Origin: Paracoccus sp. MBLB3053
Lineage (GTDB): Bacteria; Pseudomonadota; Alphaproteobacteria; Rhodobacterales; Rhodobacteraceae
Assembly (NCBI RefSeq): GCF_031822435.1
Contig: NZ_JAVQLW010000001.1
Coordinates: 1,869,501-1,933,500, forward strand
Direction of reading: 5' to 3'
DNA: 64,000 bases
Shown here: piece by piece, positions 1 through 64,000 of the stretch
How the letters are laid out: each line of letters starts with the position of its first letter
Position numbering within the stretch: position 1 is the stretch's first letter
Position numbers and translations under genes: made by a program
Notes under the pieces: model-generated
Seen by the model: the letters and a program-made list of their open reading frames with translations, nothing else
Told to the model about the DNA's origin: nothing
Database searches by the model: none

Positions 1-245
1 AACAGAATATTCGTCACAAGCTGAAGCGCGCCGAATTATGGTTTCATTAGGTCGTTTGCACTTCGCTTGTATGGTAAAACTCTGGACGGATTCCCTGTAA
101 ATCGGCCTCGATTCACCGATAGGTACCCAAGTGCTGATTTTACCGGGGGCGACCGGAATATAACCTGCCTCAGGAATTCATTCGGCAACCGGGATCTGCT
201 GATTTTCAACTGCGAAGTGACGAATTTTACCTGCAGTGACGAAAC
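1..245. other. Left edge, no supportable gene
   Basis: This stretch lies beyond the 3' end of ileS and is less GC-rich than the genes. Open frames crossing it are shadows of ileS or short and unlike any family I know. I see no tRNA cloverleaf and no clear promoter. Confidence 0.5.
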
Positions 246-272
246 GGCCCGCCTCGTGTTCCGAAGCGGGCC
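246..272 (-). terminator. Terminator hairpin after ileS
   Basis: A perfect 7-bp stem GGCCCGC/GCGGGCC encloses a 13-nt loop, 29 bp beyond the ileS stop. On the minus strand the stem is followed by GTTTCG, a weak T-rich tail, so this is a plausible intrinsic terminator for ileS. Confidence 0.6.
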
Positions 273-300
273 TTGTGGTTTCCGAATGTGCGAAGCGGGC

Positions 301-3198
301 TCAGCCTTTGCCGCCGAGCGCCTCGTCGCAGCGCGCGCAGGTTCCGGCATGCTTGTGGCTGCCGACATCGGGCAGGATCTTCCAGCAGCGCTCGCATTTC
401 TCGCCCTCGGCCGGCTCGAAGACCACGCCCACGCCCGCGACATCGGGAAGGCGGAAGGCCTCGTTCGGGGCAGGGTCCGCCGTCAGGCTCAGGTCGGACG
501 TGATGCAGATATCGGCGAAATTGACCGATTTCAGCGCCTTGAGCACCTCGGCATCCTCGACATGGACCACGGGGGCGGCCTCGAGGCTGGCGCCGATCAC
601 CTTGTCGGTGCGCTTGATTTCCAGCGCGGCCGTGACCGCGCGGCGGGTGCGGCGGATCGCGTCCCATTTGCGGGCCAGCGGCTCGTTCAGCCAGTCCGCC
701 GGGGTCACCGGGAAGTCGTGCAGGTGGACCGAATCCTCGTCCGAGGGGAAGCGGCTCAGCCAGACATCTTCCATGGTGAAGGGCAGGATCGGCGCGAGCC
801 AGGTCACCAGGCGCTGGAACAGGATGTCCAGCACCGTGCGGGCCGAGCGGCGGCGCAGGCTGTCCGGCGCATCGCAGTAGAGCGCGTCCTTGCGGATGTC
901 GAAATAGAAGCTCGACAAGTCCACGGTGGCGAACTGGAACACGGTCTGGAAGACGCCCTGGAAGTCATAGGCGTCATAGCCCTTGCGGAGCTGGTGGTCG
1001 ATCTGCGCGAGGCGATGCAGGACCCATTGCTCGAGCTCGGGCATGTCCTTCACTTCGACGCGCTCGGCATCCGAGAAGCCGTCAAGGTTGCCCAGCACGA
1101 AGCGCAGGGTGTTGCGCAGCCGGCGGTAGCTGTCCGCGGTGCCCTTCAGGATCTCTTTCCCGATGCGCAGGTCGGCGGTGTAGTCCGACTGCGCCACCCA
1201 GAGGCGCAGGATATCCGCGCCATATTCCTTGATGACATCGGCCGGGGCCACGGTATTGCCGAGCGACTTGGACATTTTCATGCCCTTCTCGTCCAGCGTG
1301 AAGCCATGGGTCAGCACGCCCTTGTAGGGCGCGCGGCCCTTGGTCGCGCAGGCCTGCAGGAGCGAGGAATGGAACCAGCCGCGATGCTGGTCGGTGCCTT
1401 CCAGGTACAGGTCGGCGATGCCGTCGGGCGAGCCATCGGCGCGGTCGCGGATCACGAAAGCATGGGTCGAGCCGGAATCGAACCACACATCCAGCACGTC
1501 CATGACCTGATCGTAAGCCTCGGGATCGGCCACGCCGTCCAGCATCTTCGCCTTGAAATCGGCCCGATACCAGACATCTGCGCCGTCTTTCTCGAAAGCT
1601 TCGATGATCCGGTCATTGACCCGCGGATCGCGCAGCAGGAAATCGGCATCGTCTGGGCGCGCGCCCTTTTTCACGAAGCAGGTCAGCGGCACGCCCCAGG
1701 CGCGCTGGCGTGACAGGACCCAGTCCGGGCGGTTCTCGATCATCGAGAAGAGCCGGTTGCGGCCGGTCTGCGGCGTCCATTTCACCAGCCGGTCGATCGA
1801 GGCGAGCGCGCGGGCGCGGATGGTGTCGCCATATTCGCCCATGCCATCCGTCAGCGCCTTGTCGATCGCGGCGAACCATTGCGGGGTGTTGCGATAGATC
1901 AGCGGCGCCTTCGAGCGCCAGCTATGCGGATAGCTGTGCTTGACCTTGCCCTTGGCGAGCAGCGCTCCGGCCCAGGCCAGCTGCTTGATGACGCTGACAT
2001 TGGCCGGGCCTTCCTTGCCCTCGGCGGTCAGGATCGCCTCGCCGCCGAAGATCGGCAGGTCCTTGCGATAGGAACCGTCGGGTTCGACATTGTAGGTCAT
2101 CGGCAGCCCGAATTTCAGGCCAAGCTGGTAGTCGTCATCGCCATGGCTGGGCGCGGTATGGACGAAGCCCGTGCCGGCATCCTCGGTGACATGGTCGCCG
2201 GGCAGCAGCGGCACGTCATAGTCCCATTCGCCATTGCCGTTCTCGACGCCGTTCAGCGGGTGCTTCAGAGCCACGCCGTCCAGCTCCGAGGCCGGGACAT
2301 CGCGCAGGCGGGTGAATTCCTCGACCTTGGCGGATTTCATCACGCCTTCGGCCAGGGCATCGGCCAGCACGATCTTTTCGCCGATTTTCGCGGTGGCGTT
2401 CTCGGCGGCGGCGGTGACCTCGTAGAGGCCATAGGCGATGGTCGGGTTGTAGGCCACCGCGCGGTTCTGCGGGATGGTCCAGGGGGTCGTCGTCCAGATC
2501 ACCACCGTGGCGCCGTCGAACGCGCCGCCCTTGGGCGCGAACCGCACCCAGATCGTGTGGCTGGTATGGTCGTGATACTCGACCTCGGCCTCGGCCAGGG
2601 CGGTCTTCTCGACCGGCGACCACATCACCGGCTTCGAGCCCTGGTACAGGCTGCCGTTCATCAGAAGCTTCATGAACTCGGCCGCGATCACTGCCTCGGC
2701 GTGGTAGTTCATCGTCAGGTAGGGGTCTTCCCACTTTCCGATGATGCCGAGGCGCTTGAATTCCTCGCGTTGGGTTTCCACCCAGCCTTCGGCGAACTTG
2801 CGGCATTCCTGGCGGAATTCGACGACATCGACATCGTCCTTGTTCTGCTGCTTCAGGCGGTACTGTTCCTCGATCTTCCATTCGATCGGCAGGCCGTGGC
2901 AGTCCCAGCCCGGGACATAGCGCGCATCGCGGCCCATCATCTGCTGGCTGCGGGTGATGAAGTCCTTGAGCACCTTGTTCAGCGCGTGGCCGATATGCAG
3001 ATGGCCGTTCGCATAGGGCGGGCCGTCATGCAGGATGAAGGGGGTGCGGCCCTCCTTGCGGCGCAGGCGGTCATAGATGCCCATGCGCTCCCAACGGGAG
3101 AGCCATTCGGGTTCACGCTGGGGCAGGCCCGCGCGCATCGGGAAATCGGTCTGGGGCAGGAAAACGGTATCGCGGTAGTCGGGGGTCGCGTCGCTCAT
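301..3198 (-). CDS. ileS: Isoleucyl-tRNA synthetase
   Basis: Cytoplasmic class I aminoacyl-tRNA synthetase that charges tRNA-Ile and edits mischarged valine. The 965-residue length fits the bacterial enzyme. The ATP-binding HIGH motif is visible as HLHIGH at about residues 66-71 and the KMSKS loop as GMKMSKSLGN near residue 640. The C-terminus carries the bacterial zinc module, with CERCW near residue 934 and CARC about 20 residues later. The region between holds the editing (CP1) and anticodon-binding domains expected of the family. The ATG start gives the usual N-terminus. It is transcribed alone, downstream of queF but separated from it by a strong hairpin, and followed by its own terminator. 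Confidence 0.98.
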   Translation of the reverse strand: MSDATPDYRDTVFLPQTDFPMRAGLPQREPEWLSRWERMGIYDRLRRKEGRTPFILHDGPPYANGHLHIGHALNKVLKDFITRSQQMMGRDARYVPGWDCHGLPIEWKIEEQYRLKQQNKDDVDVVEFRQECRKFAEGWVETQREEFKRLGIIGKWEDPYLTMNYHAEAVIAAEFMKLLMNGSLYQGSKPVMWSPVEKTALAEAEVEYHDHTSHTIWVRFAPKGGAFDGATVVIWTTTPWTIPQNRAVAYNPTIAYGLYEVTAAAENATAKIGEKIVLADALAEGVMKSAKVEEFTRLRDVPASELDGVALKHPLNGVENGNGEWDYDVPLLPGDHVTEDAGTGFVHTAPSHGDDDYQLGLKFGLPMTYNVEPDGSYRKDLPIFGGEAILTAEGKEGPANVSVIKQLAWAGALLAKGKVKHSYPHSWRSKAPLIYRNTPQWFAAIDKALTDGMGEYGDTIRARALASIDRLVKWTPQTGRNRLFSMIENRPDWVLSRQRAWGVPLTCFVKKGARPDDADFLLRDPRVNDRIIEAFEKDGADVWYRADFKAKMLDGVADPEAYDQVMDVLDVWFDSGSTHAFVIRDRADGSPDGIADLYLEGTDQHRGWFHSSLLQACATKGRAPYKGVLTHGFTLDEKGMKMSKSLGNTVAPADVIKEYGADILRLWVAQSDYTADLRIGKEILKGTADSYRRLRNTLRFVLGNLDGFSDAERVEVKDMPELEQWVLHRLAQIDHQLRKGYDAYDFQGVFQTVFQFATVDLSSFYFDIRKDALYCDAPDSLRRRSARTVLDILFQRLVTWLAPILPFTMEDVWLSRFPSDEDSVHLHDFPVTPADWLNEPLARKWDAIRRTRRAVTAALEIKRTDKVIGASLEAAPVVHVEDAEVLKALKSVNFADICITSDLSLTADPAPNEAFRLPDVAGVGVVFEPAEGEKCERCWKILPDVGSHKHAGTCARCDEALGGKG

Positions 3199-3238
3199 CG
3201 GGCGGTCCTTTGTCGGTCGTTCAGGCAGGCAGCAGAAA

Positions 3239-3268
3239 CCCGGCGGCGCGAACCCTCACGCCGCCGGG
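3239..3268 (-). terminator. Terminator hairpin between queF and ileS
   Basis: A perfect 10-bp stem CCCGGCGGCG/CGCCGCCGGG with a 10-nt loop. On the minus strand it is followed by TTTCTG. It lies 110 bp beyond the queF stop and 40 bp before ileS, so it probably ends queF transcription. Confidence 0.65.
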
Positions 3269-3379
3269 CTGCTAATTCGGATGCCGAACGCCAGAAATCT
3301 CATGCGCTCTCTATAGAAATGCACAAGGGTGGCTGCAAGCACCCGTCGGAATTCTGCCCGTTCGGACCGCCTTGTGGGC

Positions 3380-3844
3380 TCAGCCCCGACCGCGATAGGG
3401 CGCGACGCCCTGATCGGGGATCCACAAGCCCTCGGGCGTCGCGCCGCTCTGCCAGAAGACGTCGATCGGCATGCCGCCGCGCGGATACCAGTAGCCGCCG
3501 ATGCGCAGCCATTTCGGTGCGAGCAATTCGACCAGGCGCAGTCCGATGCTGACGGTGCAATCCTCGTGGAAGGCGCCGTGGTTACGGAAGCTGCCGAGAT
3601 AGAGCTTCAGAGATTTCGATTCGACCAGCCATTCGCCCGGCACGTAGTCGATGACGAGATGGGCGAAATCGGGCTGGCCCGTCATCGGGCAGAGGCTGGT
3701 GAATTCGGGCTGGGTGAAGCGCACGCAATAGGCGGTCTCGGCGCGTGGATTGGGCACGCGCTCGAGCACCGCGTCCTCGGGGGATTGCGGCAGGGTGGTG
3801 GATTGACCGAGCTGGGTCAGGTTGTCGGTGTAATGGCTCATCAT
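3380..3844 (-). CDS. queF: NADPH-dependent 7-cyano-7-deazaguanine reductase QueF
   Basis: Reduces preQ0 to preQ1 in queuosine tRNA modification. At 154 residues this is the short, unimodular QueF type. The catalytic cysteine that forms the thioimide with preQ0 is Cys52 in [12 protein letters not shown], and the QueF substrate signature ESKSLK follows at residues 75-80. The remaining text, including [13 protein letters not shown], matches the tunnelling-fold family. Two adjacent Met codons start the frame; either could be used. No other queuosine gene is present in the window. It is convergent with nothing and faces the hemoglobin gene across a short intergenic gap. Confidence 0.95.
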
Positions 3845-3958
3845 CTGCTCCTGTTTTTACCGGGTGGGCTGCGACCGGGTGTCGCGCCATAGCAGGCGCG
3901 GGGCCGCGCGTCAAAGCGCGCCCTTGCGGGCGCCCCGCGCGCGGCCCATATCCGGGCG

Positions 3959-4357
3959 ATGATCCCGCCACGCTTTCCCGTCACCGCCGAACAGATCGAC
4001 CTCGTCGTCGCGGTCTTCTATGCCGCGATCCGCAGGCATGAGGTGCTGGGCCCGATCTTCGCCGCCCATGTCACCGACTGGCCCCCGCATGAGGCCAAGA
4101 TCGCGGCCTTCTGGCGCAATGCGATCCTGCACGAGCGCAGCTACGAGGGCAGCCCGATGCAGGCCCATATGCGCGCGGGCAATGTCGCGCCCGAGCATTT
4201 CCGCGACTGGCTCATGCTTTTCGACGAGACGCTGCGCCGCAGCCTGCCGCCCGAGAGCGCCGCAGGCTGGTCGGCGCTCGCCCATCGCATCGGCGCGGGG
4301 CTGCGCATGGGGGTAGAGAACATGCGACCCAAGGCGGGGCCTCCGGTCTTGCGCTGA
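3959..4357 (+). CDS. Group III truncated hemoglobin
   Basis: A 132-residue 2-over-2 globin. The helical pattern, the FAAHVTDWPPHEAKIAAFW segment and the H..(N9)..HFRDWLMLF spacing match group III truncated hemoglobins. His70 (in QAHM) aligns with the proximal heme ligand; this assignment is by family pattern, not structure. These proteins bind O2 or NO in the cytoplasm and are linked to nitrosative or oxidative stress handling, but their exact role varies. The gene is followed after 46 bp by a VOC-family gene on the same strand, which may be co-transcribed. It is divergent from queF. Confidence 0.85.
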   Translation: MIPPRFPVTAEQIDLVVAVFYAAIRRHEVLGPIFAAHVTDWPPHEAKIAAFWRNAILHERSYEGSPMQAHMRAGNVAPEHFRDWLMLFDETLRRSLPPESAAGWSALAHRIGAGLRMGVENMRPKAGPPVLR

Positions 4358-4403
4358 ACCGGCGCGAGGCGTAAACAAAACGGGAACAAACCCGGAGGTT
4401 GCC

Positions 4404-4727
4404 ATGCGGATCGACTATCTGGAATTCACGTCCCCCGACATTTCGGCCACCAAGGCCTTCTTCGGTCGCGCCTTTGGCTGGGGCTTCAACGATTACGGCC
4501 CGGACTACCAGGAACTGGTCGAAGCCGGGGTCTCGGGCGGGATCGCGGCGGGTCCACTGGCGCCGCCGCTGGTGATCCTCAAGGCCGATGACCTGGAAGC
4601 CGCGCTGGCGCAGGTCAGCGAGGCGGGGGCCGAGATCACCAAGGCGATCTTCAGCTTCCCGGGCGGGCGGCGCTTCCAGTTCCGCGAGCCGGGCGGGACC
4701 GAGATGGCGGTCTGGTCCGAGACCTAG
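4404..4727 (+). CDS. VOC (glyoxalase/dioxygenase fold) family protein
   Basis: A 107-residue protein with one vicinal-oxygen-chelate domain of paired beta-alpha-beta-beta-beta units. The opening MRIDYLEFTSPDISATKAFFGRAFGW and the ending FQFREPGGTEMAVWSE are typical of small stand-alone VOC proteins. The usual C-terminal metal-ligand glutamate is present in EMAVW. A Shine-Dalgarno sequence CGGAGG precedes the ATG. The substrate cannot be told from sequence. It overlaps the convergent TRIC-channel gene by 4 bp. Confidence 0.8.
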   Translation: MRIDYLEFTSPDISATKAFFGRAFGWGFNDYGPDYQELVEAGVSGGIAAGPLAPPLVILKADDLEAALAQVSEAGAEITKAIFSFPGGRRFQFREPGGTEMAVWSET

Positions 4728-5362
4728 CCCTTGTTGCGGGGAGGGCGCGGGCGATAGGTGGGCAGGTTCCAGCCAAAGGCCATGCTGCCGGCCCGCAGCG
4801 CAAAGACTGTAAGCCCGCAGGCGACCAGCGCCCAGCCTTGCGAAGACCCCATGCCGATCAGCGCGGCGCCGACCAGCGCCCCGCCAAAGGCGGCGGTCAC
4901 GTAAAGCTCGCCCTGCTTCAGGACCAGCGGAAGCTCATTGGCGACGGTGTCGCGTGCCATGCCGCCGAACGTACCGGTGATGACGCCCATGGCGACGGTG
5001 ACGACCGGGCCGGCCCCGGCCTCGATCGCGACGCCGACCCCGGCGGGCACCGCGACCCCCAGCGCCAGCGCATCCAGCCACAGAAGCAGGTTGTAGCGGC
5101 TTTCAAACAGATGCGCGGTGAAGAAAACCAGCACGGCCGCCGCCGCGATCAGCAGCAGAAGCTCGGGGCGCCCGACCCAGAAGACCGGGCCTTGGCCCAG
5201 CAGCAGGTCGCGCAGCGTGCCGCCGCCGATCCCGGTCAGCGCCGCAAAGAAGATGAAGCCCACGATGTCGAGCTGCGCACGGCTGGCGACCAGCGCCCCG
5301 GTCAGGGCAAAAACCAGGACGCTGGCATAGTCGAGAAGAGCGATGAGCGAGACGAGGCTCAC
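4724..5362 (-). CDS. Trimeric intracellular cation channel (YicG/UPF0126) family membrane protein
   Basis: A 212-residue inner-membrane protein with about seven hydrophobic segments. The duplicated glycine-rich repeat unit is visible twice, as [19 protein letters not shown] and as [19 protein letters not shown], which is the hallmark of prokaryotic TRIC channels (K+-permeable). I choose the GTG start at 5360-5362 because it overlaps the rnhA stop as GTGA and places the first hydrophobic segment at the N-terminus; longer upstream extensions are rnhA shadow. It is the last gene of a GST-rnhA-TRIC overlapping set and so is probably translationally coupled to rnhA. Confidence 0.88.
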
Positions 5363-5826
5363 TCTGCCGCCTTTGCTGGCTTGTAGGGCGCCATGCCCGC
5401 CCGCGCCAATTCGTCCGCGCGTTCGTTTTCCGGATGGCCGGCATGACCCTTGATCCATTCCCAACGGACCTTGTGGCGTGCCTGGGCCTCGTCCAGCCTT
5501 TGCCAAAGTTCGGCGTTCTTGACCGGCTTGCGGTCGGCTGTCCGCCAGCCATTCCGTTTCCAGCCGTGGATCCACTGCGTGACGCCGTTCTTCACGTAGG
5601 CACTGTCTGTCGTGACCGTGATCTCGCTGGGACGGGAGAGCACCTCCAGCGCCGAGATCGCGGCCATGAGCTCCATGCGGTTATTCGTCGTATCCGCCTC
5701 ACCGCCCGAAAGTTCACGCTCTTTCAGGATAGTTTCTCCGTCCATGGCGCGCATCAGGACGCCCCAGCCCCCGGGGCCGGGATTGCCGCTGCAGGCGCCG
5801 TCGGTCCAGGCCAGCAGGACCGTCAT
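5359..5826 (-). CDS. rnhA: Ribonuclease HI
   Basis: Cleaves the RNA strand of RNA-DNA hybrids in replication and R-loop removal. The 155-residue length is standard. The acidic active site is visible: [16 protein letters not shown] carries the first Asp, [10 protein letters not shown] the Glu, TTDSAYV the second Asp, and the late Asp is in NERADELA. The K-x-G-H segment [15 protein letters not shown] is also typical. The ATG overlaps the upstream GST stop as ATGA, and its own stop overlaps the TRIC gene start as GTGA, so three unrelated genes are chained by 4-bp overlaps. Confidence 0.97.
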
Positions 5827-6428
5827 TCGCCAAGGCCCACATAGCCGGGCAGGGCGGCGATGCGCGCAAGCCAGCGATTGATCGCGGGAAAGCGCGCCAT
5901 GTCGAAGCCGCTGCGCTCTTCGGCGGTGTGCGTATAGCCATAAAGGCAGATATCTGCGATCGAGGGCGCATCGCCGACCAGCCAGTCCTGTGTGGCCAGG
6001 CGATCTTCCATCACCTGCAAGAGCTGATGCCCGCGCTCAAGCAATTCGGCAAGGCGTTCGGGTGTCGCGAGATGGCGTCGCTGCGGATAGAAAAGCAATG
6101 CCCCGCGCACGGCGATGACGCCTTCATGCTGGTTCTGTTCCCAGAACATCCAGGACATGACCTCGGCGCGCCGGAATGCATTCTCGGGCAGGAAGCTCGT
6201 GCCCTCTGCCAGCCAGAACAGGATCGCGTTCGATTCGGGAAGCAGGCGACCGTCATCCAGCTCCAGCACCGGGGCCTTGCCAAAGGGAAGCCGGCCTTCG
6301 GCCTTGGCGCGATCCAACGCCTCGGTCTCATATTCGACATCGACCGTGTCGCACTGGCGTCCCAGAAGCGACATCAGCAGTCGCACCTTGTAGCTGTTTC
6401 CCGAAGAGGGCATTGAAAAAAGACGCAT
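5823..6428 (-). CDS. Glutathione S-transferase family protein
   Basis: A 201-residue cytosolic GST. The N-terminal thioredoxin-like domain contains [23 protein letters not shown], the cis-Pro strand ([10 protein letters not shown]) and the glutathione-binding LPESNAI. The C-terminal helical domain has the conserved N-capping motif in [13 protein letters not shown]. The ATG at 6426-6428 is preferred because it places the first beta strand at the N-terminus; the upstream extension is unlike any GST. Substrate unknown. It heads the overlapping GST-rnhA-TRIC set. Confidence 0.88.
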
Positions 6429-6514
6429 TCGACACCTGCCTTGGTCCAAGTCCTGCTGCCCGCGCGGCGGCGGGCAAGCCAAATCTGCGCGGCACTATAG
6501 GTGGGATCGCATCA

Positions 6515-6538
6515 GGCGGCCAGCGCAAGCAGGCCGCC
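6515..6538 (-). terminator. Candidate hairpin after first DUF1330 gene
   Basis: A perfect 7-bp stem GGCGGCC/GGCCGCC with a 10-nt loop lies 15 bp past the DUF1330 stop. There is no good T-run after it on the minus strand, so termination is only possible. A second GC hairpin (TGCCCGC/GCGGGCA) lies near 6451-6475. Confidence 0.35.
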
Positions 6539-6552
6539 CCAATCATGGCGCG

Positions 6553-6882
6553 TTACGAGGGTTTCGCCAGATAGGGGATGGCCCCTGCGATGTCGGTATC
6601 GTCGATCAGTCGGAAATGGCTGACCGAGCCATCCTGCCTGGCTTTGCCGAAGGGCGCGTATTCCGGATCGTTCACGAACGACATCGCATCGTCGCGGTTC
6701 GGGAACTGGATCAGCGCGATCAGCGTCTCGTCGGTCTGGTCGCCTTCCAGCGTCTCGATATTGCCGCTGCGCGACAGGTAGCGGCCATTATGGCGGGCCG
6801 CGATGTCATGCACACGCGCGGCATAGTCGGGGATCCATGCATCGTCGGTGACCTGCACCTCGGCAATCAGAAAAACGGTCAT
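6553..6882 (-). CDS. DUF1330 family protein (copy 1)
   Basis: A 109-residue dimeric alpha/beta-barrel protein of the DUF1330 family (ferredoxin-like fold related to stress-responsive barrels and monooxygenases). Family features visible are the strand MTVFLIAEVQVTD, the central GRYLSRSGNIETLEG, and FPNRDDAMSFVNDPEYAPF. The ATG at 6880-6882 follows the AGGAAACCC region and aligns with the start of copy 2. It has a close paralogue immediately upstream. The function of the family is not settled. Confidence 0.8.
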   Translation of the reverse strand: MTVFLIAEVQVTDDAWIPDYAARVHDIAARHNGRYLSRSGNIETLEGDQTDETLIALIQFPNRDDAMSFVNDPEYAPFGKARQDGSVSHFRLIDDTDIAGAIPYLAKPS

Positions 6883-6988
6883 TCGGGTTTCCTCCCTGCC
6901 CGAGCCGCACGCTACGATCGGCGGCGGCAACTTGGAGCAGCATAGTGGCCAAGACTTCTTGCCGTCCATCCGACGATTTGACGACCCG

Positions 6989-7324
6989 TCAAGTGGCGGC
7001 AGGCCCCACAAGATAGGGGATGGCGCCGGCAAGGTCGGTGTCGTCGATCAGCCGGTAATGACAGATCGATCCCTGCCGCCGCGCCGCGCCATAGGGCGCA
7101 TATTCGGGGTCATCGGCAAAGGCCAAGACATCCTCGCGCGAGGGGAATTCCAGAAGCGAGATGACCGTGCCTTCGCTAGGGGGGCCTTCGATGGTCTCGA
7201 CATTGCCGCTGCGGGACAGGAACCGGCCATTATGGCGTGCGGCGATCTCATGCACATGTGCGACGTAATCGGGGATCCAGGCTTCGTCCGTGATCTTCAC
7301 TTCGGCGATCAGATAGACTGTCAT
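6989..7324 (-). CDS. DUF1330 family protein (copy 2)
   Basis: A 111-residue paralogue of the neighbouring DUF1330 gene. Shared blocks include MTV(F/Y)LIAEV, the DAWIPDY/EAWIPDY segment, HNGR(Y/F)LSRSGN(I/V)ET(L/I)EG, and the C-terminal LIDDTD(I/L)AGAIPYL. The two genes lie in tandem, same strand, 106 bp apart, which indicates local duplication. The ATG is set by alignment with copy 1. Likely a small cytoplasmic dimer; substrate unknown. Confidence 0.8.
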   Translation of the reverse strand: MTVYLIAEVKITDEAWIPDYVAHVHEIAARHNGRFLSRSGNVETIEGPPSEGTVISLLEFPSREDVLAFADDPEYAPYGAARRQGSICHYRLIDDTDLAGAIPYLVGPAAT

Positions 7325-7426
7325 GCGGAACACTCCCGTGAAAGCCAGCCGCCGCATGGTCGCGGTCGGCCCCCGCAGAATAACAGAAGGGACCGATTGC
7401 CTCCTAACGCGAAAATCAGGCGCGGA

Positions 7427-8386
7427 TCAGGCCTCGCGAAGCACCCGAGGCACCTTGAATTCAACGTTCTCGCGCGCCGTTTCGACCAGTTCCACGGTCA
7501 CGTCGAAACGCGCGCGGAAGGCTTCGACCACCTCGTCGACCAGCACCTCGGGCGCGCTGGCCCCCGCGGTGACGCCGACCGAGCGTACGCCCTCGATCGC
7601 GCGCCAGTCGATCTGGTCGGCGCGCATGACGAGTTGCGAATAGGCGCAGCCCGCCGCGCTGCCCACTTCGACAAGGCGGCGCGAGTTCGAGCTGTTCGGC
7701 GCCCCGATCACGAAAAGCGCGTCGATCTGACCCGCGATCGCCTTGACCGAGGCCTGGCGATTGGTGGTGGCATAGCAGATGTCTTCCTTGGCAGGGCCGA
7801 CGATGGCGGGGAAACGTGCCTGCAGCGCGGCAACGATGGCTGCGGTGTCATCGACCGAAAGGGTGGTCTGGGTGATGAAGGCGAGACGGCCCGGATCGCG
7901 CGGGTCGATCACCGCCACATCTTCCACTGTTTCGACCAGAAGGACCTCGCCATCGGGCAACTGACCCATGGTGCCCAGCACCTCGGGGTGCCCGGCATGG
8001 CCGATCATCACCATCTGAAGGCCCGCGGCGTGATGGCGCTCGGCCTCGACATGGACCTTGCTGACCAGGGGGCAGGTCGCGTCGACATAGACCATCTCGC
8101 GGCGACGCGCCTCGGCCGGGATGGCTTTGGGAACGCCATGCGCCGAAAAGATCACCGGGCGGTCATCGGGGCATTCATCCAGTTCCTCGACGAAGACCGC
8201 GCCCTTGTCACGCAGGTTGTCCACCACGAACTTGTTGTGCACGATCTCGTGGCGGACATAGACCGGGGCGCCCCATTTCTGCAGCGCCATCTCGACGATC
8301 TTGATCGCGCGGTCCACGCCCGCGCAGAAGCCGCGCGGGGCAGCGAGGTAAAGGATCAAAGGCGGTTTCTTGTCCATGCCCATCAC
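7427..8386 (-). CDS. ispH: 4-hydroxy-3-methylbut-2-enyl diphosphate reductase
   Basis: Last step of the MEP isoprenoid pathway, giving IPP and DMAPP; a cytoplasmic [4Fe-4S] enzyme. The 319-residue length is normal. Cluster-binding cysteines are visible in PRGFCAGV (Cys21), [11 protein letters not shown] (near residue 105) and [10 protein letters not shown] (near 204). The HE loop of the active site (NKFVVDNL..G region, then HGV and HAGHPE) is in place. Three in-frame Met codons lie within the first four residues; I use the first. The ispDF gene of the same pathway is in the window at 59.8 kb but not linked. Confidence 0.96.
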
Positions 8387-8415
8387 CTAGCCTTCCGCCC
8401 AGCCTGCCGCAAGGT

Positions 8416-8976
8416 TCAGGCGCCCTCGAATGCTGTCAGGGCGAAGACCTCGTGTCCCATCTCTTCAAGCAGCTTGCGCCCACCCAGCTCGGGCAGGTCG
8501 ATGACAAAGGCGCAGCCGATGACTTCTGCCCCAAGACGCTCGCAAAGCGCGATGCCTGCCGCAGCGGTTCCTCCGGTGGCAAGAAGGTCATCCACGATCA
8601 GCACGCGGTCACCGGGGTTCAGTGCGTCGTCGTGGATTTCGACGACCGCCTCGCCATATTCCAGCTCATAGGCCTGGCTCAGAACGGCGCCCGGCAACTT
8701 GCCCTTTTTCCGGATCGGCACGAAGCCCACGGAAAGCTGGTGGGCCACGGCGCCCCCCAGAATGAAGCCGCGCGCCTCGAGCCCCACGACCTTGTCGATC
8801 TGTTCGCCGGCATAGGGGTTCAGAAGCTGGTCGACTGCCATGCGAAATCCGCGCGCATCCGCGAAGAGGGTGGTCACGTCGCGAAACAGGATACCCTCTT
8901 TCGGGAAGTCGACGATCGTTCGGATATAGTCCCGGACCTCGCGGGTGTCGCGGCTTCTCTTTGCCGGTTTGTCCAT
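8416..8976 (-). CDS. apt: Adenine phosphoribosyltransferase
   Basis: Salvages adenine to AMP using PRPP. The 186-residue length is slightly longer than the E. coli enzyme. The PRPP-binding loop is [14 protein letters not shown] and the N-terminal [17 protein letters not shown] is diagnostic of Apt. The ATG at 8974-8976 shares its last base with the upstream flavin-reductase stop (TGATG arrangement), which supports both the start and co-translation. The longer upstream frame is antisense-like text from the neighbour and is not used. Confidence 0.95.
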
Positions 8977-9572
8977 CAGGGTCGCTCCATTTCGAAAGTC
9001 TCGGTCGTGATCGTGTAATCCTTGTAGCCCAGGCGCGACAGCCAACCGTTGCGTCGCGGGTCGAACCGGCCGTCGATGACGCAGTCTTCGCGCAGATGGA
9101 TGCCGGTCACGACCCCCAGCACCATGTAGTTCGCTTCGCCGGCCAGGCGAAGGATGCGCGTTGCCCGACATTCGAGCGAGGCCGCCGCCTGGGCAACCCG
9201 CGGGCAATCTATGGTTTCGCATTCGGCCGCCTCTATTCCTGCGGCCTCGAACTCGCTTACCCCTGCCGCCAGAGCTGCCGAGCTTGCATTCACCTGATCC
9301 TTCATCGCGCCGTCGGCGATATTGACGCAGAAGACCCGGCTTTGCGCGATCTGCTCGACGCTGTCTTTGGTGCCGCGTCGATCGGGTTTGGCTGCGGTTG
9401 AAGCGAACATCACCTGGGGCGGGACATAGGCGGTCAGGTTGAAGAAGGAATAGGGCGCAAGATTGTCACCCAACCTGCCACGGGTCGAAATCCAGCCGAT
9501 AGGGCGGGGGGCGACAATGGCATTCAACGGGTTGTGGGGCAGGCCGTGACCGGCCTCGGGTCGGTAGAACAT
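8976..9572 (-). CDS. Flavin reductase-like (FMN-binding split barrel) protein
   Basis: A 198-residue protein of the flavin reductase domain family. The opening [21 protein letters not shown] and the block [22 protein letters not shown] are the standard FMN-binding segments. The central [26 protein letters not shown] and C-terminal [10 protein letters not shown] also fit. It probably binds FMN as a dimer; whether it is a reductase partner of a monooxygenase or an independent flavoprotein cannot be decided. It is coupled to apt by a one-base overlap. Confidence 0.85.
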
Positions 9573-9800
9573 CCGTTTCCTCGGGTCCGATTGCCGGGCG
9601 CGACCAATCCGCGCCGCTTGACCGCTTCCGTCTGCCCGCCCCGCCGTTTCGCGTCAAGCCGCGTGCTTGACCGACGTGGCGAAGGGCGCAAATAATTTCA
9701 TCCGCGCGCTGTCAAAGAATGTTTGCGCGCAGCGACTAGCGTGCTAGGGGGCGCGCCGGTCGGATCCCGACCCGCACCATCATCCCTGGCGGGAGACTCA

Positions 9801-10406
9801 ATGTACGCACTTTGCCCCGAGACCCAAAACGACACGCCCGAAGTCGAGGCGCTGATGGACCTGTGCTTCGCGCCGGGACGAACCGCGCTTTCATCCTATC
9901 GATTGCGAGAAGGCGTGCCGCAGGTCTGGGCGTTGTGTCTTGTGTTGCGGGACGAGGCTGGGGTGCTTCTCGGCGCGATCCGTTATTGGCCCGTGCGGGT
10001 CGGGGAAAGGCCGGTGCTGCTTCTTGGTCCCGTCGCCGTACATCCGACGACGCAGGGCGAAGGGCTGGGCGCGCTTCTGATGCGCGAAAGCCTTTCTCGG
10101 GCGCGAGAACTTGGCTGGGCGCGTGTCATGTTGGTGGGGGATCTTCCCTATTACCAGCGTTTCGGCTTTGCCAAGCTTGACGATGTTGAAATGCCGCCGC
10201 CCACCAACCCGGACCGCGTGCTTGGCCTGGAACTGGTCGATGGCGCCTGGCGGGGTGTCAACGGTCCGGTCACGCGCGAGACGAGCGCACGGGTCGCTGC
10301 CGGTCTGAACGAACAGCTTCGTGAGCCGCCAAAAAGCCAGGCCCGCGTGGTGATCTCACCCCCCGCCGGCGCTTCGCGGGGAGTGGCGGGCGCCGGGAAA
10401 CGCTAG
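9801..10406 (+). CDS. GNAT family N-acetyltransferase
   Basis: A 201-residue acetyl-CoA-dependent acetyltransferase. The acetyl-CoA pyrophosphate loop is seen in LGPVAVHPTTQGEGLGALLMRESL, with the Q/R-x-x-G-x-G/A pattern as QGEGLG. It is followed by the typical YYQRFGF segment, as in the YhbS-type subgroup. The start ATG at 9801 follows GGGAGACTCA; an upstream extension to 9723 lacks family character. Substrate unknown. It stands alone, divergent from the flavin reductase gene. Confidence 0.85.
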   Translation: MYALCPETQNDTPEVEALMDLCFAPGRTALSSYRLREGVPQVWALCLVLRDEAGVLLGAIRYWPVRVGERPVLLLGPVAVHPTTQGEGLGALLMRESLSRARELGWARVMLVGDLPYYQRFGFAKLDDVEMPPPTNPDRVLGLELVDGAWRGVNGPVTRETSARVAAGLNEQLREPPKSQARVVISPPAGASRGVAGAGKR

Positions 10407-10529
10407 GCACATGCCCCCAAGGGAAGTGCGTCAATCGACCGTGCCCCGTGACAAGGAACCTCTGGCGCCCCATCTTTGTTTCTTTGATGGTCCGTGTGGA
10501 TCGCAAGCGAAAGCCCAGGTAGCCAAGGA

Positions 10530-11354
10530 ATGACCAAGCAAAACCCGATTCCCATGCGTCAGTCGGTTCTGCCCCCTATCACCGACCCGACCGTACATAC
10601 CGAGATTGACCGCCTCGCGCGGCGCTATCTCAATGCGGGCGGCGTCGCGATGGAGCTGATGAACGCCGTGGGCGGCAAGGCCGAGGGGTTGCTGGACCGT
10701 CTGCCGAAACCCGTGCGGACGCGGATGGACCGAATCACGCTCAGCGCGCTCGGCCGGGCGTTCGATGCGGCCTCACGGTCGCGCGGTTTGCTGACGGATC
10801 GCGGGGACTGGTTCAACCGCATGCTGTCCACGACCTCGGGCGCAGTTGGAGGTTTCGCCGGCATCGCAGGGGCGACGCTGGAACTGCCGGTCACCGTCAC
10901 GCTGCTGTTGCGTGCGATCATGGATATTGCGGCCGAGCACGGCTTTGATCCCGACAGCGACCAGGCTCGGCGTGAAGCCTTGCAGATTTTTGCCGTGGCC
11001 GGTCCGCTTGCCGATGATGAGGGCGCCGATCTTGGCCTGTTGACCGCGCGGATGTCGATCACCGGGCAGACAGTGCAGACACTGATTGCGCGGGTCGCGC
11101 CGCGGCTTTCGGCCTCGCTCGCCCAGAAGCTCGCGGCCCAGACCGTGCCGCTGCTTGGCGCTTTTGCCGGTGCCGCGATCAACTACAACTTCACGCGTTA
11201 CTATCAGGAGGTCGCCCGCGTTCAGTTCGGCCTGCTGCGCTTGTCGCAGGAAACGGGACTGCCTCGCGAGGCGCTGATCGAGGCACTGACATTGCGCATG
11301 GAACAGATCCGCCCCGGCTCGACCGGTCGGGCCGCGCGTCGTGCAAAGTCCTAA
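10530..11354 (+). CDS. EcsC family protein
   Basis: A 274-residue protein of the EcsC family. The alanine/glycine-rich central part (GGFAGIAGATLELPVTVTLLLRAIMDIAAEHGFD and LLGAFAGAAINYNF) has two amphipathic or weakly hydrophobic segments, and TRYYQEVARVQFGLLRL is the typical C-terminal block. In Bacillus EcsC accompanies the EcsAB ABC transporter; here no transporter is adjacent and the role is unknown. I start at the second Met (MTKQNP), which follows an AAGGA motif. It ends tail-to-tail with the RecD-like gene, overlapping by 4 bp. Confidence 0.75.
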   Translation: MTKQNPIPMRQSVLPPITDPTVHTEIDRLARRYLNAGGVAMELMNAVGGKAEGLLDRLPKPVRTRMDRITLSALGRAFDAASRSRGLLTDRGDWFNRMLSTTSGAVGGFAGIAGATLELPVTVTLLLRAIMDIAAEHGFDPDSDQARREALQIFAVAGPLADDEGADLGLLTARMSITGQTVQTLIARVAPRLSASLAQKLAAQTVPLLGAFAGAAINYNFTRYYQEVARVQFGLLRLSQETGLPREALIEALTLRMEQIRPGSTGRAARRAKS

Positions 11355-12886
11355 CTTTCGCTTTCTGTCGTCAATTCCAGCGCTGAAGGGGCGGTGTCGA
11401 GATGGTCGATGCCCAGCGGAGCGGATGGCCGCGCCAAACGCGAGCGCACGATCCAGTGAAGCCGTTCCTGGGCGCGTGTGATCGCGACATAGGTCAGGCG
11501 CTTCCACAGTGGCACGCCCGCCTCGGTCCGGTTCGACCAGGCTGCCGCGCTGATGTCGGGGGCAAAGACCTGGACGTCCGGCCACTGGCTGCCCTGGGCC
11601 TTGTGGATCGTGACAGCCGCGCCATGAAGGAACGTCGCCCCCATTCTTGCAGCATAAGGGATGAAGGGTTCTTCGACATCCGGCATCTCGATCCGCACGA
11701 TTGACGCGGCGGAAAGGCGAGGATCTTCGGCCCCCACAACATGCAGTCGCGAGAAGCCGGGCTTGCGACCCGGTCCCAGATAGATCACCTGCGCCCCCTT
11801 GATGAGGCCGCGCGCCTCGAGGTCGATGCGCTTCTTGCGATGCTTAAGCGGAAGTTCCAGCCCGTCGCAGATCAAAGGCTCGCCCGGAAGCAATGCGTCG
11901 CCGGGCGCGCCATAGGCTGAGCGGAAGGCCTGGATCAACTTGATGCGGGTGACATTGCGCCAGACAAGGACCGGGCTGCTCGCCATCAGATCGCTTTCCA
12001 CGCGCTCGGCCCAGACGACACGGTCGTCGCGCTGGGCGGCCTCGCGCACCATGCGTTCGAATTCCGGGAAATCCAGATCCGGATCGGCCAGCGCATGGGC
12101 CAGGTCAAGGATCGGGCTGTCACCTGACTGGCGATGGATGCGCGACAATTCCAGCCGCTGCGATTTCGCGAGCCGATCAAAGACCATCTCACCCGATTGG
12201 CCGACCGGGGCGAGCTGGGCCGGATCACCGAAAAGGATCAGCACAGGAAAGATCTCGCGCAGATCGTCGAACTGGCGTTCGTCGAGCATCGAGGCTTCGT
12301 CGATCAGGCCTATATCCAGCCCTTCCTCGCGCCGCTTCCAGCCACGGATGAAATCCGAGCCTCGCAGCCCCGCAGCCGCCAAAGCGCCGGGGATCGAGGC
12401 ATGCTGCTGGTAGAACGCCTTGGCCCGGTCGAGCGCGGCATCCGTCAGGCCTTCGATCACGCCTTCGACGGCAGGCCGATCACCCGCGCCGGTCAGCCAG
12501 TCGGCGATCCGTTCATAGTCCGGGTCGTAAACGGGCGTGTAGAGGATGCGATGGATCGTCGTCGCTGGAACACCGCGCATGCGCAGGACAAAGGCCGCCT
12601 TGTTCGTCGGGGCGAGGATCGCGACCGTGCGGCGTTCCTTGCGCTTCCTGCCTTCATAATCCCCCGAGATCACGTCCACCCCGGCGGCTTTCAGCGCGCG
12701 GGTCAACTCGGCCAGCAGCAGGGTCTTGCCCGAGCCGGCCTTGCCGATCACAGCCATCACACGGCCCTTGCCGGCAGTTGCAGGAGCCACTTCTTCGGAA
12801 ACGAGATCTATGCCCGTCTCCTCGAGGGCAGCGGCGATCGCATCCCAGGCCTCGGCCTGATCGGGGGAAAGTGCGGGCAGGGTCAT
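11351..12886 (-). CDS. RecD-like ATP-dependent helicase (AAA_30/UvrD_C_2)
   Basis: A 511-residue SF1 helicase. Walker A is GKAGSGKT at residues 48-55, the Walker B-like DEAS is in IGLIDEASMLDE, and the GDPAQLAPVG motif III follows. The C-terminal UvrD_C_2 part has ATFLHGAAVTIHKAQGSQW and YVAITRAQERLHW. It resembles the phage Dda/RecD-like group rather than the RecD subunit of RecBCD, since no recB/recC is nearby. Expected role is 5'-3' unwinding in repair or replication restart. It is transcribed alone, converging on EcsC. Confidence 0.85.
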   Translation of the reverse strand: MTLPALSPDQAEAWDAIAAALEETGIDLVSEEVAPATAGKGRVMAVIGKAGSGKTLLLAELTRALKAAGVDVISGDYEGRKRKERRTVAILAPTNKAAFVLRMRGVPATTIHRILYTPVYDPDYERIADWLTGAGDRPAVEGVIEGLTDAALDRAKAFYQQHASIPGALAAAGLRGSDFIRGWKRREEGLDIGLIDEASMLDERQFDDLREIFPVLILFGDPAQLAPVGQSGEMVFDRLAKSQRLELSRIHRQSGDSPILDLAHALADPDLDFPEFERMVREAAQRDDRVVWAERVESDLMASSPVLVWRNVTRIKLIQAFRSAYGAPGDALLPGEPLICDGLELPLKHRKKRIDLEARGLIKGAQVIYLGPGRKPGFSRLHVVGAEDPRLSAASIVRIEMPDVEEPFIPYAARMGATFLHGAAVTIHKAQGSQWPDVQVFAPDISAAAWSNRTEAGVPLWKRLTYVAITRAQERLHWIVRSRLARPSAPLGIDHLDTAPSALELTTESES

Positions 12887-12926
12887 GGCCCCTGTTAGCC
12901 TGCGCAGTCCTGCCGCGAAAGTCCCA

Positions 12927-13409
12927 TCAAGCCCGCTCGTCCTTGGGTGAGCCCATCACCACATGGGTCGTGATGGTCGAGATCTGGGGAAAAGCGCCCA
13001 GCACCTCGCTGTGAAAACGGCGGTAGGATTCCAGATCGCGGACCTCGACGCGGATAAGATATTCGACCGAACCGGTGATATTGTGGCACTCTCGGACCTG
13101 TGGCGCGGCAAGACAGGCCCGTTCGAAAGCCTGCTGCGCGTCGTTCGAATGTCGCGACAGGCCGACCGTGACATAAGCCGTAAACCCGGCCTCGCGCGCC
13201 GCAGGATGGATGACGGCGCGATAGCCCATGATCGCGCCTCGACGCTCCAGTTCCTGGACGCGGCGCAGGCAAGCGGATGGGGACAGGCCGATCTCGGATG
13301 CAAGCTGTTGATTCGGAATTCTTCCGTTCTGCGAAAGGATGCGCAATATTCTTTCGGAGATGGGGTCATTTTCTGGCGCTGGTTGTGACAATTTGGTCTG
13401 GACGTCCAT
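12927..13409 (-). CDS. Lrp/AsnC family transcriptional regulator
   Basis: A 160-residue feast/famine regulator. The N-terminal winged helix-turn-helix is ILRILSQNGRIPNQQLASEIGLSPSACLRRVQELE, and the C-terminal RAM/AsnC domain, which senses amino acids and oligomerises, contains YVTVGL and the ECHNITGSVEYLIRVEVRD signature. It is divergent from a LysE-type exporter gene across 63 bp of AT-rich DNA, the classical arrangement of an Lrp-type activator and the amino-acid exporter it controls. The inducing amino acid is not known. Confidence 0.92.
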   Translation of the reverse strand: MDVQTKLSQPAPENDPISERILRILSQNGRIPNQQLASEIGLSPSACLRRVQELERRGAIMGYRAVIHPAAREAGFTAYVTVGLSRHSNDAQQAFERACLAAPQVRECHNITGSVEYLIRVEVRDLESYRRFHSEVLGAFPQISTITTHVVMGSPKDERA

Positions 13410-13472
13410 GTAAGATCAAAAATTGTGGCCATAGTAGAATATCATTGTTCGATCATTCTCCTAGGGAATTCC
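13410..13472. promoter_or_regulatory. Shared Lrp/lysE-type control region
   Basis: The 63 bp between the divergent Lrp and LysE-family starts are strikingly AT-rich for this genome and contain the partly symmetric GAATATCATTGTTCGATCATTC (described in parts: GAATATCATT then GATCATTC). Such regions are where Lrp-type regulators usually bind. Inferred from layout and composition. Confidence 0.4.
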
Positions 13473-14069
13473 ATGTCACAGCACGTCATCCTGGCCTTGA
13501 TTGCCTTCGCATTCGTCACATCGATCACGCCAGGGCCCAATAATCTGATGCTTATGGCATCAGGGGCAAATTTCGGGATGCGGCGTAGCTTGCCGCACCT
13601 GCTGGGCGTGGCCTTCGGTTTCGGTGGCATGGTCGCGCTGCTGGGGCTTGGTGTCGACCAGATCATCACCAAGCTTCCCCTTCTCGCGCAAGGGTTGAAA
13701 TGGGTCAGCCTGACCTATGTTCTCTGGCTTGCCTGGAAAATTGCCCATGCGGCTCCGCCTGCGGCGGACGACAACGGGTCGGCTGCGCGACCGATGAGCT
13801 TCGGCGCTGCCTGCGCGTTCCAATGGGTTAATCCCAAGGCATGGATGATGGCGCTGGGGGCGCTTTCCGCCTATTCGGTCGGGGCGGGCGGCGTGATGGG
13901 GGTGGCGCTGATCTTCACGCTCGTGAACCTGCCCTCGGTCGCTGTCTGGGTGGCGATGGGGCAGGGGCTGCGCGGCTTTCTGGCCGATCGGCGCAGGCTT
14001 CGGTTCTTCAACCTGACGATGGCGCTGTTGCTGGTGGCTTCGATGCTGCCCGTCGTCACCTCGCACTGA
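13473..14069 (+). CDS. LysE family amino-acid exporter
   Basis: A 198-residue inner-membrane exporter of the LysE/RhtB superfamily, about six membrane segments. The family signature SITPGPNNLMLMASGANFG lies in the first third, and the conserved FQWVNPKAWMMALGA in the second half. I start at the ATG at 13473, which gives a short N-terminus before the first helix. It is divergent from an Lrp/AsnC regulator that probably controls it. The substrate is an amino acid or derivative, not determinable here. It overlaps the convergent DMT transporter by 14 bp. Confidence 0.9.
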   Translation: MSQHVILALIAFAFVTSITPGPNNLMLMASGANFGMRRSLPHLLGVAFGFGGMVALLGLGVDQIITKLPLLAQGLKWVSLTYVLWLAWKIAHAAPPAADDNGSAARPMSFGAACAFQWVNPKAWMMALGALSAYSVGAGGVMGVALIFTLVNLPSVAVWVAMGQGLRGFLADRRRLRFFNLTMALLLVASMLPVVTSH

Positions 14070-14931
14070 CGGCGATCAGCATTCCGACGCCCAGGACGAT
14101 GAGCGCCATTCCGGCAAGCTGGCGCGGGCCCACACCTTCGCGAAATACCCGACCGGAGACGATCTGTGCCATGACCACCTCGACCAGAGCGAGCGTGCGG
14201 ACATTGGCCGCCGCCGTGAGGGCAAAGCCGAAGAACCAGAAGAGCGAGGCAAAGGAGCCGAGGAAACCCGCTTTCATCGAGCCGCGCCAATGATGGGCGA
14301 TGCCGCGCAAAGCGGCGCGGTCCATGCTGCCAAGCCAGATCAGCATTAGGATCGTCTGCATGGCGAGGCTGATCGCAAGCGCAGTGGCCGAACGGGTGAT
14401 GAAATCGCCATGCGGCAGGGCAAGGATGCCGCCGCGGAAACCGATCGCCGAAAGGCCGAAAAGCGCGCCGGCCGCGAGGCCCAGCAGCACCGCTCTCCAG
14501 TCGCCACTTCGCCAGTTCACGCCCGACATCATGATGACCCCGAATGTCGCCGTTGCGATGGCGACCATTTGCAAAGGCCCCAGCGGTTCGGCCAATAGCA
14601 GCGCGCCGGTCAGGGCAAGGGTCACGGGTTCGGTCTTGATCAGCGCCGTCGTCACGCCAAAGCCGCGGTTCTTCATCGTCAGCAGCATCAGCGCCGTGGC
14701 GGCGATCTGGCTGACCGAGCCAAGCATCACCCATGCCAGCGCCTCGCCTCCCGGCAGTGGCAGGGGTGTCCAGATGCTCCAGAGCAAAAGGAAAGTCGCT
14801 GCAAAGGGAAGGCCGAACAGGAAGCGGACAGCCGTTGCCCCCATCGTGCCGATCTCGGCGGTCAGGCCGCGCTGAGCGGCGTTACGCGCGGTCTGCGCCG
14901 CAGCCGCGATCAGCGTGGCAATCATCCACAT
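14056..14931 (-). CDS. DMT superfamily (EamA) transporter
   Basis: A 291-residue inner-membrane protein with ten predicted membrane segments arranged as two EamA repeats. The first repeat ends in LGPLQMVAIATATFGVIMM and the second in EGVGPRQLAGMALIVLGVGMLIAV; this duplicated ending is the hallmark of 10-TMS drug/metabolite transporters. Substrate unknown. It follows hemE on the same strand with a 2-bp gap, so the two are probably co-transcribed from the hemE promoter. Confidence 0.88.
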   Translation of the reverse strand: MWMIATLIAAAAQTARNAAQRGLTAEIGTMGATAVRFLFGLPFAATFLLLWSIWTPLPLPGGEALAWVMLGSVSQIAATALMLLTMKNRGFGVTTALIKTEPVTLALTGALLLAEPLGPLQMVAIATATFGVIMMSGVNWRSGDWRAVLLGLAAGALFGLSAIGFRGGILALPHGDFITRSATALAISLAMQTILMLIWLGSMDRAALRGIAHHWRGSMKAGFLGSFASLFWFFGFALTAAANVRTLALVEVVMAQIVSGRVFREGVGPRQLAGMALIVLGVGMLIAVSAR

Positions 14932-14933
14932 GT

Positions 14934-15962
14934 TCAGCCCCTGATCGCGGCGAGCATGCGGCTGACATTCTGGGGATCGGCATCGGGTGTGATGCCGTGG
15001 CCGAGGTTGAAGATATGGGGGCCGTTCGAGAATGCGTTTACGACCCGGCGCACTTCGCTTTCCAGATCAGGGCCCCCACTGACCAGCAGCTTGGGGTCCA
15101 GATTGCCCTGAACGCAGCCGTCCATTTGCACATGGGCGGCGGCCCATTCCGCATCGACGGAATTGTCCAGCGCCACGCAATCGGCGCCGGTCGCATGGGC
15201 AAATCCCGCATAGCGGGGCCCAGCTTCGCGTGGAAAGGCTATGACGGGGATGCCGGGATGGCGCGCCTTAATCTCGGTGATGATGCGGCGCGCGGGTTCC
15301 AGCGCGAAATCGTCGAAATCCTGCCCCTTGAGCGAACCGGCCCAGCTGTCGAACAACTTGACCACTTCGGCCCCGGCCTCGATCTGAGCCGAGAGATAGG
15401 CGATGGTCGCTTCGGTCACGCGATCGATCAATGCCGTGAAGGAAGCGCGATCCGCATCCTTGAACATATGGGCCGGGCCCTGGTCGGGCGTGCCGCGGCC
15501 GGCAATCATGTAGGTGGCAACTGTCCAGGGCGCACCTGCGAAGCCGATCAGGGTGGTTTCGCGGGGCAATTCTCGCGACAGAATGCGCACGGTCTCGTAG
15601 ATTGGGGACAGCGTGTCGTGGATCGCGTCTACCGGTTTCAGCGCCGCGACCTCGGCCGCGCTGGTGACGGTCGAAAGGCGAGGGCCTTCGCCGGTCACGA
15701 ACCACAGATCCAGGCCAAGCGCCTGCGGGATCAGCAGGATATCGGCAAATAGGATCGCAGCATCGAAACCATAGCGGCGGATCGGCTGCAGCGTGACCTC
15801 GGCCGCGAGATCGGGATAGTAGCACAGCGACAAGAAGTCGCCCGCCTGGGCGCGGGTCGCGCGATATTCCGGCAAGTATCGCCCCGCCTGACGCATCATC
15901 CAGACCGGAGGGGTGGGCAGACGCTCGCCAGCCAGCGCGCGAAGGATCGTTTTCTGGGTCAT
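14934..15962 (-). CDS. hemE: Uroporphyrinogen decarboxylase
   Basis: Converts uroporphyrinogen III to coproporphyrinogen III in heme and related tetrapyrrole synthesis; cytoplasmic. The 342-residue length is standard. The signature [17 protein letters not shown] is at the N-terminus, [15 protein letters not shown] carries the catalytic-region Asp, and [18 protein letters not shown] matches the second signature. I use the ATG at 15962 (MTQKTIL) in preference to one five codons upstream. It is divergent from hemC with a 75-bp gap, so two tetrapyrrole genes share one control region. Confidence 0.96.
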
Positions 15963-16037
15963 GTTCACCTCGTACACGCCTTCATGGCGTGCGTGTCCCC
16001 GTTGTCAAGGGCGCGGCCGGAGGCTAAGCCCTTGGTC

Positions 16038-16979
16038 ATGACCCAGATGCCCGATCCTCAGAACCCTCTTCGCATCGGCACGCGCGGCTCGGCGCTGGCG
16101 CTGGCCCAGGCCCATGAAACCCGCGACCGGCTGATGGCAGCGCATGGCCTGCCCGAAACCGCCTTCGAGATCGTCGCGATCAAGACAACCGGCGACCGCG
16201 TGCTGGACAGGGCGCTGAAAGAGATCGGCGGCAAGGGGCTTTTCACCCGCGAGATCGAAGAGGCCCTGACCGAAGGTGCGATCGATATCGCGGTGCATTC
16301 GATGAAGGACATGCCGACTCTCCAGCCCGATGGGTTGCTGATCGACTGCTACCTGCCGCGCGAGGATGTGCGGGATGCTTTCGTGTCAAACCTTTACGGT
16401 GCAATCTCCGAACTGCCGCAAGGTGCGGTTGTCGGGTCGTCCAGCCTGCGTCGGCGGGCGCAGCTTGCCGCCCGTCGTCCCGATCTGCAGCTTATCGAGT
16501 TTCGGGGAAACGTCCAGACCCGCCTGAAAAAGCTTGAAGACGGCGTTGCGGTTGCAACCTTCCTTGCGATGGCCGGCCTGTCGCGGCTGGGCCTGACGGA
16601 TGTCGCGCGGGGCGCCGTCGAGCCCGACGAGATGTTGCCGGCTGTTGCGCAGGGCTGCATCGGTGTCGAGCGCAGGGCCTCGGATGACCGGACGGCGTCC
16701 TTGCTTGCGGCAATTGGCCACGTCCCGTCGGCCATTCGGGTCGAGGCTGAGCGCGCCTTCCTGGCCCGACTCGACGGTTCCTGCGAGACGCCGATTGCGG
16801 GGCTTGCGGAGCTGCAGGGGGACGAACTGCACCTGCGGGGCGAAATCCTGCGCCCCGACGGCGGGGAGGTCATTGCCGGAGAGCGGCGCGGTGCGGCGAA
16901 AGATGGGCGGGCGATGGGCGCCGATCTGGCAGACGAACTGTTGTCCCGTGCGCCAGGGGGTTTTTTCGACTGGCGCTGA
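16038..16979 (+). CDS. hemC: Porphobilinogen deaminase (hydroxymethylbilane synthase)
   Basis: Joins four porphobilinogens into hydroxymethylbilane using a dipyrromethane cofactor. The 313-residue length is normal. Visible features are RIGTRGSALALAQA, KTTGDRVLDRALKEIGGKGLFTREIE (catalytic Asp region), VHSMKDMP, SSSLRRRAQL, and the cofactor-attachment cysteine Cys249 in LDGSCETPIAG. The start at 16038 (MTQMPDP) is preferred to an upstream frame extension that overlaps the hemE promoter. It is followed by an intrinsic terminator. Confidence 0.96.
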   Translation: MTQMPDPQNPLRIGTRGSALALAQAHETRDRLMAAHGLPETAFEIVAIKTTGDRVLDRALKEIGGKGLFTREIEEALTEGAIDIAVHSMKDMPTLQPDGLLIDCYLPREDVRDAFVSNLYGAISELPQGAVVGSSSLRRRAQLAARRPDLQLIEFRGNVQTRLKKLEDGVAVATFLAMAGLSRLGLTDVARGAVEPDEMLPAVAQGCIGVERRASDDRTASLLAAIGHVPSAIRVEAERAFLARLDGSCETPIAGLAELQGDELHLRGEILRPDGGEVIAGERRGAAKDGRAMGADLADELLSRAPGGFFDWR

Positions 16980-17017
16980 GTCGGATCAAGGCAAGAAACG
17001 CACGCGAAAGAATCTGG

Positions 17018-17046
17018 GGTCGTCACATGAAAGTGGCGGCCCTTTT
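17018..17046 (+). terminator. Intrinsic terminator of hemC
   Basis: GGTCGTCAC pairs fully with GTGGCGGCC (two G-U pairs) around a 6-nt loop, followed directly by CTTTTGTCTT. It lies 39 bp after the hemC stop. Confidence 0.8.
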
Positions 17047-17130
17047 GTCTTGCCCGCAGGGCGCGCGCGACGCAGCATCCGATTGCGGCACTTGACGCGG
17101 AACATGTTGCGACGCATAAACCGGATTAAA

Positions 17131-17144
17131 TGAACAAGCGTTCA
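17131..17144. promoter_or_regulatory. Palindrome TGAAC-N4-GTTCA upstream of ivd
   Basis: A perfect palindrome TGAAC-AAGC-GTTCA ends 18 bp before the ivd start codon, just upstream of the GGAGGAGG ribosome-binding site. Its size and position suit a repressor operator (TetR-type dyads are of this kind). No regulator gene lies in the operon, so the binder is unknown. Confidence 0.4.
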
Positions 17145-17162
17145 ATAATCGGAGGAGGCCCG

Positions 17163-18323
17163 ATGTTCACGGCAGGGATGGAGTTCGATCTGGGTGAGGA
17201 CGTGAATGCGCTGCGCGACATGGTGCATCGCTGGGCGCAGGAGCGGGTGAAGCCGATCGCGGCCGAGGTCGATCGTTCGAACGCCTTTCCGAACGAACTC
17301 TGGCGCGAGATGGGCGAACTGGGCCTGCTTGGCGTGACCGTTCCCGAAGAATGGGGCGGGGCGGGGATGGGATATCTGGCCCATGTCATCGTCACCGAGG
17401 AAATCGCGCGGGCATCGGCATCGGTGAGCCTGTCCTACGGCGCGCATTCGAACCTTTGCGTGAACCAGATCAAGCTGAACGGCACGGATGAGCAGCGGGC
17501 GAAATACCTGCCCAAGCTCTGTTCGGGAGAGGCGATCGGCGCGCTTGCCATGTCCGAGGAGGGCGCGGGCAGCGATGTCGTCTCGATGAAGCTGCGCGCC
17601 GAAAAGCGCAATGATCGCTATATCCTGAACGGCAACAAGTACTGGATCACCAACGCGCCCGATGCGGACACTTTGGTTGTCTATGCCAAGACAGACCCCG
17701 AAGCGGGCTCGAAGGGCATCACCGCCTTCATCGTCGAGCGCGGCGTGAAGGGCTTTTCGACCAGCCCGCATTTCGACAAGTTGGGAATGCGCGGCTCGAA
17801 CACGGGCGAATTGATCTTCGAGGATTGCGAGATCCCGTTCGAAAATGTGCTCGGGGCAGAAGGCAAGGGCGTGCGGGTCCTGATGTCGGGGCTCGACTAC
17901 GAAAGGCTCGTGCTTTCGGGTATCGGTACGGGCATCATGGCGGCCTGTCTGGATGAGGTCATCCCCTACGTGCGCGAGCGCAAGCAGTTCGGCCAGGCGA
18001 TCGGGTCCTTCCAGCTGATGCAGGGCAAGATCGCCGACATGTATGTCAGCCTGAACACCGCGCGGGCCTATGTCTACGAGGTGGCAAAGGCCTGTGACGC
18101 CGGGAAGGTCACGCGGCAGGATGCGGCGGGCGCGGTTCTTTACGCTTCCGAACAGGCGATGGTGCAGGCCCATCAGGCGGTACAGGCGCTGGGTGGCGCG
18201 GGCTTCCTGAACGACAGCGTGGTGTCGCGGCTGTTCCGGGATGCAAAGCTGATGGAAATCGGTGCTGGCACGTCGGAAATTCGACGTATGCTGATCGGGC
18301 GCCAGCTCATGGAACTGGCCTGA
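17163..18323 (+). CDS. ivd: Isovaleryl-CoA dehydrogenase
   Basis: FAD enzyme that oxidises isovaleryl-CoA to 3-methylcrotonyl-CoA in leucine breakdown and passes electrons to ETF. The 386-residue length is standard for acyl-CoA dehydrogenases. Signatures are [22 protein letters not shown] (flavin and substrate region), [19 protein letters not shown], and the C-terminal [40 protein letters not shown]. The catalytic glutamate of the isovaleryl-CoA class is expected in the [10 protein letters not shown] segment, which is present. The ATG at 17163 follows a strong GGAGGAGG site. It heads the leucine operon that also holds mccB, mccA and HMG-CoA lyase. Confidence 0.95.
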
Positions 18324-18346
18324 CGCCGATCCGAAAGGGCTCCCGG

Positions 18347-18805
18347 ATGTGGAAATGGTTCATCCCGATTTTGGCAACTTCGCCAGTGCCAGCAATGGGG
18401 CAGGATGTTTCGGTCGACGGTTCGGTGGTCGAGGCCTGTTTTCAGTCTGCGCGGAACGGCGCGGTTGATCCCGACTGCATCGGCTTCGCGGCCCGGCTTT
18501 GCCAGGGTCGCGAAGGTGAGACGACAGTTGCGATCGGCCAGTGCGTCATGGCCGAGACCAAGGCCTGGGACGCCCTTCTGAACCGCGAATACAAGGAAAC
18601 GCGCGACCAGTTTGCGCGCATCCCCGCCCTTGGTGACAAGCTGAAGGCCGCCCAGAGGGGCTGGATAGAGATGCGCGATGCCGATTGCGACATCGCCTAT
18701 GACCGTTACGAGGGCGGATCGATGCGCAGCATCTCTGCGGCCTCATGCCAGATGGAACATACGGCGCGGCGCGCGCTTGAACTCAGGAACATGCGACAAC
18801 CATGA
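18347..18805 (+). CDS. DUF1311 (LprI-like) secreted protein
   Basis: A 152-residue protein with an N-terminal signal peptide ([19 protein letters not shown]) and one lysozyme-inhibitor LprI/DUF1311 domain with conserved cysteines (CFQSAR, CIGF, CQGR, CVMAE, CDIAYD, CQMEH). The domain is expected in the periplasm, where relatives inhibit lysozyme; that activity is not established for most members. It is inserted between ivd and mccB in the leucine operon and its stop overlaps the mccB start as ATGA, so it is translated with the pathway although no metabolic link is evident. Confidence 0.8.
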
Positions 18806-20406
18806 AGCTGATCTCACAGGCCCTGCCTTCGTCGGAGACCTTTCAGGCCAACCGCAACGCGCATCTTGGAATGCTCGATACCGTGCGCGAGGCGGCGCTG
18901 GCTGCGGCTGCCGGGGGCGGCGCGAAGGCCCTTGAGCGCCATGTCGGTCGCGGCAAGATGCCGCCGCGCGAGCGGGTGGCGAACCTGCTCGATCCCGGCT
19001 CGCCGTTTCTGGAAATCGGCGCGACCGCCGCGCATGGCATGTATGACGGCGCGGCGCCGGCAGCGGGCGTGATCGCCGGTATTGGACGCGTTCACGGGCA
19101 GGATGTGATGGTCGTGGCCAATGATGCCACGGTCAAGGGCGGCACCTATTACCCGATGACCGTCAAGAAGCACCTGCGCGCGCAGGAGATCGCCGAGGAA
19201 TGCCATCTGCCCTGCATCTACCTGGTGGATTCCGGCGGCGCGAACCTGCCGAACCAGGACGAGGTTTTTCCCGACCGCGACCATTTCGGCCGCATTTTCT
19301 ACAATCAGGCGCGGATGTCGGCGAAGGGCATCGCTCAGATTGCGGTTGTGATGGGTTCATGCACGGCGGGCGGGGCCTATGTTCCCGCCATGTCGGACGT
19401 GACGATCATCGTGCGCGAGCAGGGCACGATTTTCCTGGCCGGGCCGCCTCTGGTGAAAGCCGCGACCGGCGAGGTGGTCTCGGCCGAGGATCTGGGCGGC
19501 GGCGATGTGCATACCCGCCTGTCCGGCGTGGCGGATTACCTGGCCGAGGATGACGCCCATGCCCTTGCGCTGGCGCGCCGTGCCGTCGGCAATCTCAACC
19601 GCGCCATGCCGCAAAGCGTCGCGTGGCAATCCCCCGAGGCCCCGCTCTACGACCCCGAGGAAATCCTCGGCATCGTCCCCGCCGACCTGCGCACACCCTA
19701 TGACATCCGCGAAGTGATCGCCCGCGTGGTCGACGGCTCGCGCTTCGACGAGTTCAAGTCCCGCTTCGGCGAGACGCTGGTGACGGGCTTTGCCCATGTG
19801 GAAGGTTGCCCGGTCGGCATCGTCGCCAATAACGGCGTGATCTTTTCCGAGGCCGCGCAAAAGGGCGCGCATTTCATCGAGCTTTGTTCGATGCGGAACA
19901 TTCCGCTGGTCTTTCTGCAGAACGTCACCGGCTTCATGGTCGGGCGCAAATACGAAAACGAAGGCATCGCCCGCCACGGCGCCAAGATGGTCACCGCGGT
20001 CGCCACGACCAATGTCCCCAAGATCACCATGCTGGTCGGCGGCAGCTTCGGCGCGGGAAATTACGGCATGTCGGGGCGGGCCTATTCGCCGCGCTTCCTC
20101 TGGACCTGGCCGAATTCCCGCATCTCGGTGATGGGCGGCGAGCAGGCGGCGGGCGTCCTCGCCACCGTCCGCCGCGACGGCATCGAGCGCGCCGGAGGCA
20201 CATGGTCCGCCGAAGACGAGGCCGAGTTCAAGCGCCCCACCATCGAGATGTTCGAACGCCAGTCCCACCCGCTTTACGCCTCGGCGCGGCTTTGGGACGA
20301 CGGCATCGTCGACCCGCGCAAGACGCGCGACGTGCTGGCGCTATCGCTGCGCGCAAGCCTGAATGCCCCGATTGCGCCGACGCGCTTCGGCATCTTCCGG
20401 ATGTGA
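18802..20406 (+). CDS. mccB: Methylcrotonyl-CoA carboxylase carboxyltransferase (beta) subunit
   Basis: Transfers carboxyl from biotin to 3-methylcrotonyl-CoA, giving 3-methylglutaconyl-CoA. The 534-residue length matches MccB. Visible features are [29 protein letters not shown] opening text ([16 protein letters not shown]), the oxyanion-hole segments [18 protein letters not shown] and [21 protein letters not shown], and [15 protein letters not shown]. These distinguish it from propionyl-CoA carboxylase beta. The ATG overlaps the DUF1311 stop. Its biotinylated partner MccA is encoded 550 bp downstream, after a macro-domain gene. Confidence 0.95.
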
Positions 20407-20411
20407 TCGAC

Positions 20412-20912
20412 ATGGCTGAACTGCCCGATATCACCGTCTGGCAGGGCGACATCACCACGCTTGCCGTGGATGCCATCGTCAATGCCGCGAACCGATCGCT
20501 GCTTGGCGGTGGAGGTGTCGACGGCGCGATTCATCGCGCCGCTGGTCCCGGCCTTCTCGAGGAATGTCGCGGCATCGGCGGCTGCCCTACCGGAGAGGCG
20601 CGGATCACCGCCGGCCATCTGCTGCCCGCGCGCCATGTCATCCATGCCGTCGGCCCGGTCTGGCAGGGGGGCGACCAGGGCGAAGACGAGTTGCTTGCCT
20701 CGGCCTACCGCAGCTCGTTGAGGCTTGCGCTGAGGCACGGGCTTTCGACCATCGCCTTTCCGGCCATCTCGACGGGAATCTATGGTTTCCCGCCCGAACG
20801 CGCGGCGGGAATTGCCGTTAACAGCATTCAGAACAACGGCCTGGGTCTTGCGATTACGCTGGTCGCCTTTGACCCAAGGACCGCTCTTATCCTTGAAGGG
20901 GCGCTGGCATGA
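20412..20912 (+). CDS. Macro-domain protein (ADP-ribose-related hydrolase)
   Basis: A 166-residue single macro domain of the YmdB/MacroD type. Ligand-binding segments are [38 protein letters not shown] text (seen as [17 protein letters not shown] and GAIHRAAGP), [22 protein letters not shown], and [13 protein letters not shown]. This class hydrolyses O-acetyl-ADP-ribose or mono-ADP-ribosyl groups. The ATG at 20412 lies 5 bp after mccB. It sits between the two subunits of methylcrotonyl-CoA carboxylase, which is an unusual place for an ADP-ribose enzyme; a link to sirtuin-type removal of acyl groups is possible but only inferred. Confidence 0.9.
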
Positions 20913-20958
20913 AGACCGAGCCCAGCCGAACCGATGTTCCCGCCACAGGAGCGACCGC

Positions 20959-22879
<1,921 letters not shown>

Positions 22880-22887
<8 letters not shown>

Positions 22888-23545
22888 ACTGACGCTCTGG
22901 CATGTGCCGATGTCGCGCTCGATGCGGGCGCTTTGGCTTCTCAACGAGATCGGCTGCGACTTCCGGCTCGAGACGCTGGATTTCTTCGATGGCTCGATGC
23001 GCCAGCCGCCTTACGCGGATGTCCACCCCGTTGGCCGGGTTCCGGCCTTGCAGGACGGCCCGGTGACCCTGCACGAATCCGGCGCGATCACGGAATGGCT
23101 ATGCGAAACCCGTGCTCCGCATTTGTGGCGCGCGCCGGGTGGCGCAGGACGGGCGGATTGGCTCGATTGGATACATTTTGGCGAGACGCTGGGCCAGCAT
23201 CTGGCGAACCTGACCCAGCACCACATCATGCTGCGCGAGGATTGGCAGCGTTCGCCCACGGTCATGAAGCTTGAAGCCGCACGGCTCGGGCGGGCGCTGC
23301 GGCTGATCGAAGTGGCGCTGGCCGATCGCGACTGGCTGCTGGGAGATTTTTCCGGGGTGGACTGCCAGATCGGCTATGCGGTGTGGATGGCGGCGCGTTT
23401 CGTGCCCCTCGACGACAGGCCCGTGCTATCTGCCTATGCCGCCCGATGCTCTGCCCGACCGGCATTTCGCGCGGCATTGCCCGCGCCGGGCACGCGGGTG
23501 ATCTATGATCGCGATTTCTACGAGGTGCCCGATGCCCCGCGCTGA
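22880..23545 (+). CDS. Glutathione S-transferase family protein
   Basis: A 221-residue GST. The thioredoxin-like N-terminal domain reads MPELTLWHVPMSRSMRALWLLNEIG, with the cis-Pro strand VGRVPALQDGPVTLHESGAI containing the glutathione-contacting E-S pair. The C-terminal helical domain has LLGDFSGVDCQIGYAVWM. It overlaps mccA by 8 bp and the HMG-CoA lyase gene by 14 bp, so it is an integral member of the leucine operon. A plausible but unproven role is dealing with reactive unsaturated acyl-CoA intermediates. Confidence 0.88.
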
Positions 23546-24389
23546 GATCTTCGAGATGGGCCCGCGCGACGGGCTGCAAAATGAAAAGCGCCTCATCCCG
23601 GCAGCCGAAAAGATCGCCTTGGTGAACCTTCTGTCGCGCGCAGGCTTTCGTCGGATCGAGGTCACCAGCTTCGTTTCACCCAAATGGGTGCCGCAGATGG
23701 CCGATGCAGCCGAGGTGATGGCGGGCATCACCCGCGTGGCCGGCATCAGCTATGCCGTGCTGACCCCCAACATGAAGGGCTATGAGGGTGCCAGGTCCGC
23801 GCGCGCCGATGAGGTGGCGATCTTTGCCTCGGCCTCCGAGGGGTTTTCCAAGGCCAACCTCAACGCGACAATTGCCGAAAGCCTCGAACGCTTCGCGCCC
23901 GTCGCGCATGCGGCGCGTGCGGATGGCATTCCTGTGCGGGGCTATATCTCGGTCGTGACGGACTGCCCCTTCGACGGGCCGACGCCGCCCGCCAACGTGG
24001 CCCGCGTCGCGGCTGCCCTGCGCGAACTCGGCTGCTACGAGATCAGCCTTGGCGACACGATCGGGCAGGGCCGTCCCGAAACGATCGACGCGATGCTCTC
24101 TGCGGTGCTGGCCGAGTTGCCTGCCGAAAGGTTGGCCGGGCATTACCATGACACCGCCGGGCGCGCGCTGGACAATATCGATGCGAGCCTTGCCCGGGGT
24201 TTGCGCGTTTTCGATGCCGCCGTCGGGGGCTTGGGCGGCTGTCCCTATGCGCCGGGCGCGGCCGGAAATGTCGCGACCGAGCGCGTGGCCGCCCATCTCG
24301 CATCGCGCGGCTATGATACGGGCCTTGATATGGCGATCATTGACGAGGCCGCGGCCATGGCGCGCGCCATCCGCGCAGGGAGGGAATGA
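23532..24389 (+). CDS. Hydroxymethylglutaryl-CoA lyase
   Basis: Cleaves HMG-CoA to acetyl-CoA and acetoacetate, the last step of leucine degradation. It is a TIM-barrel metal enzyme. The 285-residue protein has the N-terminal motif EMGPRDGLQNEKRLIP, the LGDTIGQG strand, HYHDTAGRALDNI (metal-ligand histidines) and the family signature with catalytic cysteine GGLGGCPYAPGAAGNVATE. I start at the ATG at 23532, preceded by GAGGTG; a Met nine codons upstream is also possible. The last bases overlap the enoyl-CoA hydratase start. Confidence 0.94.
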   Translation: MPRAEIFEMGPRDGLQNEKRLIPAAEKIALVNLLSRAGFRRIEVTSFVSPKWVPQMADAAEVMAGITRVAGISYAVLTPNMKGYEGARSARADEVAIFASASEGFSKANLNATIAESLERFAPVAHAARADGIPVRGYISVVTDCPFDGPTPPANVARVAAALRELGCYEISLGDTIGQGRPETIDAMLSAVLAELPAERLAGHYHDTAGRALDNIDASLARGLRVFDAAVGGLGGCPYAPGAAGNVATERVAAHLASRGYDTGLDMAIIDEAAAMARAIRAGRE

Positions 24390-25168
24390 TGGAAACGATC
24401 CGCTTGGAAACCGACGCCCGGGGTGTCGCGCATCTATGGCTGGCCCGGCCCGAAAAGCACAATGCTCTTTCGGCGCAGATGATCCGCGAGCTGACCGAGG
24501 CGGCCCGACTTCTGCGCGAGGATGTTTCGGTGCGCGTCGTCGTGTTGGCGGCCGAGGGGAAAAGCTTTTGCGCAGGCGGCGATCTTGGCTGGATGCAGGA
24601 CCAGATGGCCGCCGATGCGGAAACGCGCCGCGCCGGTGCGCGTGAGCTTGCCATGATGCTCTACGCGCTGAACACCTTGCCCAAGCCGCTGATCGGCCGG
24701 GTGCAGGGCAATGCCTTTGGCGGCGGGGTCGGCATGATCTCGGTTTGCGATGTGGCCGTTTCCATTCCGGAGGCCCGCTTCGGGCTGACCGAGACGCGGC
24801 TGGGTCTGATCCCGGCGACGATCGGCCCCTATGTCATCGCCCGCATGGGCGAGGCCAAGGCCCGCAGGGTCTTCATGTCGGGCAGGCTTTTCGACGCGGA
24901 TGAGGCGGTGAGGCTGGATCTCGTCTCCTCGATCGCCGCGGCCGAGATCCTTGACGCGGCGGTCGAGGGTGAAATCCTGCCCTATCTGTCCTGCGCGCCG
25001 GGCGCGGTAGGTGCCGCGAAACGGCTTGCCCGAGAGCTTGGCCCCCGGATCGACGAAAGCGTGATCGAAACGAGCATCGACGCGCTGGTTGGGGTCTGGG
25101 AGGGGCACGAGGCCCACGAAGGGATCAACGCCTTCTTGCAGAAGCAGAAACCGGGCTGGCAAGGCTAA
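24386..25168 (+). CDS. Enoyl-CoA hydratase family, probable methylglutaconyl-CoA hydratase
   Basis: A 260-residue crotonase-fold enzyme. Oxyanion-hole segments are LAAEGKSFCAGGDLGWM and GRVQGNAFGGGVGMISVCDVAVS, followed by FGLTETRLGLIPATIGPYV and the catalytic-region EA(R)-V-(R)LDLVSSI. In this operon the missing step is hydration of 3-methylglutaconyl-CoA to HMG-CoA, so that function is assigned from context; general enoyl-CoA hydratase activity cannot be excluded from sequence. It starts with ATGATGG overlapping the lyase stop and is the last gene of the leucine operon. Confidence 0.88.
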   Translation: MMETIRLETDARGVAHLWLARPEKHNALSAQMIRELTEAARLLREDVSVRVVVLAAEGKSFCAGGDLGWMQDQMAADAETRRAGARELAMMLYALNTLPKPLIGRVQGNAFGGGVGMISVCDVAVSIPEARFGLTETRLGLIPATIGPYVIARMGEAKARRVFMSGRLFDADEAVRLDLVSSIAAAEILDAAVEGEILPYLSCAPGAVGAAKRLARELGPRIDESVIETSIDALVGVWEGHEAHEGINAFLQKQKPGWQG

Positions 25169-25221
25169 AGCCTTGCATGCAGTGCATGGCGGGCCTGCTT
25201 GAGGTGATGCAGACGGGGAAA

Positions 25222-25240
25222 TGGCGATCTGTTATCGCCA
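25222..25240. promoter_or_regulatory. Palindrome upstream of MFS gene
   Basis: A perfect dyad TGGCGAT-CTGTT-ATCGCCA ends 40 bp before the MFS start codon. It has no T-run, so it is more likely an operator than a terminator of the leucine operon. No regulator gene is adjacent. Confidence 0.35.
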
Positions 25241-25280
25241 ACGGATACCTTATTCCCCCTGCATCCCGGAATGTGACGCA

Positions 25281-26477
25281 ATGCCGCCCCAGCCGAACCT
25301 GAAACTTGCGATCCTTGCCCTTGGGCTGGGCGCCTTTGCCATCGGAACATCCGAATTCGCCGCCATGGGTTTGCTGCCCTGGTATGCGAGTGATCTGGCC
25401 ATCACCGAGCCGCAAGCCGGCCATGTCATCAGCGCCTACGCGCTCGGCGTCGTCGTCGGCGCGCCGATCACCTCGATCCTGGGCGCAAGGCTACCGCGCC
25501 GGCGCTACCTTGCCGCCCTGATCGCGGCTTATGGGATCATGAACCTGCTGGCGGCGGTTCTGCCCGGCTATGGCACGCTTGTCGTGACGCGCTTCCTGGC
25601 TGGTCTTCCGCATGGCGGATACCTGGGCGTCGCCATGCTTTTCGCTGCCGATGCCCTGCCCAAGGAACAGCGTGCGAAGGGCGTGACGCAGGTGCTGCTG
25701 GGCCTGACCATCGCCAATATCGCGGGGGTGCCGCTTGCCGGAGTGCTGGGCCAAGGGCTTGGTTGGCGCTGGGGTTTCGCCCTGCCAGGCGTTCTTGCGC
25801 TTGTCGCGGGCTGGCTGATCATGCGCCTCGCGCCTCGCGTTGGGGCCGCGCCCAATGCAAATCCGCTGGCCGAGCTCAAGGCTTTGAAAAATCCCGCCGT
25901 AATGTTGACGCTTCTGGTCGGCGCCGTGGGCTGCGGCGGTGTCTTCGCGGTCTATTCCTACCTGTCTGCCGCGATGCTGGCCACGACCGAGCCGCCGGCA
26001 TGGGCCGTGGCGGCGCTGCTTTCCGCCTTTGGGGTCGGCATGACGCTCGGGAGCATCATGGCCGCGCGGCTGACGATCAGGCTGGGCGAGTTTCGCGCCT
26101 CGCTGGCACTGATGATCTTCATGGCGCTGACGCAGGCGCTTGCTTCCTTCGCGGTGGGTGATTGGGTGCTGATGATCGGCTCGTCCTTCCTGATCGGGGT
26201 CGGCGCCTCGATGGCTGTGCCCCTGCAGACCCGCCTGATGGAAGTCGCGGGTGAGGCTCAGTCCATGGCAGCCGCGATGAACCACGCGGCCTTCAACGCG
26301 GCGAACGCCCTTGGGCCGTGGCTTGCCGGTCTTGCGCTCACGGCAGGATGGGGCTGGAGGTCATCCGGCTTCGTAGGGGTCGGTCTTTCTGCCGCGGGGC
26401 TGATCGCGCTCGCGCTTGCCTGGTGGCAGGCGCGCGCCTCAGGGCAGGCGTTCGAGGATTACCCTGCGCGAGCTTGA
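25281..26477 (+). CDS. MFS transporter (AraJ/YdhP-like exporter group)
   Basis: A 398-residue inner-membrane transporter with 12 expected membrane helices. The first helix block LAILALGLGAFAIGTSEFAAMGLLPWYASDL and the loop 2-3 motif GARLPRRRYLAAL are typical of the DHA1 exporters related to AraJ/YdhP. The helix 5 motif C is seen in the LGLTIANIAGVPLAGVLGQGLGWRWGF region. The substrate is unknown. The ATG at 25281 is used; an upstream extension lacks transporter character. It overlaps the convergent DUF599 gene by 39 bp. Confidence 0.88.
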   Translation: MPPQPNLKLAILALGLGAFAIGTSEFAAMGLLPWYASDLAITEPQAGHVISAYALGVVVGAPITSILGARLPRRRYLAALIAAYGIMNLLAAVLPGYGTLVVTRFLAGLPHGGYLGVAMLFAADALPKEQRAKGVTQVLLGLTIANIAGVPLAGVLGQGLGWRWGFALPGVLALVAGWLIMRLAPRVGAAPNANPLAELKALKNPAVMLTLLVGAVGCGGVFAVYSYLSAAMLATTEPPAWAVAALLSAFGVGMTLGSIMAARLTIRLGEFRASLALMIFMALTQALASFAVGDWVLMIGSSFLIGVGASMAVPLQTRLMEVAGEAQSMAAAMNHAAFNAANALGPWLAGLALTAGWGWRSSGFVGVGLSAAGLIALALAWWQARASGQAFEDYPARA

Positions 26478-27143
26478 GGCGAATTCGCGACGGATGGTGA
26501 TCGCCAGAACAGCCATCGTCGCGACGATCAGCCAGAGCGGCCCGGCCAGCCATCCGAGTGCGCCGAGTGCGAAATAGACGCAGCGAAGACCCGAGTTGAA
26601 GCTTTTGGCGGCCGTGATGTTGATTTCGGCCGCCTGCAGGGCGCGGGGGACGGCGTTGGCGTCATCGATCTCGTTCGGCACGGCTGCCATCATGATCGCG
26701 CAATAGCCGAACAGCCGATGCGACCAGATGAAACGCAAAAGCGCGTTCGCGACGAAGAACAGCGCCACGACGATCTTGATTTCCCATTTCAGGGCAGGGA
26801 CGTGCTCCATGTCGAACTGCCGCGCCACGCCCGCAAGCTGGTCGGTATTGCCGATCAAGGCCAGGCCGCCACCGATGGCGATCATGCAGGCCGAGGCAAA
26901 GAATGCGGTCCCTTCGCGCAGGGATGCCAGAATATTGCTATCGAATATCCTCGGCTCTCGCGTCACGAACTGACGCATCCACTCGCGCCGATATTCCTTC
27001 ATCAGGACCGAAACCGAAGGGAAGCGCTTGGGCGGGTGCTCGGTGAACCAGCCCACCGCGTACCACGAGACGAACAGCCAGGCGACCGCAGCCGCGTCGG
27101 CGCGGGTGAAGGGGCCGGGAATATCGAAGATGCTGTTCTCCAT
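26439..27143 (-). CDS. DUF599 family membrane protein
   Basis: A 234-residue membrane protein of the DUF599 family with about four to five hydrophobic segments (for example AAVAWLFVSWYAVGWF, GTAFFASACMIAIGGGLALIG, WEIKIVVALFFVANALLRFIWS, CVYFALGALGWLAGPLWLIVATMAVLAI). Conserved family text includes REWMRQFVTREPRIFDSNILASL. Function unknown. I set the start at the ATG at 27143. It converges on the MFS gene and is divergent from glcD. Confidence 0.8.
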   Translation of the reverse strand: MENSIFDIPGPFTRADAAAVAWLFVSWYAVGWFTEHPPKRFPSVSVLMKEYRREWMRQFVTREPRIFDSNILASLREGTAFFASACMIAIGGGLALIGNTDQLAGVARQFDMEHVPALKWEIKIVVALFFVANALLRFIWSHRLFGYCAIMMAAVPNEIDDANAVPRALQAAEINITAAKSFNSGLRCVYFALGALGWLAGPLWLIVATMAVLAITIRREFASSSRRVILERLP

Positions 27144-27270
27144 GGCGCAGACACTAGCCGCGGCGCAGGGCGGTTGCCAGAGACTTGCCACGGGTCTAAG
27201 CAAGAGACGTCGTCTTTGCCTTGGAGGAAGCAATGGCTGCAAGCCTGGATATCAGGAACGGGGGCGCCTG

Positions 27271-28716
27271 ATGCAGATGCCGCCTCCGGACCCGCGCATC
27301 CTCGCGCGACGCGACGCGATCGCCGCGCGGCTGCGCGAGGTCGTGCCTGGCGCCGTGATCGACGATCCGGCTGAAACCCGCGCCTATGAATGCGACGCGC
27401 TGTCCGCCTATCGCTGCCCACCCTTGGCCGTGGTCCTGCCCGCAACCACCGCCGAGGTCGCGGCCGTGCTGCGCATCTGCCATCAAGAGGGCGTACCAGT
27501 TGTGCCGCGCGGTGCGGGAACCAGCCTTGCAGGCGGCTCGATGCCGACGGCGGATGCCGTGATCATTGGCCTGTCACGCATGAATGCCGTGCTGGAAACC
27601 AGCTTCGATGACCGGTTCATCCGCGTGCAGGCAGGGCGGACGAACCTGTCTGTTTCGGGTGCTGTCGACGCGGCAGGCTTCTTCTATGCCCCCGATCCGT
27701 CCAGCCAATTGGCTTGTGCCATAGGCGGGAACATCGGAATGAATTCCGGCGGCGCGCATTGCCTGAAATACGGCGTCACCACCAACAACCTGCTGGGCGT
27801 GACCGTGGTCTTGATGGATGGGTCCATCGTCGAGCTGGGCGGCCCGATGGGCGAGGCCCCGGGGCTCGACCTGCTGGGCGTGGTCTGCGGATCCGAGGGG
27901 CAGCTTGGGATTGTCACTGAAGCTGTGCTGCGCATCCTGCCCAAGCCCGCGGGGGCGCGGCCGGTGCTGGTCGCGTTCGACGCCTCGGAAACCGCCGGGG
28001 CCTGCGTCGCGGCGATCATCCGCGCCGGCGTCCTGCCCGTCGCCATCGAGTTCATGGACCGCCCCTGCATCCTCGCGACCGAGGCTTTCGCCCATGCCGG
28101 CTATCCTGATTGCGAGGCACTGCTGATCATCGAGGTCGAGGGCACCGCCCCCGAGATCGACGAACAGCTTGCCCTGATCCGCGACATCGCCGCGCGCTTC
28201 TCGCCGATCGAATTCCGCGAAAGCCAGTCCGAGGACGAATCCCGCCGCATCTGGCTGGGCCGCAAGTCGGCCTTCGGCGCGATGGGGCAGATCAACGACT
28301 ACATGTGCCTCGACGGCACCATTCCCGTCAGCACCCTGCCGCAGGTGCTTGCGGGCATCGCGCGGCTTTCGGGCGAATTCGGGCTCGACGTGGCAAATGT
28401 CTTCCATGCGGGCGACGGCAACATGCATCCGCTGATCCTCTATAATGCCAACAAGCCCGGCGACCTGGAACGCTGCGAGGCGCTCGGGGCCGAGATCCTG
28501 AAGCTCTGCGTCGAGGTGGGCGGCTGCCTGACGGGCGAACATGGGGTGGGCGTCGAAAAGCGCGAACTGATGAGTTCCCAGTTTTCCGACATCGATTTGG
28601 AGGCGCAGATGCGCGTCAAGGACGCCTTCGATCCGCAGTGGCTTCTGAACGCCGCCAAGGTCTTTCCGCTGGCCGTCTCGGCCCCGCGCCGCGAGGGGAT
28701 CCGCAATGCGGCCTGA
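27271..28716 (+). CDS. glcD: Glycolate oxidase FAD-linked subunit GlcD
   Basis: Flavin subunit of the membrane-associated glycolate oxidase, which oxidises glycolate to glyoxylate. The 481-residue length and the order of domains match GlcD: FAD-binding PCMH domain with VPVVPRGAGTSLAGGSMPTAD and PSSQLACAIGGNIGMNSGGAHCLKYG, then the FAD-oxidase C domain ending in HAGDGNMHPLILYN and GGCLTGEHGVGVEKRELM. Two ATGs occur at 27271 and 27277; the first is listed. It overlaps glcE by 11 bp and forms the glcDEF operon. Confidence 0.95.
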   Translation: MQMPPPDPRILARRDAIAARLREVVPGAVIDDPAETRAYECDALSAYRCPPLAVVLPATTAEVAAVLRICHQEGVPVVPRGAGTSLAGGSMPTADAVIIGLSRMNAVLETSFDDRFIRVQAGRTNLSVSGAVDAAGFFYAPDPSSQLACAIGGNIGMNSGGAHCLKYGVTTNNLLGVTVVLMDGSIVELGGPMGEAPGLDLLGVVCGSEGQLGIVTEAVLRILPKPAGARPVLVAFDASETAGACVAAIIRAGVLPVAIEFMDRPCILATEAFAHAGYPDCEALLIIEVEGTAPEIDEQLALIRDIAARFSPIEFRESQSEDESRRIWLGRKSAFGAMGQINDYMCLDGTIPVSTLPQVLAGIARLSGEFGLDVANVFHAGDGNMHPLILYNANKPGDLERCEALGAEILKLCVEVGGCLTGEHGVGVEKRELMSSQFSDIDLEAQMRVKDAFDPQWLLNAAKVFPLAVSAPRREGIRNAA

Positions 28717-29734
28717 AACCGAAGACGACCTGTCCCAGTTGATCCGATCGGCCGGCGCGCCGCTTTCCCCGATCGGCGGCGGCACGCGGCTGCATCCGGG
28801 TGAAGGGGCGGGCGAACGGCTGAACGTCTCGGGCCTGACAGGCATCACGCTTTACGAGCCCGCCGCGCTGACGCTGGTGGTCCGCGCCGGGACGACGCTC
28901 ACCGAGGTCCGTAAGGCGCTGGCGGCAGAGGGGCAGATGCTGGCCTTCGAACCAGACGACCGCCCCGGCTCGACCATGGGCGGGATCGCCGCCGCCAATG
29001 CCTCGGGGCCGCGCCGGGTGCAGGCCGGGGCCTGCCGCGACGCGCTGCTGGGCGTGCGCTACGTGAACGGGCAGGGCGAGATCGTCAAGAATGGCGGGCG
29101 GGTGATGAAGAACGTCACCGGCTATGACCTCGTGAAGCTGATGGCGGGCGCGCGGGGCCGCCTGGGCGTCCTGACCGAGCTGTCCTTCAAGACCGCGCCG
29201 ATCCCGCCCTGTTCCGCGACCCTGGCGCTTCCGGGGCTGGACGCGGCGGCGGCGGTGGCGGCCCTGACCTCGGCGCTGACCGGGCCCTACGATGTCTCGG
29301 GCGCGGCCTGGCTGCCGGGGCAGGGGGCGCTGATCCGCATCGAAGGGCTGGAAGGTTCCGTGGCCATCCGCGGCAAGGCGCTGACCGAAAGGCTGGCGGC
29401 TTTCGGCGAGGTGGCCGAGGGCGATGGCGCAAGCTGGTCGCGCCTCGTCCCGCAAGGGGCCGAGGGCGACCTGTGGCGCATCATCTGCCGCCCGTCGGAA
29501 GCACCGGCCCTGCTGGCTGCGCTGCCGCAGCCTCTGGCGCTCGATTGGGGCGGCAGCCTGATCTGGGTGGCCTTGCCTGCGGGCGAGGCGCCGGCCCTGC
29601 CGGCATGGTCCGGCCATGCCACCCGCGTCACCGGGGCCGAGGCCCTGACCTTGCCCGCGCCCGACCCGGTCGTGGCGCGGCTCAATGCCAGCCTCGGCCA
29701 GCGGTTCGACCCGCGCCGGATCTTTGCCAGCTAG
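28706..29734 (+). CDS. glcE: Glycolate oxidase FAD-binding subunit GlcE
   Basis: Second flavin-binding subunit of glycolate oxidase, 342 residues, shorter than GlcD as usual. It keeps the PCMH flavin fold: LSPIGGGTRLHPGEGAG, TLVVRAGTTLTEVRKALAAEGQMLAFEPDD, and the block GGIAAANASGPRRVQAGACRDALLGV, then GRVMKNVTGYDLVKLMAGARGRLGVLTEL. The ATG lies inside the end of glcD (11-bp overlap). It is followed by glcF after 6 bp. Confidence 0.94.
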   Translation: MRPETEDDLSQLIRSAGAPLSPIGGGTRLHPGEGAGERLNVSGLTGITLYEPAALTLVVRAGTTLTEVRKALAAEGQMLAFEPDDRPGSTMGGIAAANASGPRRVQAGACRDALLGVRYVNGQGEIVKNGGRVMKNVTGYDLVKLMAGARGRLGVLTELSFKTAPIPPCSATLALPGLDAAAAVAALTSALTGPYDVSGAAWLPGQGALIRIEGLEGSVAIRGKALTERLAAFGEVAEGDGASWSRLVPQGAEGDLWRIICRPSEAPALLAALPQPLALDWGGSLIWVALPAGEAPALPAWSGHATRVTGAEALTLPAPDPVVARLNASLGQRFDPRRIFAS

Positions 29735-29740
29735 GGTTTC

Positions 29741-31018
29741 ATGCAGACGAATTTCACCGAAGAGCAGCTTCAGGACCCGCTGGTCGCGCGGTCGAACAAG
29801 ATCCTGCGCGCCTGCGTGCATTGCGGGTTCTGCACCGCGACCTGCCCGACCTACCAGGTGCTGGGCGACGAGCTCGACAGCCCGCGCGGGCGGATCTACC
29901 TGATCAAGGACATGCTCGAAAGCGGGCGCGACGCCGACGAGAAGACCGTCAAGCATCTCGACCGCTGCCTGAGCTGCCTCAGCTGCATGTCCACCTGCCC
30001 CTCGGGCGTCGATTACATGCACCTGATCGACCATGCCCGCATCCATGTCGAGAAGACCTATCGCCGCCCGTGGCGCGACCGGGCGCTGCGCTGGATGCTG
30101 GCCAAGGTGCTGCCGCATCAGGGCCGCTTCCGGCTGGCGCTTCTGGGCGCGAAGCTGGCGCGACCGCTTGCCGGGCTGATGCCCGATCCGCGGCTGAAGG
30201 CGATGCTGGCGATGGCCCCGAAGGTCATCCCGCCCGTCAGCGCGAACGACCGGGGACAGGTCTTCGCCGCGATCGGCGAGAAGCGGGCGCGCGTCGCGAT
30301 GATGCCCGGCTGCGCGCAGCGGGCGCTCAATACCGACATCAATGACGCGACGATCCGGCTCTTGCGCCGGGCGGGCTGCGAGGTGGTGATCCCCAAGGAT
30401 TTCGGCTGCTGCGGCGCGCTGACCCATCACATGGGCCGCGAGGAGGACGCGCTGCATTCCGCCCGCGCCACCATCCGGGGCTTCCTGGCGGCGGGCGAGC
30501 TGGACGCGATCATCATCAACACCTCGGGCTGCGGCACCACGGTCAAGGATTACGGCAAGATCTTCGCCGGCGACCCGATGCAGCCCGAGGCCGAGAAGGT
30601 GGCGCGGCTTGCCCGCGACGTGACCGAGTTCCTCGACCTCCACGGGCTGCCCGAGGGCAAGGGCGAGGGGCTGCGCGTGGCCTATCACTCGGCCTGCTCA
30701 TTGCAGCATGGCCAGCAGATCAAGACCACGCCGAAGACGCTGCTCGCGAAGGCGGGCTTCAGCGTGGTCGAGCCAGAAAACCCGCATCTGTGCTGCGGCT
30801 CGGCCGGGACCTACAACCTGCTGCAACCCGAACTGTCCGGAGAGCTCAAGCGCCGCAAGGTCGCGACGCTCGAGGCGACCGCACCGCAGGTCATCGCGGC
30901 CGGGAATATCGGCTGCATGATGCAGATCGGCTCGGGGACCGGGGTGCCGGTCGTCCATACGGTCGAGCTGCTCGACTGGGCGAGCGGCGGGCCGAAACCG
31001 CGCGCGCTGCAGGCTTGA
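29741..31018 (+). CDS. glcF: Glycolate oxidase iron-sulfur subunit GlcF
   Basis: Electron-transfer subunit, 425 residues. Two [4Fe-4S] motifs are visible: CVHCGFCTATCPTYQ near residue 29 and CLSCLSCMSTCPSG near residue 79. Two CCG domains follow, with FGCCGALTHHMG and HLCCGSAGTYN, as in GlcF and heterodisulfide-reductase-like proteins. It passes electrons from GlcD/GlcE to the quinone pool at the inner membrane. Last gene of glcDEF. Confidence 0.95.
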   Translation: MQTNFTEEQLQDPLVARSNKILRACVHCGFCTATCPTYQVLGDELDSPRGRIYLIKDMLESGRDADEKTVKHLDRCLSCLSCMSTCPSGVDYMHLIDHARIHVEKTYRRPWRDRALRWMLAKVLPHQGRFRLALLGAKLARPLAGLMPDPRLKAMLAMAPKVIPPVSANDRGQVFAAIGEKRARVAMMPGCAQRALNTDINDATIRLLRRAGCEVVIPKDFGCCGALTHHMGREEDALHSARATIRGFLAAGELDAIIINTSGCGTTVKDYGKIFAGDPMQPEAEKVARLARDVTEFLDLHGLPEGKGEGLRVAYHSACSLQHGQQIKTTPKTLLAKAGFSVVEPENPHLCCGSAGTYNLLQPELSGELKRRKVATLEATAPQVIAAGNIGCMMQIGSGTGVPVVHTVELLDWASGGPKPRALQA

Positions 31019-31133
31019 AACGGGGACGCCGCATTCCTACCTGAGTGATGTCGGAGGGCCCGAGGGCGCCGACGGACCTGCCCGCCCGAGAAGGGGGGCA
31101 AGCCTTTGTATCGCTTGAATGAAGGATGCGAAA

Positions 31134-31580
31134 ATGCGCAATTTTGATCTGACCCCGCTCTATCGTGCCTCGGTCGGTTTCGACCGCATGGCTGATGTCA
31201 TGGACCGTGCTCTCTCGGCCGATATCGCGAGCTACCCCCCCTACAATATCGAGAAGACCGGCGAGAATGCCTATCGCATTTCGATCGCCGTTGCGGGCTT
31301 CGGCGCCGATGACCTGAATGTCGAGGTCAAGGACGGCGCCGTGATCGTCTCGGGCAAGAAATCCGCCGATGAGGATGGCCGCACCTTCCTGCATCGCGGC
31401 ATCGCGACCCGTGCTTTCGAGCGCCGCTTCACGCTGGCCGACCATGTCCGCGTCGATGGCGCGAGCCATGAAGACGGCATGTTGAACATCGACCTGATCC
31501 GCGAAATCCCCGAGGCGCTGAAACCACGCCGGATCGCGATCGCCAAGGGCGTGAAGTCGGTCGAAAAGCTCGATGCCTGA
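31134..31580 (+). CDS. Hsp20 (IbpA-like small heat shock protein)
   Basis: A 148-residue alpha-crystallin-domain chaperone that holds unfolding proteins in the cytoplasm. The opening MRNFDLTPLYRASVGFDRMADVM and the segment PPYNIEKTGENAYRISIAVAGF are characteristic of the IbpA/HspH class, and the crystallin-domain ending is RRFTLADHVRVDGASHEDGMLNIDL followed by the RRIAI I-x-I/V tail. I use the ATG at 31134, five codons inside the longest frame. It stands alone between glcF and a strong terminator. Confidence 0.93.
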   Translation: MRNFDLTPLYRASVGFDRMADVMDRALSADIASYPPYNIEKTGENAYRISIAVAGFGADDLNVEVKDGAVIVSGKKSADEDGRTFLHRGIATRAFERRFTLADHVRVDGASHEDGMLNIDLIREIPEALKPRRIAIAKGVKSVEKLDA

Positions 31581-31592
31581 GAACCGAAAGGG

Positions 31593-31612
31593 GCGGGGGA
31601 TTTCTCCCCCGC
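31593..31612 (+). terminator. Hairpin after hsp20
   Basis: A perfect 8-bp stem GCGGGGGA/TCCCCCGC with a TTTC loop, 12 bp past the hsp20 stop. It lacks a T-run; the stronger terminator follows 20 bp later. Confidence 0.45.
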
Positions 31613-31633
31613 TCGGAAATATCTGAAAGATCT

Positions 31634-31667
31634 CCGCCGCAACCGAAAGGTCGCGGCGGGTTTAGAT
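31634..31667 (+). terminator. Intrinsic terminator after hsp20
   Basis: CCGCCGC pairs with GCGGCGG, and the stem continues inward as ACC-GAAA-GGT with one mismatch, ending in a GAAA tetraloop. The tail is GTTTAGATTT. A good intrinsic terminator for hsp20. Confidence 0.7.
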
Positions 31668-31810
31668 TTAGCGTAAATGGCGCCGGGGAAGATGGGCCGG
31701 GCCTCACCATTCCTAGCCTGCCATGCGCATCGAACCGCCCCGGCTTGAGCCGTATTGGTCGGCTCGGGGTCTCGGCCGCTTCTTGATGGCAACAGGATCG
31801 GGACGACCGG

Positions 31811-32413
31811 TCAGATCTTGCGTCGCGCGCGGAGTGCAGCGGTAATGGTGCCGTCATCGAGATAATCGAGTTCGCCCCCGATCGGCACACCCTGGGCAAG
31901 GCCGGTAACGGTGACGCCCGAAGGTTCCAGCGCTTCGGCGATGTAATGCGCGGTGGTCTGGCCCTCGACGGTGGCGGCAAGGGCAAGGATGACTTCGGTC
32001 ACATGCTCATCCGCTATCCGGGCAATCAACTGCGGGATGCGCAGGTCCTCGGGGCCGATCTCGTCCAGGGCTGAAAGGCTGCCGCCCAGCACGTGGTAGC
32101 GGCCCTTGAAGGCGCGGCCGCGTTCCAGCGCCCAAAGATCGGCGACATCGGTCACGACGCAGATTTCGCCGTTGGCGCGGGCCGGGTCCTGGCAGATCGG
32201 GCAGATATCGGATTGGGTGACATTGCCGCAGGTCAGGCATTCGCGCGCCGATTCCGCGACGCCGGCCAGCAGGCTGGCCAGTTGCGCCATCTGGCCCGCG
32301 CGCTTGCGGATCAGGTGCAGCACGATGCGCCGGGCCGAGCGGGGCCCCAGCCCCGGCAGGCGCGCCATCGTGGTGATGAGCGCCTCGATATCGTCGCTGG
32401 GGCCCGAGTTCAT
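31811..32413 (-). CDS. recR: Recombination protein RecR
   Basis: Ring-forming DNA clamp that works with RecO/RecF to load RecA. The 200-residue length is standard. It has the N-terminal helix-hairpin-helix ([19 protein letters not shown]), the C4 zinc finger [16 protein letters not shown] and the Toprim domain with [14 protein letters not shown] and [19 protein letters not shown]. It is the third gene of dnaX-ybaB-recR, a conserved replication/repair operon; the gap to ybaB is a single base. Confidence 0.97.
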
Positions 32414-32414
32414 T

Positions 32415-32759
32415 TCAGAAGGGCATCTTCATGTCGGCGGGAAGACCCATTTCGCGGGTCAGGCGCTGCATCTCTTCGGCCGATTTGTCGGCGGCGCGGC
32501 GCTGCGCGTCCTTGATCGCGGCAAGGATCAGGTCTTCGACCACTTCCTTGTCTTCCGAGCGGAAGATCGACGGGTCGATATCCAGACCGGTCAGCTCGCC
32601 CTTGGCAGTTGCCGTGGCCTTGACCAGACCGCCGCCAGCCTCGCCGGTGACGCTCAGGCGGTTCAGCCCTTCCTGCATCTCGGTCATCTTGGTCTGCATC
32701 TGCTGGGCCGCTTCCATCATCTTCGACAGATCGCCCATATCGCCAAGTCCCTTGAACAT
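32415..32759 (-). CDS. ybaB: YbaB/EbfC family nucleoid-associated protein
   Basis: A 114-residue DNA-binding protein with an alpha-beta-beta-beta-alpha fold that dimerises like tweezers. The opening [25 protein letters not shown] and the centre [21 protein letters not shown] are typical. It lies between dnaX and recR with gaps of 3 and 1 bp, the usual bacterial arrangement. Confidence 0.95.
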
Positions 32760-32762
32760 CTT

Positions 32763-34541
32763 TTATTCCTCGTCCTCGAAAGGGTCCCATTCCTCGACCT
32801 CGGCCACGGGGCCTTCGGTCAGCTCATGCGGGGATGTATCCTCGCCGACAGGCTTTTCAACCGCCTGCGGCACGGGAACGGGACGGATTGCGGTGATTTT
32901 TGCACCGGGAAACGCGGCAAAGATCGCCTGTACGGTGGGGTTTTCCATGGCGCGGGCGCGGGCCGCGGCCTCGCGCGCGGCGCGTTGTTCGCTGATCGTG
33001 GGCTGTCCACCGCCAGAGGCAACGGTGACGGCCCAGCGTTGTCCGCCCGTCCAACCGCGCAGCCTCTCGGCAAGACGCTGGGCAAAGTCGCGAGGCGCGT
33101 CGTCGGTCGGCTGAAACTCGATCCGGCCCGGAGAATAGCGCACCAGCCGCAGGTGATCCTCGACATCCAGAAGCAGCTTCATGTCGCGCATCCGGCGGAT
33201 CAGCTCGATCACCGAGTCGAAATCCGGGAAGGCCGCGAGCGCGTCGGGCGAGACCGCGATGGCCAGCGCGCCGCCATCGGGGCGCGCCGCAATGGGCGCG
33301 CGAGGGGCGGCCGCACGCGGCGCCTCGGCGCGGCCCGGAGCTTGGGCGGCAGGTGCGCGGTTGAACTCGCCTGCGGCGGCAGATGCCTGAACCTTGCGGA
33401 TCAGCGCCTCGGGGTCGGGCAGGTCGGCGACATGGGTCAGGCGGATGATCGCCATCTCGGCGGCCATCATTGCGTTCGGGGCCTGGCCAACCTCTTCCAG
33501 CGCCTTGAGCAGCATCTGCCACAGGCGCGTCAGGGCGCGCATCGGGATGCGCGAGGCGATGTCTTCTCCTCGCGTGCGCTCGTCCGGGGCGATGGTCGGG
33601 TCGTCGATCGCCTCGGGGGTGATCTTGACGATGGAAATCCAATGCGTGATCTCGGCCAGGTCGCGCAGCACCGCCATCGGGTCGGCGCCATCGGCATATT
33701 GCGCCTGCAACTCGGCCAGGGCCTCGGCAGCGGCGCCGCGCAGGATCATGTCGAAGAGGTCCAGCACCCTGCCGCGATCGGCGAGGCCCAGCATGGCGCG
33801 GACCTGCGGGGCGGTGGTTTCGCCCGCGCCATGGCTGATCGCCTGATCGAGAAGGCTGGTCGCGTCGCGGGCCGAACCTTCGGCGGCGCGGGTGATCAGC
33901 GCCAGCGCGTCATCGGTGATCTCGGCCCCCTCGCGGGTGGCGATGCGGCGCAGGAGCGCGATCATCACCTCGGGCTCGATCCGGCGCAGGTCGAAGCGCT
34001 GGCAGCGCGACAGCACCGTGACCGGGACCTTGCGGATCTCGGTCGTCGCAAAGATGAATTTCACATGCGGCGGCGGTTCCTCGAGCGTTTTCAACAGCGC
34101 GTTGAAGGCGCTGGTCGAGAGCATGTGGACTTCGTCGATGATATAGATCTTGTAGCGCGCCGAAGCGGCGCGATAGTGAACGGATTCAATGATTTCGCGG
34201 ATATCGTTCACGCCGGTTCTAGATGCGGCGTCCATTTCCATCACGTCGACATGGCGGCCCTCGCTGATCGCGACGCAATGCTCGCATGTGCCGCAAGGCT
34301 CGGTCGTCGGGCCGCCCTGGCCATCGGGGCCGGTGCAGTTCAGGCCCTTGGCGATGATCCGGGCGGTCGTGGTCTTTCCGGTGCCGCGGATGCCGGTCAT
34401 GATGAAGGCCTGCGCGATGCGGTCGGCGGCAAAGGCGTTTTTCAGCGTCCGCACCATGGCGTCCTGGCCCACGAGATCGGCGAAGGTCTCGGGGCGGTAT
34501 TTCCGCGCCAGCACTTGATAGGTCTTTTCGCTTTCGCTCAT
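32763..34541 (-). CDS. dnaX: DNA polymerase III subunits gamma/tau
   Basis: Clamp-loader ATPase and replisome organiser, 592 residues, full tau-like length. Walker A is GIRGTGKTT near residue 50; the zinc module has CTGPDGQGG...CGTCEHC; Walker B is IDEVHMLS; the sensor region is FIFATTEIRKVPVTVLSRCQRFDLRR. The C-terminal part is rich in alanine/proline, then has the tau-specific fold and an acidic tail (EVEEWDPFEDEE). I did not find an obvious A-rich slippery site, so a separate gamma product is not indicated. It heads dnaX-ybaB-recR. Confidence 0.95.
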   Translation of the reverse strand: MSESEKTYQVLARKYRPETFADLVGQDAMVRTLKNAFAADRIAQAFIMTGIRGTGKTTTARIIAKGLNCTGPDGQGGPTTEPCGTCEHCVAISEGRHVDVMEMDAASRTGVNDIREIIESVHYRAASARYKIYIIDEVHMLSTSAFNALLKTLEEPPPHVKFIFATTEIRKVPVTVLSRCQRFDLRRIEPEVMIALLRRIATREGAEITDDALALITRAAEGSARDATSLLDQAISHGAGETTAPQVRAMLGLADRGRVLDLFDMILRGAAAEALAELQAQYADGADPMAVLRDLAEITHWISIVKITPEAIDDPTIAPDERTRGEDIASRIPMRALTRLWQMLLKALEEVGQAPNAMMAAEMAIIRLTHVADLPDPEALIRKVQASAAAGEFNRAPAAQAPGRAEAPRAAAPRAPIAARPDGGALAIAVSPDALAAFPDFDSVIELIRRMRDMKLLLDVEDHLRLVRYSPGRIEFQPTDDAPRDFAQRLAERLRGWTGGQRWAVTVASGGGQPTISEQRAAREAAARARAMENPTVQAIFAAFPGAKITAIRPVPVPQAVEKPVGEDTSPHELTEGPVAEVEEWDPFEDEE

Positions 34542-34698
34542 GGTCCGCCTTCTCTCTGCCGCGTCACATTAGACATGGCAGGGCAGACCGGCAACCGTTG
34601 GCTGAGTTCGGCGAAAGCGAGGGCGAACAACGCAGATGTGACCGGTCGTTACGGATTGTCCGGTATCGCGCGCGCGGCAGCGGGGGCATAGTTCGGCA

Positions 34699-35116
34699 AT
34701 GAAGCGTCGTTCCCTGATCCTGTCGGCCCTTGCAGCCCCGCTTGTTGGCTTCGCGCCACGGCGGGCACGGGCGGCAAAGCAGCTGCTGGATCAGGCAGGT
34801 GCGCTGCAACAGCTACGCGCCATTGCCGTCTGGCAGCGTGGGCAGGAGGTCGCTGCGCGCGGATACGGCGGATTCGATCCTGACCGGCCGACGAATATCA
34901 AGTCCGCCTCGAAATCGATCATCTCGGCCCTGGCCGGGATCGCGATCGCGAAGGGCCTGTTCTCGGGGCCGGATCACAAGGTGGCGGACGTGCTGGCGCG
35001 CGACCTTCCGAGCGATCCCGACCCGCGCATGGACGACCTGACGCTGGGCAACCTCTTGTCCATGCAGGCCGGGCTCGAACGGCAATCGGGGCCGAATTAC
35101 GGACGCTGGGTCAGCA
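34699..35116 (+). pseudogene. 5' half of a split serine hydrolase (beta-lactamase fold) gene
   Basis: Encodes the N-terminal part of a secreted serine hydrolase: an arginine-rich signal peptide (MKRRSLILSALAAPLVGFAPRRARA), then the nucleophile motif S-x-x-K in KSASKSIISALAGIAIAKG, and the LTLGNLLSMQAGLE block of beta-lactamase/esterase-type class C enzymes. The frame runs to NYGRWVS and then enters foreign DNA, where it stops four codons later at 35127. The remainder of the gene is at 47062-47630. Joining the two halves at the 12-bp repeat restores one frame of 324 residues, reading NYGRWVSSRNWVRAAL across the junction. Confidence 0.93.
35105..35116 (+). repeat. attL core
   Basis: GCTGGGTCAGCA, identical to the copy at 47062-47073; bases on both sides differ, so the repeat is exactly 12 bp. 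It contains short inverted arms GCTG-GGT-CAGC, as often seen in tyrosine-recombinase crossover sites. The strand encodes RWVS of the split hydrolase. Confidence 0.88.
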
Positions 35117-35123
35117 AAGCAAC

Positions 35124-35330
35124 CTAGTTGTTATTGCTAGCTAATTCTTCATTTATTTCGTCTACCTGCACAGCTACCCGGCAATGCGGGCAGGCTGCAT
35201 CGCAGGGCTTGCGCACCAGATTGCCCTCGAAGAAGCATCCATGCGGGATGGGGATGATGTTCAGCTTCGGCGCAGAGCGGATATTGCCGGGGGCTGCCCT
35301 GCGGTCGGCGTAGTAGACGAACCTCGTCAC
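35124..35330 (-). CDS. Small Cys-rich protein of the element
   Basis: A 68-residue protein with four cysteines; CDAACPHCRVAVQVDE contains a CxxC pair, which suggests a small metal-binding knuckle together with the other cysteines. Its stop lies 8 bp from attL, so it is the last gene of the leftward operon. Its start overlaps the upstream gene by 4 bp. I do not recognise the family. Confidence 0.6.
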   Translation of the reverse strand: MTRFVYYADRRAAPGNIRSAPKLNIIPIPHGCFFEGNLVRKPCDAACPHCRVAVQVDEINEELASNNN

Positions 35331-35767
35331 GGCTTTGGCAAGCCGGGCTTGGCGGGCTGCCCGATGCTAACGCTGGCCGGGGGCGCGTCGGCTTGGCCGG
35401 GCGTCAGTATCTCTTGCTTGTCGGGCAGGCCCATAGTGCGGGCTATGAGCATCGGGTTGAACACCTCGACCAAGCCCAGCGTCAGGTTATATTCGTTCAT
35501 CACGTCCAACGCCATTTCCACCGGGCGCTGCAAATGTGGCTCCGTCAGCTCTGCGCCGGTGAAGGCACGGAGGCCGGTTATCGTCATGGCGCGGGGCGCG
35601 CTATAGCGGACGATGCGGCCAGATACAGCCTTCTCTACAACCAGCGGGTTGGCCTTGACCCAAGTGAAGTAAGCACGGGCATAGGACCAGAACCCCTCAG
35701 CCGTCATGGCCTCCGGGCTTACCCTGCCGAAGGCGTCGAGGCTCTGCCGCTGCCAGTCATCATTCAT
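35327..35767 (-). CDS. Hypothetical protein downstream of tape-measure gene
   Basis: A 146-residue soluble protein, family not recognised. The N-terminal half is aromatic-rich (GFWSYARAYFTWVKANPLVVEK), the centre has AMTITGLRAFTGAELTEPHLQRPVEMALDVMNEYN, and the C-terminus is proline-rich (PGQADAPPASVSIGQPAKPGLPKP). Overlaps both neighbours (4 and 8 bp), so it belongs to the structural-like operon. A tail or virion-accessory role is possible from position only. Confidence 0.65.
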   Translation of the reverse strand: MNDDWQRQSLDAFGRVSPEAMTAEGFWSYARAYFTWVKANPLVVEKAVSGRIVRYSAPRAMTITGLRAFTGAELTEPHLQRPVEMALDVMNEYNLTLGLVEVFNPMLIARTMGLPDKQEILTPGQADAPPASVSIGQPAKPGLPKP

Positions 35768-36188
35768 GCAACACCACCGGCCATTGGATCGGATAATCGG
35801 TCAGGTGCTGGGCCTTCTCCCACTCAGCGCCGAGGGCGTAGCGGATGTCATCAACGGTGGCCGCCGTAGCGGGCGGGTTGCCGAAGATCATCACATGCCG
35901 CCCGTGTAGCTCGGCCATATCCTGGAAGGGGCGGAAGGGCCGCAGGAAGCGATTGATCAAATCCGACCACTCGGGCGTATCGAACCTGAAAGAAAGCACC
36001 CTTAGTTGGTCCTCACCTTTCAGATTGAAGACGAGGCGGCTATCGGTCTGGTAGGTGTTATAGATGAGGTAGGGGATGCCAACAGCACGGTAATGCGCAC
36101 GAATCTGGGCCTCCGCATGGGGCGGCACCTCTTGCTCACCCCGGAGGGGTCGACCTACCTGCTTACCAAGTTCATCCCATGTCGTCAT
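35760..36188 (-). CDS. Hypothetical protein following tape-measure gene
   Basis: A 142-residue soluble protein of unknown family. It contains VPPHAEAQIRAHYRAVGIPYLIYNTY, FRFDTPEWSDLINRFLRPFRPFQ and HGRHVMIFGNPPATAATVDDIRYAL. The start overlaps the tape-measure-like gene stop by 4 bp (ATGA type). In tailed phages the genes right after the tape measure encode distal tail or tail-assembly proteins; that is the only hint of role. Confidence 0.65.
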   Translation of the reverse strand: MTTWDELGKQVGRPLRGEQEVPPHAEAQIRAHYRAVGIPYLIYNTYQTDSRLVFNLKGEDQLRVLSFRFDTPEWSDLINRFLRPFRPFQDMAELHGRHVMIFGNPPATAATVDDIRYALGAEWEKAQHLTDYPIQWPVVLHE

Positions 36189-38311
36189 TCTGTCGGCACC
36201 TGTGTTCCTGTATCGACGCTGCCATAGCCAAGCACCGCCCGCTCGGTCGGCGTGGCTGGTACAAAGCTTGCCAATGCGCCGCGAATGGCCCCCGCTATCT
36301 CAGCGCCAATGCCACTGAGGCTTGTGCGGAAATCATCGGCCCCGCCTTGTAGTTGTGCGCGTTGGTAGTCCGCCGCCGACATGGTCATGCTGGCCGCCGT
36401 GTCGAAGTCCTGCGTCACCTTCTGGCCTATGTCTCCAAACGCGTAGCCAATTGGCCCTGTAACCTCGTTAATCAGATCGGCCGGGTTGGGGGTTACTGCC
36501 TGCGGCCTGCCACCCTTTGCGGCGTAGTCAGCATAGATCTGGCTGACCATCTGATCTTCGCCCTTGTTGGCCTCCGTGGGGTGAAGCCCGTAGCTCAGCC
36601 CGACCGCAGGCCCAGCGTAGGGGATGGGCGGGAGCTTGGTGGCTCCGTAGGTCAACACCGCCCCTGCGGCCTTCTTGGCTGTGCCCCAAATCCCTTTCAT
36701 CCAGCCGCCGTCCTTGCCGCCAATGCCGCCAGTGTTGTCGGCAATCTGGCCCGTGTTCTGTGCGATGACACCCAAGGTCTGCACGATGGGGTCGCGGCTG
36801 GTAATGGCGGAAAGCGTCATCGCCCCCAGCACAGGCGCGGAGGTAAGAGCGGCGTTAACACCTAGCAGAGCCGCACCAGCGGCAGCCGGGTTGTTGCCCG
36901 CTCTGGTCACAGCGTCTGTGGCCGCGTCCAGCACCGCCTTGGCAGCGGGCATCAAAGGCGTGAGGGCGGTGGCCCCAAGGTTCTCAACTTGGCTGTTTAG
37001 CGCCTCGCGCATGCTTTTGAAGCTGGGATTTGTAATCGCGTATTGCGGGTTGGTCTTGAGTGCCCGGTCGCGCTCGCGCGTGTTGGCGTCGAGGTTCATA
37101 ATGGCATCGGTCAGGGCGCTGATACCGCCCTGCTTACTGAGGCCGAGCTTGTTGTCCAGGTAGCTGGAAATGGCGCTGGCGTCGGTTAGATCGATGTTGT
37201 CCTTCCGCAGCAGCGGGATGATCTCATCGCGCACTGTCGCGTTGAAGTCGCGGCCAAAATCTGCCGCGATGGTGCTGCGGCCCTGCCTGTCACGGAGGCC
37301 GATAGCTTGCTGGGCGGCGGTATCCTCGGCGTTAAGGTTGCCGCGCGTCAGGTCGCTAATGAGTTGGTCGATTTGGCCAGTGCCACGCGACCCGGCACTG
37401 TCCCGGTTCAGGGCGATTTGCAGCAGGGTTTCCGGGCTTATCATGTTCTTAAGCTGCGGGCTTTGCTGCAACATGCGGTAGACGTTGGCCATGTCCAAAT
37501 CGCCGCCGCTTGCGATGCTGGCTTGGAGCATGGCCTCGCGGTAGGCTTGAGCTTGCGGCCCCTGTTGCCCGAGCAGGTTGAGCGACTTCTCCATCATGCG
37601 GGCTTGGTCGCTGGCAGCGTCGGCTGTCTTGCCGGTGGCCGCTTGGATGACCGCCATATCCCGCGCAATGGCGTTCATAAGATCTTCGGCTTTGGCCGCG
37701 CCGTCGGTGGTGCCCAAGTCAAAGGTGTTGGCATCTCGGAAGGCTTCCATCAGGCCCGCTTGGCTGGCCACCGGGTAGGCCGCGCTGACACGCCCCGCCA
37801 TGCGCTCCACGCTGGCTGTCTGCTCATCCGTATAGCCTGCGGTGCCATAGGCGGTGCGGACGGTGTCCATATTCAAGGCACCCCGGCCAGCGGCAGCATT
37901 GAAGCTCCCCAAGCCTTGCTGGAAACCTCGCGCCATTTGCGCGCCAATGCTGGCGGCGGCCCCGCCTAGCATATTGGCGGCAAAGCCCTGCAAGGTCAGG
38001 TTAACGCGTAGCCGCTTGTTAGCCAGTCGGTTGATCTCTTGTTGGGTGGCTTTGAAGTTGTTTCGCACCTGTTGGCTGTCGCGCACCAAGGGGCGGAAGG
38101 GGTTGCGGGACGACCTCTCAAGCTGCCTTGCGGCTGACAGAAGCTCGCGGTTGATGTTGCGCAAGCTACGCTCGTCCAGCCCCGGAATCTTGATGCCTCT
38201 GGCATTGCCCGCCGTTTTGAAGAGCTTGGCCAATTCTTTGTTGATGGCTTGCAGCGACTTGGTCGACTGATCGTTTACCCGAAGTGTGGCCTGTTCAACA
38301 AAGCTAGCCAT
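36185..38311 (-). CDS. Phage tail tape-measure-like protein
   Basis: A 708-residue protein, the largest in the element. The first ~130 residues are rich in charged heptad-like text (SLQAINKELAKLFKTAGNARG; NINRELLSAARQLERSS; RNNFKATQQEINRLANKRL), consistent with coiled coil. Next comes an Ala/Gly/Gln-rich helical middle with repeated short blocks, and a hydrophobic stretch near residues 480-515 (AAGAALLGVNAALTSAPVLGAMTLSAI). This composition and the N-terminal style match tape-measure proteins that set tail length in siphophages and myophages. I see no lysozyme or peptidase domain at the C-terminus. No other clear tail gene (tube, sheath, baseplate hub) is present, which is odd. Alternative: a large helical protein of another function. 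Confidence 0.6.
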   Translation of the reverse strand: MASFVEQATLRVNDQSTKSLQAINKELAKLFKTAGNARGIKIPGLDERSLRNINRELLSAARQLERSSRNPFRPLVRDSQQVRNNFKATQQEINRLANKRLRVNLTLQGFAANMLGGAAASIGAQMARGFQQGLGSFNAAAGRGALNMDTVRTAYGTAGYTDEQTASVERMAGRVSAAYPVASQAGLMEAFRDANTFDLGTTDGAAKAEDLMNAIARDMAVIQAATGKTADAASDQARMMEKSLNLLGQQGPQAQAYREAMLQASIASGGDLDMANVYRMLQQSPQLKNMISPETLLQIALNRDSAGSRGTGQIDQLISDLTRGNLNAEDTAAQQAIGLRDRQGRSTIAADFGRDFNATVRDEIIPLLRKDNIDLTDASAISSYLDNKLGLSKQGGISALTDAIMNLDANTRERDRALKTNPQYAITNPSFKSMREALNSQVENLGATALTPLMPAAKAVLDAATDAVTRAGNNPAAAGAALLGVNAALTSAPVLGAMTLSAITSRDPIVQTLGVIAQNTGQIADNTGGIGGKDGGWMKGIWGTAKKAAGAVLTYGATKLPPIPYAGPAVGLSYGLHPTEANKGEDQMVSQIYADYAAKGGRPQAVTPNPADLINEVTGPIGYAFGDIGQKVTQDFDTAASMTMSAADYQRAQLQGGADDFRTSLSGIGAEIAGAIRGALASFVPATPTERAVLGYGSVDTGTQVPTE

Positions 38312-38327
38312 GACTTACCTCTTGAGT

Positions 38328-38747
38328 TTACCCAAGGCTGCTCCCGCGCCAGAAGCCGCCACCGCCAGCAGGGGCGGGTTCCTTCTTCGCCACCGGGGCT
38401 TGGTCGGATTTGGGCTTCTGGCGTTCCGCTTGGGAGACAACGCAACCTTTGGCGGCCGTGCCCGGCAGATACCGCTCAGGCAGTACACTGATGGACGGGG
38501 GCCGCATGAGAATCTTTGCGGGAGCGGGCAGGTTGGGCGGCCGATAAACCCAGCCTTCAGCATCGCCGCGCTGCACGAAATGGCCTAACAGCCAAGCCTC
38601 GACCTTGAAGCGAGTGTCGTCCTGCACTTGGCCACCGTAGGCGAGGCGCTCAATGTCCTGCACCGAAAGGGCAAGGGCGGTTTTCATGCTTGCCCGTTGC
38701 TCCGGCGTCTGGCGGCTCAGCAGCAGCTCCAATGTCTCAGTTTGCAT
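38328..38747 (-). CDS. Small helical-domain protein with Pro/Gly tail (paralogue B)
   Basis: A 139-residue protein. Residues about 3-60 form a short helical domain (LELLLSRQTPEQRASM, ALALSVQDIERLAYGGQVQDDTRF, EAWLLGHF) that aligns with two neighbouring small proteins at 38737-38928 and 39611-39799. The C-terminal third is basic and then glycine-rich (PVAKKEPAPAGGGGFWRG), a low-complexity tail. It sits directly upstream of the tape-measure-like gene, where tail-assembly chaperones usually lie, but the helix-turn-helix-like domain argues against that. Function unknown. Confidence 0.65.
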   Translation of the reverse strand: MQTETLELLLSRQTPEQRASMKTALALSVQDIERLAYGGQVQDDTRFKVEAWLLGHFVQRGDAEGWVYRPPNLPAPAKILMRPPSISVLPERYLPGTAAKGCVVSQAERQKPKSDQAPVAKKEPAPAGGGGFWRGSSLG

Positions 38748-38928
38748 GGTGGACCTCGAAATGTGCAGCGAGCAGGCGGGCCACCGTGTGGTCGCGGGGC
38801 TTGTTTGGATCGGGGTGAAGGAAGCGATCTAGCTCCCCGTTGGACAGCCCACACTGGTAGCGCAGAGCGGTGCGCTGCTCAGGGCTAAGGGCTTTGATGC
38901 GTTCTCGCAGGGCTGGCCAATCAGTCAC
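38737..38928 (-). CDS. Small helix-turn-helix-like protein (paralogue A)
   Basis: A 63-residue protein made almost entirely of one helical domain: LRERIKALSPEQRTALRYQCGLSNGELDRFLHPD then DHTVARLLAAHF. I prefer the GTG start at 38926-38928, which overlaps the protease stop as GTGA; an ATG 15 bp upstream gives a 68-residue version. It overlaps paralogue B by 11 bp. The pattern (PEQR, LS-x-x-EL, final recognition-like helix) suggests DNA binding, but no family is recognised. Confidence 0.6.
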   Translation of the reverse strand: MTDWPALRERIKALSPEQRTALRYQCGLSNGELDRFLHPDPNKPRDHTVARLLAAHFEVHHAN

Positions 38929-39398
38929 GCGTCGTCCTCCCATTTCGTCATCTTGGCGTGTGGGTTGGCTGGCTCCACCACAAGGCTCACCTCTTCAAGC
39001 TCGCCACGGATAATCTGCAAGTATTCGACGCCGTTGCGGCTCACGATGTCCGCATCGAGAATGAAGAACCCGACGCTGAAGTTGAGGCCATTGTTGACGC
39101 GCACTGCAGCTGCCCAATCTCGGCTCCAGCTGATGCCCTCGTCCAGCAGGGCCTCCAGCCAAAGGCCACCGTTGCGTTGTTCCAGACGCGTGATGACGCC
39201 TGCGGGCTTGCCCATGTCGTGCTTGATGACCAGCTTGACGCCGCCCGGCCCACCCAAGCCCTTGCGGGCGATGCTGGCGGCAAAGGCTCCCGGCTCCACA
39301 ATGTGCCCCGCCCAGTCCGGTTCTGGCACGCTGGCCCAGCCTTCGATCTTCAACTGCTCATCCTCCACATCAGCTTGAGGAACTCTGGTGGCCAGCAC
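38925..39398 (-). CDS. HK97-type prohead protease
   Basis: A 157-residue serine protease of the phage prohead-maturation class (peptidase U35-like). The N-terminal LKIEGWASVPEPDWAGHIVEPGAF matches the family opening. The catalytic His is in VKLVIKHDMGKPAGVITRLEQ and the Ser in GLNFSVGF, and the C-terminal ELEEVSLVVEPANPHA is diagnostic. It normally cleaves scaffold and capsid precursor during head assembly, yet no capsid gene exists in the element. The start is a GTG; an open frame continues upstream without a better start. It follows small phage-like genes in the leftward operon. Confidence 0.88.
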   Translation of the reverse strand: MLATRVPQADVEDEQLKIEGWASVPEPDWAGHIVEPGAFAASIARKGLGGPGGVKLVIKHDMGKPAGVITRLEQRNGGLWLEALLDEGISWSRDWAAAVRVNNGLNFSVGFFILDADIVSRNGVEYLQIIRGELEEVSLVVEPANPHAKMTKWEDDA

Positions 39399-39454
39399 AG
39401 CAACTGCTTTGCACTTATGCGGCGGCCTGCCGGGGTGTTGAGGCCGAGGATCAT
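39350..39454 (-). CDS. Possible 34-residue ORF
   Basis: A short frame (MILGLNTPAGRRISAKQLL onward) that starts as ATGA on the stop of the 57-residue gene and overlaps the protease start by 49 bp. It could be a real mini-gene or only a translational bridge to the GTG-started protease. No family evidence. Confidence 0.25.
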   Translation of the reverse strand: MILGLNTPAGRRISAKQLLCWPPEFLKLMWRMSS

Positions 39455-39624
39455 TGCCGCGCCTCCCGCTCTAGTGCTGCGTCAATGGCGGCCTCAGCCT
39501 CCGCAAGGGTCGCGTATCCTCGTTTAATCCGCTGGTATTGGTCGGCCCAAGCATCCCGCTTGATGCCGGGCGGCAGGCTGTCGCGCACGGCGGCAACACG
39601 GGCGAGGCGTTCATCCGGGCTCAT
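39451..39624 (-). CDS. Small hypothetical protein (57 aa)
   Basis: Encodes 57 residues, opening MSPDERLARVAAVRDSLPPG and containing ADQYQRIKRGY and LAEAEAAIDAALEREARQ, an alpha-helical, highly charged protein. It fills the space between two supported genes and overlaps the upstream one by 14 bp, which supports it being real. Function unknown; charged helical proteins of this size in phages are often head- or tail-accessory factors. Confidence 0.5.
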   Translation of the reverse strand: MSPDERLARVAAVRDSLPPGIKRDAWADQYQRIKRGYATLAEAEAAIDAALEREARQ

Positions 39625-39799
39625 GCAGCGCCTCCAGATGCTTGATGAGCCTTTCCTGCATCCGCTCGCTGACGTAGCCGCCTTCCGCCCATGACTCGAT
39701 CATCCAGAAAGGCACCGCCATCCGCTGCGCTAGGCGCTGGGCGGCTTTAGGCGGCAGGCCCCTTAACTGTCGCAGCAATGGCTCAGGCAGGTTGCTCAC
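39611..39799 (-). CDS. Small helix-turn-helix-like protein (paralogue C)
   Basis: A 62-residue protein with the same short domain as the products at 38328 and 38737: LLRQLRGLPPKAAQRLAQRM, VPFWMIESWAEGGYVSERMQ, RLIKHLEALHEPG. The shared spacing is PEQ/PKA-x6-L-x6-L/V-x5-I/L-x3-GG. Overlaps the upstream 86-residue gene by 4 bp. Family not recognised; perhaps a regulator or adaptor. Confidence 0.6.
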   Translation of the reverse strand: MSNLPEPLLRQLRGLPPKAAQRLAQRMAVPFWMIESWAEGGYVSERMQERLIKHLEALHEPG

Positions 39800-40056
39800 C
39801 TCATTGCGTCCTTCAAATCGCGCAGCAGGCCGGACAGCTTTTCGACAGGGTTGGCCGGGGCCACGCTGGCCGCCTTCCGAATGCGCATCAAATCGGCAAT
39901 GTCCTCGCCGCTGAGTTTCTTGCCGTCGCGCGCCTTGGCAGTCAGGTTCATCGCCCTCTGCGCCTGCTCGTGGCTCAGATGCTTGACGTCATATGCAGCA
40001 AGGCCGGTGAAGGGCGTGCCGAGCAGACGACCATCTCGGATGAACGGCTGGGTCAT
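39796..40056 (-). CDS. Hypothetical protein (86 aa)
   Basis: An 86-residue soluble helical protein, containing LLGTPFTGLAAYDVKHLSHEQAQRAMNLTAKARDG and a lysine-rich C-terminal helix (PVEKLSGLLRDLKDAMR). Overlaps both neighbours by 4 bp, so it is second in the leftward operon. I do not recognise it. Confidence 0.6.
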   Translation of the reverse strand: MTQPFIRDGRLLGTPFTGLAAYDVKHLSHEQAQRAMNLTAKARDGKKLSGEDIADLMRIRKAASVAPANPVEKLSGLLRDLKDAMR

Positions 40057-40289
40057 GACTGGCCACCGGGTGGCTTGGGCGGCCCCTCGTTGACGATGCG
40101 ATAGGCGTCCTCGTGGCTCTCGCCCTTGGCGCGGAGCGCGAGATAGGCCGCTTCCTTCTCGGTGATGGACTTTGTGATCAGTTGCCGGGCGAACTTGCTG
40201 GCGGTGGTGCCATGCTTGCAGGCAATGCGCGAGAAGGCTGCCTTTTCGTCCTTACTGACGACAACTTGGATGGTATGGCTTCTTGGCAT
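40053..40289 (-). CDS. Ribbon-helix-helix-like DNA-binding protein
   Basis: A 78-residue protein. The N-terminal strand and two helices (SHTIQVVVSKDEKAAFSRIACKHGTTASKFARQLI) fit a ribbon-helix-helix domain like those in plasmid mobilisation and antitoxin proteins. The ATG at 40289 follows AAAAGGAG with 8-nt spacing and is better than an upstream frame extension. As first gene of the leftward operon it is well placed to autoregulate it. No relaxase is present, so a mobilisation role is unlikely. Confidence 0.65.
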   Translation of the reverse strand: MPRSHTIQVVVSKDEKAAFSRIACKHGTTASKFARQLITKSITEKEAAYLALRAKGESHEDAYRIVNEGPPKPPGGQS

Positions 40290-40663
40290 GGGCGTTCTCC
40301 TTTTGCCCCATGCCCCATAATAGGCCCCGCCCCTATTAGCTCGCAAGCTTTTTTGCATGGTAAAATGCAGGGCTTACATCCAACAAGCCTCTGCATATAT
40401 GGGATAATTAACTAATTACGGCTGTTGTTGCGGTTGCTTAATTGGCAACCGGACGTCGCGGGCTGAACCCCCATTTTCCTCGCCCGCAGGGGGCCTTGCG
40501 CTGCGGCCCTATGCCCCCTAGCCGGGCAGGCCGCCTCGGCCCTGCTAGGGGCCTTGCAGCGGAGGAATGGGGCATGCGCAGGGCAGGCGTGGGGCGCGGC
40601 GCTGGGCAGGCTTGCCCACAGGGGGGCGCGCGTGCTCAATAAGCCAAAATCGAGGAGGTTTGG
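40290..40663. promoter_or_regulatory. Divergent promoter region with nested hairpins
   Basis: This 374-bp gene-free stretch separates the leftward operon from AbiTii. An AT-rich part (40321-40445) holds a 7-bp hairpin CGGTTGC/GCAACCG at 40431-40451. A GC-rich part follows: GGGGCCTTGC occurs twice (40490-40499, 40548-40557), and CCCCTAGC (40515-40522) is inverted as GCTAGGGG (40544-40551) inside a longer imperfect dyad flanked by CGCTGC and GCAGCG. It should hold promoters for both directions; I cannot place the -10/-35 boxes with confidence. Confidence 0.5.
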
Positions 40664-41581
40664 ATGGCAAGTAGCTTGATCGGGGAAATCACTGAAGGGG
40701 CGATGACGGGCGAGAAAAGCCTAGTCACTTTGCTTCGGATGATGAAAGTTGCTGCGCTGCGTCTAGGACTCCCAGAAGTTGAGTCATGGGTGGACACTGA
40801 ATTAAACGGTTATGTCGAAGAGGAGGACGTTCCCGAATATCGTAATGTCACGGGGCAAGTAGTCGTCAAGAGCCATTATCGAGGTTGGGAGATTGTCTCG
40901 GGAGATCCTATAACTTTAAGCATAATGCAGCAGCGCAACCTTGGGGCTTCTGTTGCTCTGCTTGAAACGATGATGGCCCAAGCAATGTCTAACGGTAACT
41001 CCGGCACATTCACGATTTTCTTCTCTCCCCAAATAGTAGAAAAATTCATTGAAGGAAACGCAGGGCATATAGCGGCGGCGGGAACGCGGATCACTTCCGG
41101 TCAAGTTGCCGCAGTGCTAGATCACGTCCGGGGCAAAATTCTTGACTGGGCAATTGAGATGGAAAAACAAGGGGTGGTGGGGGAGAATATGACGTTTAGT
41201 AAGGAAGAGAAGGAGGAGGCTGCGCGTGTGATGAATAACATCACGGTCCATGGTTCCGTTGGGACATTCGCAGGGAATATCGGTGCGGGAAACGCGAGCG
41301 GTGCAATTACCGTAAACACCGTCGATATTCCCGAAGCCCTTAATCTCGCGCGAGAGCTTCAACAACATACTCCAGCGTTGATTGCGGCAGGCGCAACTCC
41401 CTCTCTTGAAAGGACAGTTGCGGAAATAAACATAGAGCTATCGTCCCCGAATCCCGACACCGGTCGGGTTGGGGGATTGGTCGATCTAGCGAAAAACGCA
41501 TTGGCAGGGGCGTCCGGAAACTTGATGGCCACAGGTGCCATTGCGCTGCTTGAAAAGATCGTCACTTCCATTGGCGGCTAA
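40664..41581 (+). CDS. AbiTii domain abortive-infection protein
   Basis: A 305-residue protein. The first ~70 residues carry the AbiTii pattern: SLIGEITEGAMTGEKSLVTLLR, MKVAALRLGLPEVESWVDTELNGY, then a PEYR motif. AbiTii was named for an abortive-infection factor that makes cells die or stop growing when phage infect. The C-terminal part has Gly/Asn-rich text (NITVHGSVGTFAGNIGAGNASG) and ends in a hydrophobic helix (LMATGAIALLEKIVTSI). Base composition is clearly lower in GC than neighbours, indicating separate transfer. A GAGGAGG ribosome site precedes the ATG. It is the only gene of the element on the plus strand, so it is expressed independently, as expected for a defence cargo gene. Confidence 0.82.
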   Translation: MASSLIGEITEGAMTGEKSLVTLLRMMKVAALRLGLPEVESWVDTELNGYVEEEDVPEYRNVTGQVVVKSHYRGWEIVSGDPITLSIMQQRNLGASVALLETMMAQAMSNGNSGTFTIFFSPQIVEKFIEGNAGHIAAAGTRITSGQVAAVLDHVRGKILDWAIEMEKQGVVGENMTFSKEEKEEAARVMNNITVHGSVGTFAGNIGAGNASGAITVNTVDIPEALNLARELQQHTPALIAAGATPSLERTVAEINIELSSPNPDTGRVGGLVDLAKNALAGASGNLMATGAIALLEKIVTSIGG

Positions 41582-41929
41582 CCCCGCGGAGGCAAGAATA
41601 TTGGGCCGAAATAGACCCGTTTTGTGCAAATTTAATTAAGGGGAACCTCCCCCTAGTTATCCCCCTCATTAAGTCCCCTAGTTTAAGCCCTAAGCCTTTA
41701 ATATATATAAAATAAATAATAGGGGGGAATAGGGGGCAAGGGGCGCAGCCTTCTGGGGGACTGCTGAAAATCTAGGCAGTTTGTGAGTGCTTGGCCGTGA
41801 CTGTGACGGTGAAATTGGCTGCCCGTACCCCCCTATACCCCCCTATTAATTTCCCTTTATTACCAATAGCTTGGCTTTCAAATAGGGGCAGCCCCCTTAT
41901 TGCGCCCCCTATTTGCGCGTCCCCCTTAT
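41582..41929. other. Gene-free AT-rich region with C/G-run repeats
   Basis: These 348 bp lie between the 3' ends of AbiTii and the DUF3987 ATPase gene. They contain about ten copies of C4-6-T(T)A-T/G in both orientations (for example CCCCCTAG at 41649, CCCCTAG at 41675, CCCCCTTATT near 41892 and 41921) and the AT run ATATATATAAAATAAATAAT (41701-41720). Repeats plus AT-rich DNA beside a replication ATPase suggest an origin; a bidirectional terminator is the other option. Confidence 0.45.
41717..41848. repeat. 20-bp inverted repeat of tandem G/C runs
   Basis: TAATAGGGGGGAATAGGGGG at 41717-41736 is matched in reverse complement, 19 of 20 bases, by 41829-41848. Each arm is itself two tandem runs. 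The 92 bp between the arms contain no gene. Confidence 0.85.
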
Positions 41930-43501
41930 TCAAAAGCGACGAAGCACAAAAACCCATTCCGGCTTCGGGCCGCGCCTGTCTCGCTCTCCGCGCGTTTGTT
42001 CTTTAATCGCGCCGAGAGTCTTGTCGTCAATCATATCTTGGATTTCGGCTTTCACCTGAGCGCCAAGGCCGGTCTTATCCTTGACAAGCCGGTTTAGCGC
42101 CCCGCGCTTGACTTCGAGCCGGTCGTTGATGCCTTGCCGAGCATCAGCGCCCCATTCGTCTAAGCTCCTGGAAAACGCCGCCTTAATTGCTCCGCGTATT
42201 CTTTGTGGGGCGGGAGCGCCGGAATCAACCACTCCTGTATCTGCGGCCATGTCGATGACAAACTGGAGGCTTTCCTTGACGAAGGCGGCGGACCACCGCA
42301 CGGTTTGGATGCTGATGCCGGTCTCCCATTCACCGGCGGCAATGCCGCAGATTGTCGCAATTCGATTAATGGCCTCCACCATCCGCTTGGCAACATAGCG
42401 CACCAGCAGGTCTCGTTTTTCATCGCGGGAGATTGTATCATATTCGAGCCGCAGCGACTTCAGGTATTCATCAGCCTCTGCGCTGTATTGGATAACGTAA
42501 GAGAAATGCGCCAGAAGCGGGGTTTGCTTGATCTCGCACTTCAAGGGGTTGGACGACAGGCCGCCAGTGGGCACCATGGGCGGGGCGAGCTTGATGAACT
42601 GATTAATCTCCTTGATGAGAGCATCGGAAAACTGTGGCCGCTTTTCATACTCAATAAGATCAAGGTCCGGGATCTGGATGAAAAGCATTCGTCCTAACTC
42701 ACCGAGTGCCGCGAACTTCTTGTCGTACTTTTGTAGCAACTCATTCTGGATGCAAAGGAGCGCGGAAAGCTGGGGGCAGGGCAGGGGTTCGGTCGTCCGT
42801 TTGTCATCGGCGGACGGCTCTGGATCAATGCCGGTTTCATATGCGGTGTAGATCAGCGCCATCATGCGGCGCGAACTATCAGAGTGCTCGCCAGTGGCAC
42901 CAAGGATGCCGGACGCCTCTTCATTGATGATGTTAACCGCAGCGATGGGGGAGCGGCTGGCATACTGCAGAAGACCCGGCCCGGACTTCGGGCGGCTGAT
43001 GAATACGGCGGCGGTGTTGTTTGCCAAATACGTCTTGTAGTCGGCGAATAACTTGATCGCCGTGCTTTTCCCGCTACCCGTCCCGCCGACGAGAACCAGC
43101 ATCGCGCAAGGCGGGGTGTAGTGGCCGTCCCAGTAACTAACGAATTTTCCCTGCACCATGACCGAGAAGGAAACCAGCGCCGCGCCAAGCTGAGGAATAA
43201 GTGTTCCGCGCTCTGCGCGTTTGGCCGCGCCTTCGCGCACCATTCGCCCAATCAGCCCCGGCGCGTTCCACGCCAGCGCTTCGATCAGCGAGGGCTGCTC
43301 AATAGGGTATGGAGTGCCTGCGATCCACGGTCCGTAGATGCGCCGGTTTTCCTCAATTGAGGCGAGGCGGTGGCTTTCTAGCTTTTCGTCCTTCGCGGCC
43401 TCGTCCGCTAAGGCTTGTCGCCATTCTGCTTCAAGCGCTTCGTTATGCGCTTCGGCTGGATCCTTGATTGCCTGCCATTCCATTTTCCCACGGTCATCCA
43501 T
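41930..43501 (-). CDS. DUF3987-type replication ATPase/helicase-like protein
   Basis: A 523-residue P-loop protein. Walker A is GGTGSGKST at residues 139-147, and the surrounding text (LIPQLGAALVSFSVMVQGKFVSYWDGHYTPPCAMLVLVGGTGSGKS split over the strand) is typical of DUF3987 proteins, which follow primases in phages and satellites and act as replicative helicases or loaders. Conserved downstream blocks are INEEASGILGA and LFIQIPDLDLIEYEKRP. The start overlaps the primase stop by 8 bp. With the primase it forms the element's replication module. Confidence 0.75.
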   Translation of the reverse strand: MDDRGKMEWQAIKDPAEAHNEALEAEWRQALADEAAKDEKLESHRLASIEENRRIYGPWIAGTPYPIEQPSLIEALAWNAPGLIGRMVREGAAKRAERGTLIPQLGAALVSFSVMVQGKFVSYWDGHYTPPCAMLVLVGGTGSGKSTAIKLFADYKTYLANNTAAVFISRPKSGPGLLQYASRSPIAAVNIINEEASGILGATGEHSDSSRRMMALIYTAYETGIDPEPSADDKRTTEPLPCPQLSALLCIQNELLQKYDKKFAALGELGRMLFIQIPDLDLIEYEKRPQFSDALIKEINQFIKLAPPMVPTGGLSSNPLKCEIKQTPLLAHFSYVIQYSAEADEYLKSLRLEYDTISRDEKRDLLVRYVAKRMVEAINRIATICGIAAGEWETGISIQTVRWSAAFVKESLQFVIDMAADTGVVDSGAPAPQRIRGAIKAAFSRSLDEWGADARQGINDRLEVKRGALNRLVKDKTGLGAQVKAEIQDMIDDKTLGAIKEQTRGERDRRGPKPEWVFVLRRF

Positions 43502-44378
43502 GCTGGGGTTCCTTGATGAGATCGTTCCAGTCCATACCTTGCGGTGCGGGGATCACCTGCACTCGCCAGCCCAGCGCGGCGGCGGCAAGCTGGCTGGCCG
43601 CTGCCATGCCAGCTTCATCAGCGTCAGGCGCGATGAGTAGTTGGTCGCCGGGGTCGGGGTCGGGCAACCGCAGGGCCGCCATGCCCGAAGAACTAAGAGC
43701 CGACCAGACAGAGACGTCATGCCCGAAGTAATCCGCCAGCGTGTCGCACATTAGCGCCAGCCCGTTCTCTATGCCCTCTGCGACGATTACCTTGCTAAGA
43801 TCACCGAAGCGCAGCGGCACATGCCCGCCGCTGACCGGCCCGAGCGACATTTTGATATTGTCGACCGCCGCCTTGCGGCCGTGCTGGTCAATGTAAATGC
43901 GATGGATCGCAGGTGGGCCGCCGCGCACGAACGCCACAATGGCAGGAAGGCATCTGTCGACAGCGCCATGATAGAGGGCGGGGTGGAAGCGCAGGCTGGG
44001 CGGCAGCGGGCAGGAGAGACCGCGGAGGCGGAAATAGGCCTCGCCCGGCGTGCCCTCGATGGGCTGAGCCTGTTCCCATGTTTGCTTCGCCCTGTCGGAC
44101 TGCCGCTGTTCATGCTCGCTGATGCGGCGTCGAGCTTCGTCTGGGTCAAGCTGGTCTATCGGCCACAGGCGCAGCCGCCTGAGTTCTTGGATGATGTCCC
44201 AAGACCGGCAGCCGGACCGATGGCACCAGAACCACAGCCTGCCCTCTTCGTTGTAGCGCATGGAAAGACCGTGTTGATCCCTCCGCGCTTCTGGCTGGCA
44301 TATCGGGCACGGCGCGTTTCCTCGAAGCTCGCCCGCCTTGCCACCAAGGGCCTCTGCCAGATCGGAGAGGTCAGTCAT
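43494..44378 (-). CDS. Zinc-finger and Toprim primase
   Basis: A 294-residue DNA primase-like protein. The zinc finger is Cys24-Cys27 (CPIC) with Cys52 and Cys57 (CHRSGC), as in phage and satellite primases. The Toprim domain has the catalytic Glu201 in VIVAEGIENGLA and the Asp252/Asp254 pair in IAPDADEAG. It lacks a helicase domain; the adjacent DUF3987 ATPase supplies that part. It would prime replication of the excised element. It overlaps its neighbours on both sides (4 and 8 bp). Confidence 0.87.
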   Translation of the reverse strand: MTDLSDLAEALGGKAGELRGNAPCPICQPEARRDQHGLSMRYNEEGRLWFWCHRSGCRSWDIIQELRRLRLWPIDQLDPDEARRRISEHEQRQSDRAKQTWEQAQPIEGTPGEAYFRLRGLSCPLPPSLRFHPALYHGAVDRCLPAIVAFVRGGPPAIHRIYIDQHGRKAAVDNIKMSLGPVSGGHVPLRFGDLSKVIVAEGIENGLALMCDTLADYFGHDVSVWSALSSSGMAALRLPDPDPGDQLLIAPDADEAGMAAASQLAAAALGWRVQVIPAPQGMDWNDLIKEPQHG

Positions 44379-44518
44379 CGCGCCCCAGCCTCGCTATACG
44401 CCCCGCTGGGCAGGGTCTCGCGCCCCGGCAAGGGGGCAGGGGCCGGGGGCGCTGCCGGGCCTGCTGCGGGCAATGCGCGGCCATGCGCCCCAAAGGCGTT
44501 AAAGGGATCGTCTTGCAT
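44375..44518 (-). CDS. Small Ala/Pro-rich protein before primase
   Basis: A 47-residue, Ala/Pro-rich protein (MQDDPFNAFGAHG start). I choose the ATG at 44518 because GGAGG lies 9 nt upstream (44528-44532); a TTG-started version extends to 44617. Its stop overlaps the primase start by 4 bp, so it may act mainly as a translation leader. Unknown function. Confidence 0.45.
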   Translation of the reverse strand: MQDDPFNAFGAHGRALPAAGPAAPPAPAPLPGRETLPSGAYSEAGAR

Positions 44519-44834
44519 GGAGAGCGGGCCTCCTGTTCCATTGGTTAGGACGCTGATCAAAGCGTCAGGATGTTTGCCCCTTTTGAGCCGGTCCCATGAG
44601 GCGGGGGCACCCAGCAAGCTGGTTGATCATTGCCACCCGCCGACCATGGAACTGGCCCAGCTAAAAGCTATTATGCCTGCGCCCCAAAGGCAAGCAAAAA
44701 ATGCAGTATATACAAAGGTTTATGCTATCCGATAGGGCTTTTCTATTGGATCATGCTGCATCCGATTGAAGAACGCCCTGCAACCATTGCGTGTGCTATG
44801 CCAGCACCCGCATCGAGGTTGCAGAACAACGGGA

Positions 44835-44856
44835 TAGGCCGGGTTTCCCCGGCCTA
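44835..44856 (-). terminator. Hairpin after the acidic-protein genes
   Basis: Perfect 8-bp stem TAGGCCGG/CCGGCCTA with a 6-nt loop, 8 bp past the stop of the 62-residue gene. On the minus strand the tail is TCCCGTTGTT. It separates the alpA/acidic-protein unit from the primase unit. The 240 bp between it and the primase leader gene show no further gene. Confidence 0.55.
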
Positions 44857-44863
44857 CCGTGCA

Positions 44864-45052
44864 TTATTCCGTGCTTTCGTCGTCCGTGCTTTCGTCCTCG
44901 TCCGGGCCTTCGTCCAAGATGATGAGCGGGCTGCTGCCGTCATGAACGAAATCCCCGACGAAGCTCTCTTCGATCTTGTAAATCGCATCCTCTTCGTGGT
45001 CAGCTCGAACGATCCCGAAGAGGTTACTGCACCAGAAACGATAACGCGTCAT
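44864..45052 (-). CDS. Small acidic protein 1
   Basis: A 62-residue, strongly acidic protein with the C-terminal run DEGPDEDESTDDESTE. N-terminal RYRFWCSNLFGIVRADHEEDAIYKIEE resembles the neighbour's VRAFVVEFGEHALAVEAEDESEAVQKLDE. Overlaps that neighbour by 4 bp. Very acidic small proteins in mobile elements can mimic DNA (anti-restriction or anti-repressor); this is inference from composition only. Confidence 0.6.
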   Translation of the reverse strand: MTRYRFWCSNLFGIVRADHEEDAIYKIEESFVGDFVHDGSSPLIILDEGPDEDESTDDESTE

Positions 45053-45252
45053 CCCTCGTCCTCCGTGCTGTCCGAGGACTCACCCAGAGAGATGAACGGG
45101 CCGTCGTCATCCGAATAGATGTCCGGAAACTCGCGCTTCAATCCGTCGCGAAGCCACTCATCCAGTTTCTGGACAGCTTCGGACTCGTCTTCGGCTTCCA
45201 CCGCAAGGGCGTGTTCACCGAACTCAACGACAAACGCTCTCACGTCAGCCAC
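45049..45252 (-). CDS. Small acidic protein 2
   Basis: A 67-residue acidic protein; roughly a third of residues are Asp or Glu, ending in SDDDGPFISLGESSDSTEDEG. It starts with GTG at 45250-45252, 13 bp inside the alpA gene, so it is coupled to it. The N-terminal beta-strand then helix (ESEAVQKLDEWLRDGL) and the DDDGPFISL block match the downstream acidic protein, suggesting duplication. Function unknown. Confidence 0.62.
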   Translation of the reverse strand: MADVRAFVVEFGEHALAVEAEDESEAVQKLDEWLRDGLKREFPDIYSDDDGPFISLGESSDSTEDEG

Positions 45253-45401
45253 TCCCGCACTTCATCAAGCGACCAGCGGGTGCAGCCGGGACTGAAACGG
45301 CGCGGCTGCGGCAGCCTGCCTTGCGCCGCCCAGCGCCATACGGTGGCCGGGCTGATGCCGAGCGCGGCGGCGAGGTCTTTCACAGATAGATGGTTTTGCA
45401 T
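45240..45401 (-). CDS. AlpA-like helix-turn-helix regulator/excisionase
   Basis: A 53-residue DNA-binding protein below usual ORF-length cut-offs. It reads MQNHLSVKDLAAALGIS with PATVWRWAAQGRLPQP and ends RWSLDEVREWLT, the winged helix of the AlpA/excisionase class of P4-like elements. In such elements it activates or directs the nearby integrase in excision. It lies 358 bp from the integrase stop with the dyad array in between. SD AAAGGGA precedes the ATG; the stop lies inside the next gene. Confidence 0.82.
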   Translation of the reverse strand: MQNHLSVKDLAAALGISPATVWRWAAQGRLPQPRRFSPGCTRWSLDEVREWLT

Positions 45402-45514
45402 AGCAAAATCCCTTTCATGCGATCGCAGGAAGGGGGAGCAGCACCGTGCTGGGTTTTACCTATGCAGGGCCAAAGTGGGGCAGACCGGGGTGATTCGTCA
45501 ACACGCTTTCGGCA

Positions 45515-45541
45515 GGGTGTACCCTAATTTATGGTACACCC
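45515..45541. promoter_or_regulatory. 27-bp dyad A
   Basis: GGGTGT, 15 bp, ACACCC. The symmetry extends to GGGTGTACC/GGTACACCC. The central 15 bp (ACCCTAATTTATGGT) occur in perfect reverse complement in dyad B. Confidence 0.8.
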
Positions 45542-45572
45542 CATACTCGCGCGCATTAGCGGCTTGGATGAA

Positions 45573-45599
45573 GGGTGTCTTGCAACTTGCAATACACCC
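45573..45599. promoter_or_regulatory. 27-bp dyad C
   Basis: GGGTGT, 15 bp, ACACCC, same arms and spacing as dyad A but with a different centre, CTTGCAACTTGCAAT, which holds two TTGCAA units. Starts 58 bp after dyad A. Confidence 0.75.
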
Positions 45600-45673
45600 C
45601 AGCATCGACCAGCGTTTTGGTGCATGGGTTTACCATAAATTAGGGTATACCCCAGCATCGACCAGCGTTTTGG
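45596..45673. repeat. 25-bp direct repeat, two copies
   Basis: ACCCCAGCATCGACCAG followed by CGTTTTGG occurs at 45596-45620 and 45649-45673, 53 bp apart, each copy starting in the right arm of a dyad (C and B). Dyad plus repeat therefore looks like a duplicated unit. Confidence 0.85.
45626..45652. promoter_or_regulatory. 27-bp dyad B
   Basis: GGGTTT, 15 bp, ATACCC. Reverse complement matches dyad A at 25 of 27 positions, with the central 15 bp identical. Starts 53 bp after dyad C. Confidence 0.8.
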
Positions 45674-45759
45674 GAACTGGCTGTCTAAGAGCGGTATTGC
45701 AAATTGCAAGACCGTCGCAGACAACTCAACCCTCTTCCGCATGCGCAGCCTAGCCGAGA

Positions 45760-46908
45760 TCATCGAGCGCCCAAATAATCCGACCACGCCTGCATAAGCT
45801 CCCGCCGCGCATCCAGCATGTCGCTCCGCGCATATGCCCGTTCGGTCTTGCTGCCGGGGGCATGCGCCAGCGCCAGTTCCGACAACCGGTGGTCATAGCC
45901 CTGCTCGTCCGCCCAATCCTTGAAGCAGGACCGCAGGCCGTGGACCGTTAGCTGCCTGCCATCGGTCGGCGTGAAGCCGGGGATGCGCAGGATGACCGCG
46001 CGCTGGGTGCTGTCGCTGATGGGGCCACCGCTGTGGCCGGGAAAGAGGAAAGGACCGCGCCGAGGAAGTGCTGCAAGCATTTCCACGCATGCGGAGGGCA
46101 GGGGAATGCGATGCGGCCTGCCCATCTTCATCCGGCTGGCCGGGACCGTCCACACGCCGTCCTTGATCTCGTCCCACCTGGCCCCGGCTGCCTCCTGCGT
46201 CCGACAGGCGGTCAGCATCAGCCATTCCAGCGCTCTGGGGCCGCTGCCAGCTTCGCGCCGCAGCGCCGCCATAAAGGCCGGGGCTTGCTGCCAAGGCAGC
46301 GCCGCATGGTTTTTGTTGCTGGCCTTCACCTCGGGCAGCAGAAGCTTGACGTGCGCGGCGGGGTTCTCACCCTGCCGCTCCCCCTTGACGGTGGCCCAGT
46401 TCAGCACGGCTTTCAGATGGGTGAGGGTGCGCTTGGCTGTTTCATGTGTCTCAGTCCAGATGGGCAGCAGCGCCGCTTCAACATCGTTGGGCTGGATCTT
46501 GGCCACCGTCGGCAGCTTCAGCTTGAGCAGGGCTTCCCGCCACTGCTGGTTGTGCGGCGTGTCGGGTTTGGTAGCGAAGTAACCTTCCACCGCCTCTGCG
46601 AACGTCATGGGCGCGGCGGCCTTGGCGGCAGCGCGGGCGTCCTTGCGCTCTTGGATCGGGTCCGCACCTTCGTGGTTGATGCGGAAGCGCATGGCCTTTG
46701 CAACCTCGCGCGCCTTGGCTAGCGGCAGTTCGGGGTAGCCGCCGAGGCCGATGCTGCGGCGTTTGCCCGCGATGCTGACATTGAGAAGCCAACTGGCCCC
46801 GTTGCCCACCTTCTGTATGTAGAGGCCCGGCACCCCGCCCACCGCGTGCACTCCCGGCCCCAGCGCCTTGACGGCGAGTGCGCTCAACTCGTTTGCTTTC
46901 CTTGGCAT
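45760..46908 (-). CDS. P4-type tyrosine integrase
   Basis: A 382-residue tyrosine recombinase that should integrate and excise the element. The N-terminal DUF4102-type arm-binding domain is seen in LSALAVKALGPGVHAVGGVPGLYIQKVG and RRSIGLGGYPELPLAKAREVA. Catalytic residues: Arg near 235 (TACRTQEAAG), His-x-x-Arg near 323 (VHGLRSCFKDW), His in LALAHAPGSKTERAY and the nucleophile Tyr near 357 (RAYARSD). The ATG at 46908 follows TAGGAG; two upstream Met codons give slightly longer forms. Integrases of this group usually target tRNA genes, but here the site lies in a protein gene. Confidence 0.93.
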   Translation of the reverse strand: MPRKANELSALAVKALGPGVHAVGGVPGLYIQKVGNGASWLLNVSIAGKRRSIGLGGYPELPLAKAREVAKAMRFRINHEGADPIQERKDARAAAKAAAPMTFAEAVEGYFATKPDTPHNQQWREALLKLKLPTVAKIQPNDVEAALLPIWTETHETAKRTLTHLKAVLNWATVKGERQGENPAAHVKLLLPEVKASNKNHAALPWQQAPAFMAALRREAGSGPRALEWLMLTACRTQEAAGARWDEIKDGVWTVPASRMKMGRPHRIPLPSACVEMLAALPRRGPFLFPGHSGGPISDSTQRAVILRIPGFTPTDGRQLTVHGLRSCFKDWADEQGYDHRLSELALAHAPGSKTERAYARSDMLDARRELMQAWSDYLGAR

Positions 46909-47061
46909 AGCTCCTAGCATCCTACCCAGCATCCTAAGTAGGATTATATGCGGCTGAACGCGACAAGTTGCAATACGGATGCGCGGCGGCTCTCTCTTAA
47001 GTTGATGTTATACAATCGTAATTCGAGACGGGTTGAGACGGACTGAGACATGCGTGCAGGT
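46909..47061. promoter_or_regulatory. Integrase promoter and attR arm region
   Basis: AGCATCCTA is repeated at 46917 and 46928, and ATCCTAC/GTAGGAT (46919-46925, 46938-46944) can form a hairpin just upstream of the integrase. TTGCAATAC at 46968 repeats a motif of the dyad array. GAGAC occurs three times in 10-bp phase (47025, 47035, 47045), ending 13 bp from the attR core. These are likely integrase or accessory-factor binding sites. Confidence 0.5.
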
Positions 47062-47073
47062 GCTGGGTCAGCA
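47062..47073 (+). repeat. attR core
   Basis: Second copy of GCTGGGTCAGCA; the host gene resumes in frame from here. Confidence 0.88.
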
Positions 47074-47630
47074 GCCGGAACTGGGTCCGCGCGGCGCTGG
47101 CAGCACCTTTCGAGACCGATCCGGGCGGGCGGATGCTGTATTCGACGGCCTCAAGCCATCTGGTCTCGGCGATGCTGACCAAGGTCGGCGGCAAATCGAC
47201 CCTGGCCTTGGCGCGTGACTGGCTGGATATCCCGGGTTTCGCGATCACCGCATGGGAACAGGACCCGCAGGGGATCTATCTCGGCGGCAACCAGATGGCG
47301 ATGTCGACGCGCAGCCTGCTGGCTTTTGGCACGGCCTATGCGCAGGGCGGGCAGGGGGTGATCCCACCCGAATGGATCGCGGCAAGCTGGCAGCCGCGCA
47401 CGCGCTCGATCTTCAATGGCGAGCAATATGGCTATGGCTGGTTCATCAGCCGGATCGGCGGGCGCGAGGTGCGCTATGGCTGGGGCTATGGCGGGCAGAT
47501 GATCTATGTCTTTCCCGGCGATGATCCCGTCGCCATTGCCATGACCTCGGACCCCGACCAGCCCTCGGCCCGGACGGGGTATCGGCAGGAACTGCACGCC
47601 TTGGCGGGCGAGTTGGTGCAAAGCCTGTGA
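47062..47630 (+). pseudogene. 3' half of the split serine hydrolase gene
   Basis: In frame from the attR core it reads SSRNWVRAALAAPFETDPGG then RMLYSTASSHLVSAMLTKVGGKSTLALARDWL, with the second active-site motif region YST, then GYGWFISRIGG, GYGGQMIYVFPGDDPVAIAM. These are the C-terminal blocks of class C beta-lactamase-like serine hydrolases, and complete the 5' half at 34699. An internal ATG at 47133 could start a truncated 165-residue product, but it would lack the nucleophile. The upstream part up to 47061 belongs to the element. Confidence 0.93.
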
Positions 47631-47672
47631 GCGGGCGTTGACCAACCCTGCGGGGCAGCATATCTGCGCCTG

Positions 47673-49481
47673 ATGGCACGCGCACCCCTTTTGCAACTTA
47701 CCGATATTTCCCTGACCTTCGGCGGCAACCCCGTCTTTGACGGTCTGAACCTGACCGTCCAGCAGGGCGACCGTCTCGCGCTGGTCGGCCGCAATGGCTC
47801 GGGTAAATCGACCCTGATGAAGGTCATGGCCGGGCTGGTCGAGCCGGATCAGGGCGAGGTCATCACCCCCGCCGGCGTCAAGGTCGGCTATATGGAACAA
47901 GAGCCTGACCTGTCGGGCTACTCCACCTTGGGTGATTTCGCCCGCGCGGGCCTGCATGACGGCGAGGATTACCGCGTCGAAATGGCCGCCGAGGGGCTGA
48001 AATTCGACCCCGACCGAATTGTCGCCACCGCCTCGGGCGGTGAGCGTCGCCGTGCCGCCCTGGCCCGGTTGCTCGCCGAAGCGCCGGAACTGATGCTGCT
48101 CGACGAGCCGACGAACCATCTCGACATCGAAGCCATCGGCTGGCTGGAAGAGCAGCTTTCGATGACCCGCACGGGTTTCGTGCTGATCAGCCACGACCGC
48201 GCCTTCCTGCGGGCTTTGACCCGCGCGACGCTGTGGATCGACCGCAGCGAGGTGCGCCGCCAGGAACGCGGCTTCGAGCATTTCGAGGATTGGCGCGAGA
48301 CAGTCTGGGCCGCCGAGGACGAGGCGCGCCACAAGCTGGACCGCAAGATCAAGGCCGAGGCCCGTTGGGCTGTCGAGGGCATCAGCGCACGTCGCAAGCG
48401 CAATCAGGGCCGCCTGCGGGCACTGGCCTCGCTGCGCGACGAGCGGGCTAACCAGATCCGCCGTCAGGGCACGGCCGCGATGGAGCTGGAATCGGGCCAG
48501 CAATCGGGTAAGCGCGTGATCGACGCCAAGGGCATCTCGAAGTCCTTCGGTGATCGCACCATCCTGAAGCCCTTCGATCTGCGCGTGCTGCGCGGCGACC
48601 GCGTGGCCTTTGTCGGCCCGAATGGCGCAGGCAAGACCACGCTGATCAAGATGCTGACCGGCGAGATCGCCCCGGATTCGGGCGAGATCAAGACCGGCAC
48701 CAATCTGGATATCGCAATCTTCGATCAGGCCCGCAGCGCGATCGATGAGACGGTGACGCTTTGGGACGCGCTGACCGGCGATCCCTCGATGAGTGTCTCG
48801 GGCCGGAACGATCAGGTCATGGTGCGCGGAAACCCCAAGCATGTCGTAGCCTATCTGAAAGATTTCCTGTTCGATGACGCGCAGGCGCGTGCGCCGGTCG
48901 GCAGCCTGTCGGGCGGCGAAAAGGCCCGGCTGCTGCTGGCGCGGATCATGGCCAAACCCTCGAACCTGCTGGTTCTGGACGAGCCAACCAACGATCTGGA
49001 CGTGGAAACGCTGGATCTGCTGCAGGACATCTTGGGCGAATATGACGGCACCGTGCTGCTGGTCAGCCACGACCGCGATTTCATCGACCGCGTGGCCACG
49101 ACCACGGTGGCGATGGAGGGCGATGGCCGCGCCGTGATCTATCCCGGCGGCTGGTCGGACTACCGCGCCCAGCGTCCCGAGGACGCGCCCGAGGTCGAGG
49201 TCAAGCCCGCGGTTGCAGCACCTAAGCCCGAGGCCAAGGCCCAAGCCGAGCGTTCGGGCCTGAGCTTCACCGAGAAAAAGCGCCTTGAGGCTTTGCCCAG
49301 TATTATGGAGCGCCTTGAGGCCGAGATCGGCAAGCTGAATGAATTCCTCGCCCAGCCCGACCTGTTTTCCAGCGCCCCGGCGAAATTCGCCAAGGCGAGC
49401 GAGGGGCTGGCCGAGCGGCAGACGGCGCTGGCCGCGGCCGAGGAGGAGTGGCTGGAATTGGCCGAGAAAGACGCCGGTTAA
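47673..49481 (+). CDS. ABC-F family ATPase (Uup-like)
   Basis: A 602-residue soluble protein with two ABC domains and no membrane part. First domain: Walker A GRNGSGKST, signature SGGERRRAALAR, Walker B LMLLDEPTNHLD. Second: GPNGAGKTT, SGGEKARLLLAR, LLVLDEPTNDLD. Between them lies the charged P-site linker helix (DEARHKLDRKIKAEARWAVEG) and the C-terminus is a predicted coiled coil (MERLEAEIGKLNEFL). This matches Uup-type ABC-F proteins that act on ribosomes or in genome stability. It follows the split hydrolase after 42 bp and has no transporter partner. Confidence 0.92.
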   Translation: MARAPLLQLTDISLTFGGNPVFDGLNLTVQQGDRLALVGRNGSGKSTLMKVMAGLVEPDQGEVITPAGVKVGYMEQEPDLSGYSTLGDFARAGLHDGEDYRVEMAAEGLKFDPDRIVATASGGERRRAALARLLAEAPELMLLDEPTNHLDIEAIGWLEEQLSMTRTGFVLISHDRAFLRALTRATLWIDRSEVRRQERGFEHFEDWRETVWAAEDEARHKLDRKIKAEARWAVEGISARRKRNQGRLRALASLRDERANQIRRQGTAAMELESGQQSGKRVIDAKGISKSFGDRTILKPFDLRVLRGDRVAFVGPNGAGKTTLIKMLTGEIAPDSGEIKTGTNLDIAIFDQARSAIDETVTLWDALTGDPSMSVSGRNDQVMVRGNPKHVVAYLKDFLFDDAQARAPVGSLSGGEKARLLLARIMAKPSNLLVLDEPTNDLDVETLDLLQDILGEYDGTVLLVSHDRDFIDRVATTTVAMEGDGRAVIYPGGWSDYRAQRPEDAPEVEVKPAVAAPKPEAKAQAERSGLSFTEKKRLEALPSIMERLEAEIGKLNEFLAQPDLFSSAPAKFAKASEGLAERQTALAAAEEEWLELAEKDAG

Positions 49482-49640
49482 GCTCCGTTTGCCCGATCCG
49501 CGGCAGGCATTGGATGTTGACGCGGCAAGCCTGCGGGATTTCTGACCGAGCGAGGCTCGGCCGAACGAAAACGCGCCGACCAATCTTTGGGCAGTGCTAT
49601 GATTGAATGACTTCCACCGCTTTCACGAGTGAGGTGTTTC

Positions 49641-50576
49641 ATGAAGTCATTGCAGTTTTTGGGCGTCGCTCAGGCCGCGCGTTATGGGTCCCTGCCGGAA
49701 AAGCTATCCGCACCCAATCCTCTCAAAGAGGCGGTTCTGGAGCCGCTGCGCGAGCGAAATGCGGTCTTTGATCATTTCTTCTACGATATCGGCGTCTTGA
49801 CCACGGATGAGGTCGAGATGCTTGCGCCTTGGTATGCCAAGGAAGGTGCGCTGATCCTTGTTCAGCCGAGCGATATTGGCGGGCTGACGGTCTGGGCGCA
49901 TTTCGACGCCTTTCAGGCAGATGCGGCAGCGACCCCTTGCGATTGTCTGGCCGTGGCCGGGGTCGGCTCTTCTGCATTGGGAACGGCTGCCTTTGGACGG
50001 AATGTCGCGGATGCCATTGGCAAGCCTGTCTTGGCGGTCGTCTCGGGCTATGGCCTCTCGGATCTGGCCGCAGAGGCGCTTGGCGGTTTTTTCTGGTTCG
50101 GCTGGATGAACTCGCTGCGCCATGCCTTCGAATCGCTTGATGTCGCGACGCGGATTTCCCCTTCCTCGCTTGAATATTCGACAGGCTCCATCAGTTCGGC
50201 GATCCGCGGTAGTCTGGACGTGAAAACCGTCCATGCGCTTTGCGCGCAGACAGATATTTCCCTGCTTGTCGGGCATTCCAAGGGCAATCTGGTCATATCC
50301 GAGGCCCTCTACATGCTTTCGGAGCTTGCGCCCCAGCGCAGCAAGGCCATGGGAAAACAAGGCCGCATCGCGACGATCAGCGCAAAGATCCAGATGCCGC
50401 GCGACTGGCACGATGTGATCGACATCATGGGGGATATGGATGGCTTTGGCCTGCTGAACTCGCGGCTGGATATCCCGACCGATCATCGTGTCACGGGGGC
50501 ATGGCATCATACCAATACCGAATTGCCCTTTCACCTGCCGGTCACGCGCGCGCTGAGCGCCGCCATGGCGGGGTGA
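49641..50576 (+). CDS. Alpha/beta-hydrolase-like protein of unknown family
   Basis: A 311-residue soluble protein. The nucleophile-elbow motif G-x-S-x-G appears as LLVGHSKGNLVISEALY, about two thirds along, preceded by a region with GVGSSALGTAAFGRNVADAIGKPVLAVVSGYG. A late histidine in HRVTGAWHHTNTELPFHLP could complete a triad. I do not recognise the precise family; it resembles lipase or PHA-related hydrolases only in the motif. The ATG at 49641 follows GAGGTGTTTC. It is convergent with groEL, separated by a terminator. Confidence 0.6.
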   Translation: MKSLQFLGVAQAARYGSLPEKLSAPNPLKEAVLEPLRERNAVFDHFFYDIGVLTTDEVEMLAPWYAKEGALILVQPSDIGGLTVWAHFDAFQADAAATPCDCLAVAGVGSSALGTAAFGRNVADAIGKPVLAVVSGYGLSDLAAEALGGFFWFGWMNSLRHAFESLDVATRISPSSLEYSTGSISSAIRGSLDVKTVHALCAQTDISLLVGHSKGNLVISEALYMLSELAPQRSKAMGKQGRIATISAKIQMPRDWHDVIDIMGDMDGFGLLNSRLDIPTDHRVTGAWHHTNTELPFHLPVTRALSAAMAG

Positions 50577-50584
50577 ACGAAAAA

Positions 50585-50606
50585 GGCCGCCCCTTTCGGG
50601 ACGGCC
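50585..50606 (-). terminator. Terminator of groEL
   Basis: On the minus strand GGCCGTCCC-GAAA-GGGGCGGCC (one mismatch) is followed by TTTTTCG, 28 bp after the groEL stop. A standard intrinsic terminator. Confidence 0.85.
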
Positions 50607-50633
50607 CTCGTCTGTCTTGCGACAGGCGGATGA

Positions 50634-52292
<1,659 letters not shown>

Positions 52293-52309
52293 TTAGCGGA
52301 AAGCGGAAA

Positions 52310-52597
52310 TCAGGCGATGACGCCCAGGATGTCGCTTTCTTTCATGATCAGCAGCTCTTCGCCGTCGATCGTGACTTCGGTGCCCGACCATTTGCCGAAC
52401 AGGACGCGATCACCAGCCGCGACCGCGGGTGCGATCAGCTCGCCCGAGTCCTTGCGAGCGCCTTCGCCAACCGAGACGATTTCGCCTTCAGCGGGTTTTT
52501 CTTTTGCGCTATCGGGGATGATCAGGCCGCCCTTGGTTTTCTCGTCCGACTGGACGCGACGGACCAGAACGCGGTCGTGCAGCGGTTTGAAAGCCAT
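52310..52597 (-). CDS. groES: Co-chaperonin GroES
   Basis: 95-residue lid of GroEL. It opens [35 protein letters not shown] (family signature LHDRVLV and GGLIIPD, the mobile loop) and ends [14 protein letters not shown]. First gene of groESL; CIRCE lies 39 bp upstream of its start. Confidence 0.98.
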
Positions 52598-52636
52598 GTG
52601 AACACTCCGGTGTTACAGGTTGCAGTGTTTTCGTTG

Positions 52637-52663
52637 TTGGCACTCGGTCTTGGTGAGTGCCAG
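52637..52663. promoter_or_regulatory. CIRCE element (HrcA operator)
   Basis: TTGGCACTC, 9 bp, GAGTGCCAG: the invariant GCACTC-N9-GAGTGC core of CIRCE is perfect. It sits upstream of groES and should be bound by the heat-shock repressor HrcA. The hrcA gene is not in this window. Confidence 0.95.
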
Positions 52664-52925
52664 TGCCGGAACATCTAGGCAGCAGCCGATTTCGTGTCAA
52701 CGGCTCTGTCGCGCGAATTTTCATTTCAGGTTTCTCGACGCCGTTTCCCGGCGCGGGATTGGCAAGTGCGGCCCGGCCCGGCCGGAGGGGGAAGGCGCTG
52801 CGGAATGTCGATTCGCCTCTGCGCGTCCGCTGCCGCGGGAACCGGTCGGGCCCTTTCGAATGCGACGCATTTGCAGCGCGCCCCCGGCCATGCCATTCTT
52901 TGCGCAAGCGAAATGGAAACCGACA
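52664..52925. other. Intergenic region between groESL and TraB/GumN gene
   Basis: Gene-free, GC-rich DNA between divergent units; with the 66 bp from the groES start through CIRCE it makes a 328-bp gap. Apart from CIRCE I see no convincing motif. An in-frame ATG near 52890 could extend the downstream protein by about 12 residues, but would spoil the signal peptide. Confidence 0.4.
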
Positions 52926-53969
52926 ATGCGCCTGCGCCAATTTCTTGCCACCCTGATTGTAGCCGCACTTGCTGGCCTGCCCGTCGCTGCCGGTGAATGT
53001 GTCGGGCGCAACCTGTTTGATGACCTGCCGCCCGCACAGCTTGCCGCGCTTGAGGCCGCGACCCGCAAGGAGCCCTTTCACGAGGGGCTTTTCTGGCGTG
53101 CAACCAAGGGGAACGAGCAGGTGACGCTGATCGGCACCTATCATTTCGACGATCCGCGTCATCGCCAGACGATGGCCCGTTTCGGGCCGCTCGTCGATGC
53201 GGCGGGGGCCTTGCTGGTCGAGGCAGGCCCGACCGAGGAAAAGCGCCTTTCGGACGCCATCGCGGCTGACCCGTCGCTGATCATGGACAGCAAGGGGCCG
53301 ACCCTGCCCGAGCGCATGTCGCCCGAAGATTGGGAATCGCTTTGGACCGCACTCGAGGCGCGGGGCATGCCTGCCGTCATCAGCAGCCGGATGCGGCCCT
53401 GGTATGTCTCGGTCATGCTGGGCATCTCGCCTTGCATGCTCGATACGGTGAGGAAAAGCGGCGAGACGGGCGGGCTTGACCACAAGCTGATCGAAAGGGC
53501 TCAGAAAGCGGGTGTCGCGGTTCATGCGCTTGAGCCCTGGAACACGGTCTTTTCGCTTTTCGATGGCATGACCGCCGATGAAGAAATCGACATGATCCGC
53601 GCCGCGATGCCTGCCGCGGAATATGCGGATGACTATGCGGTGACGCTGACCGAGGCATATTTTTCCGAAAACAGCTGGCTGATCTGGGAATTCGGTCGTC
53701 TCGACGCCTATGCGAGGTCGGGCCTGTCGCGGGCCGAGGTCGACAATCAGATGCGCCTGGCGCAGGAAAAGCTGATCGACCAGCGCAATATCAGCTGGAT
53801 CGGTCCGATCGAGGCGGCGGCTGCCGATGCCGCCCAAAAGGGAAAGGGCATCGTCGTCGGTTTCGGGGCATTGCATCTTCCGGGGCGCGAGGGCGTACTT
53901 TCGCTTTTGCAGAATGCGGGCTGGGCCATCCAGCCGATCCTATCAGGGGAGGGGGCGAATGGCGGATGA
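52926..53969 (+). CDS. TraB/GumN family protein
   Basis: A 347-residue protein with a signal peptide (MRLRQFLATLIVAALAGLPVAAG) and the TraB/GumN fold. The two paired motifs of this family are visible: LIGTYHFDDPRHRQTM (GxxH-type) near the N-terminus and VVGFGALHLPGREGVLSLL near the C-terminus, along with ALLVEAGPTEEKR. Related proteins are metalloprotease-like, but activity is not established here. The ATG at 52926 gives the signal peptide. It overlaps the next gene by 11 bp. Confidence 0.88.
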   Translation: MRLRQFLATLIVAALAGLPVAAGECVGRNLFDDLPPAQLAALEAATRKEPFHEGLFWRATKGNEQVTLIGTYHFDDPRHRQTMARFGPLVDAAGALLVEAGPTEEKRLSDAIAADPSLIMDSKGPTLPERMSPEDWESLWTALEARGMPAVISSRMRPWYVSVMLGISPCMLDTVRKSGETGGLDHKLIERAQKAGVAVHALEPWNTVFSLFDGMTADEEIDMIRAAMPAAEYADDYAVTLTEAYFSENSWLIWEFGRLDAYARSGLSRAEVDNQMRLAQEKLIDQRNISWIGPIEAAAADAAQKGKGIVVGFGALHLPGREGVLSLLQNAGWAIQPILSGEGANGG

Positions 53970-54294
53970 ACTCTGGCGCGAAGAGCGCGAATTTTGGCTG
54001 GCCGGAGCGGCCGAGGCGGCCCGGAAGCTTGATGAAACCTGCGTCATGGCCTTTGCTCCGACCGGTATCCTGACCCGGCGCAAGGTCGTCGAACGGTTTG
54101 GATCGACGCCGCGCTGGCAGGAAGTTTCGATGTCCGATCGCGCCGTGGTCGAAACGAACGATGTCTGCGTGCTGGCCTATCGCGCCACGGCGCGCCGCTC
54201 GGGGGCGGATGCCTATCGCGCGCTTTGCACGACAACCTGGATCAGGCGCGAAGGCGACTGGCGGATCCTGCAGCATCAGCAGACGCCGGTCTGA
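53959..54294 (+). CDS. DUF4440/NTF2-like small protein
   Basis: A 111-residue protein with the cone-shaped NTF2-like pattern: LWREEREFWLAGAAEAARKLDE at the N-terminus, CVMAFAPTGILTRRKVVE, then strands CVLAYRATARR and CTTTWIRREGDWRILQHQQTPV. This matches DUF4440-type proteins. No catalytic assignment. Overlaps the TraB/GumN gene by 11 bp and is probably co-translated. Confidence 0.75.
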   Translation: MADELWREEREFWLAGAAEAARKLDETCVMAFAPTGILTRRKVVERFGSTPRWQEVSMSDRAVVETNDVCVLAYRATARRSGADAYRALCTTTWIRREGDWRILQHQQTPV

Positions 54295-54493
54295 CGCCGA
54301 CCGTCTGTTCCTGAAATGCCGGGAACGTTTTCGACGGCCTTGCGCGCAGCATTTCCTGTCCCGACCGGCCGGGCAATGCATGGGTCGCGCAGACGATGTG
54401 CGGGCGAATGCCTTGTGGCGGCGGGTCAATAGACAATCCCGGGCTCAAGCCCTATAACGCGCACGACTTTTCCGATCTCGTGAAGGTAGCTCC

Positions 54494-55414
54494 ATGATCA
54501 AGGTTTTCGGCCACAAGGCACCCGACACCGACTCGACCGGTTCGCCCATCATCTGGGCCTGGTATCTCTCCGAGGTCCGCAAGCAGCCGGCGGTTGCCGT
54601 GCTTCAGGGTGAGCCGAATACCGAGGCCGCCTGGATGCTGTCCAAATGGGATCTGCCCAAACCCGAGATCATCGCGGATGTGGCCGCGGGCGAAAAATGC
54701 GTCGTCGTCGACACGAACAATCCGGCCGAGCTGCCCGCCTCGATCAACGAGGCCGAGGTCATCGAGATCATCGACCACCACCTTCTGGCCGGCGGTATCA
54801 AGACGCGCCTGCCGATCAACATCACGATCCGCCCGCTGGCTTGCACCGCCACCATCATGCACGACCTGATGGGCGACGAGGCCCTGGCGCGCGCGCCCCG
54901 CGCGATCAAGGGCGCGATGCTCACCTGCATCCTGTCGGATACGCTGGAATTCCGCAGCCCCACCACCACCGCGCATGACCGCTTCGTTGCCGAGAAGCTC
55001 GCCAAGGATCTGGGCATCTCGATCCCCGAATACGCGTCCGAAATGTTTGCCGCGAAGTCGGATGTCTCGGCATTTACCGAAGAAGCTCTCCTGCGTATGG
55101 ACAGCAAGGAATACGAGCTTGGCGGCAAGCAGCTGCGGGTTTCGGTTCTGGAAACCACAGCGCCGAAGGTCCTGCTTGACCGCAAGGGCGCGCTGATGGC
55201 GGCCATGCCGGGTGTCGCCAGCGCCGATGGTGCTGACGAGGTGCTGCTTTTCATCATCGACATCCTCAACGAGGAAGCGACGCTTTTCGTGCCGAATGAT
55301 TTCGTCAGGCAGGTCGCCGAGAAGAGCTTCAACGCCACCGTGTCGGGTGACACCGTGGTGCTGCCCGGCATCATGTCGCGCAAGAAGCAGATCATCCCCG
55401 CGCTCGCGATTTAA
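54494..55414 (+). CDS. ppaC: Manganese-dependent inorganic pyrophosphatase
   Basis: Class II (DHH-family) PPase that hydrolyses cytosolic pyrophosphate, 306 residues. Metal ligands are visible in FGHKAPDTDSTGS (His and Asp), VVDTNN, and the DHH motif in IEIIDHHLL. The C-terminal DHHA2 domain ends with the substrate-binding SRKKQIIPAL. The ATG at 54494 is well placed after GAAGGTAG. Followed after 14 bp by a HAD hydrolase gene. Confidence 0.95.
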   Translation: MIKVFGHKAPDTDSTGSPIIWAWYLSEVRKQPAVAVLQGEPNTEAAWMLSKWDLPKPEIIADVAAGEKCVVVDTNNPAELPASINEAEVIEIIDHHLLAGGIKTRLPINITIRPLACTATIMHDLMGDEALARAPRAIKGAMLTCILSDTLEFRSPTTTAHDRFVAEKLAKDLGISIPEYASEMFAAKSDVSAFTEEALLRMDSKEYELGGKQLRVSVLETTAPKVLLDRKGALMAAMPGVASADGADEVLLFIIDILNEEATLFVPNDFVRQVAEKSFNATVSGDTVVLPGIMSRKKQIIPALAI

Positions 55415-55428
55415 GCTAGAAGGCTCTC

Positions 55429-56298
55429 ATGACGCAGATCATCAATTCGCTGGCCGAAGTTTCGGCCGATTACGACGTGCTGTTCTGCGATCTGTGGGGC
55501 TGCCTTCACAACGGTGTGGCGGCTTATCCGGCCGCCGTCGCCGCATTGCAGGCGTTTCGCGCCCAGGGTGGCAAGGTCGTCCTGCTGACCAATGCGCCGC
55601 GCCCGTGGAAATATGTCGAGGCCCAGCTGGACCGCATGGAGGTCCCCAAGGATGCCTGGGACGTCATCGTCAGTTCGGGCGATGCAGCGCAGGACGCCAT
55701 GTTTGCCGGCGCCGTCGGTCGCAAGGTCTGGGCGATCGCCATGCCCAAGGACGAAGGCTTCTTTGCCGATGTGCCGCCGGAATGGCACGATGCGCCCGCG
55801 ATCGAGCGCGTGCCGCTGGACGAGGCCGAGGGCATCGTCTGCACCGGCCTTTTCGATGATGCGACCGAAACGCCCGAGGATTACCGCTCGCGCCTCATGC
55901 TGGCCAAGGAACGCGGCATGAAGCTGCTTTGCGCCAATCCAGACGTGATCGTCGATCTGGGCGAGACGCGGCTTTACTGCGCGGGCGCCCTGGCCGAGTT
56001 CTACGAGGATCTGGGCGGCACCTCACTTTACTTCGGCAAACCCCACCCGCCGATCTATGATCTGGCGCGTCGCAAGCTGGGCCTGGGTGACGATGCCCGC
56101 ATCCTTGCCGTCGGCGACGGGATCGCGACCGACATTCCCGGCGCCGCAGGAGAGGGGATCGACGCCCTTTTCGTTTCGGGCGGTCTCGCTTTCGACCAGT
56201 TCGGCGCGGATGTCGAGAGCCCCGATCAGGCGAAGCTGAACGAATGGCTGGCGATGCGCAATGAAAACCCGCGCTACAGCATCGGTCGGCTGCGTTGA
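55429..56298 (+). CDS. TIGR01459-type HAD hydrolase
   Basis: A 289-residue class IIA HAD phosphatase-like protein. The motif I region is YDVLFCDLWGCLHNGV, where the usual second Asp of DxD is replaced by the DxWG form typical of this subfamily. Motif II is LLTNAPRPW and motif III/IV is ILAVGDGIATDIPGAAGEGID. The substrate is unknown. It follows ppaC closely; a shared phosphate-related role is possible. Confidence 0.88.
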   Translation: MTQIINSLAEVSADYDVLFCDLWGCLHNGVAAYPAAVAALQAFRAQGGKVVLLTNAPRPWKYVEAQLDRMEVPKDAWDVIVSSGDAAQDAMFAGAVGRKVWAIAMPKDEGFFADVPPEWHDAPAIERVPLDEAEGIVCTGLFDDATETPEDYRSRLMLAKERGMKLLCANPDVIVDLGETRLYCAGALAEFYEDLGGTSLYFGKPHPPIYDLARRKLGLGDDARILAVGDGIATDIPGAAGEGIDALFVSGGLAFDQFGADVESPDQAKLNEWLAMRNENPRYSIGRLR

Positions 56299-56465
56299 TT
56301 ACGGGCCGGCAGATCTGAAAGATCGCCGCTTCTTCTTCGCGTCATGCTTGCAACCCGCTGCGGCCTCGGCGATACGGTCGTTCTGAAGGGTGAAGCGGGC
56401 ATTCGGCCGCGAAGCCGAAAGTTCGAGAACTGAGCGGGCCGCAGATCGGCCCATCGGGGGCCCGT

Positions 56466-57395
56466 TTGCGCATCCATCACGATTGGAAAGGTCTGTCGCC
56501 CGAGGCACGCGGAGCGACAGTGGCCATGGGGAATTTCGATGGTGTGCATCTGGGGCACCGCTCGGTCATCGATGCCGCGCGCGCTGCGGCCGATGCACCC
56601 TTGGGCGTCATCACCTTCGAGCCCCATCCCCGCGAATTCTTTCAACCCGATGCTCCGGCGTTCCGGCTGATGAATGCCGAATCGCGCGCGAACCGGCTTG
56701 GACGCCTGGGCGTCGATCATCTTTACGAACTGCCCTTCGACGCGGTTCTCGCAGGTCTGGCGCCCGAAGATTTCGCGCGCGAGGTGCTGGTCGACGGGCT
56801 GGGAATCCGCCATGTCACGGTTGGGGCCGATTTCTGCTTCGGCCGCAAGCGGTCGGGGAACGCCCAGACGCTGACGCAACTTGGCCGAGAGCTTGGCTTT
56901 GGTGTGACGGTCGCGCCGCTGATCGGTGACGGGCGAAACGAATACAGCTCGACCGCCATCCGCGAGGCCCTGGCCGATGGACGCACCCGCGACGCCGAGC
57001 GCATGCTGGGGCATTGGCATCGACTTGATGGCGAGGTCGTGCATGGCGACAAGCGCGGGAGGGATCTGGGTTATCCGACGGCGAACATGGCGGTGGGCGG
57101 CCTGCATCTGCCACGCTTTGGCATCTATGCCGTGCTGATCGACGTCCTGACCGGCCCCGAACGCGGTGGCTATACCGGCGTTGCCAATCTTGGCGTCAGG
57201 CCGATGTTCGGCGAAAATCGTCCCAACTTCGAAACGCATGTCTTCGATTTCAAAGCGGATCTTTACGGAGAGCACGTTTCCGTGGCGCTGGTCGAATTCC
57301 TGCGCCCCGAGATGAAATTCGACAGCATCGATGCGCTCATCGCCCAGATGGATCAGGATAGCGCCAAGGCGCGCGCGATCCTGGAGGCACGCTGA
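56466..57395 (+). CDS. ribF: Bifunctional riboflavin kinase/FAD synthetase
   Basis: Makes FMN and FAD, 309 residues. The N-terminal nucleotidyltransferase domain has GNFDGVHLGHRSVI, the C-terminal flavokinase domain has GDKRGRDLGYPTANM and GVANLGVRPMFG. The frame starts with TTG at 56466; a later GTG at the VAMGNFDG position would cut the usual N-terminal strand, so TTG is preferred. It overlaps the next gene by one base. The 167 bp upstream of it hold no gene, and I see no FMN riboswitch. Confidence 0.93.
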   Translation: MRIHHDWKGLSPEARGATVAMGNFDGVHLGHRSVIDAARAAADAPLGVITFEPHPREFFQPDAPAFRLMNAESRANRLGRLGVDHLYELPFDAVLAGLAPEDFAREVLVDGLGIRHVTVGADFCFGRKRSGNAQTLTQLGRELGFGVTVAPLIGDGRNEYSSTAIREALADGRTRDAERMLGHWHRLDGEVVHGDKRGRDLGYPTANMAVGGLHLPRFGIYAVLIDVLTGPERGGYTGVANLGVRPMFGENRPNFETHVFDFKADLYGEHVSVALVEFLRPEMKFDSIDALIAQMDQDSAKARAILEAR

Positions 57396-57835
57396 TGCGC
57401 GATCGATTCTGGGAACTTCCCCTGAAAAGCCTTCAGCCCGATGAGTGGGAGGCGCTTTGCGACGGTTGCGGCAAGTGCTGCCTGAACAAGATCGAGTATG
57501 AGGATACCGGTGAATTGGCCTTCACCCGTGTGTCCTGCAAGCTGCTGGATGGTCAGACCTGCCAATGTTCGAACTATGCAAAGCGGCACGATTATGTGCC
57601 CGATTGCATCGTACTGACGCCGAAGAAGCTTAAGGAAATCGCCTGGTGGCTGCCCGCGACCTGTGCCTATCGGCTCAGGACCGAGGGCAAGCCGCTTTAC
57701 CCCTGGCATCACCTCATTTCAGGGTCGCGCGAATCCGTCCATGAGGCGGGGATCAGCATCCGGGGCCGCACGGTCAGCGAATTGACCGTGACCGAGGACG
57801 ATTGGGACGATTACATCATCGAGGATCTGGCATGA
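57395..57835 (+). CDS. YcgN/UPF0260 family Cys-cluster protein
   Basis: A 146-residue protein. The Cys pattern CDGCGKCCLNKIEYEDTGELAFTRVSCKLLDGQTCQCSNY matches the CxxCGxCC zinc/iron cluster family (UPF0260, formerly DUF1289-like neighbours). Probably a metal-binding protein of unknown role. It begins on the ribF stop and its own stop overlaps the threonine aldolase start by 4 bp. Confidence 0.85.
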   Translation: MRDRFWELPLKSLQPDEWEALCDGCGKCCLNKIEYEDTGELAFTRVSCKLLDGQTCQCSNYAKRHDYVPDCIVLTPKKLKEIAWWLPATCAYRLRTEGKPLYPWHHLISGSRESVHEAGISIRGRTVSELTVTEDDWDDYIIEDLA

Positions 57836-58875
57836 ATTTTGCATCTGACAATGTGCATGGCGTTCACCCGAAGGTCCTGCAGGCATTGTCTGACTGCAAC
57901 GAGGGTGCGATGGGGTCATATGGCGCCGATCCTGTCACCGTACGGGCCGAAGCGGCCTATCGCGAGTTGCTGGATGCCCCAGACGCGGTCGTGCGCTTCG
58001 TCGCGACCGGAACCGCGGCCAATGCTTTGGTCTGTGCCCAGCTTTCGCCCAGTTTCGGTCGGATCTATTGCCACGAGTCCGCCCATATCCATCGCGATGA
58101 ATGCTCGGCCCCTGAATTCTACAGCCATGGCGCGAAGCTTGTGCCGCTGAGCGGAGCGCAGGGCAAGTTCGGCCCCGCCGCGCTTGCCGAGGCGATCCGG
58201 TTCGGCAAGGCGGGAAGCCTGAACGACGGCCGCAATGCCATGGTCTCGATCACGAACGCGACGGAATGGGGTACCTGCTATGGCCCTTCCGAAGTGGCGG
58301 CACTCGCGACGGTCGCGCATGAAGCCGGGCTGCCCCTGCACATGGACGGCGCCCGCTTTGCCAATGCCGTGGCGGGGCTGGGCAGCGATCCGGCCGCGCT
58401 GACCTGGCAGGCAGGTGTCGACGTGCTGTGCTTTGGCGGAACGAAGAACGGGGCGCTTGCCGCCGAGGCGGTGATCTTCTTCGACCCGGCCCGTGCCGAC
58501 GGCTTCGACTATCGCCGCAAGCAGGCGGGACAGGTCTATTCCAAGCAGCGCTACCTTGCGGCGCAGATGCTCGCGCTTGTCGAGGACGGGTTGTGGCTTG
58601 ATCTTGCGCGTCATGCGAATGCAGCCGCCACGCGACTGGGACAGGGGATCGAGCAGGCCGGGGGCAGCCTGGTGGTGCCGGTCGAGGCGAACGAGGTATT
58701 TGCCCGCCTGCCATCCGACGCGCATGAACGCGCCCGTGCGCATGGCGCTGTCTATCATCTTTGGCAGGATGAACTTCCGGCTCCGGGCGAGCCGGTCACG
58801 GTTCGTCTTGTCACGAGCTGGGCCACCCGCGAAGATGAGGTAACCGATCTGCTGGACCTGCTGCGCGGCGCCTAA
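57832..58875 (+). CDS. ltaE: Low-specificity L-threonine aldolase
   Basis: PLP enzyme that splits threonine or allo-threonine to glycine and acetaldehyde, 347 residues. The opening MNFASDNVHGVHPKVLQAL is typical, HMDGARFANAVAGLG provides the PLP Asp/Arg contacts, and the Schiff-base lysine is in CFGGTKNGALAAEAVIFF. The start overlaps the YcgN stop as ATGA. It is convergent with the CinA-family gene, overlapping by 4 bp. Confidence 0.93.
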   Translation: MNFASDNVHGVHPKVLQALSDCNEGAMGSYGADPVTVRAEAAYRELLDAPDAVVRFVATGTAANALVCAQLSPSFGRIYCHESAHIHRDECSAPEFYSHGAKLVPLSGAQGKFGPAALAEAIRFGKAGSLNDGRNAMVSITNATEWGTCYGPSEVAALATVAHEAGLPLHMDGARFANAVAGLGSDPAALTWQAGVDVLCFGGTKNGALAAEAVIFFDPARADGFDYRRKQAGQVYSKQRYLAAQMLALVEDGLWLDLARHANAAATRLGQGIEQAGGSLVVPVEANEVFARLPSDAHERARAHGAVYHLWQDELPAPGEPVTVRLVTSWATREDEVTDLLDLLRGA

Positions 58876-59342
58876 TCTGCGCTCAGCGCGGATGCCAACA
58901 GAACAAGCGCGCGCTCGACCGTCGCGGCGCGCACCTTGTCACGGCCGAGCGCGCCGAATTCGAAGGTCTCGGTCCTGACGCCCCAGCCATCCGCAATGCC
59001 GAAGCAAACCCGACCTTCGGGTTTGTGCTCCGATCCGCCGGGGCCCGCGATCCCGGTGACGGCGACGACGATGCCCGCTTGCGAGCGGCTCAGTGCGCCT
59101 TGGGCCATCTCGGCCGCGACCTCTTCGCTGACCGCGCCATGGGCATCAAGCGTGCTGGGCTGCACGCCCAGCATCTCGATCTTCGCGGCGTTCGAATAGG
59201 TGATATAGCCTCGATCCACGATCTCGGACGACCCGGGGATGTCGGTCAACCTACCCACGATAAGCCCGCCCGTGCAGCTTTCGGCGGTCGCGATCATTAC
59301 CCCGCGCCCGCGGGCCAAGTCGAGCACTTCGGCAGGGGTCAC
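58872..59342 (-). CDS. pncC: CinA-family nicotinamide-nucleotide amidohydrolase
   Basis: A stand-alone CinA C-terminal domain (PncC) that deamidates NMN to NaMN, 156 residues. The signature ATAESCTGGLIVGRLTDIPGSS carries the catalytic serine; GITGIAGPGGSEHKPEG-type text is seen as VTGIAGPGGSEHKPEG. It overlaps pgpA by 4 bp and is the last gene of ispDF-pgpA-pncC. Confidence 0.93.
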   Translation of the reverse strand: MTPAEVLDLARGRGVMIATAESCTGGLIVGRLTDIPGSSEIVDRGYITYSNAAKIEMLGVQPSTLDAHGAVSEEVAAEMAQGALSRSQAGIVVAVTGIAGPGGSEHKPEGRVCFGIADGWGVRTETFEFGALGRDKVRAATVERALVLLASALSAD

Positions 59343-59836
59343 AGCATGGGCTCCAAGACGGTATGATAAAGCCCGGCAAGGATCACCGAAACTACGCCTG
59401 CGAACAAGCCCGCCCAGAGATCGTCCAGCATCACGCCGCGTGCGTCGCCACGCCGATCGGCCCGACCCACGAGCCAGGGTTTCCAGATGTCAAAAAGCCG
59501 GAACAGCAGGAAAGGCACGACATAGGCCGGCCAGGCATCGAGGATCGAGATGCCGTGCCGCCAGAGCGGGATCATGGTGAAGCACATCGCAAGCCATTGT
59601 CCCGCCACCTCGTCGATGACGATTTCGGAAGGGTCCTTGTTTTCGCTGTTCGCCACGACACGAGGCACCGCCCAGAAGCCGAGGATTGTGGCCAGCACGA
59701 AGCCCAGCGGCACCAGAAGCGCTGCCCCCATTTCGTAAAACAGCACGGCAAGGGCGACCGCTGCCGCCGAGCCCCAGGTGCCCGGCGCTGGCCGCAGAAG
59801 CCCGACCCCGAAAAAGGTTGCGATCTGACGTTCCAT
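59339..59836 (-). CDS. pgpA: Phosphatidylglycerophosphatase A
   Basis: Inner-membrane enzyme converting phosphatidylglycerol phosphate to phosphatidylglycerol, 165 residues with three to four membrane segments. The opening ATFFGVGLLRPAPGTWGSAAA and the conserved IVIDEVAGQWLA block with the catalytic acidic residues are present, as is FRLFDIWKPW. The ATG at 59836 lies 2 bp after ispDF; the long upstream frame is a shadow of ispDF. Confidence 0.94.
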   Translation of the reverse strand: MERQIATFFGVGLLRPAPGTWGSAAAVALAVLFYEMGAALLVPLGFVLATILGFWAVPRVVANSENKDPSEIVIDEVAGQWLAMCFTMIPLWRHGISILDAWPAYVVPFLLFRLFDIWKPWLVGRADRRGDARGVMLDDLWAGLFAGVVSVILAGLYHTVLEPML

Positions 59837-59838
59837 GC

Positions 59839-60981
59839 TCAGCTCCCGATCAGGGTGGCGGTTGCGATCGCGGCAATGCCTTCCTCGCGCCCGGTAAAGC
59901 CAAGCCGCTCTGAGGTGGTTGCCTTGACGCTGATCCGGTCGGGATCGACGCCCATGATCTCGGACAGGCGTAACTGCATGGCACCCGCATGGGGCCCGAC
60001 CTTGGGCCTTTCGCAGATCAGCGTGACATCGGCATTTGAAAGCGTGAACCCCATCGAGCGCGCAAGTTCGATTGCGTGGCGCAGGAAGATATGGCTTTCC
60101 GCGCCTTTCCATTGCGGGTCCGAGGGCGGGAAGTGCCGCCCGATATCGCCCTGCGCCAATGCGCCATAGATCGCGTCGGTCAGCGCATGCATGCCGACAT
60201 CTGCGTCGGAATGCCCCAGCAACGCCTTGTCATGCGCGATCTTCACACCGCAAAGCCAGACATGATCGCCTTGCGTAAAGGCATGCACGTCAAATCCGTT
60301 TCCAAGGCGAATGTCCATCGCGGCCCCCATGATGCCTTCGGCGCGCGCGAAATCCTGCGGCCAGGTCAGTTTCAGATTGTTCTCGTCGCCGGCGGTCACG
60401 GTCACGGAAAGGCCCGCGCGCAGGGCCAGTTCGACGTCATCCGCCCCTCCCTCGGGGAAGGCGCGATGGGCGGCCAGAATGGCGTCCAGCCGGAAACCTT
60501 GCGGTGTCTGCGCACGGAAAAGCCCGTCGCGACTTGCCGTTCCGGTTACACGCCCTTCGGTCGCACGCCATAGCGCATCGGTGACAGGAAGGGCGGGGGC
60601 TGCAGCTTCGGCGCCCGCTTCCAGCGCTTCGACCACGCCCCGGATGACCTCATGCGGGACGAGGGGGCGCGCGCCGTCATGGATCAGGACATGGGTCACG
60701 CCGGACCCTTCAAGCGTTTCGAGTGCAGCGCGGATGCTGGCGCTTCGGGTCTCGCCCCCCGTGACCAGAACGACCGGTCCGGCAAGATCGTCGATGCCGC
60801 GCTCCATGTCCTCGGGCGCGATGGTGACGATGATGCGGGGAAAATCGGCGAAGGCGCTGACGCTGCGCGAGATCACGCTGCGCCCGTCCAGGCTGCGCCA
60901 TTGTTTCGGGACATCGCCGCCCGCGCGGGTGCCGCGTCCCGCCGCGGTGATGATCGCCGCATATGTTTCTGGTATCTTCAT
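59839..60981 (-). CDS. ispDF: Bifunctional IspD/IspF enzyme
   Basis: Fused MEP-pathway enzyme, 380 residues: N-terminal IspD makes CDP-ME ([21 protein letters not shown] is the CTP loop; LIHDGARPL the second motif), C-terminal IspF makes MEcPP ([11 protein letters not shown]; the metal ligands in [25 protein letters not shown]). Such fusions are common in alphaproteobacteria. The ATG at 60981 gives the native IspD N-terminus. First gene of ispDF-pgpA-pncC. Confidence 0.97.
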
Positions 60982-61166
60982 GGCGGCATGATTAGGCGAG
61001 CCCGCCCGTCTAGGCAATCGGCACGAGCTGCGACCTTTGGCCCGCGTGGACCGAGCAGATTCCGCCGCGTGGCATGTGGCTCATTTCAAGGGTTCTGCGT
61101 ATAAGGTTCGGGACCGCCCGTCCGGGCCGACACATTCAACAGATATTCCGCTTCGGAGCCATTGCC

Positions 61167-61892
61167 ATGACCGATCCTGCAACCATCGACCTTTCGAAAG
61201 ACGCCGCGGCCCGTGCTGCAGTCGCGCTTGTCGAGAATGGCATGAAACTTGGCCTGGGGACCGGGTCGACGGCGAAGATCTTCGTGGATCGCCTGGCCGA
61301 GCGCGTGCATGACGAAGGAATGGACCTGCGCTGCGCCTCGACATCGAAGGCGACGGCGGACCAGGCGCGCAAGCTGGGACTGGTCGTCGAGGAACTCGAC
61401 GATCTGGGCTGGCTGGATCTTACCATTGACGGCGCCGACGAGGTCGATCCGGACCTGAACCTGATCAAGGGCGGCGGCGCTGCCCATCTGCGCGAAAAGA
61501 TCGTCGCGACGGCGTCCGATCGTATGGTCGTCGTTGCCGATCAGGGCAAGGTCGTGGAGTGCCTGGGCAAGTTCAAGCTTCCCGTCGAGGTCATTCCCTT
61601 TGGCTGGAAATCGACCCGCACCCATATCGAGCGCGCCCTTGCCGAGCTGGAGATGGAAGGGCGTCCGATCATCTTGCGCGAGCGTGATGGCAATCCCGTC
61701 CTGACTGACGAAAGCAACCTGATCCTCGATCTTGCGCTGGAAGAGATCCGCGACCCGCATGGACTGGCCCGGCAGTTGTCTTCGATCGCCGGAGTGGTTG
61801 AACATGGGCTTTTCCTGAATATCTGCAGCCTTGCGATCATCGGCCGTCCCGACGGCTCGGTCGTCGAATTGCTGCGAGAGGATCTGGAATGA
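61167..61892 (+). CDS. rpiA: Ribose-5-phosphate isomerase A
   Basis: Interconverts ribose 5-phosphate and ribulose 5-phosphate, 241 residues. Features: LGLGTGSTAKIFVDRL phosphate loop, LTIDGADEVDPDLNLIKGGGAAHLREKIVA with the catalytic Asp/Glu/Lys, and VEVIPFGWKSTRTHIE. The start ATG at 61167 follows GGAGCC. It overlaps gor by 4 bp; both are part of NADPH and redox metabolism broadly. Confidence 0.95.
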   Translation: MTDPATIDLSKDAAARAAVALVENGMKLGLGTGSTAKIFVDRLAERVHDEGMDLRCASTSKATADQARKLGLVVEELDDLGWLDLTIDGADEVDPDLNLIKGGGAAHLREKIVATASDRMVVVADQGKVVECLGKFKLPVEVIPFGWKSTRTHIERALAELEMEGRPIILRERDGNPVLTDESNLILDLALEEIRDPHGLARQLSSIAGVVEHGLFLNICSLAIIGRPDGSVVELLREDLE

Positions 61893-63289
61893 GCTTCGAC
61901 TACGACCTGTTCGTGATCGGCGGCGGCTCGGGAGGCGTGCGCGCCGCCCGCATTGCGGCCAGCGAATACGGCGCCCGCGTGGGCCTTGCCGAAGAAAGCC
62001 GCATGGGGGGCACCTGCGTGATCCGCGGCTGCGTGCCCAAGAAACTGATGATCTTTGCCTCGCAGGCCGAAGGAATCGTCGAGGAAACCCGTGGCTATGG
62101 TTGGACGACGGCCGATGCGGGCGCATTCGACTGGACGATGTTTCGCAACAAGCTGGATGCCGAACTGACACGGCTTGAGGGCGCCTATACCGGCGGCCTT
62201 GTCGCGGCGGATGTCGAAATCCACAAGCAGCGCGCCCGGCTGGTCGACGCCCATACGGTCGAACTGGCCGATGGCCAGCGCCTGAGCGCCAAGCACATCC
62301 TGATCGCGGTCGGAGGCCGGCCACAGCGCCCGGGGATCGAAGGCGAGGAGCTCGGCCTGATTTCGGATGATCTTTTCCTGATGGAAAAGCTGCCCGGTCG
62401 TGTTCTGGTGATCGGGGGCGGTTTCATCGCCTGCGAGTTCGCGACCATCCTGCAGGGCCTGGGCGCCGAAACCGTTCTCAGCTATCGCGGCAACGCGGTG
62501 CTGCGCGGCTTTGACGAGGAAATGCGCCGCCACGCGACCGAGCAGTTGCGGGTCGTGGGCGTCGAGTTGAAGCTGGGCACCGTTCCAGCCAAGCTTGAAA
62601 AGGACGGCGAAAGGACCCGTGTCATCTGGTCCGACGGCGCGCAGGAAAGCTACGATGCGGTGATGTTCGCGACCGGCCGGACCCCGAATACCGAGGGGCT
62701 AGGGCTTACCGAACTGGGCGTCAAGCTGGGCGCGCGGGGCGAGGTCGTCGTGGATGAATGGTCGCAGACCTCGGTTCCTTCGATCTTTGCCGTGGGCGAT
62801 GTGACCGATCGGGTCAACCTTACGCCCGTCGCCATCCGTGAAGGTCACAGCTTTGCCGACACGATCTTTGGCGCGAAGCCACGCAAGGTCGATCACGGCC
62901 TGGTCGCCTCGGCGGTCTATGTGCGACCCCATGAGGTCGCGACCATCGGCCTGACCGAGGAAGAGGCCGCCGCCAAGGGACCGCATGAAGTCTATGTCGC
63001 GAGCTTCCGGCCGATGCGTTCGCTCTTTGCGGGATCGGATGCCCGTGTCATCATGAAGCTTCTGGTGGATGCCGGGACGAAGAAGGTCACCGGTTGCCAC
63101 ATCTTCGGGCCGGAAGCCGGCGAGATGATCCAGTTGGTTGCGATCCCGATGGGTATGGGGGCGACCAAGGCCGATTTCGACGCGGCCATCGCGGTGCATC
63201 CGACGCTGGCCGAGGAGATTGTGACGATGCGCAGGCCCACGCGTCATATCGGTGGGGCCCATCCTGACAAAACCGTTGGTTCGGCTTGA
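61889..63289 (+). CDS. gor: Glutathione-disulfide reductase
   Basis: FAD enzyme that reduces GSSG with NADPH, 466 residues. FAD-binding GGGSGGVRAARIA, the redox-active cysteine pair in GGTCVIRGCVPKKLM (CVIRGC is the alphaproteobacterial form of CVNVGC), the NAD(P) fold VLVIGGGFIACEFATIL, and the C-terminal interface HPTLAEEIVTMRRPTR with the active-site His-Pro-Thr. The start overlaps rpiA as ATGA. Confidence 0.96.
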   Translation: MSFDYDLFVIGGGSGGVRAARIAASEYGARVGLAEESRMGGTCVIRGCVPKKLMIFASQAEGIVEETRGYGWTTADAGAFDWTMFRNKLDAELTRLEGAYTGGLVAADVEIHKQRARLVDAHTVELADGQRLSAKHILIAVGGRPQRPGIEGEELGLISDDLFLMEKLPGRVLVIGGGFIACEFATILQGLGAETVLSYRGNAVLRGFDEEMRRHATEQLRVVGVELKLGTVPAKLEKDGERTRVIWSDGAQESYDAVMFATGRTPNTEGLGLTELGVKLGARGEVVVDEWSQTSVPSIFAVGDVTDRVNLTPVAIREGHSFADTIFGAKPRKVDHGLVASAVYVRPHEVATIGLTEEEAAAKGPHEVYVASFRPMRSLFAGSDARVIMKLLVDAGTKKVTGCHIFGPEAGEMIQLVAIPMGMGATKADFDAAIAVHPTLAEEIVTMRRPTRHIGGAHPDKTVGSA

Positions 63290-63357
63290 TTTTTGGGCCT
63301 TCGGCCCCAGTTACAAGCTGAAATAGTCGCACGAATAGCATACGAGGCAAGAGAGGC

Positions 63358-64000
63358 ATGGCAGGACAAGGCCCTTGGGGCGGTGGAGGAGATGACGGCA
63401 AGGGTGGGAAGGAACCACCCCAAGGGGGCCAGCGCCCCTGGGGCAATGCCGGAGGCAACCAGGGCGGCAAGAAGGGGGAGGATCCACGAGGTCCGCGCCG
63501 CGGCGAACAGATTCCGGAAATCGAAGAGCTGATGCGCAAGGGACAAGACCGGCTGCGCGTCCTGATGGGCGGCAAGGGTGGCGGCCCGCGTGGCAGCGGC
63601 CCGCGCCGTTCGCAGGGTCCGCAGATGTCGCGCGGGTCCTGGGGCCTCGTTGCGCTTGGCGCGGTGGCGTTCTGGGCCTTCATGTCCTTCTATACCGTCA
63701 ACCCCGAAGAACGTTCGGTCGAGCTGTTGTTCGGTCGCCCCTTCGCGACGGCTGAAGAAGGTCTGAACTTTGCCCCCTGGCCTGTCGTGCGCGCCGAGGT
63801 GGTCTCGGTCTCCAGCGAACGCACCACCGAAATCGGCACGGGCCGCGCCGGTCCGATGGATAGCGGCCTGATGCTGACGCGCGACCAGAATATCGTGGAC
63901 ATGGCCTACCAGGTGGTCTGGAATATCTCGGACCCCGAGAAATACCTGTTCAACCTGGCCGATCCCGAGGACACGATCCGCGCCGTGGCGGAATCCGCCA
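63358..64000 (+). CDS. hflK: HflK protease-modulator subunit (partial)
   Basis: Only the first 214 codons are in the window; the gene runs off the right end. The N-terminal ~90 residues are Gly-rich and disordered (GPWGGGGDDGKGGK), then one membrane segment (GSWGLVALGAVAFWAFMSFYTV), then the start of a SPFH/PHB domain (EERSVELLFGRPFATAEEGLNFAPWP; TRDQNIVDMAYQVVWNISD). HflK and HflC form a membrane complex that controls FtsH. The order suggests hflC follows. Confidence 0.92.
   Translation, partial: MAGQGPWGGGGDDGKGGKEPPQGGQRPWGNAGGNQGGKKGEDPRGPRRGEQIPEIEELMRKGQDRLRVLMGGKGGGPRGSGPRRSQGPQMSRGSWGLVALGAVAFWAFMSFYTVNPEERSVELLFGRPFATAEEGLNFAPWPVVRAEVVSVSSERTTEIGTGRAGPMDSGLMLTRDQNIVDMAYQVVWNISDPEKYLFNLADPEDTIRAVAESA

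Follow-up and report, generated by a model that had tools for sequence, protein, structure and literature searches.

The chromosome of Paracoccus sp. MBLB3053 carries an integrated element of 11,957 bp which, judging by its gene content, is probably a PICI-like satellite that hijacks contractile phages of the Milano/7-7-1 type (Schmittlotzvirus-like). Its virion and packaging set consists of a small terminase subunit (TerS), an S78 prohead protease and a tape measure protein (TMP). All coordinates refer to the window, i.e., the whole stretch of 64,000 nucleotides that was analyzed.

Insertion site and gene content of the element

The element is a discrete integrated unit with an integrase and attachment repeats, flanked on both sides by a 12-bp direct repeat. 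Its features are as follows.

35105..35116, no strand: attachment core repeat, left copy, GCTGGGTCAGCA (exact 12-bp direct repeat of 47062-47073)
35124..35330, minus: 68-aa protein without assigned function, at the end of the late operon (no significant family; 4-nt overlap with terS)
35327..35767, minus: TerS, P22 gp3 type (PHROG 606, E 6.9e-17; PDB 3p9a, P22 gp3, E 1e-8)
35760..36188, minus: ORFan, 142 aa, between TMP and TerS (retrieves itself alone from 5.8 billion proteins)
36185..38311, minus: TMP, 708 aa, Milano/7-7-1 type (homologs, synteny, predicted fold, tree)
38328..38747, minus: ORFan, 139 aa, upstream of TMP (protein search retrieves itself alone; no match in phage loci)
38737..38943, minus: small protein, 68 aa (loosely like 39611-39799 and the start of 38328-38747)
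38925..39398, minus: S78-type prohead protease, 157 aa (Pfam PF04586, E 9.5e-10; PHROG 80, E 1.2e-19)
39451..39624, minus: 57-aa protein without assigned function (Pfam/PHROG scans)
39611..39799, minus: small protein, 62 aa (ORF list, comparison with 38737-38943)
39796..40056, minus: 86-aa protein without assigned function (Pfam/PHROG scans)
40053..40358, minus: ribbon-helix-helix-like protein, 101 aa, possible regulator encoded at the start of the late operon (weakly NikA-like/DUF6290, below Pfam cut-offs)
40664..41581, plus: AbiTii-domain protein, candidate anti-phage cargo (Pfam PF18864, E 2.3e-40; PADLOC AbiTii, E 3.2e-40)
41930..43501, minus: DUF3987 ATPase, replication-associated (Pfam PF13148, E 1.2e-11; PHROG 3022 'DNA primase', E 3.2e-19)
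43494..44378, minus: Toprim primase (Pfam DUF7146, E 2e-26, and Toprim_3, E 5.9e-13; PHROG 510, E 1.3e-35)
44375..44617, minus: 80-aa protein without assigned function (ORF list, Pfam/PHROG scans)
44864..45052, minus: acidic protein, 62 aa (ORF list, Pfam/PHROG scans)
45049..45252, minus: acidic protein, 67 aa (ORF list, Pfam/PHROG scans)
45240..45401, minus: AlpA/excisionase-like HTH regulator (Pfam HTH_17, E 1.1e-10, and Phage_AlpA, E 2.8e-5, above its cut-off; PHROG 66, E 1.3e-11)
45760..46932, minus: tyrosine integrase (Pfam PF00589, E 8.9e-14; PHROG 1, E 9.5e-48)
47062..47073, no strand: attachment core repeat, right copy, GCTGGGTCAGCA (matches the left copy)

In all five same-genus loci compared, the target gene has its halves side by side and the site is empty. 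At the element's locus the open frame of the 5' half comprises 161 aa, while in nine of the 12 other same-genus genomes the match to this half lies within an open frame of 334-446 aa; two of these nine matches (35% and 56% identical) are possible paralogs. The repeats at both ends, the empty sites and the open frames agree with the boundaries and the gene integrity proposed in an initial annotation made from the sequence, and the integrase, AlpA-like regulator, Toprim primase, DUF3987 ATPase, AbiTii protein and S78 protease named there are all backed by profile matches. An Rfam search yielded no match, and a promoter/terminator scan gave counts not above those of shuffled sequence.

Virion and packaging proteins

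Protease, TMP and TerS are encoded in one operon with mostly overlapping frames. When the 19 ORFs were compared with Pfam and PHROGs, neither a large terminase subunit (TerL) nor portal, capsid, sheath, tube or baseplate proteins were found, and beyond TerS and protease no virion or packaging family scored above chance. The virion-building genes detected in these scans are thus insufficient for a particle of the element's own. The absence of portal, capsid and tail tube genes had been recognized in the initial annotation, which also named only two virion genes and stated that no terminase was present; the statement on the terminase had to be abandoned, because ORF 35327-35767 encodes TerS. Its match to Pfam GP3_package (E 3e-5) stays below the family cut-off. 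A split of terS by a frameshift, with ORF 35124-35330 as the missing part, was considered and dropped, because the TerS C-terminus aligns without that ORF. The best INPHARED matches of TerS are Vibrio and P22-type phages.

The protease is 44-48% identical to Schmittlotzvirus proteases. Aligned with the phage enzymes, it retains the His, Ser and Glu positions and has no C-terminal extension. A PDB sequence search with it returned nothing significant. Shortness is not a hallmark of the satellite enzymes: those of the element and of the related locus L002 comprise 157 and 153 aa, yet that of locus L058 comprises 242 aa.

For the 708-aa protein, Pfam gave no match and PHROGs no significant one, and nothing significant came from PDB searches by sequence or by fold. 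Nevertheless, it is a TMP by sequence, phage-locus synteny and predicted fold. Its homologs in Milano and OLIVR4 are annotated as tape measure proteins, and phage homologs sit between the genes for the tail chaperone and for DNA circularization, such that neighboring genes back the identification in 18 of 18 phage loci. The best match of its predicted fold is the 7-7-1 homolog (E 7e-14), and it shows the traits of the Milano-type family, i.e., an N-terminal FVEQATLRVNDQS-type motif, a conserved core and C-terminus, and a helical fold. The initial call of a tape measure, for which structure prediction had been suggested as a check, was therefore sound. The 139-aa ORFan upstream occupies the position of the tail chaperone in phages, without similarity to any chaperone. 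For the 142-aa ORFan downstream, a single-sequence fold prediction was too poor (pLDDT 43) and was discarded.

Twelve phage TMPs were measured and span 770-1067 aa; with 708 aa, the TMP of the element is shorter than any of them. The lengths obtained for other Milano-type satellite TMPs run from 750 to 1040 aa, and a comparison of the two groups showed no significant shortening in satellites (p = 0.057, 5 versus 11). Tail shortening as a general purpose of satellite TMPs is therefore not supported. The length comparison and the tree omit the cut-off loci L007, L012 and L020, the near-duplicates L008, L011 and L014, and also L016, L017 and OLIVR4.

Candidate helper phages

Both TMP and protease point to Schmittlotzvirus, which is thus predicted as the helper group from sequence relationships: the Agrobacterium phages Milano, OLIVR4 and 7-7-1, complete phages of 68-69 kb, are the closest named relatives of either protein, and the TMP matched six INPHARED records, and these six head the list of 19 records matched by the protease. 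The tail structure of Milano has been published (PMC10811340). Only protease, TMP, TerS and, weakly, AlpA have matches among the ORFs of the phage loci. Among the phage loci, the closest TMP is that of the phage L005, yet its protease, the frame of which looks cut short, is the weakest match among the nine listed; the closest protease is found in L010 and, equally close, in the overlapping contig L011, yet the TMP of L010 matches weakly (E 1e-7). Since closest TMP and closest protease reside in different phages, none of the known phages is by itself the source. These same two records are the only ones of 13 searched that contain a PHROG 606 TerS, although the likeness of the element's TerS to that of L005 is weak (E 1e-5).

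A Milano-type helper was not evident in the host genome, which yielded no second TMP and no sheath; the sheath search had no positive control, and the same query recovered a Bradyrhizobium sheath in a separate search. No relatives of the TMP were found in 197 other genomes of the family and 288 other genomes of the class, with three to five candidates scored per genome, or in a scan of Viral_contigs with the element's TMP as the sole query. A tblastn search of phages with the L005-type TMP (P0004) gave no match.

Related loci and the origin of the gene set

Milano-type TMPs outside phages were found at six loci (the element, L002, L004, L058, L059 and L060). TerS is present in four of them, the protease in three, and TerL, connector and chaperone in one each, in varying gene order. 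In the stretches read, none of the six contains Milano/L005-type portal, major capsid, sheath or tube genes, or genes for DNA circularization, hub or baseplate J. L058 is bounded by 120-bp repeats and L059 by 29-bp repeats; for L002 no repeat of at least 13 bp was found in the stretches compared.

It is very unlikely that the element is what remained of a Milano-type prophage after loss of head and tail genes, with TerS, protease and TMP retained by chance. Homologs of TMP and protease do occur in complete phages, as the initial annotation had anticipated for such a remnant, Bradyrhizobium contains a prophage-like region of the Milano type (L003/L034/L035), and the Paracoccus copy L004 is broken. 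However, phages have the order protease, capsid, sheath, tube, chaperone, TMP, with TerS elsewhere, and the single operon protease-TMP-TerS of the element is not colinear with it. In an independent element of Mesorhizobium albiziae (L002) the same trio occurs in yet another order, TerS-TMP-protease. Because of these two observations, the element is not a simple deletion remnant. In addition, the six loci retain only subsets and lack the same bulk parts each time, the element has its own integrase, AlpA and primase with open frames, and its TMP is not surrounded by sheath, tube, chaperone and DNA-circularization genes, unlike that of a Schmittlotzvirus-type prophage.

Alternatively, TerS could be the only component that matters in an ordinary PICI-like satellite, TMP and protease having passively stayed behind after recombination with a helper. 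TerS-bearing satellites are common, and L059 and L004 combine TMP and TerS without a recognized protease. We nevertheless regard this explanation as improbable: satellite TMPs are dispersed among phage TMPs in the tree, where five satellite rows need five label changes, the genes for TMP and protease are embedded in the operon, and a protease accompanies the TMP in three Milano-type elements. Moreover, in a second TMP clade from Rhizobiaceae, six of 12 loci encode a head maturation protease (PHROG 53) unrelated to S78.

Proposed mode of action

As a PICI-like satellite, the element would be excised upon infection by a Milano-type phage and replicated by its own primase and ATPase. TerS would then divert the large terminase of the helper to element DNA, and portal, capsid, tube, sheath, baseplate and fibers would all be taken from the helper. 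Inside the tail the satellite TMP would replace that of the helper, possibly resulting in chimeric tails by analogy with PLE11 (see below), and in the prohead the satellite protease may act alongside that of the helper or take its place. Such an exchange would label particles as belonging to the satellite, create competition for helper assembly and perhaps tune particle size; for the protease, control of maturation, a change of capsid size or sabotage of helper heads can be envisaged.

Sabotage could also be the sole purpose, if TMP and protease acted as dominant-negative decoys wrecking helper head and tail assembly in a defense island that is not itself packaged. The AbiTii cargo would fit, and inhibition of tail assembly is a known defense strategy (PMC12987554, PMC10884400, PMC11364771). 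This is unlikely, as it is not obvious what TerS and the element's own replication genes would contribute to pure defense, the protease retains its active-site positions, and satellites can combine defense with packaging.

Similar elements elsewhere suggest that phages have been hijacked in this manner repeatedly. The apparently new aspect is that a satellite without a capsid contributes its own head protease, and does so recurrently. Redirection of packaging and of capsid size by satellites was known before. Replacement of the tail ruler was first reported in 2026, for PLEs only (PMC12987554). In the element and its relatives the ruler swap is seen in another bacterial class and is directed against another phage group; a head protease has joined it, and the combination was assembled more than once. 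The initial proposal that a helper-dependent satellite brings its own head protease and tail ruler is supported in its core and generalizes; it had omitted TerS, and satellite TMPs had already been published (PMC12987554). With Milano-like phages a testable helper group can now be named, and what a satellite gains from a private TMP or protease becomes a directly testable question. We tentatively propose a convergent class of alphaproteobacterial satellites that swap only parts determining specificity or dimension (TerS or TerL, head protease, connector, tail chaperone, TMP) and steal all bulk parts. TMP and head protease would form its hallmark, a pair put together on at least two occasions with unrelated proteases (S78 with Milano-type TMPs, PHROG 53 with the second TMP clade), and the protease itself would be the capsid-redirecting factor, unlike the scaffold-type or capsid-homolog factors.

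Comparison with known satellites

Gram-negative PICIs comprise an integrase, AlpA, a primase and a packaging gene such as TerS within about 12 kb. The element shares integrase, AlpA, primase, TerS and a size of about 12 kb with them. The usual PICI gene set is not known to include a TMP, a prohead protease or tail genes; the presence of TMP and S78 protease distinguishes the element from a typical PICI, and for this reason we classify it as PICI-like rather than as a PICI. cf-PICIs encode a prohead protease among their head genes and bring capsid, portal and TerL. The element resembles them in having such a protease and differs from cf-PICIs (Alqurainy et al., cited in PMC12987554) in that no capsid, portal or TerL of its own was found; some cf-PICIs encode a putative TMP (PMC12987554, legend to Extended Data Fig. 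10). PICMIs, with which the element has its small size and the lack of a capsid-remodeling gene in common, are described as small Vibrionaceae satellites of virulent phages with reduced gene content and without a capsid-remodeling gene, and that description mentions neither TMP nor protease (PMC10803314), whereas the element has both.

The PLE satellites of Vibrio cholerae (PLE11, PLE1, PLE4) were reported in 2026 to encode their own TMP, which in PLE11 is 20% identical to that of the helper. It is present in virions, giving rise to chimeric tails that are 10 nm shorter, and loss of tmp reduces transduction by 96-99.9%. PLEs take capsid, tube, sheath and fibers from a contractile helper phage and carry anti-phage genes (all PMC12987554). 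Integration, a satellite-encoded TMP and anti-phage cargo, a candidate in the case of the element, are common to both. The TMP of PLEs is paired with a tail chaperone, in PLE11 also with a baseplate hub (PMC12987554); the element, by contrast, has no recognizable chaperone or hub, and the neighbors of its TMP are ORFans that match no chaperone of the phage loci. As PLEs are described, the element is set apart from them by gene content, since it carries TerS and an S78 protease.

Integration site and gene content of the element

The element spans 35105-47061 of the window (11,957 bp), and its 12-bp core GCTGGGTCAGCA is found again at 47062-47073. It interrupts a gene that we take to be serine-hydrolase-like. 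The 5' half of this gene, 161 aa here, has a match in an open frame of 334-446 aa in nine of 12 other genomes of the genus (two of these matches are possible paralogs), and the two halves adjoin in all five same-genus loci compared. GC content is 0.54 within the element versus 0.64-0.68 in the flanks, and an Rfam search yielded no RNA. Short GAGAC-type repeats just within the right end (46960-47060) are candidate arm sites for the integrase. The genes are arranged as follows:

From the right end leftward: tyrosine integrase, AlpA-like HTH protein, two small acidic proteins, 80-aa protein, Toprim primase, DUF3987 ATPase
After the DUF3987 ATPase, on the opposite strand to that gene row: AbiTii
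40358 to 35124, leftward: late operon with mostly overlapping frames, encoding in order a ribbon-helix-helix-like protein, three small unknown proteins, an S78 prohead protease, two more proteins, a 708-aa protein (36185-38311, minus strand), a 142-aa ORFan, the terminase small subunit TerS (35327-35767) and a 68-aa protein

The initial annotation had stated that a terminase is missing, which has to be corrected in view of TerS (PHROG 606, E 6.9e-17; P22 gp3, 3p9a, E 1e-8). Chance-level matches aside, no further head, tail, lysis or conjugation family was detected by Pfam and PHROGs in the 19 ORFs scanned; one of these gave a weak NikA-like hit that stays under the Pfam cut-off. Three operon proteins (38328-38747, 38737-38943 and 39611-39799) are loosely alike, perhaps representing a duplicated small DNA-binding domain. 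We regard the element as real and intact-looking, with phage satellite status being likely, and as a variant form of a known kind of element, the phage satellite.

The 708-aa protein as a tape measure

The 708-aa protein has no Pfam match. Among the 7996 candidates sharing most words with it, drawn from about 5.8 billion proteins, nine scored as remote relatives. An N-terminal motif, a core and the C-terminus are conserved across alignments of these tape measure proteins (TMPs). A pattern scan found three loci in genomes and 17 in viral contigs. At least two virion genes of the type found in Agrobacterium phage Milano adjoin the TMP gene in all 17 viral loci and in Bradyrhizobium locus L003, and this does not hold for the remaining two of the 20 loci, L002 from Mesorhizobium albiziae and L004 from Paracoccus methylarcula. 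Loci that include the neighbours show the order sheath, tube, tail chaperone, TMP and DNA-circularisation protein, and the Milano and OLIVR4 homologs are annotated as 'tape measure protein'. The AlphaFold model (mean pLDDT 60) is almost all-helical, its core (about residues 141-460) being confident and its ends uncertain. The top hit of a Foldseek search against viral models was the 7-7-1 homolog (E 7e-14), and many tape measure or minor tail proteins came next; the PDB fold search gave no significant match. Sequence homologs, phage-locus neighbours and predicted fold agree with the tape-measure reading originally proposed: judged by sequence and model, this is a tape measure protein.

The best supported interpretation is that of a PICI-like satellite, in which TerS would direct packaging of the element and the private TMP would build chimeric tails. 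PLE11, one of the PLE satellites of Vibrio cholerae, serves as the model. One study (PMC12987554) describes that the PLE11 TMP takes the place of the helper TMP in satellite virions, whose tails are 10 nm shorter, that tmp loss lowers transduction by about 99.9% in PLE11, 96% in PLE1 and 99% in PLE4, and that putative tmp genes also occur in PLE-like elements and capsid-forming PICIs. For the element studied here, use of the TMP in particles is somewhat probable. Among titles and abstract starts of a literature mostly without subscription papers and bioRxiv preprints, none described capsid-less satellites with TMP and prohead protease or TMP-bearing satellites in Alphaproteobacteria.

The predicted helper phage

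The TMP matches six INPHARED records: the Agrobacterium phages OLIVR4, Milano and 7-7-1 (two records) with 22-26% identity over about half its length, and two Synechococcus phages over 42 residues only. Of the 19 records matched by the protease, these six rank highest (44-48% identity). OLIVR4, Milano and 7-7-1 belong to the genus Schmittlotzvirus; a published report (PMC10811340) describes a contractile tail for Milano and flagellotropism for both Milano and 7-7-1. TerS gives a less clear picture, its best INPHARED matches being Vibrio and P22-type phages. PHROG 606 TerS was found in two of 13 records searched (ten viral contigs, one genome and two phage genomes, many of them fragments), namely in those of L005 and L010. 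The closest TMP among the phage loci belongs to L005; for the protease, L010 and the overlapping contig L011 share first place. The TerS of L005 is weakly similar to that of the window (E 1e-5), the protease match of L005 is the weakest among those listed, and the TMP match of L010 is weak. Since the three likenesses do not converge on one phage, the evidence names a phage group and not a single phage. The host genome showed neither a Milano-type sheath nor another TMP, which makes an outside phage the probable helper.

Origin of satellite TMPs

The window element could also be read as a deletion remnant. This reading is unlikely, since L002 holds the trio of TerS, TMP and protease in a different order (TerS-TMP-protease versus protease-TMP-TerS in the window). 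Across 21.6 kb, L002 encodes an integrase, a primase-helicase, TerS (PHROG 4044, E 1.5e-23), TMP, an S78 protease and an antiterminator-like protein and lacks any further Milano-type virion gene. In L004, the sole match among 124 genomes of its genus searched, the TMP is broken into two opposed pieces with a PHROG 606 TerS beside it. In a survey of the M. albiziae family with two scored candidates in each genome, 19 of 394 genomes, M. albiziae among them, had TMP-profile matches. Twenty regions were fetched, 19 from the other 18 survey genomes and one from the Paracoccus genome, and in three newly met loci the Milano-type TMP lies outside a phage:

L058: 18.2-kb element bounded by 120-bp repeats; TMP, gp14-like connector, protease, TerL (terminase large subunit)
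L059: 23.8-kb element bounded by a 29-bp repeat located in tRNA-Thr; TMP, TerS (PHROG 51)
L060: TMP, then a chaperone; neither boundaries nor an integrase found

Portal, capsid, sheath, tube, DNA-circularisation, hub and baseplate J genes of the Milano/L005 type are absent from the stretches read in all six cases (window, L002, L004, L058, L059 and L060). In a tree of 24 TMPs, some of them long-branched according to a tool warning, the five intact satellite rows require five label changes, with shuffled labels averaging 4.3. The window TMP is sister to L005 and two further TMPs, P0002 and P0003 (99/98), and L060 joins Milano through two long branches. From these sequences, satellite TMPs are best read as repeated capture.

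L002 (12492-12869) and L058 (9032-9313) share a gene for 93-125 aa adjoining the TMP (E 5e-11). It has no match in the phage loci searched and is a possible satellite-specific TMP partner. In Bradyrhizobium lablabi, L003, L034 and L035 represent a prophage-like region of Milano type that includes genes for TerL, portal, capsid, sheath and baseplate; the same genome carries L033, a locus of the second TMP clade described below.

The His, Ser and Glu positions of the phage protease alignment, presumably catalytic after HK97, are kept in the window and L002. The window protease stops directly after the protease domain; that of L058 has 242 aa, so a short protease is not general. Any particular role for the satellite protease is doubtful.

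A second TMP clade

A second TMP clade (about 640-765 aa, with starts such as MAKTLVGQL) emerged from the Rhizobiaceae survey and Bradyrhizobium, with 12 loci listed (L033, L061-L066, L068-L072). Among four of its TMPs scanned against PHROGs, those of L063 (E 4.8e-8) and L061 (E 3.7e-8) matched tape-measure families and those of L064 and L066 matched no tail family. The L070 TMP is followed directly by a head maturation protease from a different family (PHROG 53, E 3e-74), with homologs in six of the 12 loci (8-17 kb around the TMP), L070 included, five of them confirmed by PHROG. In L062, L068 and L070 the protease gene comes no more than 225 bases after that of the TMP and in the same orientation; in L063 and L072 it is found about 4 kb from the TMP gene on the other strand, and in L065 it is partial. 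The 72 ORFs scanned in these six loci matched 72 families; the 25 listed include protease, tail protein, tape measure, integrase and, in three ORFs, 'terminase large subunit', while families of portal, capsid or sheath are not among these 25. The terminase match, examined singly in L064 (12459-13859; PHROG 2666, E 1e-9), belongs there to what is by eye a HerA-like ATPase. Relatives lie beside the TMPs of L063, L065, L068, L071 and L072, and the protein is perhaps a packaging ATPase.

In L063 (7879-11565), a small tail protein (PHROG 166, E 0.005), the TMP and a PHROG 52 tail protein (E 3e-54; hub-like by eye) are consecutive, and neither a sheath nor a tube was seen next to them. This arrangement resembles the chaperone-TMP-hub trio of PLE11.
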